Positions 1 to 40,948 of a DNA stretch of 40,948 bases are shown one piece after another. The position numbers were made by a program, and so were the translations under genes. The stretch is taken from the IMG/VR virus record IMGVR_UViG_3300030107_002094, positions 1-40,948 of that record; one strand, given 5' to 3'. Positions within the stretch are counted from its first letter, which is position 1. Every line of letters begins with the position of its first letter. The notes below the pieces were generated by a model. That model made no database searches, had not been told where the DNA came from, and was given only the letters and a program-made list of their open reading frames with translations. The DNA comes from a virus.

Positions 1-1236
1 TCCTTCTTTAGCTACATCTACTGCTCTTGGAAGAACTGGAGCATGACCACCATATACTGATGTGGTAGTTGTTGCTCCTACAACAAGTCCTGTATTTGAA
101 GTTACTTCATCTATTTTTATATTAGAAAAATAAGTAGTTCCTGTCCCATTGTTATTAGCTCTAAAATATATTACTTGAGAAGTAACTCCAGAAAAATAAT
201 ATACAGGACTTCCACCTACTGTACTTACTAAGTCTTTTCCATTAAAATAAATTGATTCAGCACCTAAATCGCCAGTAACATCACAAGTAAACTTATATAG
301 TTTTGTTGCTGTTAAACTTCCTTGTGTATATTTAGCTCCCCTGTTGTTTCCAGTTTGTACTAATTTTAAAGCTCCATCTTCAATGTTTCTGCTTGTAACT
401 GTGCTATATGTATCCCAACCAGAAAGAGTAATTACATCTGTTCCATTTGCAGTAGAATCAAATGGGTCTTCATAAATAGATGTTACTGTCTCTGTATTAT
501 CTTCGTCTTGTACTCCTAGTCCACTTACATTATCTAATGCCCACCAACTAACTAAGCTTGTTTTTTCTACAGTTTTTAGTTGGCTATAGGATTTGTTCAT
601 AACGGAATTGACTTCTTCGAGGGATAAGGCTCTTGACCACATTGCTACATTTGCAAGTTGCCCATGAAAATCTTGAGCATTTGTAATACTTCCGCTATTA
701 AAATAAGCACTTATTAAAACATCTCTATCTGATTTATTTAAAGTAGAATCAGCTCCCCCTGTAGTTGTTGTACCTTCTGCTATACCATTTCTATACGCAG
801 TCATTGTAGAACCATCATGCGTAAAAGCATAGTGATTCCATACATTGGCAGATTCAGAGGTAGTATTTGCAACTAATTTTTGACCTTGACTTGCACTATT
901 ATATTGAACAAATTTTGTAACACCACTTTCAAAAATTACTCTCCACTCTCTTTTAGATGATGTCCCTTCGTCATATTTATTTATAATACCATAAATCCCG
1001 CCACTGACACTATAAAATTTTGCCCAAAAAGAAACAGTATAATTATCAAATGATAAATTATCACTATCTGGTATTTGTACATATTCTGTACCATCAAACT
1101 CTGTTGAACCTTCACAAGGAAACTTGAGGGTGTCTGACTTACTTGACTTGAAGTCGAGGTATAGTTTAAGGTTGTCCTTAACGTAGGTTAAGAGGGATGC
1201 TCCCCCCTTAGCTAGACTTGCTCCTAATCCAAGCAT
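1..1236 (-). CDS. LamG-domain receptor-binding/tail protein (C-terminus cut by window edge)
   Basis: The minus-strand frame is open from an ATG at 1236 to the left edge (412 codons, no stop). Residues about 38-200 read as a Laminin-G/concanavalin-type domain, with the hallmarks NYTVSFWAKF, WNHYAFTHDGSTMTAYRNG and FHGQLANVAMWSRALSLEEV. A second beta-rich segment follows (about 255-390, containing LSGWDTYSTVTSRN), which looks like another carbohydrate-binding-type module. Such modules occur in phage fibres and receptor-binding proteins and bind glycans on the host surface. The ATG follows the stop of the 108-aa gene directly (TAA, one base, ATG), so translation is probably coupled. It is the last visible late gene. 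The LamG call rests on motif reading; host-receptor binding is inferred. Confidence 0.8.
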   Translation of the reverse strand, partial: MLGLGASLAKGGASLLTYVKDNLKLYLDFKSSKSDTLKFPCEGSTEFDGTEYVQIPDSDNLSFDNYTVSFWAKFYSVSGGIYGIINKYDEGTSSKREWRVIFESGVTKFVQYNSASQGQKLVANTTSESANVWNHYAFTHDGSTMTAYRNGIAEGTTTTGGADSTLNKSDRDVLISAYFNSGSITNAQDFHGQLANVAMWSRALSLEEVNSVMNKSYSQLKTVEKTSLVSWWALDNVSGLGVQDEDNTETVTSIYEDPFDSTANGTDVITLSGWDTYSTVTSRNIEDGALKLVQTGNNRGAKYTQGSLTATKLYKFTCDVTGDLGAESIYFNGKDLVSTVGGSPVYYFSGVTSQVIYFRANNNGTGTTYFSNIKIDEVTSNTGLVVGATTTTSVYGGHAPVLPRAVDVAKEG

Positions 1237-1237
1237 T

Positions 1238-1564
1238 TTAGCCTAAATAGCAAATACAAAGACCAGTCGCTAGCGTAACAGCAGACCAATTACCAAAAAC
1301 TGTAACACCTTGAGGAAATGTATCAGAATTTGTAACTGAATTTCCATGCGTGCTAGTTCCGGTTCCGGTTATTGCTGCGCTTGATTGGGTCATTGTGGTA
1401 AACGTACAGTCTTCTAGCATAGTAATTGCTACAACTTTATTAGTTCCCATGCTAGCAACTGATTCTCCATCATCTAGCACGGCTGAACCTACTTGTCCAA
1501 GACCGACGTTATTGGCTTCTACTACAGAATATTTCTGTGTATTTGGTACATCATAGTTAGCCAT
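1238..1564 (-). CDS. Small putative virion protein (108 aa)
   Basis: A 108-residue Ser/Thr/Gly/Val-rich protein with no charged clusters and no membrane segment except a short hydrophobic C-terminus (TLATGLCICYLG). It begins MANYDVPNTQKYSVVEANNV and contains alternating hydrophobic stretches suggesting beta structure. A clear Shine-Dalgarno (GGAGAA about 6 bases before the ATG) supports the start. It lies between the giant ejection-type protein and the LamG protein, so a decoration or fibre-associated virion protein is plausible. I recognise no named family. The function is inferred from position only. Confidence 0.75.
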   Translation of the reverse strand: MANYDVPNTQKYSVVEANNVGLGQVGSAVLDDGESVASMGTNKVVAITMLEDCTFTTMTQSSAAITGTGTSTHGNSVTNSDTFPQGVTVFGNWSAVTLATGLCICYLG

Positions 1565-1686
1565 ATATTCTCCTTTTTTGTTTGTGTATCTTACCGCCCA
1601 AGAATAAGTGACATGGATACATCATTAGATTGCATTTGTAATTTAGTAAAAATGTTATAATAATATCGCATTAAAAATAAAAAAAG
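1565..1686. other. Intergenic spacer in late block
   Basis: This is the longest gap (122 bases) within the tail/ejection part of the late block. It holds the Shine-Dalgarno of the 108-aa gene and an AT-rich stretch containing TATTAT and TATAAC on the minus strand. These could be a -10 element, but I see no convincing -35. A promoter or RNA-processing site feeding the two fibre-type genes is possible but not shown. Confidence 0.3.
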
Positions 1687-4600
1687 TTATTGTGCTAGCT
1701 CAAAAGCATCTTGATATGGAACATTTTCGGGGGTTACATTGTCAGGAGCTGAGTTCATTAGCCTATTTAAAATCTCTTTTTCAAAATCTTCTGTGTTATT
1801 TAAAACCCAACCTTCTGCTTTTGGCATATTTTGCTTTAAAATTGACATAGCCTCATGTTTATTTGCATGATACCTATTTGGATTTGTCATTAACCTATGT
1901 ATTTCCTGTAAATCTTCATCGCTCATATTTGGTAATACTTTATTTCTTAATTCAGCTAATCCCTTTTGAATATTGTTTAACATTTCTTTAGACTCTTCAG
2001 TTTCACCCGTCAATAACCCTCTTGTAATTAATATATTTTCAAACCTAGCTAACTTGTCAAACATATTTACATATTTTCCTATTTCATAATACTTGTTAAG
2101 CAAGGTTGCTTTAGCGATGTTATTTACAAAACTTCTACCGCCTTCAAACATATCTCTCTTTGCTTGTGCATCCATTTCTGGCGAATTCCAGTTTTCATGT
2201 CTAACATATTTTTCCATATACGCTTTAAATGCTTTTCCTGTGTATTCATGTAGGTATTGCAATTCTCTAGGGGACATTTCCATAGTGTAGCCATCTCCGT
2301 ATGATATTTTTCCACCTAAATATTGCATATTGTGTCCTTTTTCTGGGAATGCTTTTAAATATTCTCTTTCTACTAAATATTTATCATCGCCTGATTTGTC
2401 TTCCGTATATCGAATGTTAACCATATTTAACATATTTGAATTTTTTGGAACTGGGTTTCCAAATAAATCATAAACCAATCTACTAGGGTCAATGTCTTTA
2501 GATTCTGAAAAAGCCCAAAATGGAGACAATTCTTTTTTTGAAGCATCTGACAATTTATCAAAGGCATCTTTTTGCTCTCCACTGTTTTTAAATTTATGTC
2601 CCCTAGGATACCTTTTTAATTGCCCATCTCTTATTGATTTTAATTGCTTCATAAAAGTTGGAGGTAACTCTCCAGCAGTCTTCTTTGCAAAAAACTCAGG
2701 CAAAGACATTCTTCCATTTATCACATCTGCTATTAAATCAGCTTGTAAAAATATAGGATTATTATTTACCCAATTACCAATAACTTGAGTTGCTTTTTCA
2801 AGTGCTGTTTTATTTGATTTTGTTTTATTATCATGGTAATTAGATGCAGCAGTTAAATAGATGCTAATGGGTTCACCAAGAGTAGAAAAAGACCAATAGT
2901 TATTACCCATTTTTATTGAATTAGGAGGTCTCCCCAAGACTCTATTAATATCCCTTTCTTCTGACGAAAGGTCAGCGCCACCCCCAATAATTGCCTCATC
3001 TCCATTTTGCCTTTTTAAAGACATTGCAGCACCAAAAATAATTGTAGATAATGCTGTGCCTAAGGTTCCCCTTGCTAAAGTTTCTGCCAATAAATCTGAA
3101 TTTTTTTCTCTTGTACCAGCTCCTTTTGATAAAGGCATTTTATATAAATTACCCCTGTGCATTCTTAATCCTTCCCAAAAATTATGAGTTGTAAAAACTA
3201 AAGGACTAAATTCAAAAGCTTTAGAAAATACATTTTTATATGTTAGCACAAATGGCACTTGCCAGTTAAAAAAAGCTGAACCAGCTGACATTTGGTCAGT
3301 TCTAATTGCATTTAATTTTTTACCAGCTTTACTTCTAAATGGTGCTTGAAAAACCATTTCTGCTCCATATGCTTTTGCTTCAGCTAATAATCTTTGAGAT
3401 ATTTGAGCATCTTCTTTTATTTCAAGAGACCTTTCTAAAACATTTTCTTTTGTAAGATTTTTATTTCCTATTTCTTTTCTTAATTCTTTAACAGCTTGTC
3501 TTATTACTAAAGTCTCAAATCTAGTTACTGTCCAAGGTAATCTATACAAAGCATCTAAAGCTCCTTGAGCATTTTGAGGCGCTCTAATTACCTTACCAAC
3601 TTTTCCGGGTATAAAACGAGAATATGCTTCATTTATTAAAAGTGGATTGTCTCTAAGAAAATCAGGGTTTTCTTTCATTATTTCTATAGCGCTTTTAATA
3701 GCTCCATTTTCCCCAAAAAAAGCCTCATGATAAACTTCTGTTTTATTTATCAGTTCATATTTACTATAATCAAACTTAGATAAGCCACTTTGCTCTCTTT
3801 TTGGGTCTAAAATATTACTCCATCCTAATTTAAGTCCTGATTTATTTGTTAAAATTTCCATAGCAGAATGCTGTGCGTTTCCAATTACTGACTTATAAAG
3901 TGACGTCATGCTTAGTAACTTAGAATTTCTTAATCCTTCAGCAACCATCCAAAAAGCGCTTGTAATGGCGCCCGGATTTTCTTTTCTAATTTCTGCAAGC
4001 TTAGTCATGCTTTCTACTAACTTTCTAAATTCACCACCTTTTTCACTTGGTATATTTGCTAAAATCTCAAATGCTTTTTGATTAACTTCCGGCTCTAAAC
4101 CTGTAGCTCTTAAAGCCCTTCCAGCTTCTGACCTAAACTGCATAAAAACTTCTAATGTTTTATTAAAAAATTCATTAAAAACAGGGTCTTGCATACGCTT
4201 TGGGTTTGAAAAAGCAAGCTCTACCATTGTTTTTGTTAAATCTGCTGTAGCTACGACATGCTCCGACCAATTTAAAGTATCACCTTTATCATTTAATATT
4301 CGACTGAAAATATCTGTTAAAACATCTTTTTTTCTAGAATTGCGACGTATTTCTTTTTCTGTTCTTCTATTTCTTATTTTTTCTACTTTATCGTACCCAA
4401 AATTGTCAATTATTTCTTTTAAGACTCTTACTTCATTTGCTTGATTATACTTAGGAAACATAGAATAAAGACTTACAGGACCGGCATATTGTAACTCATC
4501 TGGCGTTTTTCTTACAGGCTTTGGAGTGCCATCAGATTGCTTTGGTGTCATTAAAATTTGGTCTGATATTTGTTGAGCATTTTCTAGTTCAACAACTTTT

Positions 4601-7600
4601 TTTATATCGTCAAAATGTTTAGCAACATATTTTCTTATCTGTGGGTCTTTTAAATTTAAATCAGTTAAGTAATTAAGAAACTTTGACTTAGTTACTCTTG
4701 TGCCGTCAGTCATGCGTTTCCATAATTCTTTTACGTTTTCAATGATTTCCCTATCTAACATCTCATTCTTTTTTCCAGATGTTTTTTTAGGATTTAAAGA
4801 ACCAACAGATGTTCTTCTTGCTAGTTTTTTAGCTGTATCCTGTGCTAGCTCAAGCGCAGTCATTTTGCTTCGCAACTCTCTTTTTGAGGTTTCTATTCTT
4901 TTTGTTCTTGCATCTATGCTTAGTTTTAATTTGCTTATATAATCTAGAGATACGCCCGTTTCTTTTACTAATTCAACAGACTGCTCTGGAGTTAGATTCT
5001 TTATTGGCTTATTAAATAAGTCTAAAGATTTATTTTCAATTTTATCTATTTCAGCAATTTGTTTATCTCGACCAAATGCTAATTCATTTATTTCATGTTC
5101 AAATCGCTGTATTTTTATTCTATCACTATAAGCGTTTTCCGGGTTGGGTATATCAGGAGCGCCTAAATCTTCTTTTTCTATTTTTCTAGTCCAACCTTTA
5201 GTTGTTTTTTCTAAAGGCTGGTCTTTTAATTTTTCAAATATTTTAGCGACAACTTTTCCGTCTGGTCTTTCTAAATATCTTATAACAATATTTGTACCAA
5301 TATAATCTGATTGCTTTTCAGAAGCCCATCTATCAAATTCGTTTTTATTTTTAAATGTTTTTCCTCTTTCCCCTTTAATAGCCTGCTCTTTTTTCGCAGG
5401 CTTTAAATCTGAGGATTTCTGTACTTGTTCTAGTCCTGACTTTTTTGGTTTTCTTTTTGTTGATTTTTTTGAGGTTCCTTTTTTTATATTATGCTCAACT
5501 TTTAACTCATTGACAGTTTTTTGAGCTTCTTTAACATTTGGAGCGTATTGCGCTTCACCAATTTGATTTCCATCTTTATCAAGTTTTTGTATTGTGTGAA
5601 CTTTGCTTTTTCTATCATAAAATCTTTTTACAGATACAACTTTTCCTTCTAAACCTAATTCTCCAGATTCTACTCCCTGACTTGGAACATCTCTATCTAA
5701 ATTAACTTCTGTACTAGGCTTTTTATCTGCTTTTTCTTGGAGTATTTTTTCAACTTGCTTAGCATTATTCTGATAATCTTGTATTTCTTTTGGACTATTA
5801 CCATACTCACCAGCTTCAATTTTGTCAGCTATTTCTTGTGCTAGCTCATTTCTTTTTTTAGCTTCCTTTGCTTTTTTGGTTCTTCTTTTTGATAAATTTA
5901 TATCAACGCCGGTATTTTCTTTTTCTTTCTGAGTTCTAACTACTTTTGCTTCATTTTTTTCTATTTCTGTTTCAAGCTGTTCTGGTGTTTTTTTAAGGTC
6001 TTTTTTAGCTTTTTTTGTAAAACTATCAACAGATTCTTTTGTTTTTATGTTTAAAGGAAGCTCTAATTGTTCTGCTGTTTCAATAACAGCTTTGTCATAG
6101 GATTCTTTTACTTGCTCATTATATAAATCTAAACTTAATTGATTTGGGTCTTTTGACTTTTCAGCAAGATTTTTTTGAAAATTACTTTCAATTTTTTCAG
6201 CAACTTGTTCTTTTGTTATTGAATTAAGTTTTTTAGGAAATTCTCTTCCAACTCCATGTATAAGTCTCATTGACAAAATCATTCCTGCGCTATGAGCGTA
6301 AGTTTTAGGGTCTGACAGTCTTTCTAATAATGGTATGTCTGAATCAGCTTGTGCTTCTCCAGAAATAGCAAATCCACCCACTTCACCTAAAAATTCTCCG
6401 ACAGTCCCACCATATTTACCAAGACTTGAAAATGTTTTTCCAAATATTCCAGCTCCTACACCTCCGCTAAATCCCGTTATTGCACCAACTCTAAATGATT
6501 TAAAAACAGCAGATGAATCAAAATCGCTAACTCCAGCATTATTTAGTTGATTAAAAAATTCATTTGCGCCAGAATGTCCACCTACTCCCATTGACATACT
6601 TGCTGATTTATTTAAATACCCCACTACTGACTTTTGAGCTATTTCCATAGCCTTTTCTGGAGCAACTCCGGTTGCTGCAATCCTACCTGCTGACCTTGTA
6701 ACTAATGGCTGAACTAATTTTGCACCCAACCTTGATAAACCCGAAAAAGTAACCGCATCTACAGGCATTAAAAATGCTAGCACATCTGATGCTAGTCCAT
6801 AAGCAAAATTTGGGTTAGCATCCAACATAGCCATTTCTGTTTGAATATCTGATGTAACGCCAAACATTTTTCCAGTTAAACTTTTTTCCATAGCCAATGG
6901 AAGAACCATTGATAATTGATTCTCTTCATAGAATTTTTTTCTATCTAAAAGGCTTTTTTCTGGAGGAGGAAAAGCTGAAACTTCAGACATATCTTCTACA
7001 ACAGGAGATGTTTGTTCCATGTTAAATGTATCAATGGGTCCTTGAAAATTTACACCTTTAACTTCTTTTCCTATACTAGCAAATGTTGTAGCGGGTTGAG
7101 CAGTTACAGTTCGAGCCGATTCCTGAAGCCAATCTGGAACAATTTTATTATTTTCATTTTGAGGCGTGTAGTTAACATTAATAGCATTAGGGTTTCCAGC
7201 AGATTCAGCCATTAAAACTTGTTTTGCAATTTTTGGATTATCAAAAGATTTGTTAATAGCATCAATTTCAAAAGGCTGTAATCCAATACCAATTAAATCT
7301 TCATCAGTAATATTTTCAAATTGCTTATGGTTTCCTTTATTAAAAGCAACCCAATTATTCATTCCTAAAGGACTTTTAGAAATTTCCCCTGCTAATTGTA
7401 TTTGCTCTAAAGTGCTTAAATCATTTACAGTTTTTCCAAACATAGCCATAGAGTCTGGATTCCATTGCTTTTCATTTATTTGAAATAATCCATAATCCGT
7501 ACTATGAATTAACTGCTCTGATTCATAGTTCTCATCAGCAACTTTTCTAACCATAGGCTCAACTTCATTAGGGTTTTTTAATGCGTGGTCAAGCATTTGA

Positions 7601-7812
7601 CTTGCATCACCCTCGATTGTAGTTATTGCTGTAGATGTATTTGTTGTTGTGTCAGCTAAATCCGCAACTGTTGGTTCTGGTTGAGTAGCATATTCAGATG
7701 AAAAAATATCCCCCCAATCACTAGATTCATTTTTAGGTTCTAGTTCTGGAGTACTAGTGCTGTCTCCATATTCAGATGAAAAAATATCTCCCCAGTCGTT
7801 ATTTTGAGACAT
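1687..7812 (-). CDS. Giant DNA-ejection-type / polyvalent virion protein with lysozyme-like domain (2,041 aa)
   Basis: At 2,041 aa this is the largest gene here. The N-terminus carries a duplicated tag, DWGDIFSSEY, at residues 6-15 and 32-41. Residues about 75-165 resemble a lysozyme/soluble-lytic-transglycosylase fold (STDYGLFQIN at 104-113, then NNWVAFNKGNHK). A second SLT-like signature, AESAGNPNA, sits at 202-210. Hydrophobic segments near 355-530 are followed by a long Lys/Glu-rich, coiled-coil-prone middle (about 560-1150). The C-terminal third is helical, with GEP-type and FNWQ motifs resembling large polyvalent proteins of phages. By analogy with T7 gp16, it is probably packaged in the virion and ejected to cross the cell wall. 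The start overlaps the previous gene by 14 bases. Function is inferred from the domain, size and position. Confidence 0.8.
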   Translation of the reverse strand: MSQNNDWGDIFSSEYGDSTSTPELEPKNESSDWGDIFSSEYATQPEPTVADLADTTTNTSTAITTIEGDASQMLDHALKNPNEVEPMVRKVADENYESEQLIHSTDYGLFQINEKQWNPDSMAMFGKTVNDLSTLEQIQLAGEISKSPLGMNNWVAFNKGNHKQFENITDEDLIGIGLQPFEIDAINKSFDNPKIAKQVLMAESAGNPNAINVNYTPQNENNKIVPDWLQESARTVTAQPATTFASIGKEVKGVNFQGPIDTFNMEQTSPVVEDMSEVSAFPPPEKSLLDRKKFYEENQLSMVLPLAMEKSLTGKMFGVTSDIQTEMAMLDANPNFAYGLASDVLAFLMPVDAVTFSGLSRLGAKLVQPLVTRSAGRIAATGVAPEKAMEIAQKSVVGYLNKSASMSMGVGGHSGANEFFNQLNNAGVSDFDSSAVFKSFRVGAITGFSGGVGAGIFGKTFSSLGKYGGTVGEFLGEVGGFAISGEAQADSDIPLLERLSDPKTYAHSAGMILSMRLIHGVGREFPKKLNSITKEQVAEKIESNFQKNLAEKSKDPNQLSLDLYNEQVKESYDKAVIETAEQLELPLNIKTKESVDSFTKKAKKDLKKTPEQLETEIEKNEAKVVRTQKEKENTGVDINLSKRRTKKAKEAKKRNELAQEIADKIEAGEYGNSPKEIQDYQNNAKQVEKILQEKADKKPSTEVNLDRDVPSQGVESGELGLEGKVVSVKRFYDRKSKVHTIQKLDKDGNQIGEAQYAPNVKEAQKTVNELKVEHNIKKGTSKKSTKRKPKKSGLEQVQKSSDLKPAKKEQAIKGERGKTFKNKNEFDRWASEKQSDYIGTNIVIRYLERPDGKVVAKIFEKLKDQPLEKTTKGWTRKIEKEDLGAPDIPNPENAYSDRIKIQRFEHEINELAFGRDKQIAEIDKIENKSLDLFNKPIKNLTPEQSVELVKETGVSLDYISKLKLSIDARTKRIETSKRELRSKMTALELAQDTAKKLARRTSVGSLNPKKTSGKKNEMLDREIIENVKELWKRMTDGTRVTKSKFLNYLTDLNLKDPQIRKYVAKHFDDIKKVVELENAQQISDQILMTPKQSDGTPKPVRKTPDELQYAGPVSLYSMFPKYNQANEVRVLKEIIDNFGYDKVEKIRNRRTEKEIRRNSRKKDVLTDIFSRILNDKGDTLNWSEHVVATADLTKTMVELAFSNPKRMQDPVFNEFFNKTLEVFMQFRSEAGRALRATGLEPEVNQKAFEILANIPSEKGGEFRKLVESMTKLAEIRKENPGAITSAFWMVAEGLRNSKLLSMTSLYKSVIGNAQHSAMEILTNKSGLKLGWSNILDPKREQSGLSKFDYSKYELINKTEVYHEAFFGENGAIKSAIEIMKENPDFLRDNPLLINEAYSRFIPGKVGKVIRAPQNAQGALDALYRLPWTVTRFETLVIRQAVKELRKEIGNKNLTKENVLERSLEIKEDAQISQRLLAEAKAYGAEMVFQAPFRSKAGKKLNAIRTDQMSAGSAFFNWQVPFVLTYKNVFSKAFEFSPLVFTTHNFWEGLRMHRGNLYKMPLSKGAGTREKNSDLLAETLARGTLGTALSTIIFGAAMSLKRQNGDEAIIGGGADLSSEERDINRVLGRPPNSIKMGNNYWSFSTLGEPISIYLTAASNYHDNKTKSNKTALEKATQVIGNWVNNNPIFLQADLIADVINGRMSLPEFFAKKTAGELPPTFMKQLKSIRDGQLKRYPRGHKFKNSGEQKDAFDKLSDASKKELSPFWAFSESKDIDPSRLVYDLFGNPVPKNSNMLNMVNIRYTEDKSGDDKYLVEREYLKAFPEKGHNMQYLGGKISYGDGYTMEMSPRELQYLHEYTGKAFKAYMEKYVRHENWNSPEMDAQAKRDMFEGGRSFVNNIAKATLLNKYYEIGKYVNMFDKLARFENILITRGLLTGETEESKEMLNNIQKGLAELRNKVLPNMSDEDLQEIHRLMTNPNRYHANKHEAMSILKQNMPKAEGWVLNNTEDFEKEILNRLMNSAPDNVTPENVPYQDAFELAQ

Positions 7813-8713
7813 CTCTCATACTTTCTAATAAACCGCCAAATTCATCAAATCCTCTATATCTATTTTTATGAATCCAAAATGGGAGTTCTGATTTTCCTTT
7901 TGAAATAGCAATTTCATTCATTCTTTCAACCTCGTTAAATATTTCAGAAGAATTCATTTTTTTTATTTTTTCTATTTGTTCTTTAGGTATTTTTGCACCA
8001 CTTTTTCTAATTTGATTTATATAGTCAGTTTTTAATTGCTCAAAATCTTCGTTTAAATAAACAGTTTTATTCATATTGTAAGCTTTAAATGTTTTTTGCA
8101 GCGCTCTTTTTTCTCTTTTTCTAGCATTATAGTCTTTTTCTTTATTTTTTGGGTCTACAAAAGACATATCACTTCCTAGTTCTTTATATATTTTACTATT
8201 TGCTTTTACAAGCTGTCTAGCTTCTGCTAAACTACCAGATTTTCTATTGCTAACATCTCTAGTTTCTTCTTTATTTATTTCGCTTTTCCAAGTTTTCCAT
8301 TCGTCTTCGGTATCAATTAATGGAAGGTTTTTTTCAAAAAGACTCAAATTTAAACCCGGGTTTCTTCCTCTCATGCTTTCTAAGTAACCCATTCCCATTT
8401 CTTGATAGTTAATTGGGACATCTGGAGCTTTAGTAGGCTTTCCATAAGCTTCTTGACTTGTTCCGTGAATCACTTGCTTTGTTTTTTCATCATAAAATTT
8501 TGTTTCTGCTTTCTTTGGAGCTTCATATACAATTTCAGTTCTACCATCTTGATATACGTTTACTAGGTTACCCCCTACGGCTCGTAATTGCGGTTTATTC
8601 GCCTTTTCGGCAGCTTTGTAGTACTTCTCTCGTTCATCTGATTTATGCGTTAAATAAGTGCCTAAAAGGTCAGTGAGGACGTTTGCGTTAAATGTTGGGT
8701 CTCTGTATGCCAT
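7799..8713 (-). CDS. Putative internal virion / ejection-associated protein (304 aa)
   Basis: A 304-residue, highly charged, mostly helical protein. Near residues 45-70 it has LRAVGGNLVNVYQDGRTEIV, a short beta motif that recurs in internal virion proteins of marine phages. The rest is Lys/Glu-rich helix with no membrane segment. It ends within the first codons of the 2,041-aa gene (14-base overlap) and follows the 162-aa gene by 9 bases, so the three are one transcription and translation unit. This resembles the gp14-gp15-gp16 ejection set of T7-like phages in position and rising size, but I see no direct homology. Start ATG at 8713. Confidence 0.75.
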   Translation of the reverse strand: MAYRDPTFNANVLTDLLGTYLTHKSDEREKYYKAAEKANKPQLRAVGGNLVNVYQDGRTEIVYEAPKKAETKFYDEKTKQVIHGTSQEAYGKPTKAPDVPINYQEMGMGYLESMRGRNPGLNLSLFEKNLPLIDTEDEWKTWKSEINKEETRDVSNRKSGSLAEARQLVKANSKIYKELGSDMSFVDPKNKEKDYNARKREKRALQKTFKAYNMNKTVYLNEDFEQLKTDYINQIRKSGAKIPKEQIEKIKKMNSSEIFNEVERMNEIAISKGKSELPFWIHKNRYRGFDEFGGLLESMRDVSK

Positions 8714-8722
8714 TGTTGACTC

Positions 8723-9211
8723 CTATACTCTTAATTTTTCTAAATCTAACTGCCTTATTAAATCATCTAAAGCATATTCTGTATCTTGTTCTTGCCTACC
8801 CAAGTTTAGTAATTGCATATCTAATTTGTATTTAGATGAATCCTGCAAGGCTTCTTTTGTTCTTTCTGCTGTATCATCAAATACAGTTGCTAAATTTGTT
8901 TTTCCTTTTTTTGCTTCAGATTCGGTATCTATAGAGTATGAGTCTTTTAAAAACTCGGTTAAAGCAGTTTCTTCTGTCATGTCTTTTGTGGTAGCAAAAA
9001 ATTCACCAAGCTCATCTCTACGACCTTCTATTTTATCTTTTTGTTCATCAAGAAAACTTCTAGTCTTGCCAGCTATTTGAGAACCTTTTGTTTCCCCAAA
9101 GATTCCCCATTTACCAGAAGCGGGATGCCATTTAGACCCATGTTTAGCCCACTTAGAACCATAGCCCAGTCTATTTAATGCCCATCTTCCGCTTTTACTT
9201 ATAAATCCCAT
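8723..9211 (-). CDS. Small putative internal virion protein (162 aa)
   Basis: A 162-residue protein. Its N-terminus is Gly/Trp/Lys-rich and basic (residues 1-45, with repeated SKW/GSKW: YGSKWAKHGSKWHPASGKWG) and the remainder is a charged helix. The repeated Trp-Lys pattern could interact with membrane or nucleic acid. It sits first in the ejection-protein cluster, matching the position of the small inner-core protein of T7-like phages. No family is recognised. A short gap and a GGAGTG Shine-Dalgarno precede the ATG at 9211. Confidence 0.7.
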   Translation of the reverse strand: MGFISKSGRWALNRLGYGSKWAKHGSKWHPASGKWGIFGETKGSQIAGKTRSFLDEQKDKIEGRRDELGEFFATTKDMTEETALTEFLKDSYSIDTESEAKKGKTNLATVFDDTAERTKEALQDSSKYKLDMQLLNLGRQEQDTEYALDDLIRQLDLEKLRV

Positions 9212-9220
9212 AATACACTC

Positions 9221-10207
9221 CTATGCGTTATATTTACTTCTACTAAATCCACCACCAAGAAACTTTAATATTGCACCTAATGGCGCTGTTACTGGAGCTG
9301 TTGGTGGAGCCATTTTTGCTGTTGCTAGCAAAGCTGAACCTGCTGAATCCGCAGCTGTTGCAGGAGTAAGACCTTTTGTACCTAAGTCTTTTAGTGAAGA
9401 ACCAACTCCTAAAGCTGCGCCGGCTGTACCTAAAGTTTCTTTGCTAGACTCTAAAATTTTACCTGCTGTGCTAGTAGCTCCAGTAGCTGCCCCAGTAGCT
9501 GTGCTAGCAGAGCCAGTAGCTGAAGATGGTGTAACAACCACCTCTTCCAACATTTGCGGATTATTTCTTGTTAAAAATTCAAGATTTTCCGGCTTATTAT
9601 ATCCAATTATGGGACTTTCTGGTAATTCCCCATACTTACTAATGTGGTCTATTTTTATTTCTTGCAAGGTCTTAGGAGCTTTTACGCCTTCCATTATTTC
9701 TTTTGTGCTATACCTCGGCTTTGCTTGATTGCCAATCATATTTTCAATTTCAGCATCAGCATCAAACTCTGGAACATTTACATCTTCAGGTATGAATTCT
9801 TCTTCCGAAATTCCAGTATAGGGAGCAATTTTATTTTTTAATGCTTGCTCTGTTAAATGCCTATCTTTAGCAAAACCAAATATTTCTTTAAAATTAATTC
9901 CCGGGACATTTTTATTCATAATCATTTCTGTTCCCTGCCTCATATACTCAGCGGAGGCTTTATCATTAAGCAAAAAATCTTTAAATGATAATTCAGGGTT
10001 TGCTCTTTTAGCCAGTAAATAATCTTTTCTTGTCTTAATTCCTTTTAGACCAGTTTTTCCAGCACTTCTAAGGTTTTCTGCGTTTGCCCTGTCTTCTGCT
10101 TGAGCTTGCCTCATCCTTTCACGAAGTAATTGTATTAAATTTCTTGTTTCTGCCGATATTTGCTTAGTGCTTCCGGGCATATTTAATAATTCATTTACTG
10201 TTGCCAT
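9221..10207 (-). CDS. Putative virion protein with Ala/Thr/Gly-rich hydrophobic C-terminus (328 aa)
   Basis: A 328-residue protein. Residues 1-215 are charged and helical. Residues about 225-320 are rich in Ala/Thr/Gly/Ser with glycine-zipper-like spacing (ATGSASTATGAATGATSTAG, then GAALGVGSSLKDLG) and end with basic SRSKYNA. Such tails suggest membrane insertion, as in ejected inner-core proteins. It lies between the fibre gene and the ejection cluster. I recognise no named family, so the role is inferred from composition and context. The Shine-Dalgarno is AGGAGT before the ATG at 10207. Confidence 0.7.
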   Translation of the reverse strand: MATVNELLNMPGSTKQISAETRNLIQLLRERMRQAQAEDRANAENLRSAGKTGLKGIKTRKDYLLAKRANPELSFKDFLLNDKASAEYMRQGTEMIMNKNVPGINFKEIFGFAKDRHLTEQALKNKIAPYTGISEEEFIPEDVNVPEFDADAEIENMIGNQAKPRYSTKEIMEGVKAPKTLQEIKIDHISKYGELPESPIIGYNKPENLEFLTRNNPQMLEEVVVTPSSATGSASTATGAATGATSTAGKILESSKETLGTAGAALGVGSSLKDLGTKGLTPATAADSAGSALLATAKMAPPTAPVTAPLGAILKFLGGGFSRSKYNA

Positions 10208-10220
10208 ATTATACTCCTAA

Positions 10221-11663
10221 TTATGAAAAATCATTTCCACTTTGTATTCGCTGAGCAGATGCTTTAACAGTTGCTTCTGCTCCGCTATTATTTGTCCATC
10301 TGATACCTTGAGTACTTCCGGGTCCTAAAGTAATTTGTCCAATACTACTATAACCTCCACTACCATCTTGAAATTTTTGTACAAGATAACCAATATCTTC
10401 TGGGTCATGTCTTTGTCCTCCATTTTTAAAACAATAACCAACATTTAATCCATCTTGACTATTTACTTTAAAATTTACAGTTACTAACCAAACTGTTCCA
10501 TCAGTATCATCTTGATTGGAGCTACTTACTATTTCTAAATAACCACTGTTAGCAACAGTTCCTTCAGCTTTATAAGTAAAATTTCTCATTAATTTAGAAG
10601 TTTCTATTGCTTGAAAATCTACATGGACACCAGTTGCACTGCCATTTGTATTAGTTCCTATATCTGTGACTATAGCATTTCCGACTGGTCTATATAAAGA
10701 TGAAGTTTCAAATACTCCATCTATTATTGTTCTTAAGGGAGAACTTCCATCAGGGGTTATATCATCTGTTCCTCCACCTATTTGAAGATTGCCTGTAGCT
10801 CTTAAAAGCATGCCTGTTACAACGCCACTACCAACTGAAGGCTGTGTATTTCCTGCCCTTAATCTTATTTGATTTGAGCTAGCTATATCTACTCCGTAAT
10901 CAGCGCTTTTTGTAGCTACATTATTACATTCTATAAGTATTTTATTAAAACAAGCAGAATTACTTGCATTTGTTCCAGAATCTGTCTTTAAATGTACTCC
11001 CGTAAAAGATGAATTATGACTATTTGTATTTTGAACCAATACTGTATTAGCAGCTGAACCAGTTGCTTGAGTTGTTATATCCGCTGAACCAGTTACAGTT
11101 ACATTTCCTGCATGAGTTCCAGCATATCCCCTTGAAGTGTCTACAGTAACATTGTTAGCGTCAATATCTAAATCTCCTGTAGGAGTAATATCTATATCAT
11201 TCGCAGATGTTAAGGTAATTTTATTAGCTCCAGTTGTGGTAAGATTTATAGGATTTGCTCCACTAACTGCAAAAGCACCATCAGCAGTATTTATTGATGT
11301 CTGGTCTAAGGTAGTCGCCCCATCTACATCTAAAGTTCCTACATTTGTAATATTATTCCCTCCAAATGATTGATTTCCCGTAAAATCTCTTGAGCCATTT
11401 TTTTTAATAAAATCTTCAGTTTGATTATTAACCAACCCAACTGTTAAAGTTTTTACGGCTTCTTTTGAAGAAGTTTTTTCTTTATCAAATAAACTATCTG
11501 TAGATGCCATCTTTTTCCACTCATTACCTTCTTTAACGTACTGGTTAACACTCCTGCCAACCCGTCTATAAATAACATCACCATTTTGACCTTCGTATTT
11601 GTTTGGAACTCCATTTAATACAGTTGGTTTGCTTCTTTGTATATTTTTTCTAGAATTACTCAT
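10221..11663 (-). CDS. Tail fibre/spike-like beta-repeat protein (480 aa)
   Basis: A 480-residue protein. The N-terminal 75 residues look like a virion-attachment segment. Residues about 95-220 carry short repeated beta units rich in Asn/Thr/Asp/Gly (NNITNVGTLDVDGATTLDQ, LTSANDIDITPTGDLDIDA, then NNVTVDTSRG). These are typical of trimeric phage fibres and beta-helix stalks. The C-terminal part (about 330-480) is globular and beta-rich. It overlaps the nozzle gene by 4 bases (ATGA-type), so the fibre is co-translated with the tail. It probably mediates host recognition; the receptor is unknown. The fibre class is inferred from the repeat pattern. Confidence 0.75.
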   Translation of the reverse strand: MSNSRKNIQRSKPTVLNGVPNKYEGQNGDVIYRRVGRSVNQYVKEGNEWKKMASTDSLFDKEKTSSKEAVKTLTVGLVNNQTEDFIKKNGSRDFTGNQSFGGNNITNVGTLDVDGATTLDQTSINTADGAFAVSGANPINLTTTGANKITLTSANDIDITPTGDLDIDANNVTVDTSRGYAGTHAGNVTVTGSADITTQATGSAANTVLVQNTNSHNSSFTGVHLKTDSGTNASNSACFNKILIECNNVATKSADYGVDIASSNQIRLRAGNTQPSVGSGVVTGMLLRATGNLQIGGGTDDITPDGSSPLRTIIDGVFETSSLYRPVGNAIVTDIGTNTNGSATGVHVDFQAIETSKLMRNFTYKAEGTVANSGYLEIVSSSNQDDTDGTVWLVTVNFKVNSQDGLNVGYCFKNGGQRHDPEDIGYLVQKFQDGSGGYSSIGQITLGPGSTQGIRWTNNSGAEATVKASAQRIQSGNDFS

Positions 11664-12889
11664 CGTGGACTTTTTACTCTATATACTATAGAAATATCAT
11701 TTATTTGAAAGTCATACTTTTTTGTCGTGCTAGCATCAACAAAAAGAGACAACTGCATTGAATAAATGTTGTTTTTTATTGCAGTAGAATTTGGCTTCAA
11801 AATACAAACAGAATACTGATTAGCCGTATCGGGAGGAGATATTTCAGCAATAGAACCATCTAAAACTCCTTTTTCTACTATATCAAAGTTTTGAGCAGTT
11901 GAAGTGTCACCATTAACATAATACTGAGCCTGTATATTTGTAGCGTCTGAATTGCTACTTGTTTTATAAGTAATATATACTTTATAAAGTCTTTTTCTAA
12001 TGCTGGGATTTCCAAAATCAATATCTTTTGTTTTTAAAGAAAAAACGGTTGTGTTATTACTTGAGTCTGGGACAGGTAGCCATTCAAATAATTTTATATA
12101 CCCACCAGACTCTGTTGGTATATATAATTTATCTTTATAAGTAATCGGAGCAAGCCTATTTGCTGCTTGCAAACTGTCTGGTGCATATATCCAAGCATCT
12201 TGTCTAAAGTCATAAACATAAGTATTATTATCAGATGCTCCATTTGAATTATATCCTACTTTAGGAATAACAATTAATTGTCTATTTATAGGGTCAAACC
12301 CCAATGCACTTTTAGCAGTATTACTAGATTTAATAGCATCCCAATGCGTTGAAGAAAGCCTAAATATGCCGTTCTTCTCTACTAAATTTCTAATTTCTTT
12401 TCCATTATATAAATAAATTCCATTATGAGAAATCCAAACTACCCCACTATCTATTTTGAGAACAGCATAACTACTGTGCGTACCTAAATAGTTGTGTGTA
12501 GATTCTAAATATTCTAATTCATTTGAAACATTTATAATATTAAGTGTTTTATTTTTAAACTCTAAAAGCATATCTCCAAATGAAGATAGAGCCTTAATTT
12601 CTTCTCCGTCATTTACAGCTGATTCAATCTTTGACTTTTCTCTAAATAAATCAAATCTATTTGGGTCAGATTTAAATATAGCATCAGGATATGTAACACT
12701 ATCTCCATCTATGTCAGTTACCTTAACATTTCCGATATATGCCCTCCTATTTAAAACTACAGCTGTTTTCCACATAACAGAGCGAAGAGGCTGATTGAAC
12801 TCATCATAACCCCTTTGAAATGATGGTGGCGAATCAAATCTGTACCCTAAATGCTGTTTCCCCGGATTCATATATGCGTAATTAGCCAT
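11660..12889 (-). CDS. Tail nozzle-like protein, C-terminal propeller part (409 aa)
   Basis: A 409-residue beta-rich protein with propeller-like strand repeats: NRRAYIGNVKVTDIDG, DMLLEFKNKTLNIINVS, SGVVWISHNGIYLYNGKEI and YVYDFRQDAWIYA. This pattern is common in nozzle/tail proteins of marine short-tailed phages, where it forms part of the tail tube tip. In relatives as I know them, these segments usually lie in one chain with an N-terminal part like that of the gene at 13260-14672. Here the chain appears split, with a nucleotidyltransferase gene between the parts. The start overlaps the nucleotidyltransferase stop by one base (TAATG). The split is inferred, not proven. Confidence 0.75.
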   Translation of the reverse strand: MANYAYMNPGKQHLGYRFDSPPSFQRGYDEFNQPLRSVMWKTAVVLNRRAYIGNVKVTDIDGDSVTYPDAIFKSDPNRFDLFREKSKIESAVNDGEEIKALSSFGDMLLEFKNKTLNIINVSNELEYLESTHNYLGTHSSYAVLKIDSGVVWISHNGIYLYNGKEIRNLVEKNGIFRLSSTHWDAIKSSNTAKSALGFDPINRQLIVIPKVGYNSNGASDNNTYVYDFRQDAWIYAPDSLQAANRLAPITYKDKLYIPTESGGYIKLFEWLPVPDSSNNTTVFSLKTKDIDFGNPSIRKRLYKVYITYKTSSNSDATNIQAQYYVNGDTSTAQNFDIVEKGVLDGSIAEISPPDTANQYSVCILKPNSTAIKNNIYSMQLSLFVDASTTKKYDFQINDISIVYRVKSPR

Positions 12890-13257
12890 TATGTAATCTT
12901 TCTATAATATATTGTGGATACGCTATCTAATCCTTTTGTTAAATGCTTTGGAGAATTAATTTCAAAAAATTCAATATTAAACTTTCCATTTCTAATATTA
13001 TATCTAGTGGTTTTACTTTTTTTCTTACTTAAATAACTTTCAATGTCTTCTATTAAATTGCAATCAATCATTTTTCCATCAGTTTCTTTTTTTGGGCAAT
13101 TATTAAGAAGCTTTGACCACATATTTATATCTTTTTGCTTCGGATGGATAACAACATCATAATCATTAAAGCTATCTTCCCCCCTTACAGAGCTACCAAC
13201 TAAATAAAAATCTGCTTTATCTGAATTATTTCTGCTATATTTATATATATTTTCCAT
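12889..13257 (-). CDS. Pol-beta-superfamily nucleotidyltransferase-like protein (122 aa)
   Basis: A 122-residue protein with the minimal nucleotidyltransferase signature: GSSVRG at 21-26, DYD at 32-34 (the metal-binding D-x-D), and a downstream acidic strand FNIEFFEI at 93-100 that can supply the third carboxylate. Members transfer NMPs to proteins, RNA or antibiotics, and many are MNT-type antitoxins or modifiers. It sits between two halves of what looks like a tail nozzle protein, 2 bases after the first and overlapping the second. That is odd for an enzyme and suggests either a moron-type cargo gene or an enzyme acting during morphogenesis. The substrate is unknown. The family call is fairly secure from the motif. 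Confidence 0.75.
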   Translation of the reverse strand: MENIYKYSRNNSDKADFYLVGSSVRGEDSFNDYDVVIHPKQKDINMWSKLLNNCPKKETDGKMIDCNLIEDIESYLSKKKSKTTRYNIRNGKFNIEFFEINSPKHLTKGLDSVSTIYYRKIT

Positions 13258-13259
13258 AA

Positions 13260-14672
13260 TTAACTCGGTAAATCAATGTCGTCTGCTTGCTCTTGGTAGA
13301 TACCTTCTATATCGGCAGCTGTTAATGAACCAGCGCTAAAGGTAATATTTACTTTTGCAGATTCTTTTACAACATTTAACTCCTCATCTAAAACCTGACA
13401 ATATATTTCCCTTGTTCCCTGAGAGGGGTTTTTAATTGAAACCGCAAAAGTTTGAGATGAGGTATGCCCAAATTGCCCGGCACTTGTTCCGGCGGGGACT
13501 TCAAAATAAACTGGATTTTGCAAAAACCCAAAAACTCTTAAAAACCCACTTCTATCACTATCTATAATACTAGCATTTAAATTATAAGTAACAGTAACAG
13601 AAGAATCTACATATTGCTCAAGACTTTGACCGCCTGTCATTGCAATACTCAAAGTTCCAGCCCAAATTCCTTTTGCACCATCTGTACTTTCATTATATAT
13701 TCCCCAAAAATGAGGCTTTCCTTTTATTAAGTCAAATTCTTTTAATAAAAGCCAACTGTCTCGACCATGTTTTCTAAAATAGATATTTACACCAATAACT
13801 CTCTTATCTCCAAGTAAAGAAGCCGCATTATTACCATCTGAAGCGCTATTTCCCTTGCAAACATACAACTGAAAAGCAAGTTTTTCCTTATAAGCTTGAA
13901 CCATACCGGGAATTTCTGTTATTGGACCTTCTTGCTCCCCTAAATATACAGGCGTTGCTCCAAATTCAAATGAACCTGTCCAGTCTCCTCTTCCTTGACT
14001 ATATTTCATATACCCCAAAACAATTTTTGAAGTAGTGTTTGCAATAGAGGTGCTATCCGGGTTTGCGGATGCCATATCATCTAATGCAAGCGTAATCCCA
14101 AGACCCTCATCTTGACTTGTATCAAATGGCAATAAATCTTGAACAACCCTAACCCACTCTGCTCGTTTTTGCTGAAAGTCATCATTGTCAGTATTCCAAA
14201 ACAAATCTTGATTTATATATCCAAACCACAAACTAGGATTACTTCCCAAAAAAGCATCTGAAATTCTTAAATGCCCATTTGCATCATAAAAAACATTCGC
14301 ATCTTGACTTGCTGTCGAATCTATGACCTGCTTGTCTGATGCACTATCATCCCTCCTAATATCAATTTTACCATTGCTAGTAGAAGTTAAAACGTATACG
14401 TCTGAGCCAGCTAAGTATCCATTTAAAAGTGTATAATCGACACTATAAACATAAGTGCCAAACCCTTCGTCGCTAGTATGAATATTAGCACTATTTGTCA
14501 TTGATAAATAAGCTGCGCTTGCTTTTTCTCCTTCAATAAACTGAAGCTTTCCGGGTTGATTAAGTTGCACTCCTTGTATTTCAGCAAATTCATTTATTTC
14601 AATGTCCCTAGGGTCAGAATTATCATTTAATCCGCCAGAAAAATCATTTATAACTAATGTTTGTTTAGGCAT
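13260..14672 (-). CDS. Tail nozzle-like protein, N-terminal part (470 aa)
   Basis: A 470-residue protein opening with LVINDFSGGLNDNSDPRDIE, the typical start of tail/nozzle proteins in podoviruses of uncultured marine lineages, followed by EIQGVQLNQPGKLQ. Residues about 340-450 resemble an Ig-like beta sandwich (SVTVTYNLNASIIDSDRSGF, AVSIKNPSQGTREIYCQVLD). It overlaps the upstream adaptor gene by 8 bases and is followed after 2 bases by the nucleotidyltransferase and then the propeller-like protein. It is probably joined non-covalently with the product of 11660-12889 to form the tail. Structural class is inferred from the N-terminal motif and order. Confidence 0.75.
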   Translation of the reverse strand: MPKQTLVINDFSGGLNDNSDPRDIEINEFAEIQGVQLNQPGKLQFIEGEKASAAYLSMTNSANIHTSDEGFGTYVYSVDYTLLNGYLAGSDVYVLTSTSNGKIDIRRDDSASDKQVIDSTASQDANVFYDANGHLRISDAFLGSNPSLWFGYINQDLFWNTDNDDFQQKRAEWVRVVQDLLPFDTSQDEGLGITLALDDMASANPDSTSIANTTSKIVLGYMKYSQGRGDWTGSFEFGATPVYLGEQEGPITEIPGMVQAYKEKLAFQLYVCKGNSASDGNNAASLLGDKRVIGVNIYFRKHGRDSWLLLKEFDLIKGKPHFWGIYNESTDGAKGIWAGTLSIAMTGGQSLEQYVDSSVTVTYNLNASIIDSDRSGFLRVFGFLQNPVYFEVPAGTSAGQFGHTSSQTFAVSIKNPSQGTREIYCQVLDEELNVVKESAKVNITFSAGSLTAADIEGIYQEQADDIDLPS

Positions 14673-15315
14673 CTTGTCTTGTTGGCATAAATGGAGCTAA
14701 TGCATCTTGATATTTTTGTTCTAATTCTGCCCATTGTGCGCGATGAAGAGCTACTATTTCTGAATCTTCATCTTCGTTGTAAAATGTTATTTGTCTTTGT
14801 TTTAATATTGCTGAAGCTCCAAGAACTAAAACTTGTTCTAGCTCATTTGGAAATTTTGCAACAGAAGAAGCATTGTGTTCTATCGAAGGAGTTTCCATAG
14901 TGTAATACCTAGAAGGATAGTCTGATGTGGGAGCTGGATATACATATACATCATTATCGTTAAATGTCCAATTTGGAGATTTTTCATCAGCAAAATATAT
15001 GCTTTCTGGATTTTGAATTTTTCCACCTAAATCTGGATTTATATAAACACATGAAATATAAAAAGTATCAGAATTTTTTCTATCCACCATTAAAACTCTA
15101 GAGTTTTCTAGGTTAGTTGCAATAGGATTAGATGTTATGTTTGAAGATTTTGTTGCAAACTGAATAAGCATTTCTGGTCTAACTTTATTAATTATGTCAC
15201 TCGCAGTATCTTGTAAGGCGTCCTGAATTGCCTGTTGATTTGCAGCAGTATCATCAGAACCTAAACTTGCCGTTGCTCCAATAATGTCTTCTATTCTAGT
15301 TTCAAAAGTAGCCAT
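14665..15315 (-). CDS. Head-tail adaptor (gp11/tail-tubular-A-like), 216 aa
   Basis: A 216-residue, largely helical protein with an N-terminal helix (MATFETRIEDIIG) and a C-terminal helical signature typical of connector adaptors (FPNELEQVLVLGASAILKQR, then AQWAELEQKYQDALAPF). The middle has a beta segment with YVYPAPTSDYPSRYYTMETP. Adaptors of this kind form a dodecameric ring under the portal. Size and position fit: downstream of the capsid gene, next to the nozzle. Start ATG at 15315 overlaps the end of the preceding gene by one base. Confidence 0.7.
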   Translation of the reverse strand: MATFETRIEDIIGATASLGSDDTAANQQAIQDALQDTASDIINKVRPEMLIQFATKSSNITSNPIATNLENSRVLMVDRKNSDTFYISCVYINPDLGGKIQNPESIYFADEKSPNWTFNDNDVYVYPAPTSDYPSRYYTMETPSIEHNASSVAKFPNELEQVLVLGASAILKQRQITFYNEDEDSEIVALHRAQWAELEQKYQDALAPFMPTRQDA

Positions 15316-16232
15316 TAGTCATCAGCTCCGGTTAAATTTCCTATTGAACCATTTCTAGTAGTAACAAAAGACTGCATTGGGTTTGGAACCATGTGAGGCA
15401 TTGGCTCTTTTGCTCTAGATGTTTCAATATATTCTTGTTCAATTTTTTTTGCTAACCCCATATGCCCGCTACCAACTTGAAGATTTCCTCCAAGATTTAA
15501 AAAATGACCCAATGTTTGATGAATTGCTGCCGGAATTAATTGGTCCGGTAAATCAATTCTACTAACTATACTTGACTTTTCTTTAGGCTTAGAATAATAA
15601 TAAACCTTTAAAGTACTCCCACTATCAGGATTTTTTGTTAAATAAATTTTATTATTATCTTTTTGCCAAATACCAGAGCTACTATAGGCTGTTGTTCCAG
15701 AATTAGATGCTACAGCAACAGTAAAACTGTTATCATCTACTTTTGTAATTAGTAATCTTTTGCCATTTAAATAAGATACTTTGGTCGAAGTAATGTAATG
15801 CCCTTGTATTTCGCTAAAAATAACATAGTCTCCTGTTTCTAATCCGTGGCTACTCGATGTTATCGCAGTTGGACTCTCGGAGGTCACAGCGGTTATAGCA
15901 CCGTCAGATATATCTGTTTTTAAATAAAATCCTATTTGAGAAACATCATCATCTTCAACATTTGATATTATCGCAGATTCATCTACAAAAGGAACATCTT
16001 TTTGGTCTAATTCGACTTTATAAACTTGTCCGGAATAATCACTATTAGTAAATAAATATTCTTTTCCATTTGTGGCAAAGGACTCTAAACCTTTTTTCCT
16101 TGCTGAGCGCATTGCTAACTCATTAACAGCTTGGTCAAAATATATCTCTTTTAAATTATTTGAAATTGGAATTTCAATCCCTCCTGATATAACTCCAGTA
16201 TCTATAAGTTCATAAGCCTCTTGGTATCTCAT
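15315..16232 (-). CDS. Connector/adaptor-type protein with inserted beta domain (305 aa)
   Basis: A 305-residue protein. The N-terminal (1-60) and C-terminal (about 225-290) helical parts resemble an adaptor; DLPDQLIPAAIHQTLGHFL parallels the adaptor helix of the next gene. Between them, about residues 115-200, lies a small beta domain with the recurrent tail-protein motif SSSHGLETGDYVIFSEIQG followed by LNGKRLLITKVDDNSFTVA. This is the SHGL...GD...LNG...F pattern found in many phage tail proteins. The gene therefore looks like an adaptor carrying an inserted beta module. The start codon overlaps the stop of the 40-aa gene by one base (TAATG), implying coupling. Confidence 0.7.
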   Translation of the reverse strand: MRYQEAYELIDTGVISGGIEIPISNNLKEIYFDQAVNELAMRSARKKGLESFATNGKEYLFTNSDYSGQVYKVELDQKDVPFVDESAIISNVEDDDVSQIGFYLKTDISDGAITAVTSESPTAITSSSHGLETGDYVIFSEIQGHYITSTKVSYLNGKRLLITKVDDNSFTVAVASNSGTTAYSSSGIWQKDNNKIYLTKNPDSGSTLKVYYYSKPKEKSSIVSRIDLPDQLIPAAIHQTLGHFLNLGGNLQVGSGHMGLAKKIEQEYIETSRAKEPMPHMVPNPMQSFVTTRNGSIGNLTGADD

Positions 16233-16354
16233 TATTTTTTCCTTTTACGATTATATTTTTTTCTAACGCGAGACTTTTTTGACAATGTCTTAACTAATCT
16301 TGAAGAGCCGTCAGAAAACTTTGTAGCTCCGGTTCCGTATGTTGTTTTACTCAT
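16232..16354 (-). CDS. Small basic protein between capsid and connector genes (40 aa)
   Basis: A 40-residue ORF, MSKTTYGTGATKFSDG at the start and SKKSRVRKKYNRKRKK at the end. The last 18 residues are almost all Lys/Arg, so it should bind nucleic acid or an acidic surface. It ends in TAATG, sharing a base with the next start codon, and follows the capsid terminator. N-terminal similarity to the capsid start (YGTGTA against YGTGAT) is noticeable but short. It could be a head-completion or internal DNA-binding protein. No family recognised. Confidence 0.6.
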   Translation of the reverse strand: MSKTTYGTGATKFSDGSSRLVKTLSKKSRVRKKYNRKRKK

Positions 16355-16370
16355 AATTCTCTTTCTTATA

Positions 16371-16396
16371 CTTGGGAGCGGTTGCCCGCCCCCAAG
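16371..16396 (-). terminator. GC-rich hairpin after the major capsid gene
   Basis: A 26-base inverted repeat: CTTGGGAGCGG pairs with CCGCCCCCAAG across a TTGC loop with one mismatch. It lies 16 bases past the capsid stop codon. There is no U-tract, so it may attenuate transcription or protect the abundant capsid mRNA rather than fully terminate. Confidence 0.6.
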
Positions 16397-16411
16397 CGAT
16401 TAGATTACTGA

Positions 16412-17872
16412 TTAAACCAGCTTAAGAACTGCGTGTGTTTGCTCATTTCTAAGCTCAACACCTAATTCCATTAGCCATTCGTCAGTTTGACCATCACGAC
16501 CATCTTTAACGATGTCTTTACGAAGTTGCATATCGCGACCAGCCAAAGGACGAATTGCGAAATTCGCCGGGTCAATCGCTATTGCATAATCTTCATAAGC
16601 ACCCTTTAAGAAAGGATGAGCAACAAATTCAAGCTCACCAACAGGACCGATATACTTACGAACCCGTAAACCAGAAGATGTTTTTTCACCTGTATCGTAA
16701 AATCCAGTATCTTGCAATCTAGTTGCAGAAGCCAAATGCACAAGCCACTTATTAGAAGCAAATACAGTTTTCTTCATTGAACCAGACACCATGTCTGAGA
16801 ATATATATTCACAAACACCATCAAGAAGATTTAATGGATTTGTTCCATCATAATCCCACTGTAGGTTTGTATTGTCAGCACCATTTAGGGAAACAATAGA
16901 ACCAGCAGAACCACCAACACCAATGCCTTGAAAAGTCCTTTTTGGATTTTCTGAGCTAGCATCTAAAGAGATTGCGCCATTTGTTAAAATAGCCCACTCA
17001 ATATCTGCTTTGATTTTGGCTAGCTTTCTAGCTTGCAGGCGAGACATCTCTGAGCCACCATAATGCTTAGAAGCTTTAGCTGTACCAGTGATAGTGTAAG
17101 GCTCACGAAAAATCTGAGTACAGTTTTTCAACCTACGAACTTTCTTGCTGGTTTCAGCACCAACTGCTGCGCCTTCAGCGTAAACACCGGGTCCACCTTC
17201 TAACTTGAACTCTTTGTCATCAACAAATGCAGTTTCAGCTTGAAAAAGACCATTTGAACCTTTATAAGCACCGCCATCATACTGTCCAGCAGTACCTACA
17301 TGGGTAAATGTAGTGACATCACTGCCATTCACTCCAAAAAGGTCTGACCCATCATCGCATTGCTCAACTTGATAAACAGTAGCATCAGTAGATTTAACAT
17401 GGCAACCAATAAATTGAACCATTCTATCTGAAGCGTTTGCACTATTTACACCTTTACCAATAGCTACTGCAATAACATGGTCTACGTGAGTTTGTATTGT
17501 TCCATGTGATTGAGAAACCGAATAAAGTCCACCGACTTCAAAAAGCTCCATATCAGCTTGCTTGTCAAATCTGACAATCGTGTTATGTCCATTAATACCA
17601 CCTGTGGTTGTATCACCAAGGTCAGCGCTAGCTGCAATATCGCCAGCTGTTGCTGTAACCATTGATTTTTTAACGGACTTTTTAATCATGTACTCGTCTT
17701 CCATCCACTCAAAAATAGGGACTGGAGTCATCATTGACTTCATTCCGAACAGAGAGAAAATGGGAGTAACATTTGGATTGTAATAGTGGATTTTCTCCCC
17801 AAGCTCTAAGACCTGTCTTTGAGACGCGTCTGTAAACTGTAGGGCAGTTCCAGTACCATAATTTGTAGCCAT
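16412..17872 (-). CDS. Major capsid protein (486 aa)
   Basis: A 486-residue protein directly downstream of the scaffold gene, preceded by the strongest Shine-Dalgarno in the window (AGGAGG) and followed by a GC-rich hairpin, both typical of a highly expressed capsid gene. It has an N-arm (about 1-70), a long loop, and a helix with ARKLAKIKADIEWAILTNG followed by RTFQGIGVGG. This pattern resembles HK97-fold capsid proteins of the SU10/DUF5309 kind. The C-terminal domain holds GLRVRKYIGPVGELEFVAHP. Identity is supported mainly by synteny plus these motifs; the exact capsid family is less certain. Confidence 0.85.
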   Translation of the reverse strand: MATNYGTGTALQFTDASQRQVLELGEKIHYYNPNVTPIFSLFGMKSMMTPVPIFEWMEDEYMIKKSVKKSMVTATAGDIAASADLGDTTTGGINGHNTIVRFDKQADMELFEVGGLYSVSQSHGTIQTHVDHVIAVAIGKGVNSANASDRMVQFIGCHVKSTDATVYQVEQCDDGSDLFGVNGSDVTTFTHVGTAGQYDGGAYKGSNGLFQAETAFVDDKEFKLEGGPGVYAEGAAVGAETSKKVRRLKNCTQIFREPYTITGTAKASKHYGGSEMSRLQARKLAKIKADIEWAILTNGAISLDASSENPKRTFQGIGVGGSAGSIVSLNGADNTNLQWDYDGTNPLNLLDGVCEYIFSDMVSGSMKKTVFASNKWLVHLASATRLQDTGFYDTGEKTSSGLRVRKYIGPVGELEFVAHPFLKGAYEDYAIAIDPANFAIRPLAGRDMQLRKDIVKDGRDGQTDEWLMELGVELRNEQTHAVLKLV

Positions 17873-17888
17873 TTTGCTACCTCCTATT

Positions 17889-17907
17889 ATGTTACAATAA
17901 TGTTACA
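17889..17907 (-). promoter_or_regulatory. 11-bp-phased direct repeat upstream of capsid gene (Pho-box-like)
   Basis: Two copies of ATGTTACA (plus strand) begin at 17889 and 17900, exactly 11 bases apart, separated by ATA. On the coding strand this is TGTAACAT-TAT-TGTAACAT, 17 bases before the capsid ATG and just before AGGAGG. The same arrangement stands before the portal gene at 20896. Period and composition resemble PhoB-type boxes, but identity is not established. Confidence 0.5.
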
Positions 17908-17936
17908 ACCCGAATAAAAAAAGGGGGGCTATAACA

Positions 17937-18851
17937 CTATGTATTAGTATTATTAAATTCCATAATCCCTTTCCAAAAATCGTCTAAAGCTTTTTCTTCT
18001 GGCTCTGCGACGGCAGGTGCGCTACCGCTAACTGATGCAGCACTATTCTGCTTGTTCTTTACCTTAGGAGCTGGCTCTTTCGGAGTTTCCGGTTGAGAAT
18101 TATGCCCATTAGATAAAGTTTTCCAGACGTTTACCAAGTTCTCCTGAGTTACATTATTTGGGTCAGCCATAAATTGTCTATAATCAACAATTTCTGTATC
18201 GCTTAACCCCATTTTCTGCAATTCTGCGGTTTCAGCGTCAAATGCCTGAGACTCACTTAGCTCTGACTTTAACTTTTCCACCTCTTGCATGGCTTGAACA
18301 GCTCCTTGACGAATAAGCCATTCGTCTTGCTGCTTGCGCCATTGTGCGGAGCTAGAGTTATCAATGCTTTCATCGAGAATATCATAATCTTCTGGCTTAG
18401 TCGGCGGAGAATTTAAATCCTGTTGCTTTTCCTGTACTGTTTCTGTGAGTTTTTGAACTACATCAGGATTTTTAGCAAGGTATTCATCTAACTGTGCTAG
18501 CTTATCAAACTTTTGTTTTTGAGAATCCCATTCGTTTCTATCCTTATCGGACTTTGACTGTAGGGATTTATAAGCGTCTGCAAGTTTTTGAACACCTTCC
18601 TCATCATTCTTAAACTTATTCTCAATTAACCATTGCTCAATCTGTGATTGCGTTTCCGGTTCTTTATCTACTTTCTCATCAGATGTAGTTTCTTGAACTT
18701 CTTCTGCTTTCTCCTCTTTTGCAGTTTCTACCGCTTCTTCTTGAGGTTCTTCAACTTCTTGAGAAGAGCCTGAGTTGAATTCATCTAATTCAGCCATAAG
18801 GTTATCTTCATTCATTTCTTCTACCTGATTATTCTGGTCTTCTTTTGTCAT
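17937..18851 (-). CDS. Scaffolding protein (304 aa)
   Basis: A 304-residue, strongly acidic protein (Glu/Gln/Asp-rich, especially residues 1-75) with predicted long helices and Pro/Ala-rich linkers (PETPKEPAPKVKNKQ), and no Cys. This composition and its place directly between portal and major capsid genes are typical of phage scaffolding proteins, which direct procapsid assembly and leave before or during packaging. A helical C-terminus (EEKALDDFWKGIMEF) could be the capsid-binding segment. No protease domain is visible. The role is secure from synteny, though the sequence itself is low-complexity. Confidence 0.8.
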   Translation of the reverse strand: MTKEDQNNQVEEMNEDNLMAELDEFNSGSSQEVEEPQEEAVETAKEEKAEEVQETTSDEKVDKEPETQSQIEQWLIENKFKNDEEGVQKLADAYKSLQSKSDKDRNEWDSQKQKFDKLAQLDEYLAKNPDVVQKLTETVQEKQQDLNSPPTKPEDYDILDESIDNSSSAQWRKQQDEWLIRQGAVQAMQEVEKLKSELSESQAFDAETAELQKMGLSDTEIVDYRQFMADPNNVTQENLVNVWKTLSNGHNSQPETPKEPAPKVKNKQNSAASVSGSAPAVAEPEEKALDDFWKGIMEFNNTNT

Positions 18852-18876
18852 TACGATGCTCCTTTAAAGTTATCCG

Positions 18877-20883
18877 CTATGCTTGCGAAGCTTTGGTTTC
18901 TGAGTTAACCGCTTGTTTTAAGCTAGACAAATCCTCGCTGACCATGCGGGTTTTGTCTCTCTGTCGTGCTTGTTCCAGTTTTGCGCTTGATTTGATGTTG
19001 CTGACCGCTTCCGAAACCGGTTTCGTAGCTTCACTAATTTCAGCACGCATATTAGCATGGAACACTTCACGCTCTCGAGTCTGCAAGTCGCCTTGCATTC
19101 TCTTAAGTTCTTCCTGCGCTTGTTGTAATTGCGCTTGTAAATTTGCTATTTCTCCCATTCTTTGCATTAAAGACGCCTTATCTATGTCGCCTTTCATATT
19201 CATAATAACTTGCGTTTTATCATAAATACCCGCATTTAAGAGAGTTAAATCTTTTTGTAGTTCTGCCATAGGGGACTTAGACCTAGTAGAACCAACAACA
19301 ACCCTTACATCAAATTGAGCTGTTTGCATATCATATAATCTTTTTACTGCTCCGGTTTTATCATCAATAACTGGAATATTTAACTGTACTTCACTTTCAT
19401 CTCCAACTGGACTTACAATTCTTAATGTTCTTTGTTGGTCATAAACGCTAGGCATCCACTCAACAATAACTTTTGCTGAACGAGTTAACATATCGTATAT
19501 AGGCAATATTTTCCAGTTTTGTTTTCTAGAACTTGATTCATCCATTATTTGAGCTTCCCCTACAGTACCCGGTGCGCCTTGAGAGTTACCTTGGAGGAAT
19601 TTATATGCGCCAAAAACTGTTTCTATATCAATTTCATATCTTGATTTTTCAGTATATAACTGCGAAGAAACAGCTGGCGGGGCGAATTCTTTTATTTTCC
19701 CAGAGGCAAGCGCACCGGGATTTGCTCTTATGATAGCGTTAGGGATGTGCCATTTTTGAATTTCACTAGCATCAATCGCTCCATCTTCATAGAGGAGCTT
19801 AAAGTTTGTAGTAGCATTGGTATGTGATATAATTAATGCTTCAGTTCTGTTTAACATTCTCTGAGGTGTTTTAGCGTGACGAACATCTCCACTTGGAAAT
19901 GGATTACCAGCATGCTCATTACAAGCAACTGCTATTGGATATTCCGAAATAGGAAGTATTTCATCGTATAAAACTGTATCACCGACAACAAAGACTTCTC
20001 TTACTTTTGTTTGGTAAGCTAATTGCTCTGTAATAATTCCTTTTTCAAGAAAATCCTCATATTGCTCATCTTTAATTAATTCTTTGTACTCTTCTTTGGT
20101 ATATAATTGGTTTTTTCCAGTATTTTGGTCAAGAATAAGTGCATGCGGAACATTTACTTTTGTAAAATAACAATATTTACGAACTCTTTCTTGATGGTCT
20201 AAAGCCATATCTCCAGAAGTCTCAATGTGGTCTCTAGAATATTTGCCTGAAGATTTTTCATTTCTATCATCATCATCTTTAGCTTTTTCTATTTCCTTAG
20301 CATAGTTTGGAAATAAAATTTTTAAATGTTCTTTTGTATGAATATCGGAATAAATAATTGCGCTAGCATCAGAAAAATCAGGCATTGAGCAATTTGGGTC
20401 AACAAAAATTGACTCTGGAGGCATTCTCTTAGCTTTAATACTTCCAAGACCGCCATCTGCTTGCCAATCTGGGTAGATATACATACAAGCTATTCCTTTA
20501 ACAATAAAATCCTTACACGCTTGACGAAAATGAACATCTCCATCAGAATCATACCAAATTTTATCTAACAGTTGGTCAAAAACATAGGCAACATCATTAT
20601 CTGTTTTTCCTACAGAATGAACATCCCACTCCGGAGCGGACGCTGCAATGTTAGCCAATACTTGCTCAACGGCAGGGCGTATTTTATTGTTAGCTTCGGG
20701 GGGTTGACCCACGCTGAGCAAGTAGTTCTTTTGAGATTTAGTCAACTGAGAACCGAGATAAAATTCATGGTCTTCAGCCATTTGGTAGCGGTACTCGCTA
20801 GAACTACTTTCAAAAAGTAGATAATCAGAACGAACTTCCTCCGCAGTAATTTCTTTCGTGTCTAGCTTAGCTAAGTTTAACAT
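18877..20883 (-). CDS. Portal protein (668 aa, P22-type)
   Basis: A 668-residue protein with the pattern of P22-type portals: an early segment YRYQMAEDHEFYLGSQLTK, an IRPAVEQVLANI helix, FIVKGIACMYIYPDW, RMPPESIFVDPNCSMPDFSD, and later SEYPIAVACNEHAGNPFPSG. The C-terminal 120 residues form a Gln/Glu-rich coiled coil (QAQLQQAQEELKRMQGDLQ), probably the barrel. It forms the dodecameric DNA entry ring and binds the terminase. Neighbours are the nuclease-like gene and terL upstream and the scaffold downstream. Starts at ATG 20883, just after an 11-bp-phased repeat. Confidence 0.9.
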   Translation of the reverse strand: MLNLAKLDTKEITAEEVRSDYLLFESSSSEYRYQMAEDHEFYLGSQLTKSQKNYLLSVGQPPEANNKIRPAVEQVLANIAASAPEWDVHSVGKTDNDVAYVFDQLLDKIWYDSDGDVHFRQACKDFIVKGIACMYIYPDWQADGGLGSIKAKRMPPESIFVDPNCSMPDFSDASAIIYSDIHTKEHLKILFPNYAKEIEKAKDDDDRNEKSSGKYSRDHIETSGDMALDHQERVRKYCYFTKVNVPHALILDQNTGKNQLYTKEEYKELIKDEQYEDFLEKGIITEQLAYQTKVREVFVVGDTVLYDEILPISEYPIAVACNEHAGNPFPSGDVRHAKTPQRMLNRTEALIISHTNATTNFKLLYEDGAIDASEIQKWHIPNAIIRANPGALASGKIKEFAPPAVSSQLYTEKSRYEIDIETVFGAYKFLQGNSQGAPGTVGEAQIMDESSSRKQNWKILPIYDMLTRSAKVIVEWMPSVYDQQRTLRIVSPVGDESEVQLNIPVIDDKTGAVKRLYDMQTAQFDVRVVVGSTRSKSPMAELQKDLTLLNAGIYDKTQVIMNMKGDIDKASLMQRMGEIANLQAQLQQAQEELKRMQGDLQTREREVFHANMRAEISEATKPVSEAVSNIKSSAKLEQARQRDKTRMVSEDLSSLKQAVNSETKASQA

Positions 20884-20895
20884 ATGTATGAGCTT

Positions 20896-20914
20896 ATGTT
20901 ACAAAAATGTTACA
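20896..20914 (-). promoter_or_regulatory. 11-bp-phased direct repeat upstream of portal gene (Pho-box-like)
   Basis: ATGTTACA begins at 20896 and again at 20907, 11 bases apart, separated by AAA. It is the same element seen before the capsid gene, 13 bases from the portal ATG. These are the only two places where I see it, so it probably marks regulated late-gene starts. Confidence 0.5.
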
Positions 20915-20920
20915 GTATTA

Positions 20921-21301
20921 TCAAAATTTTTTGTTTAATAAAATTAATGTGCTAATTGGAGCTAAGATTATATCGCTTGTATTATCATCTCCGCCTTTTA
21001 CTATGCTTGCTAACTCGTTTAAATACAAATACTTAACTGCTTTTCTTAACTTATCTACCTTAAATAACATTGAAAATTTAATATCTCCATCTATGGTGAA
21101 ATTGTGAATCCACCATTTAGCTTCTGTTGTTGATATTCCACTAGGCTTACCTCGGGAGCGTATTTCAATAGCCATATTGCCAGTATCTGCCCAAATATCT
21201 CTTTCTGTTTTAACCTCAATAGAACCATCTCCCTCAAACAATTCTTTTATTTTTTTTTCATAAATTTGACCAAAGTCTAGGTCAATGTCAAAATTGCCCA
21301 T
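20921..21301 (-). CDS. PD-(D/E)XK-like nuclease family protein (126 aa)
   Basis: A 126-residue protein with DLDFGQIYEKKIKELF, then IEVKTERD (a likely E-x-K catalytic strand at about 33-40), then GNMAIEIRSRGKPSGISTT followed by AKWW. This arrangement (upstream Glu, E-V-K strand, GNxAIE, RGKPSGI) matches small restriction-endonuclease-fold proteins often encoded in phages near DNA-processing genes. It lies between terL and portal, sharing one base with terL's stop region, so a packaging-associated nuclease role is possible. Catalytic activity and substrate are not shown. Confidence 0.65.
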   Translation of the reverse strand: MGNFDIDLDFGQIYEKKIKELFEGDGSIEVKTERDIWADTGNMAIEIRSRGKPSGISTTEAKWWIHNFTIDGDIKFSMLFKVDKLRKAVKYLYLNELASIVKGGDDNTSDIILAPISTLILLNKKF

Positions 21302-22968
21302 TACGCCTCAATAAAATCAGACGCAGTAAAGGTTTGCCCTGTTTCCCAATCCACTTCCATAACTGGTAATGGAGCCATCCACTCACCATGCTCATTTTGT
21401 TCTACATCAGGCGCCCAAATATCATCAATAGCCCAACGTAAAGCATCTAGGGTATCTTTTTTAAACGTACCATGTTCTTTAAAGTTCAATAATTCTGTCT
21501 CTAATTCTTCATGGTCTTCTTTTAAAAATACTGAATGAGACGCAAAATGAGGTTGCATCTGTTTAATTCTGTAATACTTGGTCTTGATTGCTTGTCTGGT
21601 GTTAATATTATAAAACCTACCTGTAAGCTTAGAATGTCTTCTTACATAATCTGCTAGCATGACATGTCCTGTTTCCTCAATTTTAATATCTTTTGGATTA
21701 TATCTATCTGCTAGCTCAAAAATTCTGTCAGCACCATCCATAGGAGCTACTTGTCCTCGAAAATAATCTAGAACATAAATATTATATTCTTTATCTACTG
21801 CGATAACCATAATTACAGTATAATCGGCTTTTACATTCTCACTTGATGCAGGGTCAACTCCTAAAAAGATATTTACAGGTAGCTTTGCCCTTCTGCCCTC
21901 GTCTGTTCTTAAAATAAAACTTTGCTTATCTTCATAGATATATTTTCCTTCCCAATAGCGCATATCTTTTTCTTTAAAGATTCTAAAGCTATCATCTACA
22001 GGAATATTTTGATATTCTTGATAAAAATAAGCTATATCGCCTTCAGACTTTAATCTTTCTTTTTCTGCAATTAACCATTTATAAGGTCTTCTATCTTCCC
22101 ATAAAACCTTTACTTTTCCATTTTTATCTTTAAATTCATTTCCTGTTGTTCCAAATTTACCTTTAGGCATATCCTGTGGAATTGCTTGAAAGAATAAAGA
22201 CTTCCAACCCTTGACCTTATAATTACCATCTTTATCATAAGCTAGTGGACCGGCAATTCTATTTAAATATGCGTCCGTATCAACTATGGTGCCTATAAAT
22301 ACAAGTTTTGCATCCCCAGAACCCGGGATGACCGCAGCATTCAGCCAGCGCCGGAATTTATCGCGAGCTGTAGGGGTAGTACTATTCGACTCACCTTCTC
22401 CATCATCAATTATCGTCAATGTAGGACGATAAGCTCCATACTTTAATCCACGAACCTTTTGACCAGTACCACGAATTAAACATTTACACATAATACTCGG
22501 TTTACCACTATCATCAAACGCGCCAATAACTTCTTTTTCTTCTTTCCCCCAGATAGAGCCTTTTCTATCTCCAAAAAAATATTGAATCTTAGGGTTAAAC
22601 TCTATTTCATTACCAATCGCCTCTAAATTATACTTAGACTGCATCTCTGATTCTGAAATAAGTAATAAAAATTTCTCTTCGCCGAATAATATCCTATGTA
22701 AAGGGTAGATAAGATTGATAAATGTTGATTTTGCGTGGTCTCTTGGCGCTACTACGGCTAGCTTATCGCCTGACGCCATACCTATTAAGGTTTTTGCTAT
22801 TTCGCGGTGAAAATCTGGAGATTTGGAACGCACATGATAATGCATTGAATTTTCTTCATCCCCAAATAATATTTCAGCAAACGTAAAAATGTCCAAATAC
22901 ATTGCTTGGAGCATTTCTACTTTTTGTTTTTCGGACAGCGCTTTTAATTTTTTTTCAACTTTCGCCAT
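21301..22968 (-). CDS. terL: Terminase large subunit (555 aa)
   Basis: The DNA-packaging motor. The ATPase domain has a Walker-A-like APRDHAKST at 74-82 and Walker B LTIIDDGEGE at 184-193; VFIGTIVDTDAY at about 223-234 is the coupling region. The nuclease domain begins at about 365 with FLGVDPASS (Asp372), Asp382, IKIEETG (Glu431), and a late Asp in KKDTLDALRWAIDD. All expected catalytic acids are present, and 555 aa is a usual length. It overlaps the preceding small gene by 14 bases. It works with the small subunit and portal to cut and pump DNA. Confidence 0.95.
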   Translation of the reverse strand: MAKVEKKLKALSEKQKVEMLQAMYLDIFTFAEILFGDEENSMHYHVRSKSPDFHREIAKTLIGMASGDKLAVVAPRDHAKSTFINLIYPLHRILFGEEKFLLLISESEMQSKYNLEAIGNEIEFNPKIQYFFGDRKGSIWGKEEKEVIGAFDDSGKPSIMCKCLIRGTGQKVRGLKYGAYRPTLTIIDDGEGESNSTTPTARDKFRRWLNAAVIPGSGDAKLVFIGTIVDTDAYLNRIAGPLAYDKDGNYKVKGWKSLFFQAIPQDMPKGKFGTTGNEFKDKNGKVKVLWEDRRPYKWLIAEKERLKSEGDIAYFYQEYQNIPVDDSFRIFKEKDMRYWEGKYIYEDKQSFILRTDEGRRAKLPVNIFLGVDPASSENVKADYTVIMVIAVDKEYNIYVLDYFRGQVAPMDGADRIFELADRYNPKDIKIEETGHVMLADYVRRHSKLTGRFYNINTRQAIKTKYYRIKQMQPHFASHSVFLKEDHEELETELLNFKEHGTFKKDTLDALRWAIDDIWAPDVEQNEHGEWMAPLPVMEVDWETGQTFTASDFIEA

Positions 22969-23182
22969 TCTGTCCCGTAAATGCTTCTATGTGTTTAATT
23001 TGTTCTTTATAAGAATCTATATCTTCTAGTAGTGTGAGTATAAATCTAGCAACATGACCATCAATCTCATAATAAACATTATTAATGTTCATTATAGCTA
23101 GTTCATTCACATTAATTTCATCACTTTGAGACTGAGGCTGACTTATGTACCCCGTTGTCTTTACTGTCTTGTTTCGCTCCAT
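22955..23182 (-). CDS. Small protein between terS and terL (75 aa, start uncertain)
   Basis: An open frame overlapping the 3' end of terS by 62 bases and the start of terL by 14. I chose the ATG at 23182 because a longer version (ATG at 23260, 101 aa) would overlap terS by 140 bases; an ATG at 23092 is also possible. The product is acidic and polar (GYISQPQSQSDEINVNELAI), with a C-terminal helix IDSYKEQIKHIEAF. It could be a packaging accessory. No family recognised. Confidence 0.55.
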   Translation of the reverse strand: MERNKTVKTTGYISQPQSQSDEINVNELAIMNINNVYYEIDGHVARFILTLLEDIDSYKEQIKHIEAFTGQNGES

Positions 23183-23927
23183 ATGTGGTTTCCGCAATGG
23201 TTTTTCGTACAGAAGATAATTTTTTAATGTCGCCATCAGATAAAGCGAATACACCTTCAATTTGCTCTTCCTTCTTTTCTTTAGTAAGATGTCCTAGCAT
23301 ATCACTTACGCGGTTTAACGCATTTAATTTTGTTGCTGCGGGAGTATCTCCTTCTATTAAATCGCGATATTTATCAGCAACATAATCATCATCCATTCCT
23401 AGCGCGCTTAGTTTTTCTCTCATGTTCATTGATATATACTCCCTGATGTGTTTTCTTTTCAGAATTGTCAACCCACGACGTAAGGCTTGCTCTGGATTAT
23501 TGTCTTTATAAACAGATTGATAAGCAAGAACAACGGATTCGGTGTCCCACATACCAAGCTTGTTTGTAATCCCGTGTAAAAATAAAAAATCAACGAATGT
23601 TTTTTGCTTTGCAGTCGGTCTAACATCTTTGATTAAATCGCCCACATAGCGGTTATCCAAATCCCAATCGTGCTGTTTTTGTGCATAATAATGTTTTTTA
23701 TGGCAACCGCGCTCTCCATAGCCGGTTCTGATAAAAATATATGGTTTTTTTGTGTTAGCAAACTTTTTTGTCTTTTTCCCCGTGCATTGTATTACTTTTT
23801 TGTCCGCAGTTAGTATCCAATCGCCGATTTCGGCGTCTCTCCAGTTATCTACAGGGGTAATTCCACGCTTTTTCGCCTCTTTAGGAGAATATTGGTCAAA
23901 TTCTTTACCCCTGCAAGTAACTTTCAT
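23121..23927 (-). CDS. terS: Terminase small subunit with extra N-terminal domain (268 aa)
   Basis: Residues about 100-268 match small terminases: PTAKQKTFVDFLFLHGITN, LAYQSVYKDNNPEQALRRG and KLNALNRVSDMLGHLTKEK, with a helix-turn-helix region then an oligomerisation helix. Residues 1-95 are additional and look like a small beta domain (WRDAEIGDWILTADKKVIQC), followed by GYGERGCHKKHYYA. The small subunit recognises packaging-site DNA and loads the large subunit. It directly precedes terL (with one small gene between) and follows the 65-aa gene by 4 bases. The start at 23927 is supported by tight spacing. Confidence 0.8.
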   Translation of the reverse strand: MKVTCRGKEFDQYSPKEAKKRGITPVDNWRDAEIGDWILTADKKVIQCTGKKTKKFANTKKPYIFIRTGYGERGCHKKHYYAQKQHDWDLDNRYVGDLIKDVRPTAKQKTFVDFLFLHGITNKLGMWDTESVVLAYQSVYKDNNPEQALRRGLTILKRKHIREYISMNMREKLSALGMDDDYVADKYRDLIEGDTPAATKLNALNRVSDMLGHLTKEKKEEQIEGVFALSDGDIKKLSSVRKTIAETTYGAKQDSKDNGVHKSASVSK

Positions 23928-23931
23928 TGGA

Positions 23932-24129
23932 CTATCCCTGATAAGCCCCTTTTTCTTCTACTTTGTACGAAACATAGTCTTTTCCACCTTGAGAAGTCTT
24001 CTTCCATCCAGCAATCTTTACTTCTTTTCCGTTTATCTTACCTTGACCCGTGAAATCAGGTTGATTTTCACTCGTTTTGTTATCGTTGTCAAAAATAGAG
24101 AATGTGTTATCTTTTGGTTCAAATGGCAT
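23932..24129 (-). CDS. DUF736-like small protein, first gene of the late block (65 aa)
   Basis: A 65-residue protein: a short polar N-terminus with SIFDNDNKTSENQPDF, then GKINGKEVKIAGWKKTSQGG followed by KDYVSYKV. The NxxSIF...P-D-(F/Y)-TG...W-x-K-T...GK pattern is shared by small phage proteins related to DUF736 and is thought to be a compact beta fold. Function unknown; an OB-like nucleic-acid-binding role is sometimes suspected. It is the promoter-proximal gene of the minus-strand late block, with Shine-Dalgarno AGGAG 6 bases before the ATG, facing the divergent repeat region. Confidence 0.65.
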   Translation of the reverse strand: MPFEPKDNTFSIFDNDNKTSENQPDFTGQGKINGKEVKIAGWKKTSQGGKDYVSYKVEEKGAYQG

Positions 24130-24228
24130 TTAACGCTCCTGTTTTTTTGTTAAAAAATAATTTCAAGCCCCGCTTTAAATATAACGCTAAGAATATAGTA
24201 GTTAAAAGAAAAAAATGGTTGAATTCGC

Positions 24229-24258
24229 AACCTAAGGTTTATAAACCTAAGGTTTATA
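24229..24258. repeat. Two tandem 15-bp repeats (AACCTAAGGTTTATA)
   Basis: AACCTAAGGTTTATA occurs twice head to tail (24229-24243, 24244-24258). The unit contains a near-palindrome AACCTAAGGTT. An AT-rich stretch of alternating TATA follows to about 24290, a candidate DNA-unwinding element. AACCTAAG recurs in the structured stretch near 25240-25260. Confidence 0.8.
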
Positions 24259-24316
24259 TATATTAGATTTATATATATACTTAATATATACTTCTACTTC
24301 TACTTCTATATGTATG

Positions 24317-24360
24317 GCAAGGCTATAGCTAAGCTATAGCAAAGCTATGGCAAGGCTATG
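24317..24360. repeat. Four tandem 11-bp iterons (GCAAGGCTATA family)
   Basis: Four contiguous units: GCAAGGCTATA, GCTAAGCTATA, GCAAAGCTATG, GCAAGGCTATG. A decayed fifth (GCTTGGCTATT) is at about 24372. The 11-bp phase places each unit on the same helical face, as in initiator-binding iterons. The 14-mer GGCAAGGCTATAGC from this array recurs exactly inside the DUF1376-type gene near 34804-34817. Confidence 0.85.
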
Positions 24361-24411
24361 TTTTAAAAATGGCTTGGCTATTTAAGTGTTGATATTGTTA
24401 GATATAAAAAG

Positions 24412-24444
24412 CTACTCCCTGACTACTCCCTAACTACTCCTTTG
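24412..24444. repeat. Three tandem 11-bp repeats (CTACTCCCTAA family)
   Basis: CTACTCCCTGA, CTACTCCCTAA and CTACTCCTTTG follow head to tail with the same 11-bp period as the neighbouring array but a different sequence. This suggests a second protein-binding array in the same control region. Confidence 0.75.
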
Positions 24445-24782
24445 TGCAAATAAACACCAAATGAACACTTTTTTGCACACAATACACACTTTTATACGCA
24501 CTTAAAAACTGTGCGAAAAATGGATGGGACGTACTTTACGTAAGCACACCCCCTTCCGTTCGCGTTCGGTCTCGGCGATTTTCGTTGAGTACGCGTTTCG
24601 CGTTCGGCTCCTCTTCGGTGGCGCGCAATCCTCTCTATATTGCCGGCTTTCAGTCTTATTTTTGCCTACGTTTGGACACTATAGCCGTCGGTTATACAAG
24701 TTTCGCTAGGTTTTGGCTAGTTTGTAGCGGTAAATTTGATGGTCGCCGACGGACAGAATCAGTCGGATTTAAAACCATAAAT

Positions 24783-24807
24783 ACACGCGAAGGGTGACAC
24801 CTTACGC
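24783..24807 (+). promoter_or_regulatory. Hairpin in leader of first plus-strand gene
   Basis: ACGCG-AAGG pairs with CCTT-A-CGCGT across GTGACA, with one bulge. It ends about 20 bases before the ATG of the 98-aa gene, close enough to affect its ribosome access. The Shine-Dalgarno there (GAGAG) is weak. Confidence 0.45.
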
Positions 24808-24825
24808 GTAGAAAGCGAGAGCAAA

Positions 24826-25122
24826 ATGAGTATATATATAATAACACCCAACACCGACGACGTTGTCAACAAGAACGACAAGAACACCCAGTACACCCTA
24901 AAGGGTGTAACCAACGACGTTCCAACACCCGCGGAATTTAGCGCGTTGGATGCCTTTGCTGACCACTTCGAGACCGAGGAAGGGCAAATTGGAGACTACG
25001 CACGAGACCACGCGATGAAAACCGCACGGTCTGAGCGCGAAGAGGCTTGGCTCAATGCCGACGACGGATTGAAGGCATTACTCGACGAGAATGGGCAACT
25101 TCCACCGGACGCGTTCATTTAG
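24826..25122 (+). CDS. Acidic protein of unknown function, first plus-strand gene (98 aa)
   Basis: A 98-residue acidic protein beginning MSIYIITPNTDDVVNKND, with a helical C-terminal half (AEFSALDAFADHFETEEGQI). No recognised domain. Base composition is clearly richer in G+C (many GACGAC and GCG codons) than the late genes. The coding sequence holds four ACACCC motifs and a perfect inverted repeat TACACCCT/AGGGTGTA at 24892-24909, so it doubles as regulatory sequence. Its place next to the control region suggests an early-expressed protein, perhaps a small host- or DNA-interacting factor. That is inference. Confidence 0.6.
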   Translation: MSIYIITPNTDDVVNKNDKNTQYTLKGVTNDVPTPAEFSALDAFADHFETEEGQIGDYARDHAMKTARSEREEAWLNADDGLKALLDENGQLPPDAFI

Positions 25123-25141
25123 CCCCAACGCGTTCTGATAC

Positions 25142-25301
25142 ACCGGCAAAGCCGGTCAAAGCCTAGAGCGGTTCTATCCCTTTGGGATAGCTAGGTTCGA
25201 TTCCTAGCTAGGCTTCTATACCCTCGGCATAGACCGAGAAACCTAAGGATCAACCTAAGAAGGTTAGCTAGGGAGTAATACGAAGTATTACACCCAGCTA
25301 A
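25142..25301 (+). ncRNA. Structured non-coding stretch with chained hairpins
   Basis: Between the 98-aa and 159-aa genes four structures follow each other. They are ACCGGC-AAA-GCCGGT (25142-25156), a tRNA-like fold (25159-25215), CTCGG-CATAGA-CCGAG (25223-25238), and a strong hairpin at 25264-25301 (TTAGCT, GGG, GTAATAC, loop GAA, GTATTAC, CCC, AGCTAA). AACCT/AGGTT at 25252-25265 competes with the base of the last hairpin. No coding frame fits. The stretch is probably part of a structured leader or a small RNA. Confidence 0.5.
25159..25215 (+). ncRNA. D-armless tRNA-like element
   Basis: AAGCCTAG (25159-25166) pairs with CTAGGCTT (25208-25215) like an acceptor stem. Inside lie a hairpin CTATC-CCTTTGG-GATAG (25174-25190) and a perfect T-arm CTAGG-TTCGATT-CCTAG (25191-25207) with the canonical TTCGA. 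The D-arm is absent (only AGCGGTT remains), there is no variable loop, no encoded CCA, and the putative TTT anticodon lacks U33. It is therefore more a tRNA mimic or tRNA remnant than a working tRNA. Confidence 0.5.
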
Positions 25302-25398
25302 GACAAAAAATTGTGCTAGAACACCCTATAACGACGGCATAGGACACCCTAGCAAGAACACCCAAAACCATAGCCGTCATAAATGGAGTAAACACCCT

Positions 25399-25878
25399 AT
25401 GAAGAACAACATAGAAGCAGTAATAACACCCAACATTAAAAGTGATAACCCCTCGGATTATCTTTACAATGTCAAAGAGAAACACCCTGTTGTTTCTGTC
25501 GAGATTACAAATGGAGACTATACATGGCAAAGAAAGCTCGTCGGCTTTAGGACAGACATGGAGACTAGCATGGCGCTGAAAAATAAGCTTAATGTCGACC
25601 TATTAAGAGAGATAGCAAGGACTAATTGGGAGAACCATTACGACGAGGAAACAGACCATTATATGACCGATATGGAAAGTAGACTATTCATTGAGAAGTC
25701 AGAATGGAAAGAACTAGGATGGCAAAGCACTAGCTTTGAATTAGAAGATGCAGAAATTGAATTTGTCCTCGGTAAATGGTTTATTAACAACAGGGATTTA
25801 AAACAACTGATAGTTTTAGATACATGGACTAAAGACCGACCATTTTTAAAATGGGTATATAACTATTACCGAGGCTAG
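25399..25878 (+). CDS. Hypothetical protein (159 aa)
   Basis: A 159-residue acidic protein with several Trp and Tyr residues (GDYTWQRKLVGF, RTNWENHYDEETDHYM, LGKWFINNRDLKQL). Mixed alpha/beta by appearance, with no signal peptide, membrane segment or recognised motif. The start ATG lies 10 bases after GGAG, and two ACACCC copies fall at or just after the start. The stop codon is inside a 12-bp hairpin. Its location after the structured stretch suggests it may be under control of that RNA. Function unknown. Confidence 0.7.
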   Translation: MKNNIEAVITPNIKSDNPSDYLYNVKEKHPVVSVEITNGDYTWQRKLVGFRTDMETSMALKNKLNVDLLREIARTNWENHYDEETDHYMTDMESRLFIEKSEWKELGWQSTSFELEDAEIEFVLGKWFINNRDLKQLIVLDTWTKDRPFLKWVYNYYRG

Positions 25879-25905
25879 CATTTAAAAAAAAGCTTTAAAT
25901 GCTAG
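25875..25905 (+). terminator. 12-bp hairpin straddling a stop codon
   Basis: CTAGCATTTAAA pairs perfectly with TTTAAATGCTAG across a 7-base loop. The stem includes the TAG stop of the 159-aa gene. There is no T-run after it, so it may process or stabilise RNA rather than terminate. Confidence 0.6.
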
Positions 25906-25938
25906 AATAACCAATAACAAAACCATAGGAGAGAAACT

Positions 25939-26280
25939 ATGAAAACAATAATCGAGAATATATTATTCAGATTACACCTTAATAAAACCTTAAAAAAGGT
26001 TTTTGGATATGGATTCTTCGCGTCTAAGGCGTGCGAACATGAAGAGCCGTTACACTTCCACCATGATGGATGCCCGGCTTGTGATATGAGAGATTACATG
26101 TGTAATAATTGTGGCGGTGGATTTAATCGACGAGAAATGAAATTCACAGAAGACTATGATGTCTGTAATAGTTGCTATGAACACGAACTAACATGTGATT
26201 GCGAAGGGAAAATTTGCAAGCTAGAATGTAATCATTGTGACTTGGATTATATCCAAACATCAATATATGGAGGTAAATAA
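25939..26280 (+). CDS. Cys/His-rich multi-zinc-binding protein (113 aa)
   Basis: A 113-residue protein whose residues 30-105 carry repeated C-x2-C pairs: CPAC, CNNC, CNSC, CDC...C and CNHC, with additional His (HFHHDGC). This would bind two or three zinc ions in treble-clef or ribbon-type knuckles. The N-terminal 30 residues are hydrophobic/basic (ILFRLHLNKTLKKVFGYGFF). A nucleic-acid or protein-binding adaptor role is likely for such phage proteins, but none is shown. RBS AGGAGAG precedes the ATG. It ends TAATG, coupling to the next membrane peptide gene. Confidence 0.75.
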   Translation: MKTIIENILFRLHLNKTLKKVFGYGFFASKACEHEEPLHFHHDGCPACDMRDYMCNNCGGGFNRREMKFTEDYDVCNSCYEHELTCDCEGKICKLECNHCDLDYIQTSIYGGK

Positions 26281-26420
26281 TGAGGGTATTTAATGAAATA
26301 ATGGACTTTATCGAATGGCTATTTATTGAGCATAATACAAAAGGCTTAAAAATACTCATAGCGTGGATGGCATTAGGATTACTCTTCGCGTTGATAGAAC
26401 TCTGGACGAGGAGCCTTTAA
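26280..26420 (+). CDS. Single-pass small membrane protein (46 aa)
   Basis: A 46-residue ORF starting at the A of the preceding stop codon (TAATG). A soluble start (MRVFNEIMDFIEWLF) is followed by one hydrophobic helix, LKILIAWMALGLLFALIEL, and a basic end. It is co-translated with the zinc protein and followed immediately by a 17-bp hairpin. It is probably an inner-membrane peptide. Function unknown. Confidence 0.6.
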   Translation: MRVFNEIMDFIEWLFIEHNTKGLKILIAWMALGLLFALIELWTRSL

Positions 26421-26466
26421 TATTATTTCTAGCATAGGAATGTAAATGACTATGCTAGAAATAATA
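26421..26466 (+). terminator. Perfect 17-bp hairpin after the membrane-peptide gene
   Basis: TATTATTTCTAGCATAG (26421-26437) pairs perfectly with CTATGCTAGAAATAATA (26450-26466) across a 12-base loop, starting at the base after the stop codon. It has the same stem length and placement as the other stop-codon hairpins here. No U-tract. Confidence 0.65.
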
Positions 26467-26518
26467 AAACAATACAACCAACAACCAAAACCGCCGAGAG
26501 AGTCGGCAAGGAGTATAA

Positions 26519-27742
26519 ATGGGAGACTATAGCAGAAGTGAACTAAGGGCTATGAGACATAGCCGAATCAAAAAACTAGCGATAGCTAAATGTCGGCAGA
26601 CTAGCCAAGCTAGTTCGTGGGTACAATCGTCAAAGCAAGACGAATTAATCGAGTTTTTAGTCGAGGGTAAAAAACCGAGTCAAACACCACCACCAACAAT
26701 GCCGGAGACGACACCAACAAAAAACCCCTATGAAAACCCGAATCCAAGCCCGCAGCCGAGTGCTAGCGCAGGTAGTTTAGAAGATATGCTAGCCGACAAG
26801 GTAGCAGAGAGACTAGGGGATGACATCTTCAAGAAAACCGACGGAATAAGAGAGACATTTATTAAAGCTGTTGCCGAGGAAACAAAGAAAATGAAAACTC
26901 TAGTCGAAGATAAGATGAAGGACTTACAGAACCCGGTGTATGTGAAGATTAACGACGTCGAAGTTAAAAAGACCGATGGACTGAAACATAAGCAGTTTCC
27001 ATTTGTGCTAGAATGCTTAAAGCATTTCAAGCGCGTGTGGCTATGTGGTCCGAGTGGTACTGGGAAGTCGTACCTTGTTGAACAATGTGCCGAAGCTTTA
27101 GGTTTTACGACTGAAACAAATAGCTACGAATATGTTAAGGGTTCTGCCGGAGTTACCGAATCACATTTAACGGGGAGAATGACTTTTGATGGTACATTTA
27201 TAGATGGGATGGTATCTAGGGCATTTAGAGAGGGTTCGTTCCTAGCTTGTGATGAATTCGATGGATTCGATGCAAATGCCGGTCTAGTATTTAATAGTGT
27301 GCTTGACAATCAAGGAGTGTTATCGACTCCAAACAACAAAAACAATCCGGTGGCGAAGAAACACGACGACTTTCATATAGCAGTGGTGAGTAATACATGG
27401 GGAGATGGAAACGACTTTGAATTTGCCGGCAGAGGTCAAATTGACCTAGCAACCTTAGACAGACTGCAAGCAGTCAAAATTCATGTCGATTACGACAAGA
27501 ATGTCGAAAGAGCGCTAGCCGGAGATTTTACCGACATGGCAAATGTATTATGGAGTCTCAGAGATAAATGCAACCAAGAGCATGTCAGACGTACTATAAG
27601 CACGAGATTGTTTATGGATGGTCAAACATGGAGACTAGCCGGAAAGTCAAACAAGCAGTTCCTTGATATAGTAACTACCGGATGGACGAAAGAGGAAATG
27701 AGTAAGGTTAATATTAAACAAATATTAAAGGAGAGTAAATAA
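26519..27742 (+). CDS. CobS/MoxR-like AAA+ ATPase (407 aa)
   Basis: The N-terminal ~50 residues form a SAP/Rho-N-like helix pair (LRAMRHSRIKKLAIAK, SSKQDELIEFLVEG). A Pro/Thr/Ser-rich linker follows (about 52-90), then a coiled segment, then the AAA+ core: Walker A GPSGTGKS at 177-184, Walker B FLACDEFD with Asp245/Glu246, and a sensor-like VVSNTWGDG. The segment linking them (GMVSRAFREGSFLACDEFDG) matches MoxR-type ATPases such as CobS, which remodel partners together with VWA-domain proteins. The next gene, coupled through TAATG, encodes such a partner. The cellular target is unknown, and a cobalt-chelation role should not be assumed. Confidence 0.85.
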   Translation: MGDYSRSELRAMRHSRIKKLAIAKCRQTSQASSWVQSSKQDELIEFLVEGKKPSQTPPPTMPETTPTKNPYENPNPSPQPSASAGSLEDMLADKVAERLGDDIFKKTDGIRETFIKAVAEETKKMKTLVEDKMKDLQNPVYVKINDVEVKKTDGLKHKQFPFVLECLKHFKRVWLCGPSGTGKSYLVEQCAEALGFTTETNSYEYVKGSAGVTESHLTGRMTFDGTFIDGMVSRAFREGSFLACDEFDGFDANAGLVFNSVLDNQGVLSTPNNKNNPVAKKHDDFHIAVVSNTWGDGNDFEFAGRGQIDLATLDRLQAVKIHVDYDKNVERALAGDFTDMANVLWSLRDKCNQEHVRRTISTRLFMDGQTWRLAGKSNKQFLDIVTTGWTKEEMSKVNIKQILKESK

Positions 27743-28629
27743 TGAGCAACAGATTCGATAGAATTTTAGAGCCTAAAATTATCAACGACAAATTCGAGGG
27801 TAAGCACGCTATTGTTCACATGACAGACATGCGAACTTTAATTGAGTGCATATATGAGAATGAATTGTTTACCGACGAGAGAAGTAAAAAATGGCAATAT
27901 GGTAAACATATTGTCGGTAGAGAAAACCTAAAGCGCGCTCTGACCATAGGCAGAACATCTGACTCGATGATGAGATTGTACCAAAAACTTCGTGCTAGCA
28001 TAGATACTAGAATCGACGTTTCTAAGTTCGTAGGCAAGGGGTTATCATGTAAACGAAAGCGTGTTCGCAGAGATGATGGAGACGATTTAAGTATGTCGAG
28101 ATTAATGGGTGGCTCCGACCAATATTGGGAGACTACTATTCGGAAGTCTAAGCGTGCGAATGTGAGAATTGGTATGAATATGGCAATATCTCACGAACAT
28201 AGAGAGCGTGATTTTGCAAGACTTGGAGCCACGCTAGCATGCATTTGTGATGTTATTACAAAGCTGGGATATGGTGTGGAAGTTATTGCCTATAACTTTG
28301 TTAGGTATAACGGAAAACATAAATGGAAACATTGGGGTATGTCAGTACCAATTAAGATGCCTAATGAGCCTATGGATATACACAGACTTATGACCGCCGG
28401 CTTACCCGGACTATTCAGAGATTATATGTTCGGCTTAATGGAGAAAAAATACAAGTTCGGCTATGGTCTTGGTCGCCAATGTGAAACTACAGATACATAT
28501 AAGCGCGAATTAAATCTAATCCATGCGGTAGAGCAACGATTCTGTAAAACCGATGACGACACTATCGACGGACTAGAAAAAGCACTTCAAACAATAGCAA
28601 ATCCACCGAAATGGATGAGTATTAATTAA
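27742..28629 (+). CDS. CobT/VWA-like partner protein (295 aa)
   Basis: A 295-residue protein translated from a TAATG overlap with the AAA+ gene. Residues about 30-120 are basic and helical, including SCKRKRVRRDDGDD. Residues about 140-280 resemble a von Willebrand A/CobT-type fold: strand RIGMNMAIS, a helix DFARLGATLACICDVITKLG, strand VEVIAYNF, and later GLPGLFRDYMFGLM. The MIDAS D-x-S-x-S is degenerate (N-M-A-I-S), so metal binding is doubtful. MoxR/VWA pairs act as chaperone-like remodelling machines. This is the inferred partner of the ATPase. The stop codon is inside a repeated 17-bp hairpin. Confidence 0.7.
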   Translation: MSNRFDRILEPKIINDKFEGKHAIVHMTDMRTLIECIYENELFTDERSKKWQYGKHIVGRENLKRALTIGRTSDSMMRLYQKLRASIDTRIDVSKFVGKGLSCKRKRVRRDDGDDLSMSRLMGGSDQYWETTIRKSKRANVRIGMNMAISHEHRERDFARLGATLACICDVITKLGYGVEVIAYNFVRYNGKHKWKHWGMSVPIKMPNEPMDIHRLMTAGLPGLFRDYMFGLMEKKYKFGYGLGRQCETTDTYKRELNLIHAVEQRFCKTDDDTIDGLEKALQTIANPPKWMSIN

Positions 28630-28668
28630 TTATTACTTGATACTTTAGTGAAAGTAATAATTAATTAA
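28622..28668 (+). repeat. Repeated 17-bp stop-codon hairpin, copy 1
   Basis: TTAATTAATTATTACTT pairs with AAGTAATAATTAATTAA across a 13-base loop (GATACTTTAGTGA). Its 41-base core (28625-28665) is identical, loop included, to that at 30744-30784. The stop codon of the VWA-like gene lies in the 5' arm. Identity of the loop points to duplication or selection on sequence, not just on structure. Confidence 0.8.
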
Positions 28669-28688
28669 ATAAACCAACAGGAGACAAC

Positions 28689-29177
28689 ATGAGTGTCAAA
28701 AAAACAGAAATTGAAACAAAATTTGGACTGCCAAAACAAGCGAAAGATAAAATCTTGAAAGATGCGCTTAGTAAGTGTGATGCAATCACAGATAAGCTAG
28801 CGTGTGAGGAAATAATGCGCTTTTGCCTAAACACACTACTAATGTCGGTCAGTAAAGTTTTAAGTGGTGTATCTAAAGAGGATTTCAGCCAAGAGCATCG
28901 AGTCCATTTAATCTCAACAATAGTTGCTGATGTTGAAACATTAATTATGCCGGTGGTATCTAGGCTACTAGATAAAGACCCGGAAAAAGGAACATTTGAC
29001 GGCACTAGGCTAGCAAGAGAAACAAACACTATACGAGAAAATGAAACATTTCATGTAGAACACAAATCTACAGATGCCGGGCAAGAGATGCGAGTTAGCA
29101 TAGGAACAGAAATGCCTAGAGAAGTAGCTGAATTCATGGAAAATTTTGACGAAAACACTATCGTCGGAAATTCTTAA
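28689..29177 (+). CDS. Hypothetical helical protein (162 aa)
   Basis: A 162-residue protein with amphipathic helices through about residue 110 (KQAKDKILKDALSKCDAIT, HRVHLISTIVADVETLI), then an acidic C-terminal part (AGQEMRVSIGTEMPREVAEF). No membrane segment, Cys cluster or known motif. An RBS (GGAGAC) follows the recurrent CCAACA leader. It lies between the ATPase/VWA pair and a PC4-like gene; involvement with either is only inferred from proximity. Confidence 0.7.
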   Translation: MSVKKTEIETKFGLPKQAKDKILKDALSKCDAITDKLACEEIMRFCLNTLLMSVSKVLSGVSKEDFSQEHRVHLISTIVADVETLIMPVVSRLLDKDPEKGTFDGTRLARETNTIRENETFHVEHKSTDAGQEMRVSIGTEMPREVAEFMENFDENTIVGNS

Positions 29178-29206
29178 TCAAATAACCAACATAAAGGAGC
29201 ATAAAT

Positions 29207-29431
29207 ATGCACATAAGTACAATTAAATTATCAGAAAAAGCTGAAATCCGAGTATCTAAAGATACTGTGAATGAAAAAACTTTTGGTCAAGTTCGCACAT
29301 GGATAAGAAAAAAAGATAGCGACGAATTTATCCCAACAAGAAAAGGGATAGCGTTTGACCTTGCCTATACTGATGATATAGTAAAAGGTTTGTTGACTCT
29401 CGCTGATACTACGGAAGGTGCTAGTTCATAA
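29207..29431 (+). CDS. PC4-like putative ssDNA-binding protein (74 aa)
   Basis: A 74-residue protein with the pattern EIRVSKDTVNEKTFGQVRTW, then IRKKDSDEFIPTRKGIAFDL. The R-x-W strand, a short acidic turn and PTRKGI followed by a C-terminal helix (YTDDIVKGLLTLAD) match the PC4/YdbC-type fold, which binds single-stranded DNA as a dimer. Length is right for a single domain. RBS AAAGGAG is 8 bases upstream. It may take part in replication or transcription of the phage. The call is by motif only. Confidence 0.5.
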   Translation: MHISTIKLSEKAEIRVSKDTVNEKTFGQVRTWIRKKDSDEFIPTRKGIAFDLAYTDDIVKGLLTLADTTEGASS

Positions 29432-29440
29432 TTCCGTAGT
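29408..29440 (+). terminator. 9-bp hairpin across stop codon of PC4-like gene
   Basis: ACTACGGAA (29408-29416) pairs with TTCCGTAGT (29432-29440) across the last codons and stop of the 74-aa gene. It is followed after 15 bases by a stronger GC hairpin, so the two probably act together at this operon boundary. Confidence 0.5.
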
Positions 29441-29455
29441 GAACACATACCAAAA

Positions 29456-29484
29456 TGGGGGCGGTTTATGGTTTTCCGCCCCCA
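29456..29484 (+). terminator. GC-rich hairpin (terminator-like)
   Basis: TGGGGGCGG (29456-29464) pairs with CCGCCCCCA (29476-29484) across an 11-base loop. It is the strongest hairpin between the PC4-like and ParB-like genes. It lacks a T-tract and so may be a partial terminator or processing site. Confidence 0.6.
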
Positions 29485-29519
29485 CAAACCATGAGAATTA
29501 ACTTAGGAGAGCGAACATT

Positions 29520-30263
29520 ATGAATGTAAAACAAAAACATAGTGAAATTTATATGACGACAGATTATTCGATGTTTTCTAGCATGAAACACAATCGAAAT
29601 GTAAGTGAGGCGCATATTCATAGGCTTATGAAAAGCATGAGCGAAAAACAATACCCTGTACCTATAGTCGTCAATGAAAAGAATGAAATAGCTGATGGGC
29701 AAAACAGATTCGAGGCAATTAAAGCGCTTAATTTGCCTGTATATTATATGGTAATTCCCGGACTAACTATTGACGATGTTAAAAGACTTAACCGAGATAA
29801 TAAGACATGGAACGAAATAGATTATGCTGAAAGTAACGCGTCTCAAGGTCGTTCTAGCTACAAACAATATTTGCTCTTCAGAAAGGAGTTCGGATTTGGA
29901 CACATGATAACGCTCTCACTACTTGCAGACCACACAAGCGACCAAAAATTTGTAAATAAATTATTTTACGACGGAGCTTTGGAGGTAAAAGATTATGAGC
30001 TAGCACGAACTAATGCCAACAAACTTAGAGCGTGTAGGGAGTTTTATGATGGGTGGAAGATGCGCTCGTTTGTATATGCTATGCTGAAATTATTCAAGTC
30101 GCCGGAATACGACCATAAAAGATTTCTGAAAAAGCTAGCACTAAAACCTAGAGAATATATCCGAAACTTAAGGCTAATAAGAAATATTGTAGATGCTAAT
30201 AGAGCCATCGAAGATATTTATAACTATAATACCACAAGCAATAAGAAAGTGAGGCTTTATTAG
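29520..30263 (+). CDS. ParB-like nuclease/partition-domain protein (247 aa)
   Basis: Residues about 15-100 match the ParB/sulfiredoxin-like N-terminal domain: NVSEAHIHRLMKSM, YPVPIVVNEKNEIADGQNRF (DGQNRFEA at 59-66, the DG-x-x-R motif that binds nucleotide in this superfamily), then VYYMVIPGLTIDDVKRLNRD. The C-terminal 140 residues are basic and helical, possibly DNA-binding. Phage members act in transcription control, DNA partition or as nucleases; no partition ATPase is present here, so regulation or a CTP/ATP-dependent enzyme role is more likely. RBS GGAGAG. It ends TAGTG, overlapping the next GTG start. Confidence 0.75.
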   Translation: MNVKQKHSEIYMTTDYSMFSSMKHNRNVSEAHIHRLMKSMSEKQYPVPIVVNEKNEIADGQNRFEAIKALNLPVYYMVIPGLTIDDVKRLNRDNKTWNEIDYAESNASQGRSSYKQYLLFRKEFGFGHMITLSLLADHTSDQKFVNKLFYDGALEVKDYELARTNANKLRACREFYDGWKMRSFVYAMLKLFKSPEYDHKRFLKKLALKPREYIRNLRLIRNIVDANRAIEDIYNYNTTSNKKVRLY

Positions 30264-30538
30264 TGAAGAGAATAGAAGTTGGTACACTTGTTATATGTGA
30301 TTTTTGCGGTCAAGAAAATGACTCAATGGGCGGTGTATTAATTGGGAGTAATGCGGTGTGCGGTGTATGTGTAGATAAAGACGGAAAAGATAAGCCGGAT
30401 TACATATATGCAGATGAAGTTGATAAAATATTTGACAAGAAAAAAACATTTAAAGACAATGTTCTAGCATACCGAAAAGAAATGTCCGGCACAGAAAGAG
30501 GTTGGATAGAGATATGGGGCGAGGAAGAATTAAATTAA
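30263..30538 (+). CDS. Zinc-ribbon protein (91 aa, GTG start)
   Basis: A 91-residue protein starting at GTG, sharing a base with the ParB-like stop (TAGTG). Residues 11-35 have two knuckles, CDFCGQ and CGVCVDKD, forming a four-Cys zinc ribbon. The rest is charged (PDYIYADEVDKIFDKKKTFK) and ends with acidic GEEELN. Probably an adaptor for the preceding protein or for nucleic acid, judged from coupling only. Confidence 0.65.
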   Translation: MKRIEVGTLVICDFCGQENDSMGGVLIGSNAVCGVCVDKDGKDKPDYIYADEVDKIFDKKKTFKDNVLAYRKEMSGTERGWIEIWGEEELN

Positions 30539-30547
30539 GGAAATAAA

Positions 30548-30748
30548 ATGAGCGAAACAACAGATTGCATAGATAAAGAAAGTCAAATAGAAAGACTTGA
30601 GTACATCCAAGAAAAAACTAAATACAATGTGGTTTATTGTGGAAAGTGCGGAATCGCTTTAATTGTATTAACCGCGCATGAATTAGTTAAGTGTGATGAG
30701 TGTGGATTTTGGTCTGACCATTGCGACTTTCCGGACATAGTTTATTAA
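30548..30748 (+). CDS. Small zinc-ribbon protein (66 aa)
   Basis: A 66-residue protein: an acidic helical start (IDKESQIERLEYIQEKTKY), then CGKCGIALIVLTAHELVKCD, then ECGFW, which is a C-x2-C...C-x2-C ribbon. RBS AAGGA is upstream of the ATG. The stop codon lies in the second copy of the repeated 17-bp hairpin. Function unknown. Confidence 0.65.
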   Translation: MSETTDCIDKESQIERLEYIQEKTKYNVVYCGKCGIALIVLTAHELVKCDECGFWSDHCDFPDIVY

Positions 30749-30787
30749 TTATTACTTGATACTTTAGTGAAAGTAATAATTAATAAA
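30741..30787 (+). repeat. Repeated 17-bp stop-codon hairpin, copy 2
   Basis: The core 30744-30784 is identical, loop included, to 28625-28665. Again the stop codon of the upstream gene (TAA at 30746) lies in the 5' arm and a new cistron begins shortly after. Two perfect copies 2.1 kb apart make chance very unlikely. Confidence 0.8.
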
Positions 30788-30811
30788 AATAACAAAAAGG
30801 AAATAAACATC

Positions 30812-30943
30812 ATGAGAACAGAAAAAGAAATAAGAGAAGTTCTTGCCGTTGAAAAAGAAACTTGGTCAGATGGTAATCAGACCGACATGGTTATTAAGGG
30901 GTGGATTGAGGCGCTTGAGTATGTTTTAGGTGGAGAAGAGTAA
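30812..30943 (+). CDS. Small acidic helical protein (43 aa)
   Basis: A 43-residue ORF, MRTEKEIREVLAVEKETWSD then GWIEALEYVLGGEE, following an AAAGGAA Shine-Dalgarno and ending TAATG into the next gene. It reads as a single amphipathic helix pair with no known motif. Coupling to the following gene supports it as real. Confidence 0.6.
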   Translation: MRTEKEIREVLAVEKETWSDGNQTDMVIKGWIEALEYVLGGEE

Positions 30944-31161
30944 TGAGCGAATATGGAAATTACCTTCGTGATAAAGATTATAAAAAAGTAGCCGAGTGGG
31001 TGGTTTATCAATCCGACGACCCCATAGGTGAAGTAGCGTACTTGCTAGAAAATTTAGACAAATTTGCAGTACTAGCGAATAAAGTAAACCGATTAATTAG
31101 CGTAGAATATGCCGATTTGCTAGAACAACTTAAAAACAACCAACAACAAAAGGAGAAATAA
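30943..31161 (+). CDS. Small helical protein (72 aa)
   Basis: A 72-residue protein, mostly helical (DYKKVAEWVVYQSDDPIGEV, LDKFAVLANKVNRLISVEYA) with a polar QQQKEK end. Starts inside the stop of the preceding ORF (TAATG). No domain recognised. Confidence 0.6.
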   Translation: MSEYGNYLRDKDYKKVAEWVVYQSDDPIGEVAYLLENLDKFAVLANKVNRLISVEYADLLEQLKNNQQQKEK

Positions 31162-31162
31162 C

Positions 31163-31645
31163 ATGGGATTAGACATGTATTTAACAGAACAATTATATTA
31201 TGGCGGTCAATGGCGCGATAGCGATTGGCACGAAGAAGGACACACCCTAATAGTAAAAGGCGGATTCGCAGAAAAACACGACCTTAAAAAAGAACAGATA
31301 AGCACGATAACAAGGAATCTAGCTGAATGGAGAAAAGCAAACTCTATACATGGATGGTTTATAAGAAATTGCGCTAACGGAGTAGATGATTGTAGTGATG
31401 TAGAAGTTACTCAAGAAAATATACAAGCACTATATGATAATTGCCTAGAAGTAAAAAAAGCTTTTGAGAAAAAAGATTTTGATACTTGCCTAGAACTACT
31501 ACCCCCTGTAGAGGGGTTTTTCTTTGGAGATACAGAAGTCGATAACGAGTGGTACTATCAAGATATAAAAGATACTATCAATATTTTAAAACCGCTTATA
31601 GAAAATCCGCCTAAAGGATTTATGTACTACAGAGCAAGTTGGTAG
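31163..31645 (+). CDS. Conserved phage protein of GLDMYL type (160 aa)
   Basis: A 160-residue protein with the run MGLDMYLTEQLYYGG, later EWRKANSIHGWFIRNCANG and LPPVEGFFFGDTEVDNEWYY. This combination (GLDMYL, WRKxNxIHxWF, LPPxxGFFFG) recurs across many unrelated phages with no known biochemical function. The conserved Trp/His/Asp residues suggest a binding pocket. RBS AAAGGAG after a CCAACAACAA leader. I recognise the family pattern but no function. Confidence 0.75.
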   Translation: MGLDMYLTEQLYYGGQWRDSDWHEEGHTLIVKGGFAEKHDLKKEQISTITRNLAEWRKANSIHGWFIRNCANGVDDCSDVEVTQENIQALYDNCLEVKKAFEKKDFDTCLELLPPVEGFFFGDTEVDNEWYYQDIKDTINILKPLIENPPKGFMYYRASW

Positions 31646-31657
31646 GGGGTGCTAGCA

Positions 31658-31858
31658 ATGATAAAACCAATAGACGAATATATAAGATTAATAGCTAGGT
31701 ATATGGCTAGCGACGAATCGGGGGAAGACTACAGATATAAAATGATTGTGTGGATGCTTACGAAAATATATAAAGAAGAACCGCCGGCAGACGCTACTAT
31801 GCGTAATATTCTAGCAGATTGGGATTTAGTTATTCAACATGCAGAGGAGGAAGAATGA
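31658..31858 (+). CDS. Small helical protein (66 aa)
   Basis: I place the start at ATG 31658, where AGGGGG stands 8 bases upstream; a GTG at 31649 in frame would lie on the Shine-Dalgarno itself. The product is helical (KPIDEYIRLIARYMASDESG, YKMIVWMLTKIYKEEP) and acidic at the end. It ends with an ATGA overlap into the next gene. Unknown function. Confidence 0.6.
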   Translation: MIKPIDEYIRLIARYMASDESGEDYRYKMIVWMLTKIYKEEPPADATMRNILADWDLVIQHAEEEE

Positions 31859-32022
31859 ACACAAATGATATAGTATTACTATTATTTAAAGAGGGGTATA
31901 ACAAGTTCACCGCCTTAAATAATTATAAAGGGGATGCATATGTACCAATTAAAATCCACCAACAAGAATTGGACAAAGCATTAGAGTTTTTTATGAAAAA
32001 CTATACAAGTGAGGAAAAATAA
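31855..32022 (+). CDS. Small protein (55 aa)
   Basis: Start chosen at ATG 31855 (the ATGA overlap with the previous stop), preceded by GAGGAGGAAG; the longer frame from 31819 would overlap the previous gene needlessly. Product MNTNDIVLLLFKEGYNKF..., mixed helical, 55 residues, no known domain. Confidence 0.55.
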   Translation: MNTNDIVLLLFKEGYNKFTALNNYKGDAYVPIKIHQQELDKALEFFMKNYTSEEK

Positions 32023-32023
32023 A

Positions 32024-32278
32024 ATGAGCAAACCAAAATTAGATTATGGCTATGGCTATAATGAATTAAATTCAATACGAATTGTATGGTGCATAGATGA
32101 TGTTAGGCAACACTTAGCGGAATTGTCAGATAAATACAGACACGAAACACTTACAGATGATGAGTGCATGGAAATACTTGATTATGTAGACAGAAAGCAC
32201 GATGCTAGCATTGGAATATCGTGGGATAATATAGAGTGGGCAATTCAAGACCATATTGATGCGAGGAATAAGGATTAA
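32024..32278 (+). CDS. Small protein (84 aa)
   Basis: Start at ATG 32024 preceded by GAGGAAAA; an in-frame GTG at 32009 would overlap the previous gene. The protein has a Tyr/Gly-rich beginning (PKLDYGYGYNELNS) and helical remainder (DDVRQHLAELSDKYRHETLT, MEILDYVDRKHDASIGISW). Unknown function. Confidence 0.6.
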   Translation: MSKPKLDYGYGYNELNSIRIVWCIDDVRQHLAELSDKYRHETLTDDECMEILDYVDRKHDASIGISWDNIEWAIQDHIDARNKD

Positions 32279-32312
32279 AACAATTTACCAACCAACAAAA
32301 AGGAGAATAATA

Positions 32313-32489
32313 ATGTCAGAGTTAAATGAAATAACAAAAGAAATGTTTGAGGAGTATAAAAGCATACAAGAAGAAGGATTGTATAATATGCTAGACCCTC
32401 AAGCTAGAGAATTATCCTCATTAGACAGAAGACAATGGTACGCTATTATTAGTAATTATGGAAAACTTCAAAAGAAGTTTAGCGCATGA
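32313..32489 (+). CDS. Small helical protein (58 aa)
   Basis: Start at ATG 32313, 8 bases after AAGGAGA in a CCAACCAACAAAAAGGAG-type leader; the longer in-frame opening upstream lacks an RBS. The product (MSELNEITKEMFEEYKSIQE...) is acidic and helical. It ends ATGA-coupled to the next gene. Confidence 0.6.
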   Translation: MSELNEITKEMFEEYKSIQEEGLYNMLDPQARELSSLDRRQWYAIISNYGKLQKKFSA

Positions 32490-32746
32490 GTGAGTCTAAA
32501 ATACATAAATTCTCTGATAAAGAACTCACGCTAGAAGAAATGCAAGAACTTGTAGGCGGATATATACAAGTACTTATATCAAAAGATGGTAATGCTGATA
32601 TTGTGATTGACGAAGAAGGAAAAATGAAGAGTAAGCCACCTAATTTTGAGGCTACGAAATTATGGCTAGGGAATAATCGTGATGAATGGTACGATATTAT
32701 TGTAGGAGATGCGATTGTTTGTACAGATAAGGCTAGGCTGAAATAA
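32486..32746 (+). CDS. Last plus-strand gene, unknown protein (86 aa)
   Basis: An 86-residue acidic protein (ELTLEEMQELVGGYIQVLIS, GNADIVIDEEGKMKSKPPNF). The phrase MQELVGGYIQ...DE.G..K..P.N....... resembles small phage proteins of the DUF3846 type, which share an LVGGYIE-like start and a DExG...PxN segment. The function of that family is unknown. It overlaps the previous gene by 4 bases and is followed by a strong terminator. Confidence 0.6.
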   Translation: MSESKIHKFSDKELTLEEMQELVGGYIQVLISKDGNADIVIDEEGKMKSKPPNFEATKLWLGNNRDEWYDIIVGDAIVCTDKARLK

Positions 32747-32756
32747 TGTATAACAG

Positions 32757-32782
32757 AAAAGGGGGAGTGACATCCCCCTTTT
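32757..32782. terminator. Bidirectional rho-independent terminator
   Basis: AAAAGGGGGA (32757-32766) pairs with TCCCCCTTTT (32773-32782) across GTGACA. The stem ends in T4 on the plus strand and, read backwards, T4 on the minus strand. It sits between convergent blocks, so it can stop both the middle operon and the right minus-strand block. Confidence 0.85.
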
Positions 32783-32861
32783 CAACAACCAACAACGTAA
32801 CCATTAGTTCGCGAGAACAAAATATTGGAGTGTTGTTAACTAAATTTACCTAATTAAATAC

Positions 32862-33221
32862 TTAATTATCTAATACTTTTTTTATATCGTTACGAGTAGG
32901 ATAAATTTTTTCATCCGCGTCTGCTTGAGATAGAATAAATTTATTCTGTTCTAGTTTTTCTTTTTCCCACTCTGATTCACTATCCATTACGCCTAAAGGC
33001 GAATATTTATATGAAACATTCGCGGGTACATCATTCCATCCCCGCAGTTCTAGCGCAAGCTTCTCTATTTGTTTGAACGCGCTTCCCTTTCCTACCCTGC
33101 CGTTTCGTGCTAGCTTACAGGTCTGGATAATCCCGTCAGTTATCTGGTAAACTTTGCTAGCGCTATTTTTCAGGTGCGCGCCTAAATGGTCGCGTTGTTC
33201 TTTATAATGTTTTTTTAACAT
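32862..33221 (-). CDS. Hypothetical basic protein (119 aa)
   Basis: A 119-residue protein with a basic N-terminal half (KKHYKEQRDHLGAHLKNSAS, CKLARNGRVGKGSAFKQIEK) and charged C-terminal half. No motif recognised. It is the distal gene of the right minus-strand block before the terminator. RBS AAAGGGG is before the ATG, which lies inside the end of the preceding open frame. Confidence 0.6.
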   Translation of the reverse strand: MLKKHYKEQRDHLGAHLKNSASKVYQITDGIIQTCKLARNGRVGKGSAFKQIEKLALELRGWNDVPANVSYKYSPLGVMDSESEWEKEKLEQNKFILSQADADEKIYPTRNDIKKVLDN

Positions 33222-33390
33222 TTAACCCCTTTCTATAATCTTTTCTTAATCTTTTATAATTTTCTTTAAGCAAAAATCTTTTCTTACCATTCTTATCCGT
33301 AATTTCCTCACGAATTTCTAAATGGCTATATTCAAATTCATCTGAAATATCATTTCTATTTAAAAAATCAAGAATTTCTGTTGCTCTAAT
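33202..33390 (-). CDS. Open frame lacking a standard start codon (62 codons)
   Basis: A minus-strand frame encodes a coherent charged peptide (RATEILDFLNRNDISDEFEY, then SHLEIREEITDKNGKKRFL). No ATG, GTG or TTG is available until late in the frame. An ATT at 33390 would overlap the upstream TAG by one base, copying the overlap style used elsewhere here. Either ATT initiation, a +1 frameshift from the preceding gene, or a decayed gene explains it. Confidence 0.4.
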   Translation of the reverse strand: MRATEILDFLNRNDISDEFEYSHLEIREEITDKNGKKRFLLKENYKRLRKDYRKGLNVKKTL

Positions 33391-33571
33391 GACTATCTCT
33401 TTTCTTTTTTATCTTAAGTATTGCCGATGCAAGATATACACATCCATCTAATAACTCTTCTAATGCCTCTAAATGCCAATCTCTGCCATCATTTACATCT
33501 AGCTCATCACTATACTCACCCTTACCTATTTCAAGGCGTTCTTCGATTAGTTTTACAATTTCTTTATTCAT
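33386..33571 (-). CDS. Small acidic protein (61 aa)
   Basis: A 61-residue protein: KLIEERLEIGKGEYSDELDV, then GRDWHLEALEELLDGCVYLA, then basic ILKIKKKRDSH. The WHLEALEELLDGCVYLASA part resembles a helix found in phage dNTP-related or MazG-like small proteins, but too little is present for a call. The ATG overlaps the end of a tiny hydrophobic ORF. Confidence 0.55.
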   Translation of the reverse strand: MNKEIVKLIEERLEIGKGEYSDELDVNDGRDWHLEALEELLDGCVYLASAILKIKKKRDSH

Positions 33572-33635
33572 TATATATAATCAATCCATAATAAGCAATA
33601 GCTAAAATAATATACAATATTATATAGCAAGTCAC
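33564..33635 (-). CDS. Tiny hydrophobic peptide (23 aa, GTG start)
   Basis: GTG at 33635 shares bases with the TGA of the upstream membrane peptide, and AGGAGA lies 10 bases before it. The product, VTCYIILYIILAIAYYGLII then YNE, is one membrane helix. Very short, so tentative. Confidence 0.35.
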   Translation of the reverse strand: MTCYIILYIILAIAYYGLIIYNE

Positions 33636-33760
33636 TTGTTGAGAGTTCTCCTATCTGAAATAACATTGATTGCTATAACCATTAGTACAGAACCTATTCC
33701 CAATGAAAAAATACAGAAACAAGCTATCATTAAATAAATAATCCATTCAGCTATCCACAT
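33632..33760 (-). CDS. Small membrane protein (42 aa)
   Basis: ATG at 33760 follows AGGGG by 6 bases. Product MWIAEWIIYLMIACFCIFSL then GIGSVLMVIAINVI, a long hydrophobic segment long enough for one or two membrane helices, with a basic end SDRRTLNK. Together with the neighbouring 23-aa peptide it makes a small membrane pair. Confidence 0.5.
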   Translation of the reverse strand: MWIAEWIIYLMIACFCIFSLGIGSVLMVIAINVISDRRTLNK

Positions 33761-33846
33761 ATAGACCCCTTAATTATGAGAGCGCACTTTATAGCGTGTC
33801 CAATGTTCTTAAACCCGGAGGAGTTTTTAGACAAGTGCGCCCTCAT
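33751..33846 (-). CDS. Possible micro-ORF (31 aa)
   Basis: MRAHLSKNSSGFKNIGHAIK then CALIIKGSICG, opened by an ATG within the end of the 87-aa zinc protein and closed within the next membrane ORF. The overlap pattern fits this block, but the RBS is poor. It also carries both arms of an inverted repeat at 33778-33844. Confidence 0.3.
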   Translation of the reverse strand: MRAHLSKNSSGFKNIGHAIKCALIIKGSICG

Positions 33847-34090
33847 TTTTTTTATTACATTTATTACATACTTCTTTTCTTTTTCCATAAGAAACAAAAT
33901 TGTCATAATATAGAAAAGTATCACCGGAATCTTTTCTCATCATTTCCCAACAACATTTACATTTTGGGCAATATTTTACTCTACTATCTGCTCTTCTTCC
34001 ATCAAAATCTGTATAAGTATTTCTTATGGGAGTGTAGTCTCTTTCGTTGCCCTTAAAAAGGGTATCCATCATATCAGCCTCTTCTTTCAA
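33827..34090 (-). CDS. Zinc-ribbon protein (87 aa)
   Basis: An 87-residue protein with YCPKCKCCWE (about 40-49) and EVCNKCNKKNEG (about 73-84), a split four-Cys zinc ribbon, and a basic/aromatic middle. Translation may start at Met7 or Met8 (34072/34069) instead. Phage zinc ribbons of this kind often have unknown roles; this one is similar in layout to many small phage proteins using CPKCK...W. Function unknown. Confidence 0.6.
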   Translation of the reverse strand: MKEEADMMDTLFKGNERDYTPIRNTYTDFDGRRADSRVKYCPKCKCCWEMMRKDSGDTFLYYDNFVSYGKRKEVCNKCNKKNEGALV

Positions 34091-34157
34091 AATCTTTTTC
34101 TAAAAAACTTTGTCAAGAGAGACATTTTTTTTACTTTAGCGCCAACCAAGCAAATAC

Positions 34158-35171
34158 CTACACTCCCAATTTTTGAAAAACATCTGATAACTTTGTGCTA
34201 GAACTATCTTTCGCAGCTGCGTTACCAGCTTCGCTGGTACTTGTGCTAGCTTGAACAGCAGGAGCTGTGGTAACTGGCTGTTTAACTGGCTGTCGTTTTC
34301 TAGCTTTTTTATCTCTTTCTATTAACTCTAATTCTAAAAGCGCCATCTTTTTTGACTGATACCTACCATCACTACATGATTCACATGGCTCGTTAGTTAA
34401 ATTTTTAACTTGTTGAGGTTTTTCATGCTTGCATTCAGTACACATGTAATCTATTTTTGTAGCTACTTTTAAGTTTTCAACAATATTATCTCCAAACATG
34501 CTATTAAAATCATCGTTAAACCTTTCTTGGTGCAACCAAGAACTAGCCATTGGAATGTATTGTGGCTCTGTACCTTTCTTTTTCCAATATCTAATGTAAT
34601 TAAGTAGACCTTCTAAAACAGACTCTTTTTTAACACCGCTTTTCCTAATGGATATATATTTATCCATAGCACGCTTACGATTGTCTCTTCTAGGATATAA
34701 TTCCCAAAATTCATTTAAAAATTCACTTTCTAAATCTTTTTTCACATTAATTCTTTTAGCTTTAACTACAACTTCATCTTCTACTTCTTTATTGGATGGC
34801 TTGGCTATAGCCTTGCCATTGCCTTGCCATCTTGTTTGTGCGCCTTTTTTACCATTAGCACTCATTCTCTCTCTATAAGCAATCATATTTCCGCGTTCTG
34901 TTTCCAATCTGTTATTGTACAATCTTCCATCTCTCTCAATAAAACAGTTCATTACTATTTGCCAATCACTATCAAAATCGGGATGATTACCACATAATAT
35001 TCTTAGCTTTAGCAAGTCGGTTGGTAAAGAGCCTTCAATCCATTCAAATGCTAACAGAGTTATATACATTCCTCTCTGAGCCATTGTCATGGTAGTTACA
35101 TTTATATCTGATAAAAAATCGCTAGCATAAAATTGAAATGCCGGCGCCTTTCCTAATTTTTTATTTTCCAT
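34158..35171 (-). CDS. DUF1376-type replication initiation protein (337 aa)
   Basis: Residues about 8-105 match DUF1376: PAFQFYASDFLSDINVTTMT, MAQRGMYITLLAFEWIEGSL, a winged-helix-like domain in phage replication proteins. Residues about 148-220 match the second half of phage initiators: FLNEFWELYPRRDNRKRAMD, then YIPMASSWLHQERFNDD. A four-Cys zinc ribbon follows (CTEC...CESC, about 242-262), then a low-complexity Ala/Ser/Thr tail. It is expected to bind origin repeats and recruit a helicase loader. The 11-bp iterons lie in its codons 115-126, in the linker between the two domains. Start ATG at 35171. Confidence 0.75.
   Translation of the reverse strand: MENKKLGKAPAFQFYASDFLSDINVTTMTMAQRGMYITLLAFEWIEGSLPTDLLKLRILCGNHPDFDSDWQIVMNCFIERDGRLYNNRLETERGNMIAYRERMSANGKKGAQTRWQGNGKAIAKPSNKEVEDEVVVKAKRINVKKDLESEFLNEFWELYPRRDNRKRAMDKYISIRKSGVKKESVLEGLLNYIRYWKKKGTEPQYIPMASSWLHQERFNDDFNSMFGDNIVENLKVATKIDYMCTECKHEKPQQVKNLTNEPCESCSDGRYQSKKMALLELELIERDKKARKRQPVKQPVTTAPAVQASTSTSEAGNAAAKDSSSTKLSDVFQKLGV
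34796..34828. repeat. Three tandem 11-bp iterons inside the DUF1376-type gene
   Basis: On the minus strand: GGCAAGGCAAT, GGCAAGGCTAT, AGCCAAGCCAT, contiguous. The middle unit continues to give GGCAAGGCTATAGC, an exact 14-base match with the array at 24316-24329. Since 11 is not a multiple of 3, the repeat does not arise from a repeated peptide. Confidence 0.85.
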
Positions 35172-35349
35172 TTGTGTTTTCTCCGGGTATTATGTTTTGT
35201 ATTTTTACTGAATGATGGGTTACTTTAGGGAATCTTGCTACTATAAAAACAATTTCTCCATTTATTGAGGCAACTTCTCCACTAACGTATGATTCTTCTC
35301 CATTAGCGCCCATAACTTTAGCAGTTACTGTATCGCCTATTTTAATCAT
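35161..35349 (-). CDS. Small SH3/KOW-like beta-barrel protein (62 aa)
   Basis: MIKIGDTVTAKVMGANGEES then YVSGEVASINGEIVFIVARF, a pattern of short strands (IGDTV..., GEVASI...) like a KOW/SH3-type barrel. I chose ATG 35349 rather than an upstream TTG because it gives a normal domain start and limits overlap with the resolvase gene. It overlaps the DUF1376-type gene by 11 bases. Function unknown; nucleic-acid binding possible. Confidence 0.6.
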   Translation of the reverse strand: MIKIGDTVTAKVMGANGEESYVSGEVASINGEIVFIVARFPKVTHHSVKIQNIIPGENTNGK

Positions 35350-35743
35350 TTTCTTGAATTCTACGCTCAATATCAGCCATCCTTTCTTGTTCTATTTCTC
35401 TTATTTCCTCTTCCCTGTAATTTGTTTTATCCTTGTCTTCAATTAGTTCTAAAAAGTCATCAAAAGTGAGTATAGCATATATTGTACCTCTATCTTCCTT
35501 TACTACTTGCACATCAACATTATCCGTGTTTGGCTTTAGCCATTTTGCTATGTTTTTCCTTACCTTGCATTGCACTCTCCATTCTTTATCTTTCCCATCT
35601 AGTACGGCATCAACCTCTTCGGTATGACCTAATGAAAGACCATTGCTAGCATAAGCCCTTTCAGCCCCAATCTGGAGTTCTCTGGCTCTGTTAACAACTT
35701 CACGCTCAAATCGATTTCCTTTTTGCTTACTTCTACTAGGCAT
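35342..35743 (-). CDS. Holliday-junction-resolvase-like nuclease (133 aa)
   Basis: KGNRFEREVVNRARELQ (residues 8-24), then GLSLGHTEEVDAVLDGKDKE and WRVQCKVRKN (about 54-63), giving Glu, Asp and the Q-x-K catalytic pattern of the archaeal-Hjc/RecB-like PD-(D/E)XK fold. Next, TIYAILTFDDFLELIED and a charged helix. Such nucleases resolve branched recombination or replication intermediates before packaging. It lies near the initiator and the annealing protein. RBS AGGAGAT precedes the ATG. Confidence 0.75.
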   Translation of the reverse strand: MPSRSKQKGNRFEREVVNRARELQIGAERAYASNGLSLGHTEEVDAVLDGKDKEWRVQCKVRKNIAKWLKPNTDNVDVQVVKEDRGTIYAILTFDDFLELIEDKDKTNYREEEIREIEQERMADIERRIQEND

Positions 35744-35760
35744 AATTATCTCCTATATAT

Positions 35761-35794
35761 GGGGGCAAGTCCATGACGTTGAAAACTTGCCCCC
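35761..35794 (-). terminator. GC-rich hairpin between winged-helix and resolvase genes
   Basis: GGGGGCAAGT (35761-35770) pairs with ACTTGCCCCC (35785-35794) over a 14-base loop. It separates the recombination genes (upstream on the minus strand) from the replication genes. There is no U-tract, so it is perhaps a partial terminator. Confidence 0.65.
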
Positions 35795-35828
35795 GGGTTT
35801 GTGTGACCAAGAAGGAATGAGGGTAAAA

Positions 35829-36077
35829 TCACACAAGTTCAAGATTGTAATTGTCTCCTACAGTAACTTGCTCAAGGTAAATGTATTTAGCATATGTGCT
35901 ATTTTTCCCATTTATCATTTTCGTAGCTATATTATGCCCTTCACGACGCAATCTTAAAATAACATCAGACAGTCTTGTTATTCTATATTCAGTTATAGCA
36001 GTCCAAGATGTAATCGTTTTATTCTCTTTAAGGTGCTTTAGAACCTTCTCTTTTTGACCTTTAGAACGGCAAGTCAT
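35829..36077 (-). CDS. Winged-helix DNA-binding protein (82 aa)
   Basis: Starting at ATG 36077, the protein is MTCRSKGQKEKVLKHLKENK, ITSWTAITEYRITRLSDVIL, RLRREGHNIATKMI and a beta wing (GKNSTYAKYIYLE). This is the phage winged-helix pattern V-L-x-x-L...I-T...A...Y-x-I-x-R-L-S-D-x-I-x-x-L-R-x-x-G-H-x-I. The frame is longer upstream but lies inside the annealing-protein gene, so the shorter start is chosen; overlap is 17 bases. A regulator or replication accessory. Confidence 0.75.
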   Translation of the reverse strand: MTCRSKGQKEKVLKHLKENKTITSWTAITEYRITRLSDVILRLRREGHNIATKMINGKNSTYAKYIYLEQVTVGDNYNLELV

Positions 36078-36777
36078 CGCTATCCCCCTCATCGATAAGA
36101 GTCTCGGCATCCACCATAGGCTCAGAATTAAAATCCATCTGATGCTGAATAGATTCATCTTCGTGTTTTTCATCTTTCGCAATGTTACTTGAGCCATTTT
36201 CAAGGCTAGATGATGCTCTTGCGGTAATCTCTCCCATAGCCATCATTCTGTACCTATCATTGCTTGAGTTATTACTTAGCCATGTAATGTAATCCAATGG
36301 TAAGTCGCACCACATTTCTCCCTTGTGCTTGCCGAAGTTTATAATCGAATTTCTCATGTCCTCAGTATGAATGTAATTACTTACATCCTCGCCATTGTTA
36401 GTCGTGCTAGAACCATTGCGCGCTGCGGGTGATTGTTCTAGCTTGTTTTGTTGTGATATAGCGTTGGCAACTTCATCAGCAGAGGCAAATTCAGTTCCAC
36501 CAAATCCGGCACTTGCAAGCGCTCTACCAATAGCAGAAGTCTCGCAGTTTTCAAGAGCAGATGTTTTATTAATCATGCTACTATCATAAACCTCTTCAGC
36601 ATGACCGGTATATACATTATCTCCAACAGAAATTGTAGCTTTCATTACCACTTTATTTTCTTCAGTAAAACATATTTTTGTCTTAACGCTTTTTACTGCA
36701 TCCTTATGCTCTTCGTGAAAAAGATTAACTCTTTCAGCGACTGTCCGGTATTCTTTGCCATGTATTTTTACAGACAT
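36061..36777 (-). CDS. ERF/Rad52-type single-strand annealing protein with extra domains (238 aa)
   Basis: Residues 1-105 resemble ERF-like annealing proteins: GKEYRTVAERVNLFHEEHK, a beta sheet (VVMKATISVGDNVYTGHAEE), then ALENCETSAIGRALASAGFG and the FASADEV segment. Residues about 146-170 carry INFGKHKGEMWCDLPLDYIT followed by WL, a DUF3820-like motif. An acidic linker leads to the C-terminal tip DSDDLPF, the same kind of tip bacterial SSB uses to bind partner proteins. It anneals complementary strands in recombination. The Gam-like gene lies just upstream. Confidence 0.8.
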   Translation of the reverse strand: MSVKIHGKEYRTVAERVNLFHEEHKDAVKSVKTKICFTEENKVVMKATISVGDNVYTGHAEEVYDSSMINKTSALENCETSAIGRALASAGFGGTEFASADEVANAISQQNKLEQSPAARNGSSTTNNGEDVSNYIHTEDMRNSIINFGKHKGEMWCDLPLDYITWLSNNSSNDRYRMMAMGEITARASSSLENGSSNIAKDEKHEDESIQHQMDFNSEPMVDAETLIDEGDSDDLPF

Positions 36778-36779
36778 AG

Positions 36780-37313
36780 TTATTCCTCCGTTAGGTTATT
36801 GGTTGTTGTTTTAAATGAAAATTTTGTCTCCACTTCCTCTGAACATATGTCCGGAGCATCTCCCCATATTTTTATGTGTTCAGCAATAGCTTTTTTATCC
36901 GGCTTTTCCGTTACTCTAGTGGGAATAGAATTGTCAAATGAAAATTTCATTAAAGCCTCGTCATCGGCAAATGTTTTTTTAGTTCGAGTTGTTAATCGAA
37001 TAACTCCATTTGGCAGTTTATTTGTTTTCTTGCCGGAGATTTTATTTTCTGATTGCATGTGGATTTCTAGTAAGTTTGCCCTATATCGTATTTGCCTTTC
37101 AACAGAGTCTATTCTTCGGTCATAAAACTCAGAAGATTCTTCTTGCCTAAGTTTTAATACTTCAATTTCTTTTTCTAATTGCCCTATCTTCCATAGCAGT
37201 TGGTCAGCGTGAATGTCTTTTATTTGGACTTGTTCCTCATTAATAACATATGTGTTATCTTCGGATTCTAATTCGTCAAGAGCAATTAGTTGGCTATTAA
37301 GTTTTTCGCTCAT
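36780..37313 (-). CDS. Gam-like host-nuclease inhibitor (177 aa)
   Basis: Residues about 33-85 form a long coiled coil (QLLWKIGQLEKEIEVLKLRQ, EFYDRRIDSVERQIRYRANL). About 90-125 read SENKISGKKTNKLPNGVIRL then TTRTKKTFADDEALMKF, the beta part typical of Mu Gam-like proteins, which bind DNA ends and shield them from RecBCD-type nucleases. It precedes the annealing protein by 2 bases, a common pairing. The start shares bases with the previous stop (ATGA). Confidence 0.7.
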   Translation of the reverse strand: MSEKLNSQLIALDELESEDNTYVINEEQVQIKDIHADQLLWKIGQLEKEIEVLKLRQEESSEFYDRRIDSVERQIRYRANLLEIHMQSENKISGKKTNKLPNGVIRLTTRTKKTFADDEALMKFSFDNSIPTRVTEKPDKKAIAEHIKIWGDAPDICSEEVETKFSFKTTTNNLTEE

Positions 37314-37420
37314 TTAGCACCTCTTTTAAATGGGGATTCAAAAAACTTGTAAACTCCTCGAATTACTATATCCATAAATGAATTTTTCAATTTACGCTTA
37401 TAAACTCTTTTTTTCTTCAT
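37310..37420 (-). CDS. Small basic protein (36 aa)
   Basis: MKKKRVYKRKLKNSFMDIVI then RGVYKFFESPFKRGAK. ATG at 37420 follows GGAG by 8 bases, and it ends with an ATGA overlap into the Gam-like gene. Highly basic with an amphipathic centre; could bind nucleic acid. Overlaps the end of the 65-aa gene by 23 bases. Confidence 0.55.
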   Translation of the reverse strand: MKKKRVYKRKLKNSFMDIVIRGVYKFFESPFKRGAK

Positions 37421-37595
37421 TAGCTTTCTCCGTTAATGTTATTAGTTGTTGGTTGGTTGATTCCGGTGCAATGACATTAAATCCAAGATTTTCAGCTAAT
37501 TTGTATATTGTGTAATACAAATTTTGCACATCATCCTCGCTAGTTTTCTTCCCTCTTTCTATTCTTAATTGCAAAGTTTTCTCCTTAGTTGGCAT
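37398..37595 (-). CDS. Small hypothetical protein (65 aa)
   Basis: MPTKEKTLQLRIERGKKTSE, helical (DVQNLYYTIYKLAENLGFNV) and ending in Glu/Lys-rich helix. No motif recognised. Overlaps its neighbours on both sides by 11-23 bases, supporting translational coupling in the recombination gene set. Confidence 0.6.
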   Translation of the reverse strand: MPTKEKTLQLRIERGKKTSEDDVQNLYYTIYKLAENLGFNVIAPESTNQQLITLTEKANEEKKSL

Positions 37596-37785
37596 TGTTT
37601 CCCTTAATTACAATTTGGTTAAAGTATTGGCACTTTCCACAATCTGCTACACAATCTTTGTTAGCAAAATTTGAATCGTAAACCATACTTAACTTTCCCT
37701 CTTTTCTGACAAACATAACTCCTAAACATTTTCCAACATTATAATTAGCACAATGCTTACGAGCAAACGACTCTGTTTTCGTCAT
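37585..37785 (-). CDS. Small Cys-rich protein (66 aa)
   Basis: A 66-residue protein with Cys at about 12, 20, 45, 49 and 52 (HCANYNVGKC, DCVADCGKCQYF). The spacing could hold one zinc ion or an iron-sulfur cluster. It begins the gene run that leads to Gam and the annealing protein. RBS AAAGGAGG lies just before the ATG. Function unknown. Confidence 0.6.
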   Translation of the reverse strand: MTKTESFARKHCANYNVGKCLGVMFVRKEGKLSMVYDSNFANKDCVADCGKCQYFNQIVIKGNNAN

Positions 37786-37801
37786 CTGTACTGCTACCTC
37801 C

Positions 37802-37847
37802 TTTAATTATTAGTTCTTTCATATACATTCAAGAACTAATAATTAAA
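37802..37847 (-). terminator. 17-bp hairpin straddling the stop of the HTH gene
   Basis: TTTAATTATTAGTTCTT (37802-37818) pairs with AAGAACTAATAATTAAA (37831-37847), with a 12-base loop. The HTH gene stop (37843-37845) lies in one arm. Same stem length and placement as the plus-strand copies, but a different sequence. Confidence 0.65.
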
Positions 37848-38031
37848 TGGTAGCTAGTGGCTTGTATTCCGTTTTATTTACAAACTCAAATAGTTCAGCT
37901 TTCATAATAATGAAATTTTTACCATTTGGCTTACTAGCTTTTAATTTTCCGCTTTGTATGTACTGCCTCACAGTTCCTTTTGAAACTTTTAATTCATCAG
38001 CGACTTGAGACACAGTTAAAAAATCTTGCAA
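37843..38031 (-). CDS. Excisionase/MerR-type helix-turn-helix protein (62 aa)
   Basis: FLTVSQVADELKVSKGTVRQ then YIQSGKLKASKPNGKNFIIM, the HTH_17/excisionase-type winged helix: an L-T-x-x-x-V-A-x-x-L start, recognition helix, wing, and the I-x-x-x-x-L-x-x-F helix. No integrase is visible in the window, so it is more likely a transcription regulator than a true excisionase. It heads the leftward recombination gene run. Confidence 0.8.
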   Translation of the reverse strand: MQDFLTVSQVADELKVSKGTVRQYIQSGKLKASKPNGKNFIIMKAELFEFVNKTEYKPLATI

Positions 38032-38100
38032 TTTAAACTCCTTTAATGTTGTTTATGTATGTTTAGCTACGTTTAAATTACATAGTAAAAAAGAGCATTG

Positions 38101-39183
38101 CTAGCTTTTTTTATATTTTCTACGTTTGTACTTTAAGTATTCAGCACCTTCATATGGGTTAAAAAATAAAGTAATCAATCTATTGTCGTCATCGTCATAT
38201 TGGGGGTCAATAATAGTTACCGGTGCATTAAAAATGTTTTTATCATCTAACCCTAGTTTGTCAGCGTAACTATCCATATTTTTAAACGAAGCTACCTGTA
38301 TAGCGTGACTAATAAGTCCGCTAGAAGGGTCTTTTAACACCTGATACCCTGAAACATGTATATGTCCGGCAGTTAAAATATGGTCGCGCCACCCTGTTTG
38401 GACTGCCTTGCTTATTGCATGCGCCGTATTCCACATTGAATTACCTTTAAATTGATGTCTGGCATTTATGCGAATAGATTTTCCATTTGGAAATTGAAGA
38501 TTCATTCTAGCACCATGCTGTTGGTATACTGATGGTTTATCCCGCATGATAAACTCAAGGGGGTCGCCATCACCACTCCATACATCGTGATTACCGGCTA
38601 TTAGGTATAGCCAAGGCAATTTATTTAAAAAATGTTCAGTTAGCGCCCATGATTCTTTTGCAGTTGTTGATTGCTGACCATACAAAGCTTGCAATCTGCC
38701 CACCCAATTATTCTGAACATCCCCTAAATTTCCGGCAAACATACCTTCAGTCTCATTAATTAAATCACATAAAGAATATATTTCTGATATATCTGTGCCA
38801 TCATCATCTACATGTGGGTCGCCAAAGTGACATATCCCCACAGGACCGTGAACATTAATTTTTATATTTATAAGTTTTCTATTTTTATATGCCTCGAATT
38901 TTTTTGTATATCTCTTTTTTCTATATTCGATAATATCATCAATGTCCATTTCTTCAACAGGCAAATCTTCTACTATAAATTGATTGTGTTCGATTATTCT
39001 AGGGACAATAGTTTTTTTACCGCACTTGGGGCAATAATATCTTTGTCTCTTGCGATTATTCTTCCAATAATTCCACCCATCTTTGCGAATATCATTATTT
39101 GTGCATTTGGGACACCCTACGATATTACCATCGGGGTCTTTGCAGTCTCGAGACTTTGTTTTTCCGTTAGGTTGTTTTGGCAA
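38101..39183 (-). CDS. Metallophosphoesterase with N-terminal zinc ribbon (360 aa)
   Basis: Residues 20-60 form a zinc ribbon, CPKC...YYCPKC (Cys 24, 27, 51, 54), with DIRKDGWNYWKNNRKRQRYY between, a layout known from IS-type transposases. Residues about 115-345 form a calcineurin-like phosphoesterase: Asp122/His124 in GDPHVDDDG, GD in GNLGDVQNN (154-155), GNHD (197-200), His243 and GHIH (273-276). All metal ligands appear present. Phage members cleave phosphodiesters of nucleic acids or nucleotides; the substrate here is unknown. It lies next to the endolysin gene. Confidence 0.85.
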   Translation of the reverse strand: MPKQPNGKTKSRDCKDPDGNIVGCPKCTNNDIRKDGWNYWKNNRKRQRYYCPKCGKKTIVPRIIEHNQFIVEDLPVEEMDIDDIIEYRKKRYTKKFEAYKNRKLINIKINVHGPVGICHFGDPHVDDDGTDISEIYSLCDLINETEGMFAGNLGDVQNNWVGRLQALYGQQSTTAKESWALTEHFLNKLPWLYLIAGNHDVWSGDGDPLEFIMRDKPSVYQQHGARMNLQFPNGKSIRINARHQFKGNSMWNTAHAISKAVQTGWRDHILTAGHIHVSGYQVLKDPSSGLISHAIQVASFKNMDSYADKLGLDDKNIFNAPVTIIDPQYDDDDNRLITLFFNPYEGAEYLKYKRRKYKKS

Positions 39184-39185
39184 AA

Positions 39186-39584
39186 TTAATCAATAAGTTC
39201 AAAATGAACTAAGTCGTCAAAGCTATTATCTTTAGTTGTCCTTTTTCCTTGATATGTGCTAGAAGCATTCCAGTCCCCTCCCCAGCGCAGCTTTACGCCC
39301 ATGCTAGCAGCTACACCCAGAACAAATCCACCTAAATAGTGAAAGTCATCTCTAGCATCCCAATCTATTGGATAGGGTGCAATGTCAACAGCTTTTCCCT
39401 GCACATGTTTGCCAAATTTTGTTTTGCTTTTTCCTTGAGCAACAAGTTCGTTTTGCCTAGCTTGACTCCTCAGACCCTCGATTACTGTTATATCAAAGTA
39501 TTTAACAACTTCATTTAAAACATTCACAAGGCGAATGTCTACACCGCGAAGTCTATCTCTAGACCTTTTTCCAAATCTAGGCAT
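39186..39584 (-). CDS. M15-family peptidase endolysin (132 aa)
   Basis: VIEGLRSQARQNELVAQGKS, KTKFGKHVQGKAVDIAPYPI (His60, Asp67) and KLRWGGDW..., ending FDDLVHFELID (His127). These are the S-x-x-x-H-x-x-G-x-A-x-D and H-F zinc-binding motifs of VanY/L-Ala-D-Glu-type peptidases that cut peptidoglycan cross-links. Size fits a single-domain endolysin. No signal peptide, so it needs a holin, consistent with the membrane genes just upstream. Confidence 0.9.
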   Translation of the reverse strand: MPRFGKRSRDRLRGVDIRLVNVLNEVVKYFDITVIEGLRSQARQNELVAQGKSKTKFGKHVQGKAVDIAPYPIDWDARDDFHYLGGFVLGVAASMGVKLRWGGDWNASSTYQGKRTTKDNSFDDLVHFELID

Positions 39585-39587
39585 TTA

Positions 39588-39836
39588 CTACCAGAGCTTC
39601 CACTTGCTTTGAATAACTGCTTTAGCAACATCCAATGCTTCTTTCATAACTCTATCTTTTTCAGATTTAGTTAGTTTTTTGTCTTTTAATCCATCTTCAA
39701 GCGCTTTAACAAGCTCACCAATTTCTATAACAATTTGTCTATTTTTAGCAGTTACAGATGTAGCATACCCAGCTATACCTAGCCCAACCATATATAACAA
39801 GTTAGACCAACTTAACCATTCACTTACGAAGTCCAT
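39588..39836 (-). CDS. Membrane protein, candidate holin (82 aa)
   Basis: An N-terminal membrane helix (SNLLYMVGLGIAGYATSVTA), then charged helices (EIGELVKALEDGLKDKKLTK, KDRVMKEALDVAKAVI). A single N-terminal anchor with a charged tail fits small holins or related lysis proteins. It directly precedes the endolysin by 3 bases, which strengthens the case. Assigned by position and topology only. Confidence 0.6.
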   Translation of the reverse strand: MDFVSEWLSWSNLLYMVGLGIAGYATSVTAKNRQIVIEIGELVKALEDGLKDKKLTKSEKDRVMKEALDVAKAVIQSKWKLW

Positions 39837-40080
39837 GTATTTCTCCCTTTATTTGTTCTAAAGATTTTTTCATTTCAATAATATCAGCAGTAATAACATC
39901 TAGTTTATATGCAATTAAATTCCTATCTGCTACTGATTCTTTTTTGTCAAGCTTTAACTCTAAATCCCTTTTAATCATGTCTATATCATATTGCATAAAG
40001 CCAAGAGCAAGTATCGCACCGCATATAATAACTGCTAAAGTTATCATATTATCTATTGATATTGTTTTATTAATTTTCAT
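39820..40080 (-). CDS. Membrane-anchored coiled-coil protein (86 aa)
   Basis: A short basic start then one membrane helix (MITLAVIICGAILALGFMQY), followed by a coiled-coil tail (MIKRDLELKLDKKESVADRN, DIIEMKKSLEQIKGEIHGL). Topology resembles an i-spanin-like or BhlA-type holin component. Overlaps its neighbours by 11-17 bases. Confidence 0.6.
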   Translation of the reverse strand: MKINKTISIDNMITLAVIICGAILALGFMQYDIDMIKRDLELKLDKKESVADRNLIAYKLDVITADIIEMKKSLEQIKGEIHGLRK

Positions 40081-40357
40081 TATTCCTTAATCTTTCAACT
40101 TCTTTCTCAAGATAATCAATTCTTTGATTTTGTTTAATATCAGCAGGAATTTCTGCATCTTGATTAGCTTCAGCATCTTCTTCTATATCTATGATATGCT
40201 CTTCATTCATTGCTACTTGATATTCTAAAAAAGATATACGAGCATTTAATTGACTATATCCCCATACTAACATTACAACAAATGTTACCGCCTGTATAAT
40301 CATTGGCAACGATATACTTAAGCTACTGCTATCCGATATTGGTTTAGTGTTTTCCAT
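40070..40357 (-). CDS. Membrane-anchored coiled-coil protein (95 aa)
   Basis: One hydrophobic helix (LSISLPMIIQAVTFVVMLVW) then an acidic coiled coil (NEEHIIDIEEDAEANQDAEI, RIDYLEKEVERLRN). The third member of a row of similar anchor-plus-coil proteins. May form hetero-oligomers with its neighbours. Confidence 0.6.
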   Translation of the reverse strand: MENTKPISDSSSLSISLPMIIQAVTFVVMLVWGYSQLNARISFLEYQVAMNEEHIIDIEEDAEANQDAEIPADIKQNQRIDYLEKEVERLRNNEN

Positions 40358-40664
40358 TTATTCTACTTACACTGCCTTTTACTTCCATCATTACATCACT
40401 AAGGTCATTAACTTCACGAACCATTTCCTCGTGCCTTCTATCTCTAGTAGAGTCGCTAGCGTTCCATCTGTCTAATAATTTTAAAATAATAGCTTCAATA
40501 TTATCAATTTTTTGAGATTGCCCTTTATTTTCGACTTTTAAATCCTCTAATGCTTCTGCTTGTTCATCTGCTCTTTGGCTTTGTTTAAAATATCCATAAA
40601 AAAATGCTAGCACGACCAAACCCATTGCTCCATATTCTGCGTAAACGTCAATAAATGATTCCAT
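40344..40664 (-). CDS. Membrane-anchored coiled-coil protein, holin-like (106 aa)
   Basis: An N-terminal helix (YGAMGLVVLAFFYGYFKQSQ), then a long coil (EQAEALEDLKVENKGQSQKI, REVNDLSDVMMEVKGSVS). The layout is close to BhlA/UviB-type holins of phages. Upstream GGAG lies 8 bases before the ATG. It opens a run of four overlapping membrane genes that ends at the endolysin. Confidence 0.6.
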   Translation of the reverse strand: MESFIDVYAEYGAMGLVVLAFFYGYFKQSQRADEQAEALEDLKVENKGQSQKIDNIEAIILKLLDRWNASDSTRDRRHEEMVREVNDLSDVMMEVKGSVSRINGKH

Positions 40665-40722
40665 TAAGACTCCAAGTAAATGTATTTAAATTCTATATTA
40701 TAAGATGTGCTAGAACACCAAG

Positions 40723-40821
40723 TCATTCTTCCTCCTCAGTTGCTTTACACTCATCGCAAACACCACGCAATGCTTGATGAATTGGTTTATCGCATTCAAT
40801 ACAATGGAAAGGCATTGGCAT
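40723..40821 (-). CDS. Tiny zinc-finger protein (32 aa)
   Basis: MPMPFHCIECDKPIHQALRG then VCDECKATEEEE. C-x2-C twice, with 14 residues between, gives one zinc ribbon. The ATG at 40821 shares a base with the upstream stop (TAATG). Its small size is offset by the strong motif and coupling. Confidence 0.55.
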   Translation of the reverse strand: MPMPFHCIECDKPIHQALRGVCDECKATEEEE

Positions 40822-40948
40822 TATTTTTTCCTCATTGTTAAATCAATATAAACCTTTAAATCAGATTTAATTTCTGCATTCCATTTTTTTAGTTTACCCA
40901 TCTCATCCATAATTATATCTAATCTATGTTGTAAATTTTCATGTTTTT
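40821..40948 (-). CDS. C-terminal part of a coiled-coil protein (cut by window edge)
   Basis: The visible C-terminal ~41 residues (ENLQHRLDIIMDEMGKLKKW, then NAEIKSDLKVYIDLTMRKK) are a charged amphipathic helix. The start lies beyond 40948. The frame does not continue the left-edge LamG gene if the ends are joined directly, so this is probably a separate gene. Confidence 0.55.
   Translation of the reverse strand, partial: KHENLQHRLDIIMDEMGKLKKWNAEIKSDLKVYIDLTMRKK

Follow-up and report, generated by a model that had tools for sequence, protein, structure and literature searches.

GCTAGC as a HIP-like, over-represented palindrome in a phage family associated with Marinimicrobia

What keeps one palindromic hexamer, GCTAGC, abundant throughout a phage genome in which many other palindromes are scarce? 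The whole stretch of DNA analysed, hereafter the window, comprises the 40,948 bases of one IMG/VR virus record; exact matching finds 40 copies of the word in it, or 977 per Mb. The original prediction had counted about 39 copies, giving five example coordinates that are all correct, and had proposed a genome-wide, ten-fold excess resembling a highly iterated palindrome (HIP) and possibly mirroring a modification or repair motif of the host, or else a phage-encoded signal.

Excess of GCTAGC beyond composition and codon usage

The strength of the excess depends on the null model. Markov models of the symmetrised sequence expect 4.2 copies at order 0—in agreement with the earlier estimate of about 4—and 7.1, 9.5 and 18.1 at orders 1, 2 and 3, respectively. 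An order-4 model expects 35, but it was set aside as circular because the pentamers GCTAG and CTAGC belong to the signal itself; no other null reaches 30 copies. Synonymous codon shuffling within genes yields 9.8 copies (sd 2.7, maximum 20 in 1000 shuffles) and shuffling from a genome-wide pool 7.9, with z between 11 and 13. The proposed ten-fold excess thus stands against base composition, whereas codon-aware nulls bring it down to about four-fold; set against either kind of null, the genome-wide excess in the window is real. At Markov orders 1 and 2, GCTAGC and CTAGCA are the top two over-represented hexamers. Since CTAG overall is only modestly high (187 copies versus 144 expected), the excess is specific to the form flanked by G and C.

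By reading frame, 21 of the 40 sites are xxG-CTA-GCx and 17 are GCT-AGC, while two were scored as intergenic. All sites are exact matches and are listed without strand:

1269..1274, GCTAGC site CGCTAGCG
1451..1456, GCTAGC site TGCTAGCA
1694..1699, GCTAGC site TGCTAGCT
4844..4849, GCTAGC site TGCTAGCT
5840..5845, GCTAGC site TGCTAGCT
6776..6781, GCTAGC site TGCTAGCA
9324..9329, GCTAGC site TGCTAGCA
9503..9508, GCTAGC site TGCTAGCA
10878..10883, GCTAGC site AGCTAGCT
11729..11734, GCTAGC site TGCTAGCA
16955..16960, GCTAGC site AGCTAGCA
17019..17024, GCTAGC site GGCTAGCT
17627..17632, GCTAGC site CGCTAGCT
18496..18501, GCTAGC site TGCTAGCT
20362..20367, GCTAGC site CGCTAGCA
21653..21658, GCTAGC site TGCTAGCA
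21710..21715, GCTAGC site TGCTAGCT
22757..22762, GCTAGC site GGCTAGCT
25874..25879, GCTAGC site GGCTAGCA, scored intergenic
26762..26767, GCTAGC site TGCTAGCG
26788..26793, GCTAGC site TGCTAGCC
27514..27519, GCTAGC site CGCTAGCC
27994..27999, GCTAGC site TGCTAGCA
28233..28238, GCTAGC site CGCTAGCA
28796..28801, GCTAGC site AGCTAGCG
29009..29014, GCTAGC site GGCTAGCA
29999..30004, GCTAGC site AGCTAGCA
30134..30139, GCTAGC site AGCTAGCA
31651..31656, GCTAGC site TGCTAGCA
31706..31711, GCTAGC site GGCTAGCG
32204..32209, GCTAGC site TGCTAGCA
33109..33114, GCTAGC site TGCTAGCT
33156..33161, GCTAGC site TGCTAGCG
34245..34250, GCTAGC site TGCTAGCT
35121..35126, GCTAGC site CGCTAGCA
35645..35650, GCTAGC site TGCTAGCA
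38100..38105, GCTAGC site TGCTAGCT, scored intergenic (overlaps a gene end)
39303..39308, GCTAGC site TGCTAGCA
40455..40460, GCTAGC site CGCTAGCG
40606..40611, GCTAGC site TGCTAGCA

The excess is a signal at the level of DNA. Across 15 enriched genomes of the same family (539 kb), X-Leu-Ala is encoded as xxG-CTA-GCx 236 times versus 23.6 expected, and Ala-Ser as GCT-AGC 271 times versus 69.5 expected. This second frame is raised 3.8x, as against 1.05x for GCT-AGT and about 0.2x for ACT-AGT, so the excess cannot be put down to codon preference or to CTAG as such. The core is likewise sensitive to its surroundings: CTAG lies at 0.69x, 1.48x and 5.13x with zero, one and two of the G..C flanks, respectively, and the outer base next to GCTAGC matters in turn (T or C about 10x, A 3–7x, G about 1x). 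Accordingly, TGCTAGCA and CGCTAGCA are found at close to 10x and AGCTAGCT at 3.3x, while forms with a preceding G or a following C range from 0.4x to 2.3x. One of two enriched clades in the family, clade 2, favours TGCTAGCA (84 copies versus 5.7 expected). The preferred form of the motif is best described as YGCTAGCR, and the combined pattern of CTAG flanks and outer bases looks like the recognition profile of a protein. Near-misses are raised at the outer positions (GCTAGA 1.96x, GCTAGG 1.47x, GCTAGT 1.35x), those at inner positions lying between 0.56x and 1.12x.

Sites occur in number on both strands and at random positions. Gaps between them are distributed as expected of a Poisson process (KS p=0.20; 211 gaps shorter than 300 nt versus 201.6 expected), which rules out regular spacing, and a restriction to structural as opposed to early regions was also rejected, since the enrichment extends across the structural region and the rest of the genome alike.

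Distribution across the phage family

Relatives were collected, placed in a tree and traced to hosts using the terminase large subunit as family marker. The portal protein was kept in 18 of the 18 genomes first compared, and the window additionally encodes a major head protein:

21301..22968, minus strand, terminase large subunit (phrog_38, E=6.5e-75)
18877..20883, minus strand, portal protein (phrog_156, E=1.2e-72)

The terminase search returned 80 IMG/VR loci with 61–99% identity, in most of which GCTAGC is the leading palindromic hexamer; when enriched genomes are cut into ten-kb pieces, it leads in 54 of 57. In a pool of 57 relatives (638 kb), GCTAGC exceeds expectation more strongly than any other hexamer (606 copies versus 122 expected), and its density across 19 enriched genomes spans 762–1696 per Mb. 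Dozens of IMG/VR relatives show the enrichment; they belong to two clades of a single phage family that are separated in the tree by non-enriched lineages. The terminase tree cannot be explained with fewer than six changes of state, although several short contigs are labelled weakly, which leaves the number of gains approximate. Two IMG/VR pattern scans for clustered GCTAGC or TGCTAGCA supplied contigs for an informal background; these had themselves been picked for local clusters of GCTAGC, and the clusters were masked for the counts. Among the matches listed, a few are mildly high in GCTAGC, and no unrelated phage has a comparable genome-wide excess.

Individual sites are conserved as well. 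At positions with conserved amino acids, 61% of sites in one enriched genome are shared with a second, versus 10–14% when the first genome lacks the site, and other synonymous Ala-Ser codings in the same comparison are kept at 3–57%. As relatives share sites by descent, the 61% retention demonstrates conservation and not, by itself, selection.

This accumulation takes place against a background of missing palindromes. The window contains a single GATC (versus about 100–117), no GGCC (versus about 38–63) and neither CAATTG nor GATATC. Every fully compared enriched genome has zero or one GATC versus 44–124 expected, and the pooled relatives are poor in GATATC, CCATGG, CCWGG, CTGCAG, GGWCC and others; GCTAGC breaks this pattern, as does ACGCGT in clade 1 to a lesser degree. 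Throughout the family, clear enrichment is seen only where GATC is nearly absent, although some GATC-free members are not enriched. That clearly enriched genomes carry at most one GATC suggests that their hosts exert strong restriction pressure. The core of the motif has itself been lost elsewhere in the family: among the lineages between the two clades, the sister phages L055, L332, L085 and L086 contain no CTAG at all, versus 63, 31, 27 and 21 copies expected, respectively.

Host assignment and the search for a reader

A scan of about 85,000 GTDB genomes with the terminase alignment recovered close relatives only in two Marinimicrobia metagenome-assembled genomes (MAGs), and a phylum-level search agrees in finding close family terminases in Marinimicrobia MAGs. 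Two GCTAGC-rich relatives carry attachment sites that point the same way. In G276, the integrase adjoins the 3′ half of a tRNA-Arg, and of 245 Marinimicrobia genomes, 9 contain the 45-nt attP core exactly and 53 contain it with up to three mismatches, as against none of the 399 genomes in the phylum to which a Magnetococcales MAG belongs. G256 has an integrase of the same family and a tRNA-Met 3′ half that is exact over 45 nt in four Marinimicrobia genomes, the outgroup control applying to the Arg core only. Both phages appear temperate. No tRNA genes were found in the phages. From these relatives we infer that the host of the window, too, belongs to the Marinimicrobia.

The chromosomes of this phylum do not share the excess. 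Among the 245 Marinimicrobia genomes, the densest in GCTAGC reaches about 143 per Mb, compared with 977 in the window, and stretches of the attB-matching host genomes are at expectation (21 copies versus 18.8, and 21 versus 23.2). Nor is it seen in 20 other terminase-bearing contigs from Marinimicrobia MAGs, meaning that a host factor would have to be selective for this family or else operate only in unsampled hosts. Only 6% of host copies are intergenic, versus 11.5% of the sequence, so that a role as promoter operator in the host was discarded. The host genome G001 is depleted in CTAG (66 copies versus 151 expected).

Among the genomes compared, no gene was found that every enriched member has and every non-enriched one lacks, and replication genes are common to both. 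Pfam, PHROGs and PADLOC scans of 35 phage accessory proteins revealed no methyltransferase, and a phage-encoded enzyme of this kind was dropped as a candidate. The closest approach to a diagnostic gene is the family at 28689-29177, present in every enriched genome complete enough to judge; it was rejected owing to its presence in the non-enriched G252, with a probable divergent form in G258. An AlphaFold2 model of its product (pLDDT 81.6) matches no fold in PDB or BFVD at E<=0.001, and an IMG/VR search with it did not find a relative. That no phage gene tracks the enrichment points to a host factor.

A HIP-like word and its possible causes

Cyanobacterial HIPs are the closest precedent. They comprise HIP1 (GCGATCGC) and exceptional forms such as GGCGCC, rCCGGy and GCsGC, and reach 500–2500 copies per Mb (PMC4390886). 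The phage word, at about 0.8–1.7 per kb, falls within this range, and no other palindromic word comes close to it in over-representation; GCTAGC exceeds composition and codon usage genome-wide, has a methylase-like core (CTAG in the phages) flanked by G and C, and, as in cyanobacteria, has near-misses that differ at outer positions and has been gained and lost between relatives (PMC4390886). However, it is a different word (GATC occurs once in the window, which argues against HIP1 proper), it resides in phages rather than in a host chromosome, and the hosts are Marinimicrobia instead of cyanobacteria. Cyanobacterial HIPs are accompanied by known methyltransferases that recognise their inner sequence; the scans of phage accessory proteins yielded none. 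GCTAGC is thus HIP-like in type of word, density and distribution but not a strict HIP, because HIPs are chromosomal and methyltransferase-linked and the chromosomal feature fails here. The resemblance originally suggested is supported in that the word is palindromic, HIP-dense, raised in two frames and randomly scattered.

Other precedents are more distant. The enriched genomes share the near-absence of GATC and many other palindromes with phages that avoid restriction sites, yet the enrichment of GCTAGC has the opposite sign. Chi sites and DNA uptake sequences are short, over-represented, scattered words that work via recognition of self-DNA; GCTAGC is equally short, over-represented and scattered but, in contrast, palindromic, confined to phages, randomly placed and without a known reader. 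The literature searched yielded nothing relevant on GCTAGC over-representation and no report of a phage-borne HIP, and the main text of a marine methylome study (PMC9516812) makes no mention of GCTAGC, CTAG, Marinimicrobia or SAR406.

Tentatively, and with rather less than even confidence, we favour the view that YGCTAGCR is a HIP-like palindrome of a Marinimicrobia-infecting phage family, kept by selection through recognition by a host factor. Selection would maintain the sites because this putative factor recognises them; the candidate reader would be a protein specific for CTAG with G/C flanks, most likely a DNA-modifying enzyme, that some host lineages carry and others do not. A mark or binding at GCTAGC would then aid the survival of phage DNA in heavily restricting hosts. 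Enzymes of these hosts apparently act on CTAG, as it has been purged from sister phages and is depleted in G001, and the lack of both a diagnostic phage gene and a methyltransferase in the 35 proteins makes a host-lineage factor the most economical reader. Host chromosomes would be expected to meet the same factor and yet are not enriched, a point that we count against selection by a host factor.

The main rival, which we regard as possible but doubtful, is a functionless repair ratchet of the kind proposed by Elhai for HIPs, in which CGATCG is driven to GCGATCGC (PMC4390886). Here, a host cytosine methylase would modify CTAG, and mismatch repair directed by methylated GC sites would push sequences in one direction, towards G-CTAG-C. 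Such a process predicts the observed layout of CTAG core and flanking GC, and the HIP-range density and the enrichment of near-misses at outer but not inner positions are in its favour. It also predicts spread-out saturation, however, whereas the spacing is Poisson; GCTAGT, a one-step synonymous source, is not depleted (1.05x), host chromosomes lack enrichment, and the strong bias against an outer G is left unexplained. Rather improbable in our estimate is a signal bound by a phage-encoded replication, packaging or DNA-condensing protein: confinement of the enrichment to phages and the consistent presence of the 28689-29177 family would fit, but this family also occurs in G252 and probably G258, its model resembles no fold at the threshold used, and no other gene tracks the trait, with replication genes common to non-enriched members. 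Many randomly placed sites on both strands would also suit a Chi-like site or a decoy titrating a host DNA-binding protein; we consider this quite unlikely, since host copies are neither promoter-biased nor enriched and, to our knowledge, known Chi sites are not palindromes.

Two further explanations fare worse still. Were the excess a side effect of composition, of codon usage or codon-pair bias, or of other words being avoided, support could be sought in the order-4 expectation and in the CTA frame of clade 1, where GCTAGA is raised too (about 6x) and xxG-CTA-G contexts are generally up (2.7–6x for non-Ala followers), so that a codon-context component may add in that frame. This reading is nevertheless very improbable: the order-4 null is circular, codon shuffles never exceeded 20 copies, GCT-AGC is raised in the other frame while GCT-AGT is not, and non-enriched relatives stand at 0.85–0.87x. 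A codon-pair explanation in particular was rejected on the strength of two enriched frames together with non-enriched relatives at about 0.9x. Least probable of all is a host genome itself rich in GCTAGC to which the phage has adapted. HIP1 is indeed a chromosomal feature of cyanobacteria (PMC4390886), but with Marinimicrobia genomes peaking far below the phage and attB-matching hosts at expectation, the mirroring of a host motif envisaged in the original prediction is largely refuted in the sense of the host genome, whereas the HIP-like reading holds.

Selection by a host factor could take a more specific form, which we put forward as an unlikely possibility: some Marinimicrobia lineages may take CTAG/GCTAGC as a sign that DNA is acceptable, with this phage family having repeatedly filled its genome with the preferred substrate as molecular mimicry and sister phages in CTAG-cutting hosts having purged it. 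If so, one four-base core would be forbidden or favoured within a single phage family, depending on the host. Phages of Marinimicrobia (SAR406) have in any case gained attP-based host assignments. More broadly, the phage-borne GCTAGC repeat can be set beside the still unexplained HIP1 of cyanobacteria as its viral counterpart. Because HIP1 sits in chromosomes, the effects of selection and of repair bias are difficult to tell apart there; with small phage genomes, enriched and non-enriched sisters, and normal host chromosomes, both models become testable.

Proteins of the window and a terminase stretch

Two proteins encoded in the window are of note:
28689-29177: member of a fast-evolving protein family, adjoining the ATPase/DUF7192 pair
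29207-29431: marginally matches the PC4 transcription coactivator family, at 24.4 bits against a cut-off of 25

The first family is present in every GCTAGC-enriched genome complete enough to judge, and the AlphaFold2 model of the window protein is confident and returned no fold matches. Separately, a terminase stretch at G022:C231:9999-10580 contains eight in-frame TGA codons and possibly stems from a phage that decodes TGA as an amino acid.

tRNA-derived sites and a probable integrated element

Two GCTAGC-rich, apparently temperate relatives carry the 3′ halves of tRNA genes:
G276:C1:23267-23311 (L426): tRNA-Arg 3′ half, beside an integrase
G256:C1:2892-2936 (L138): tRNA-Met 3′ half, in a relative that bears an integrase

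Marinimicrobia tRNA genes match both halves over 45 nt, and these are probable attP sites. Within a Marinimicrobia genome, G035:C12:47611-70423 (L460, L461) contains a complete tRNA-Met and, about 22.8 kb away, a truncated copy of its 3′ part, and is probably an integrated element; it is not rich in GCTAGC.

Iterated palindromes and codon context

Clade 1 relatives (L011, L016, L046, L054 and others) over-represent a second palindrome, ACGCGT, of which the pool of 57 relatives (638 kb) holds 181 copies vs 62 expected under a third-order Markov null; this over-representation is absent from clade 2. Clade 1 genomes also strongly favour the Leu codon CTA in the context xxG-CTA-GA (about 6-fold), a usage exceeding what the GCTAGC palindrome alone accounts for. 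An unrelated, GC-rich phage contig (L158) has 48 copies of CTCGAG vs 17.7 expected from codon shuffling, and may be a further case of a phage that carries an iterated palindrome.

Avoided words and possible restriction

CTAG is wholly or almost wholly gone from the sister phages L055, L332, L085 and L086 and is depleted in the Marinimicrobia host genome G001 (66 observed vs 151 expected), which suggests CTAG restriction. The strongest of all avoidances seen is that of GATC, which is missing or almost missing from most members of the phage family; the window's sole copy lies at 25248, against 100-117 copies expected window-wide. GGCC, CCWGG, CAATTG, GATATC, TTCGAA, CTGCAG and GAGCTC do not occur at all in the window (1-40948). 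The set of avoided sites varies from relative to relative, and resembles a fingerprint of the restriction systems of each host.

Follow-up and report, generated by a model that had tools for sequence, protein, structure and literature searches.

The sequence analyzed here (the window; 40,948 nt) is a record of an uncultured phage in which the large-terminase and portal genes lie on the minus strand and an early operon lies on the plus strand. The first gene of the operon, orf98, is separated from the next, orf159, by a 276-nt noncoding stretch that folds more stably than expected (z score, −4.15; none of 200 shuffled sequences folded as well). Our searches for isolated phage relatives found none near, and bacterial genome contigs, searched for hosts or prophages by DNA or with the ATPase profile, gave no matches. 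The features considered below are as follows.

23932 to 24129, minus strand: SSB-like gene (tblastn matches to phage single-strand DNA binding proteins), an anchor independent of the tRNA-like element
24826 to 25122, plus strand: orf98, the upstream gene, encoding a small acidic protein with orthologues in relatives
25139 to 25156, plus strand: hairpin ACCGGC-AAA-GCCGGT, just 5′ of the element, confined to the window's closest lineage
25159 to 25215, plus strand: the whole D-armless tRNA-like element (covariance model match of 83 bits; covariation among relatives; fold)
25159 to 25166, plus strand: acceptor-like stem, 5′ strand, AAGCCTAG, forming 8 bp with 25208 to 25215, with both-side changes in 6 of 8 pairs
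25167 to 25173, plus strand: 7-nt linker AGCGGTT replacing the D-arm, with GG at 25170 to 25171 in 26 of 26 relatives
25174 to 25190, plus strand: hairpin at the anticodon position, CTATCCC-TTT-GGGATAG, with a 7-bp stem that covaries and a UUU loop that varies
25191 to 25207, plus strand: T-arm CTAGG-TTCGATT-CCTAG, with a loop that reads TTCGANT in all 26 relatives and both-side changes in 4 of 5 stem pairs
25208 to 25215, plus strand: acceptor-like stem, 3′ strand, CTAGGCTT, in a covarying stem
25216, plus strand: unpaired C where a tRNA has its discriminator base, shared by all 26 relatives, with no CCA after it
25271 to 25295, plus strand: hairpin GGG-A-GTAATAC-GAA-GTATTAC-A-CCC, with compensating variation seen by eye in many relatives
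25315 to 25353, plus strand: hairpin GCTAG..CCTAT-AACGACGGC-ATAGG..CTAGC, kept in most relatives
25368 to 25388, plus strand: hairpin CCAT..GCCGTC..ATGG, which overlaps the orf159 ribosome-binding site (GGAG)
25399 to 25878, plus strand: orf159, the downstream gene; the gene at this place differs among relatives

Several other sequence features mark this region. The heptamer AACACCC occurs eight times in the window, always on the plus strand and always within 24843 to 25487 (645 bp); 2.3 copies are expected by chance in the whole window, and none of 100 shuffled sequences did as well. Most relatives show similar clustering, and the repeats run through the 276-nt leader. In early mRNA the heptamer may be bound by a protein or an sRNA. 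A second conserved noncoding stretch, between the SSB-like gene (minus strand) and orf98 (plus strand) at 24490 to 24825, contains the blocks AAAAAATGGATGGGACGTAC, CGTTGAGTACGCGTTTCGCGTT, and CCGTCGG..CCGACGG. RNAalifold found only weak common structure there, and the stretch may be promoter or operator DNA. Many relatives have the hairpin CGCGAAGGACACCCTTCGCG immediately 5′ of the orf98 ribosome-binding site (24796 to 24820 in the window). Further downstream, at 26421 to 26466, the two arms of a perfect 17-nt inverted repeat (TATTATTTCTAGCATAG / CTATGCTAGAAATAATA), separated by 12 nt, lie 5′ of the ATPase gene.

An earlier note, made from the sequence of the window, had described a T-arm with TTCGA, an 8-bp acceptor-like stem, and an anticodon-like hairpin, joined without a D-arm or variable loop and lacking U33 and CCA. 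We found every one of these features in place, and the absences were borne out in the window. A 65-nt piece folded alone has a minimum free energy structure that is the same as its centroid and the same as the predicted tRNA-like fold (−24.2 kcal/mol; z score, −2.8); this fold also forms inside the 276-nt leader. A descriptor of the architecture matched only once in 14.1 Mb of shuffled sequence. ARAGORN identified no tRNA and no tmRNA in the window, and Rfam gave no matches at gathering scores, tmRNA models included.

To collect relatives, we used ATPase homologues with 60 to 80% identity, which yielded 21 IMG/VR loci, and a scan for the exact T-arm, which yielded 29 contigs. The element was at the same place in every ATPase-homologue locus with the region intact. 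An initial alignment, of 15 distinct sequences, already showed compensation, with both-side changes in only three pairs; this alignment was biased, the T-arm having been fixed beforehand by the exact T-arm scan. Because of these two shortcomings, we chose anchors that are independent of the element: the downstream kissing-loop motif, the ATPase profile, and the upstream SSB-like gene (80 loci). A covariance model then recovered much more divergent copies, including those in L093 (AGCCTTAG..AGGGG-TTCGATT-CCCCT-CTAAGGCT), L092 (AACCTAG..GGCAAG-TTCGATT-CTTGCC-CTAGGTT), L059 (ACCACCA..TGGTGGT), and L140 (AACCCCAA..CTGGGGTT). A scan with the T-arm plus CCCTTTGGG also returned contigs outside the group, mostly from tRNA-bearing phages. 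Matches of 18 to 23 bits to model R1 in L143, L147, and L153 were rejected as being on the wrong strand; those in L147 and L153 are the opposite strand of a terminator hairpin.

The fold was kept in all 37 SSB-anchored loci whose identity to the respective query was 60% or more and whose sequence was long enough. In an alignment of 26 distinct sequences (A5), which was fitted to the covariance model and is thus biased towards the structure, 98.7% of cells are paired, and both-side changes occur in 15 of 18 pairs. The covariation score of A5 was 0.453, compared to 0.129 ± 0.015 for shuffled alignments, and none of 500 shuffles reached the observed value. When the partners were slid by 1 to 3 columns, paired cells fell to at most 62% and pairs with both-side changes to at most three. 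All of the stems covary, and they do so across five or more widely differing sequence classes. Given the covariation and its collapse on sliding the partners, we conclude that the tRNA-like fold is a conserved RNA structure. The strong covariation is the outcome of the check that the earlier note had proposed for the stems. An alternative pairing between AACCT and AGGTT that it had also suggested is unconserved and is absent in the closest relative, L027.

Among the 26 sequences, the T-loop TTCGANT, the linker GG, and the unpaired C after the acceptor are invariant, and the last T-stem pair (G-C) and the first acceptor pair (A-U) are also held in 26 of 26. The acceptor and T-stem together make 13 bp in most members (about 12 to 13 overall), usually as 8+5 but as 7+6 in L092. 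The length of the element is 54 to 64 nt. All stem sequences are free, as is the loop of the middle hairpin, which is UUU, UUC, AAA, UAAA, GUA, GUAA, GUC, UUAG, or GCUUAG. No member has an anticodon loop of 7 nt bearing U33 and a conserved anticodon, the loops being 3 to 6 nt long and variable in sequence; the window has C at the U33 position. No member has CCA after the element. Because elbow and acceptor features are held while the loop is free, the element is a mimic of the tRNA elbow and acceptor and not of the decoding end. The linker GG is a possible equivalent of G18-G19. The element also has the T-loop and the in-line acceptor helix of about 12 bp expected of an RNase P substrate, which are necessary but not sufficient for cleavage.

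We compared the positions of the element and of transcription terminators. The distance from the orf98 stop codon to the element is 16 to 42 nt in 24 measurable loci (36 nt in the window). The distance from the element to the next gene is mostly 82 to 255 nt where an adjacent start was recognized (larger values reflect skipped short genes or missed starts), and the next gene varies. No intrinsic terminator (a GC-rich hairpin plus U-tract) was detected on the plus strand of the window between 24100 and 26600, and no U-tract terminator was detected at the element site in the 37 loci with at least 60% SSB identity; there is one weak terminator match in L140, upstream of the element. In contrast, all seven loci with 54 to 58% SSB identity and enough sequence (L143, L144, L145, L147, L151, L153, and L158) have a strong hairpin followed by a T run at the site and have no element. 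The equivalence of the site across this divide is argued from gene order and position; homology of orf98 with the small gene preceding the outgroup terminator was sought and not established. Since the element site corresponds to the outgroup terminator site and terminators are missing from it in the element-bearing clade, the element stands where relatives end the first early transcript.

We next compared the element with known RNAs. It is not recognized as a tRNA, D-armless or otherwise: ARAGORN found none, and with the Rfam tRNA-Sec model the window scored 17.3 bits against a gathering score of 47. With respect to tmRNA, which is defined by a tag reading frame and a full structure, ARAGORN and Rfam gave none. 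The tRNA-like domain of tmRNA has an acceptor and T-arm, a stemless D-loop, and a helix at the anticodon place. The phage element likewise combines an acceptor and T-arm with a helix at the anticodon place and no D-stem but, unlike tmRNA, has no mRNA-like domain and no CCA.

The best Rfam match was not a tRNA model but mascRNA-menRNA (RF01684), matched over its full length (positions 1 to 56 of 56) with scores of 37.3 bits for L093, 30.0 for L100, and 25.0 for the window, all below the gathering score of 42.5. Crystallography of mascRNA and menRNA shows an elbow built from the T stem-loop together with a pair of conserved guanines; there is a small D stem-loop, a longer anticodon stem, and no junction linkers, and the mascRNA loop at the anticodon place is compact, leaning to UUU (PMC11693755). 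In the MALAT1 and NEAT1 transcripts, the mimic is cut out on both sides by RNase P and RNase Z, which generates the 3′ end of the main RNA, and mascRNA is released as a stable RNA (PMC12941219). The phage element is of nearly equal length (54 to 64 nt, compared to 56 positions in RF01684). It shares the acceptor and T-arm, the GG set against the T-loop, the longer compact-loop stem at the anticodon place, and the lack of junction linkers and of an encoded CCA, and it lies directly 3′ of the RNA whose 3′ end would be formed. The anatomy thus agrees except for the D-stem: in most members, the phage linker is too short for even a small one. The phage acceptor is also usually 8 bp, and the phage element resides in phage mRNA, whereas mascRNA and menRNA derive from vertebrate lncRNAs. 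By sequence, the phage element can be described as the mascRNA design minus the D-stem. We regard the likeness as most likely convergent and do not count the element as a family member.

Two other systems offer parallels. In mitochondrial tRNA punctuation, RNase P and RNase Z excise tRNAs from between mRNAs; here too, a tRNA-shaped unit lies between two coding regions as a putative cut signal, although it is not a functional tRNA, it belongs to a phage early operon, and its cleavage is only predicted. Other non-tRNA substrates of bacterial RNase P include the phage M3 and C4 RNAs, operon mRNAs, and pre-tmRNA (PMC11143913). Like M3 and C4 RNAs and operon mRNAs, the element is a phage- or mRNA-borne structure, with RNase P cleavage only proposed in its case; what sets it apart is a complete T-arm and elbow, with covariation.

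We propose that the element is a tRNA-like cleavage signal at the end of orf98 that replaces a terminator. This is the best explanation of the data, and we hold it with even confidence. The acceptor stem and T-arm would stack as about 13 bp, the GG-bearing linker would dock the T-loop to give an L shape, and a structural hairpin would stand in for the anticodon arm. Host RNase P would read the elbow and cut the polycistronic early transcript 5′ of the acceptor, and RNase Z (probably) or exonucleases may trim 3′ of the element. The cut would give orf98 mRNA its 3′ end, in place of an intrinsic terminator of the outgroup type, and the rest of the operon would become a separately controlled downstream mRNA. 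Transcription, the L shape, recognition by the two enzymes, cleavage, and any consequence for expression are inferences. RNase P requires the T-loop, with the D-loop being dispensable; RNase Z acts as a clamp on the elbow, and CCA repels it (PMC4919913). RNase P contact or interference sites include G19, G53, and A58 (PMC11143913). The equivalents of these three nucleotides are invariant in the element, and its lack of CCA fits the aversion of RNase Z to CCA. Some features could weaken the case for cleavage: the stem stack is 13 bp, compared to 12 in tRNAs, and an A-U first pair, with no RCCA motif and no conserved N−1, is weak for an E. coli-type RNase P. We consider it plausible, with somewhat less than even confidence, that this phage clade swapped an intrinsic terminator for a mascRNA-like mimic, with host tRNA maturation enzymes forming the mRNA 3′ end.

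The main rival is that the structure stays uncut, as a protective or regulatory knob on the mRNA (an exonuclease block) or as a binding site for a host or phage protein that binds tRNA. The stable fold and the placement at the end of orf98, as for a terminator stem, suit this reading, and the element sequence is near-invariant within the main clade, which could reflect recognition by another protein. However, protection needs just a simple hairpin, and so detailed an elbow (TTCGANT plus GG) points to a reader of tRNA elbows; we consider an uncut structure unlikely. Less likely still is excision of the element to give a stable small RNA acting in trans, for example, as an upper-half tRNA decoy occupying tRNA-processing or -modifying enzymes. 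The confinement of the mimicry to the elbow and acceptor and the stability of freed mascRNA (PMC12941219) are consistent with such a role, but the element is a single copy within an mRNA, tied to the end of orf98, with no promoter or terminator of its own evident.

The earlier note had raised a structured leader controlling the next gene. In the form considered here, the element would be part of that gene's 5′ leader and would act with kissing-loop hairpins at the ribosome-binding site to control translation of the gene. The loop GACGGC (25333 to 25338) is complementary to GCCGTC (25373 to 25378), and the two hairpins are kept, with changed stems, as far as L093 and L100. A kissing interaction is plausible from the sequence; it is not proven by covariation because the hexamers are essentially invariant and thus uninformative. 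The conserved hairpins, with the possible kissing loop, overlap the orf159 GGAG, and AACACCC repeats occur throughout the leader. Nevertheless, the distance to orf98 is fixed while the next gene varies, and L030 and L140 carry the element without the kissing hairpins. A leader function is thus improbable for the tRNA-like part, whereas the hairpins around the orf159 ribosome-binding site may yet have such a role. The flanking hairpins reported in the earlier note are present in the window, but only some are conserved; that at 25271 to 25295 is missing in L013, L053, L056, and L065. The motif CCTATANNGACGGCATAG also occurs 5′ of the first early gene in distant contigs (L063, 8203 to 8220; L049, 432 to 449; L064; and L059), and GACGGC/GCCGTC may be a repeated regulatory site.

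That note had also suggested a tRNA mimic acting as a decoy. The mimicry stands for the elbow and acceptor, and engagement of tRNA-processing enzymes is, on present sequence evidence, most likely the function of the element. An anticodon-nuclease decoy is very improbable: the window does allow a 7-nt loop closed by 5 bp to be drawn, but the loop is conserved neither in sequence nor in length, and U33 is absent. A degenerate tRNA gene or chance fold, suggested by a T-arm identical to the tRNA consensus and the missing D-arm, has a negligible probability, being refuted by the covariation (15 of 18 pairs with compensatory changes), and it is further opposed by the presence of the element in 37 of 37 relatives and the rarity of descriptor matches in shuffled sequence.

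In the literature searched, we found no report of a tRNA-like element of this form that is conserved and covaries in phage mRNA. On our reading, the element would join the tRNA-like processing signals. The natural variants, including swapped stems, are a set with which to define the smallest elbow accepted by RNase P and RNase Z. If the proposal is correct, vertebrate lncRNAs arrived independently at the same minimal tRNA design, and 3′-end formation in MALAT1/NEAT1 would have a convergent counterpart in a bacterial virus. These phages would then punctuate their early transcripts by means of the host tRNA maturation machinery and not with a terminator.
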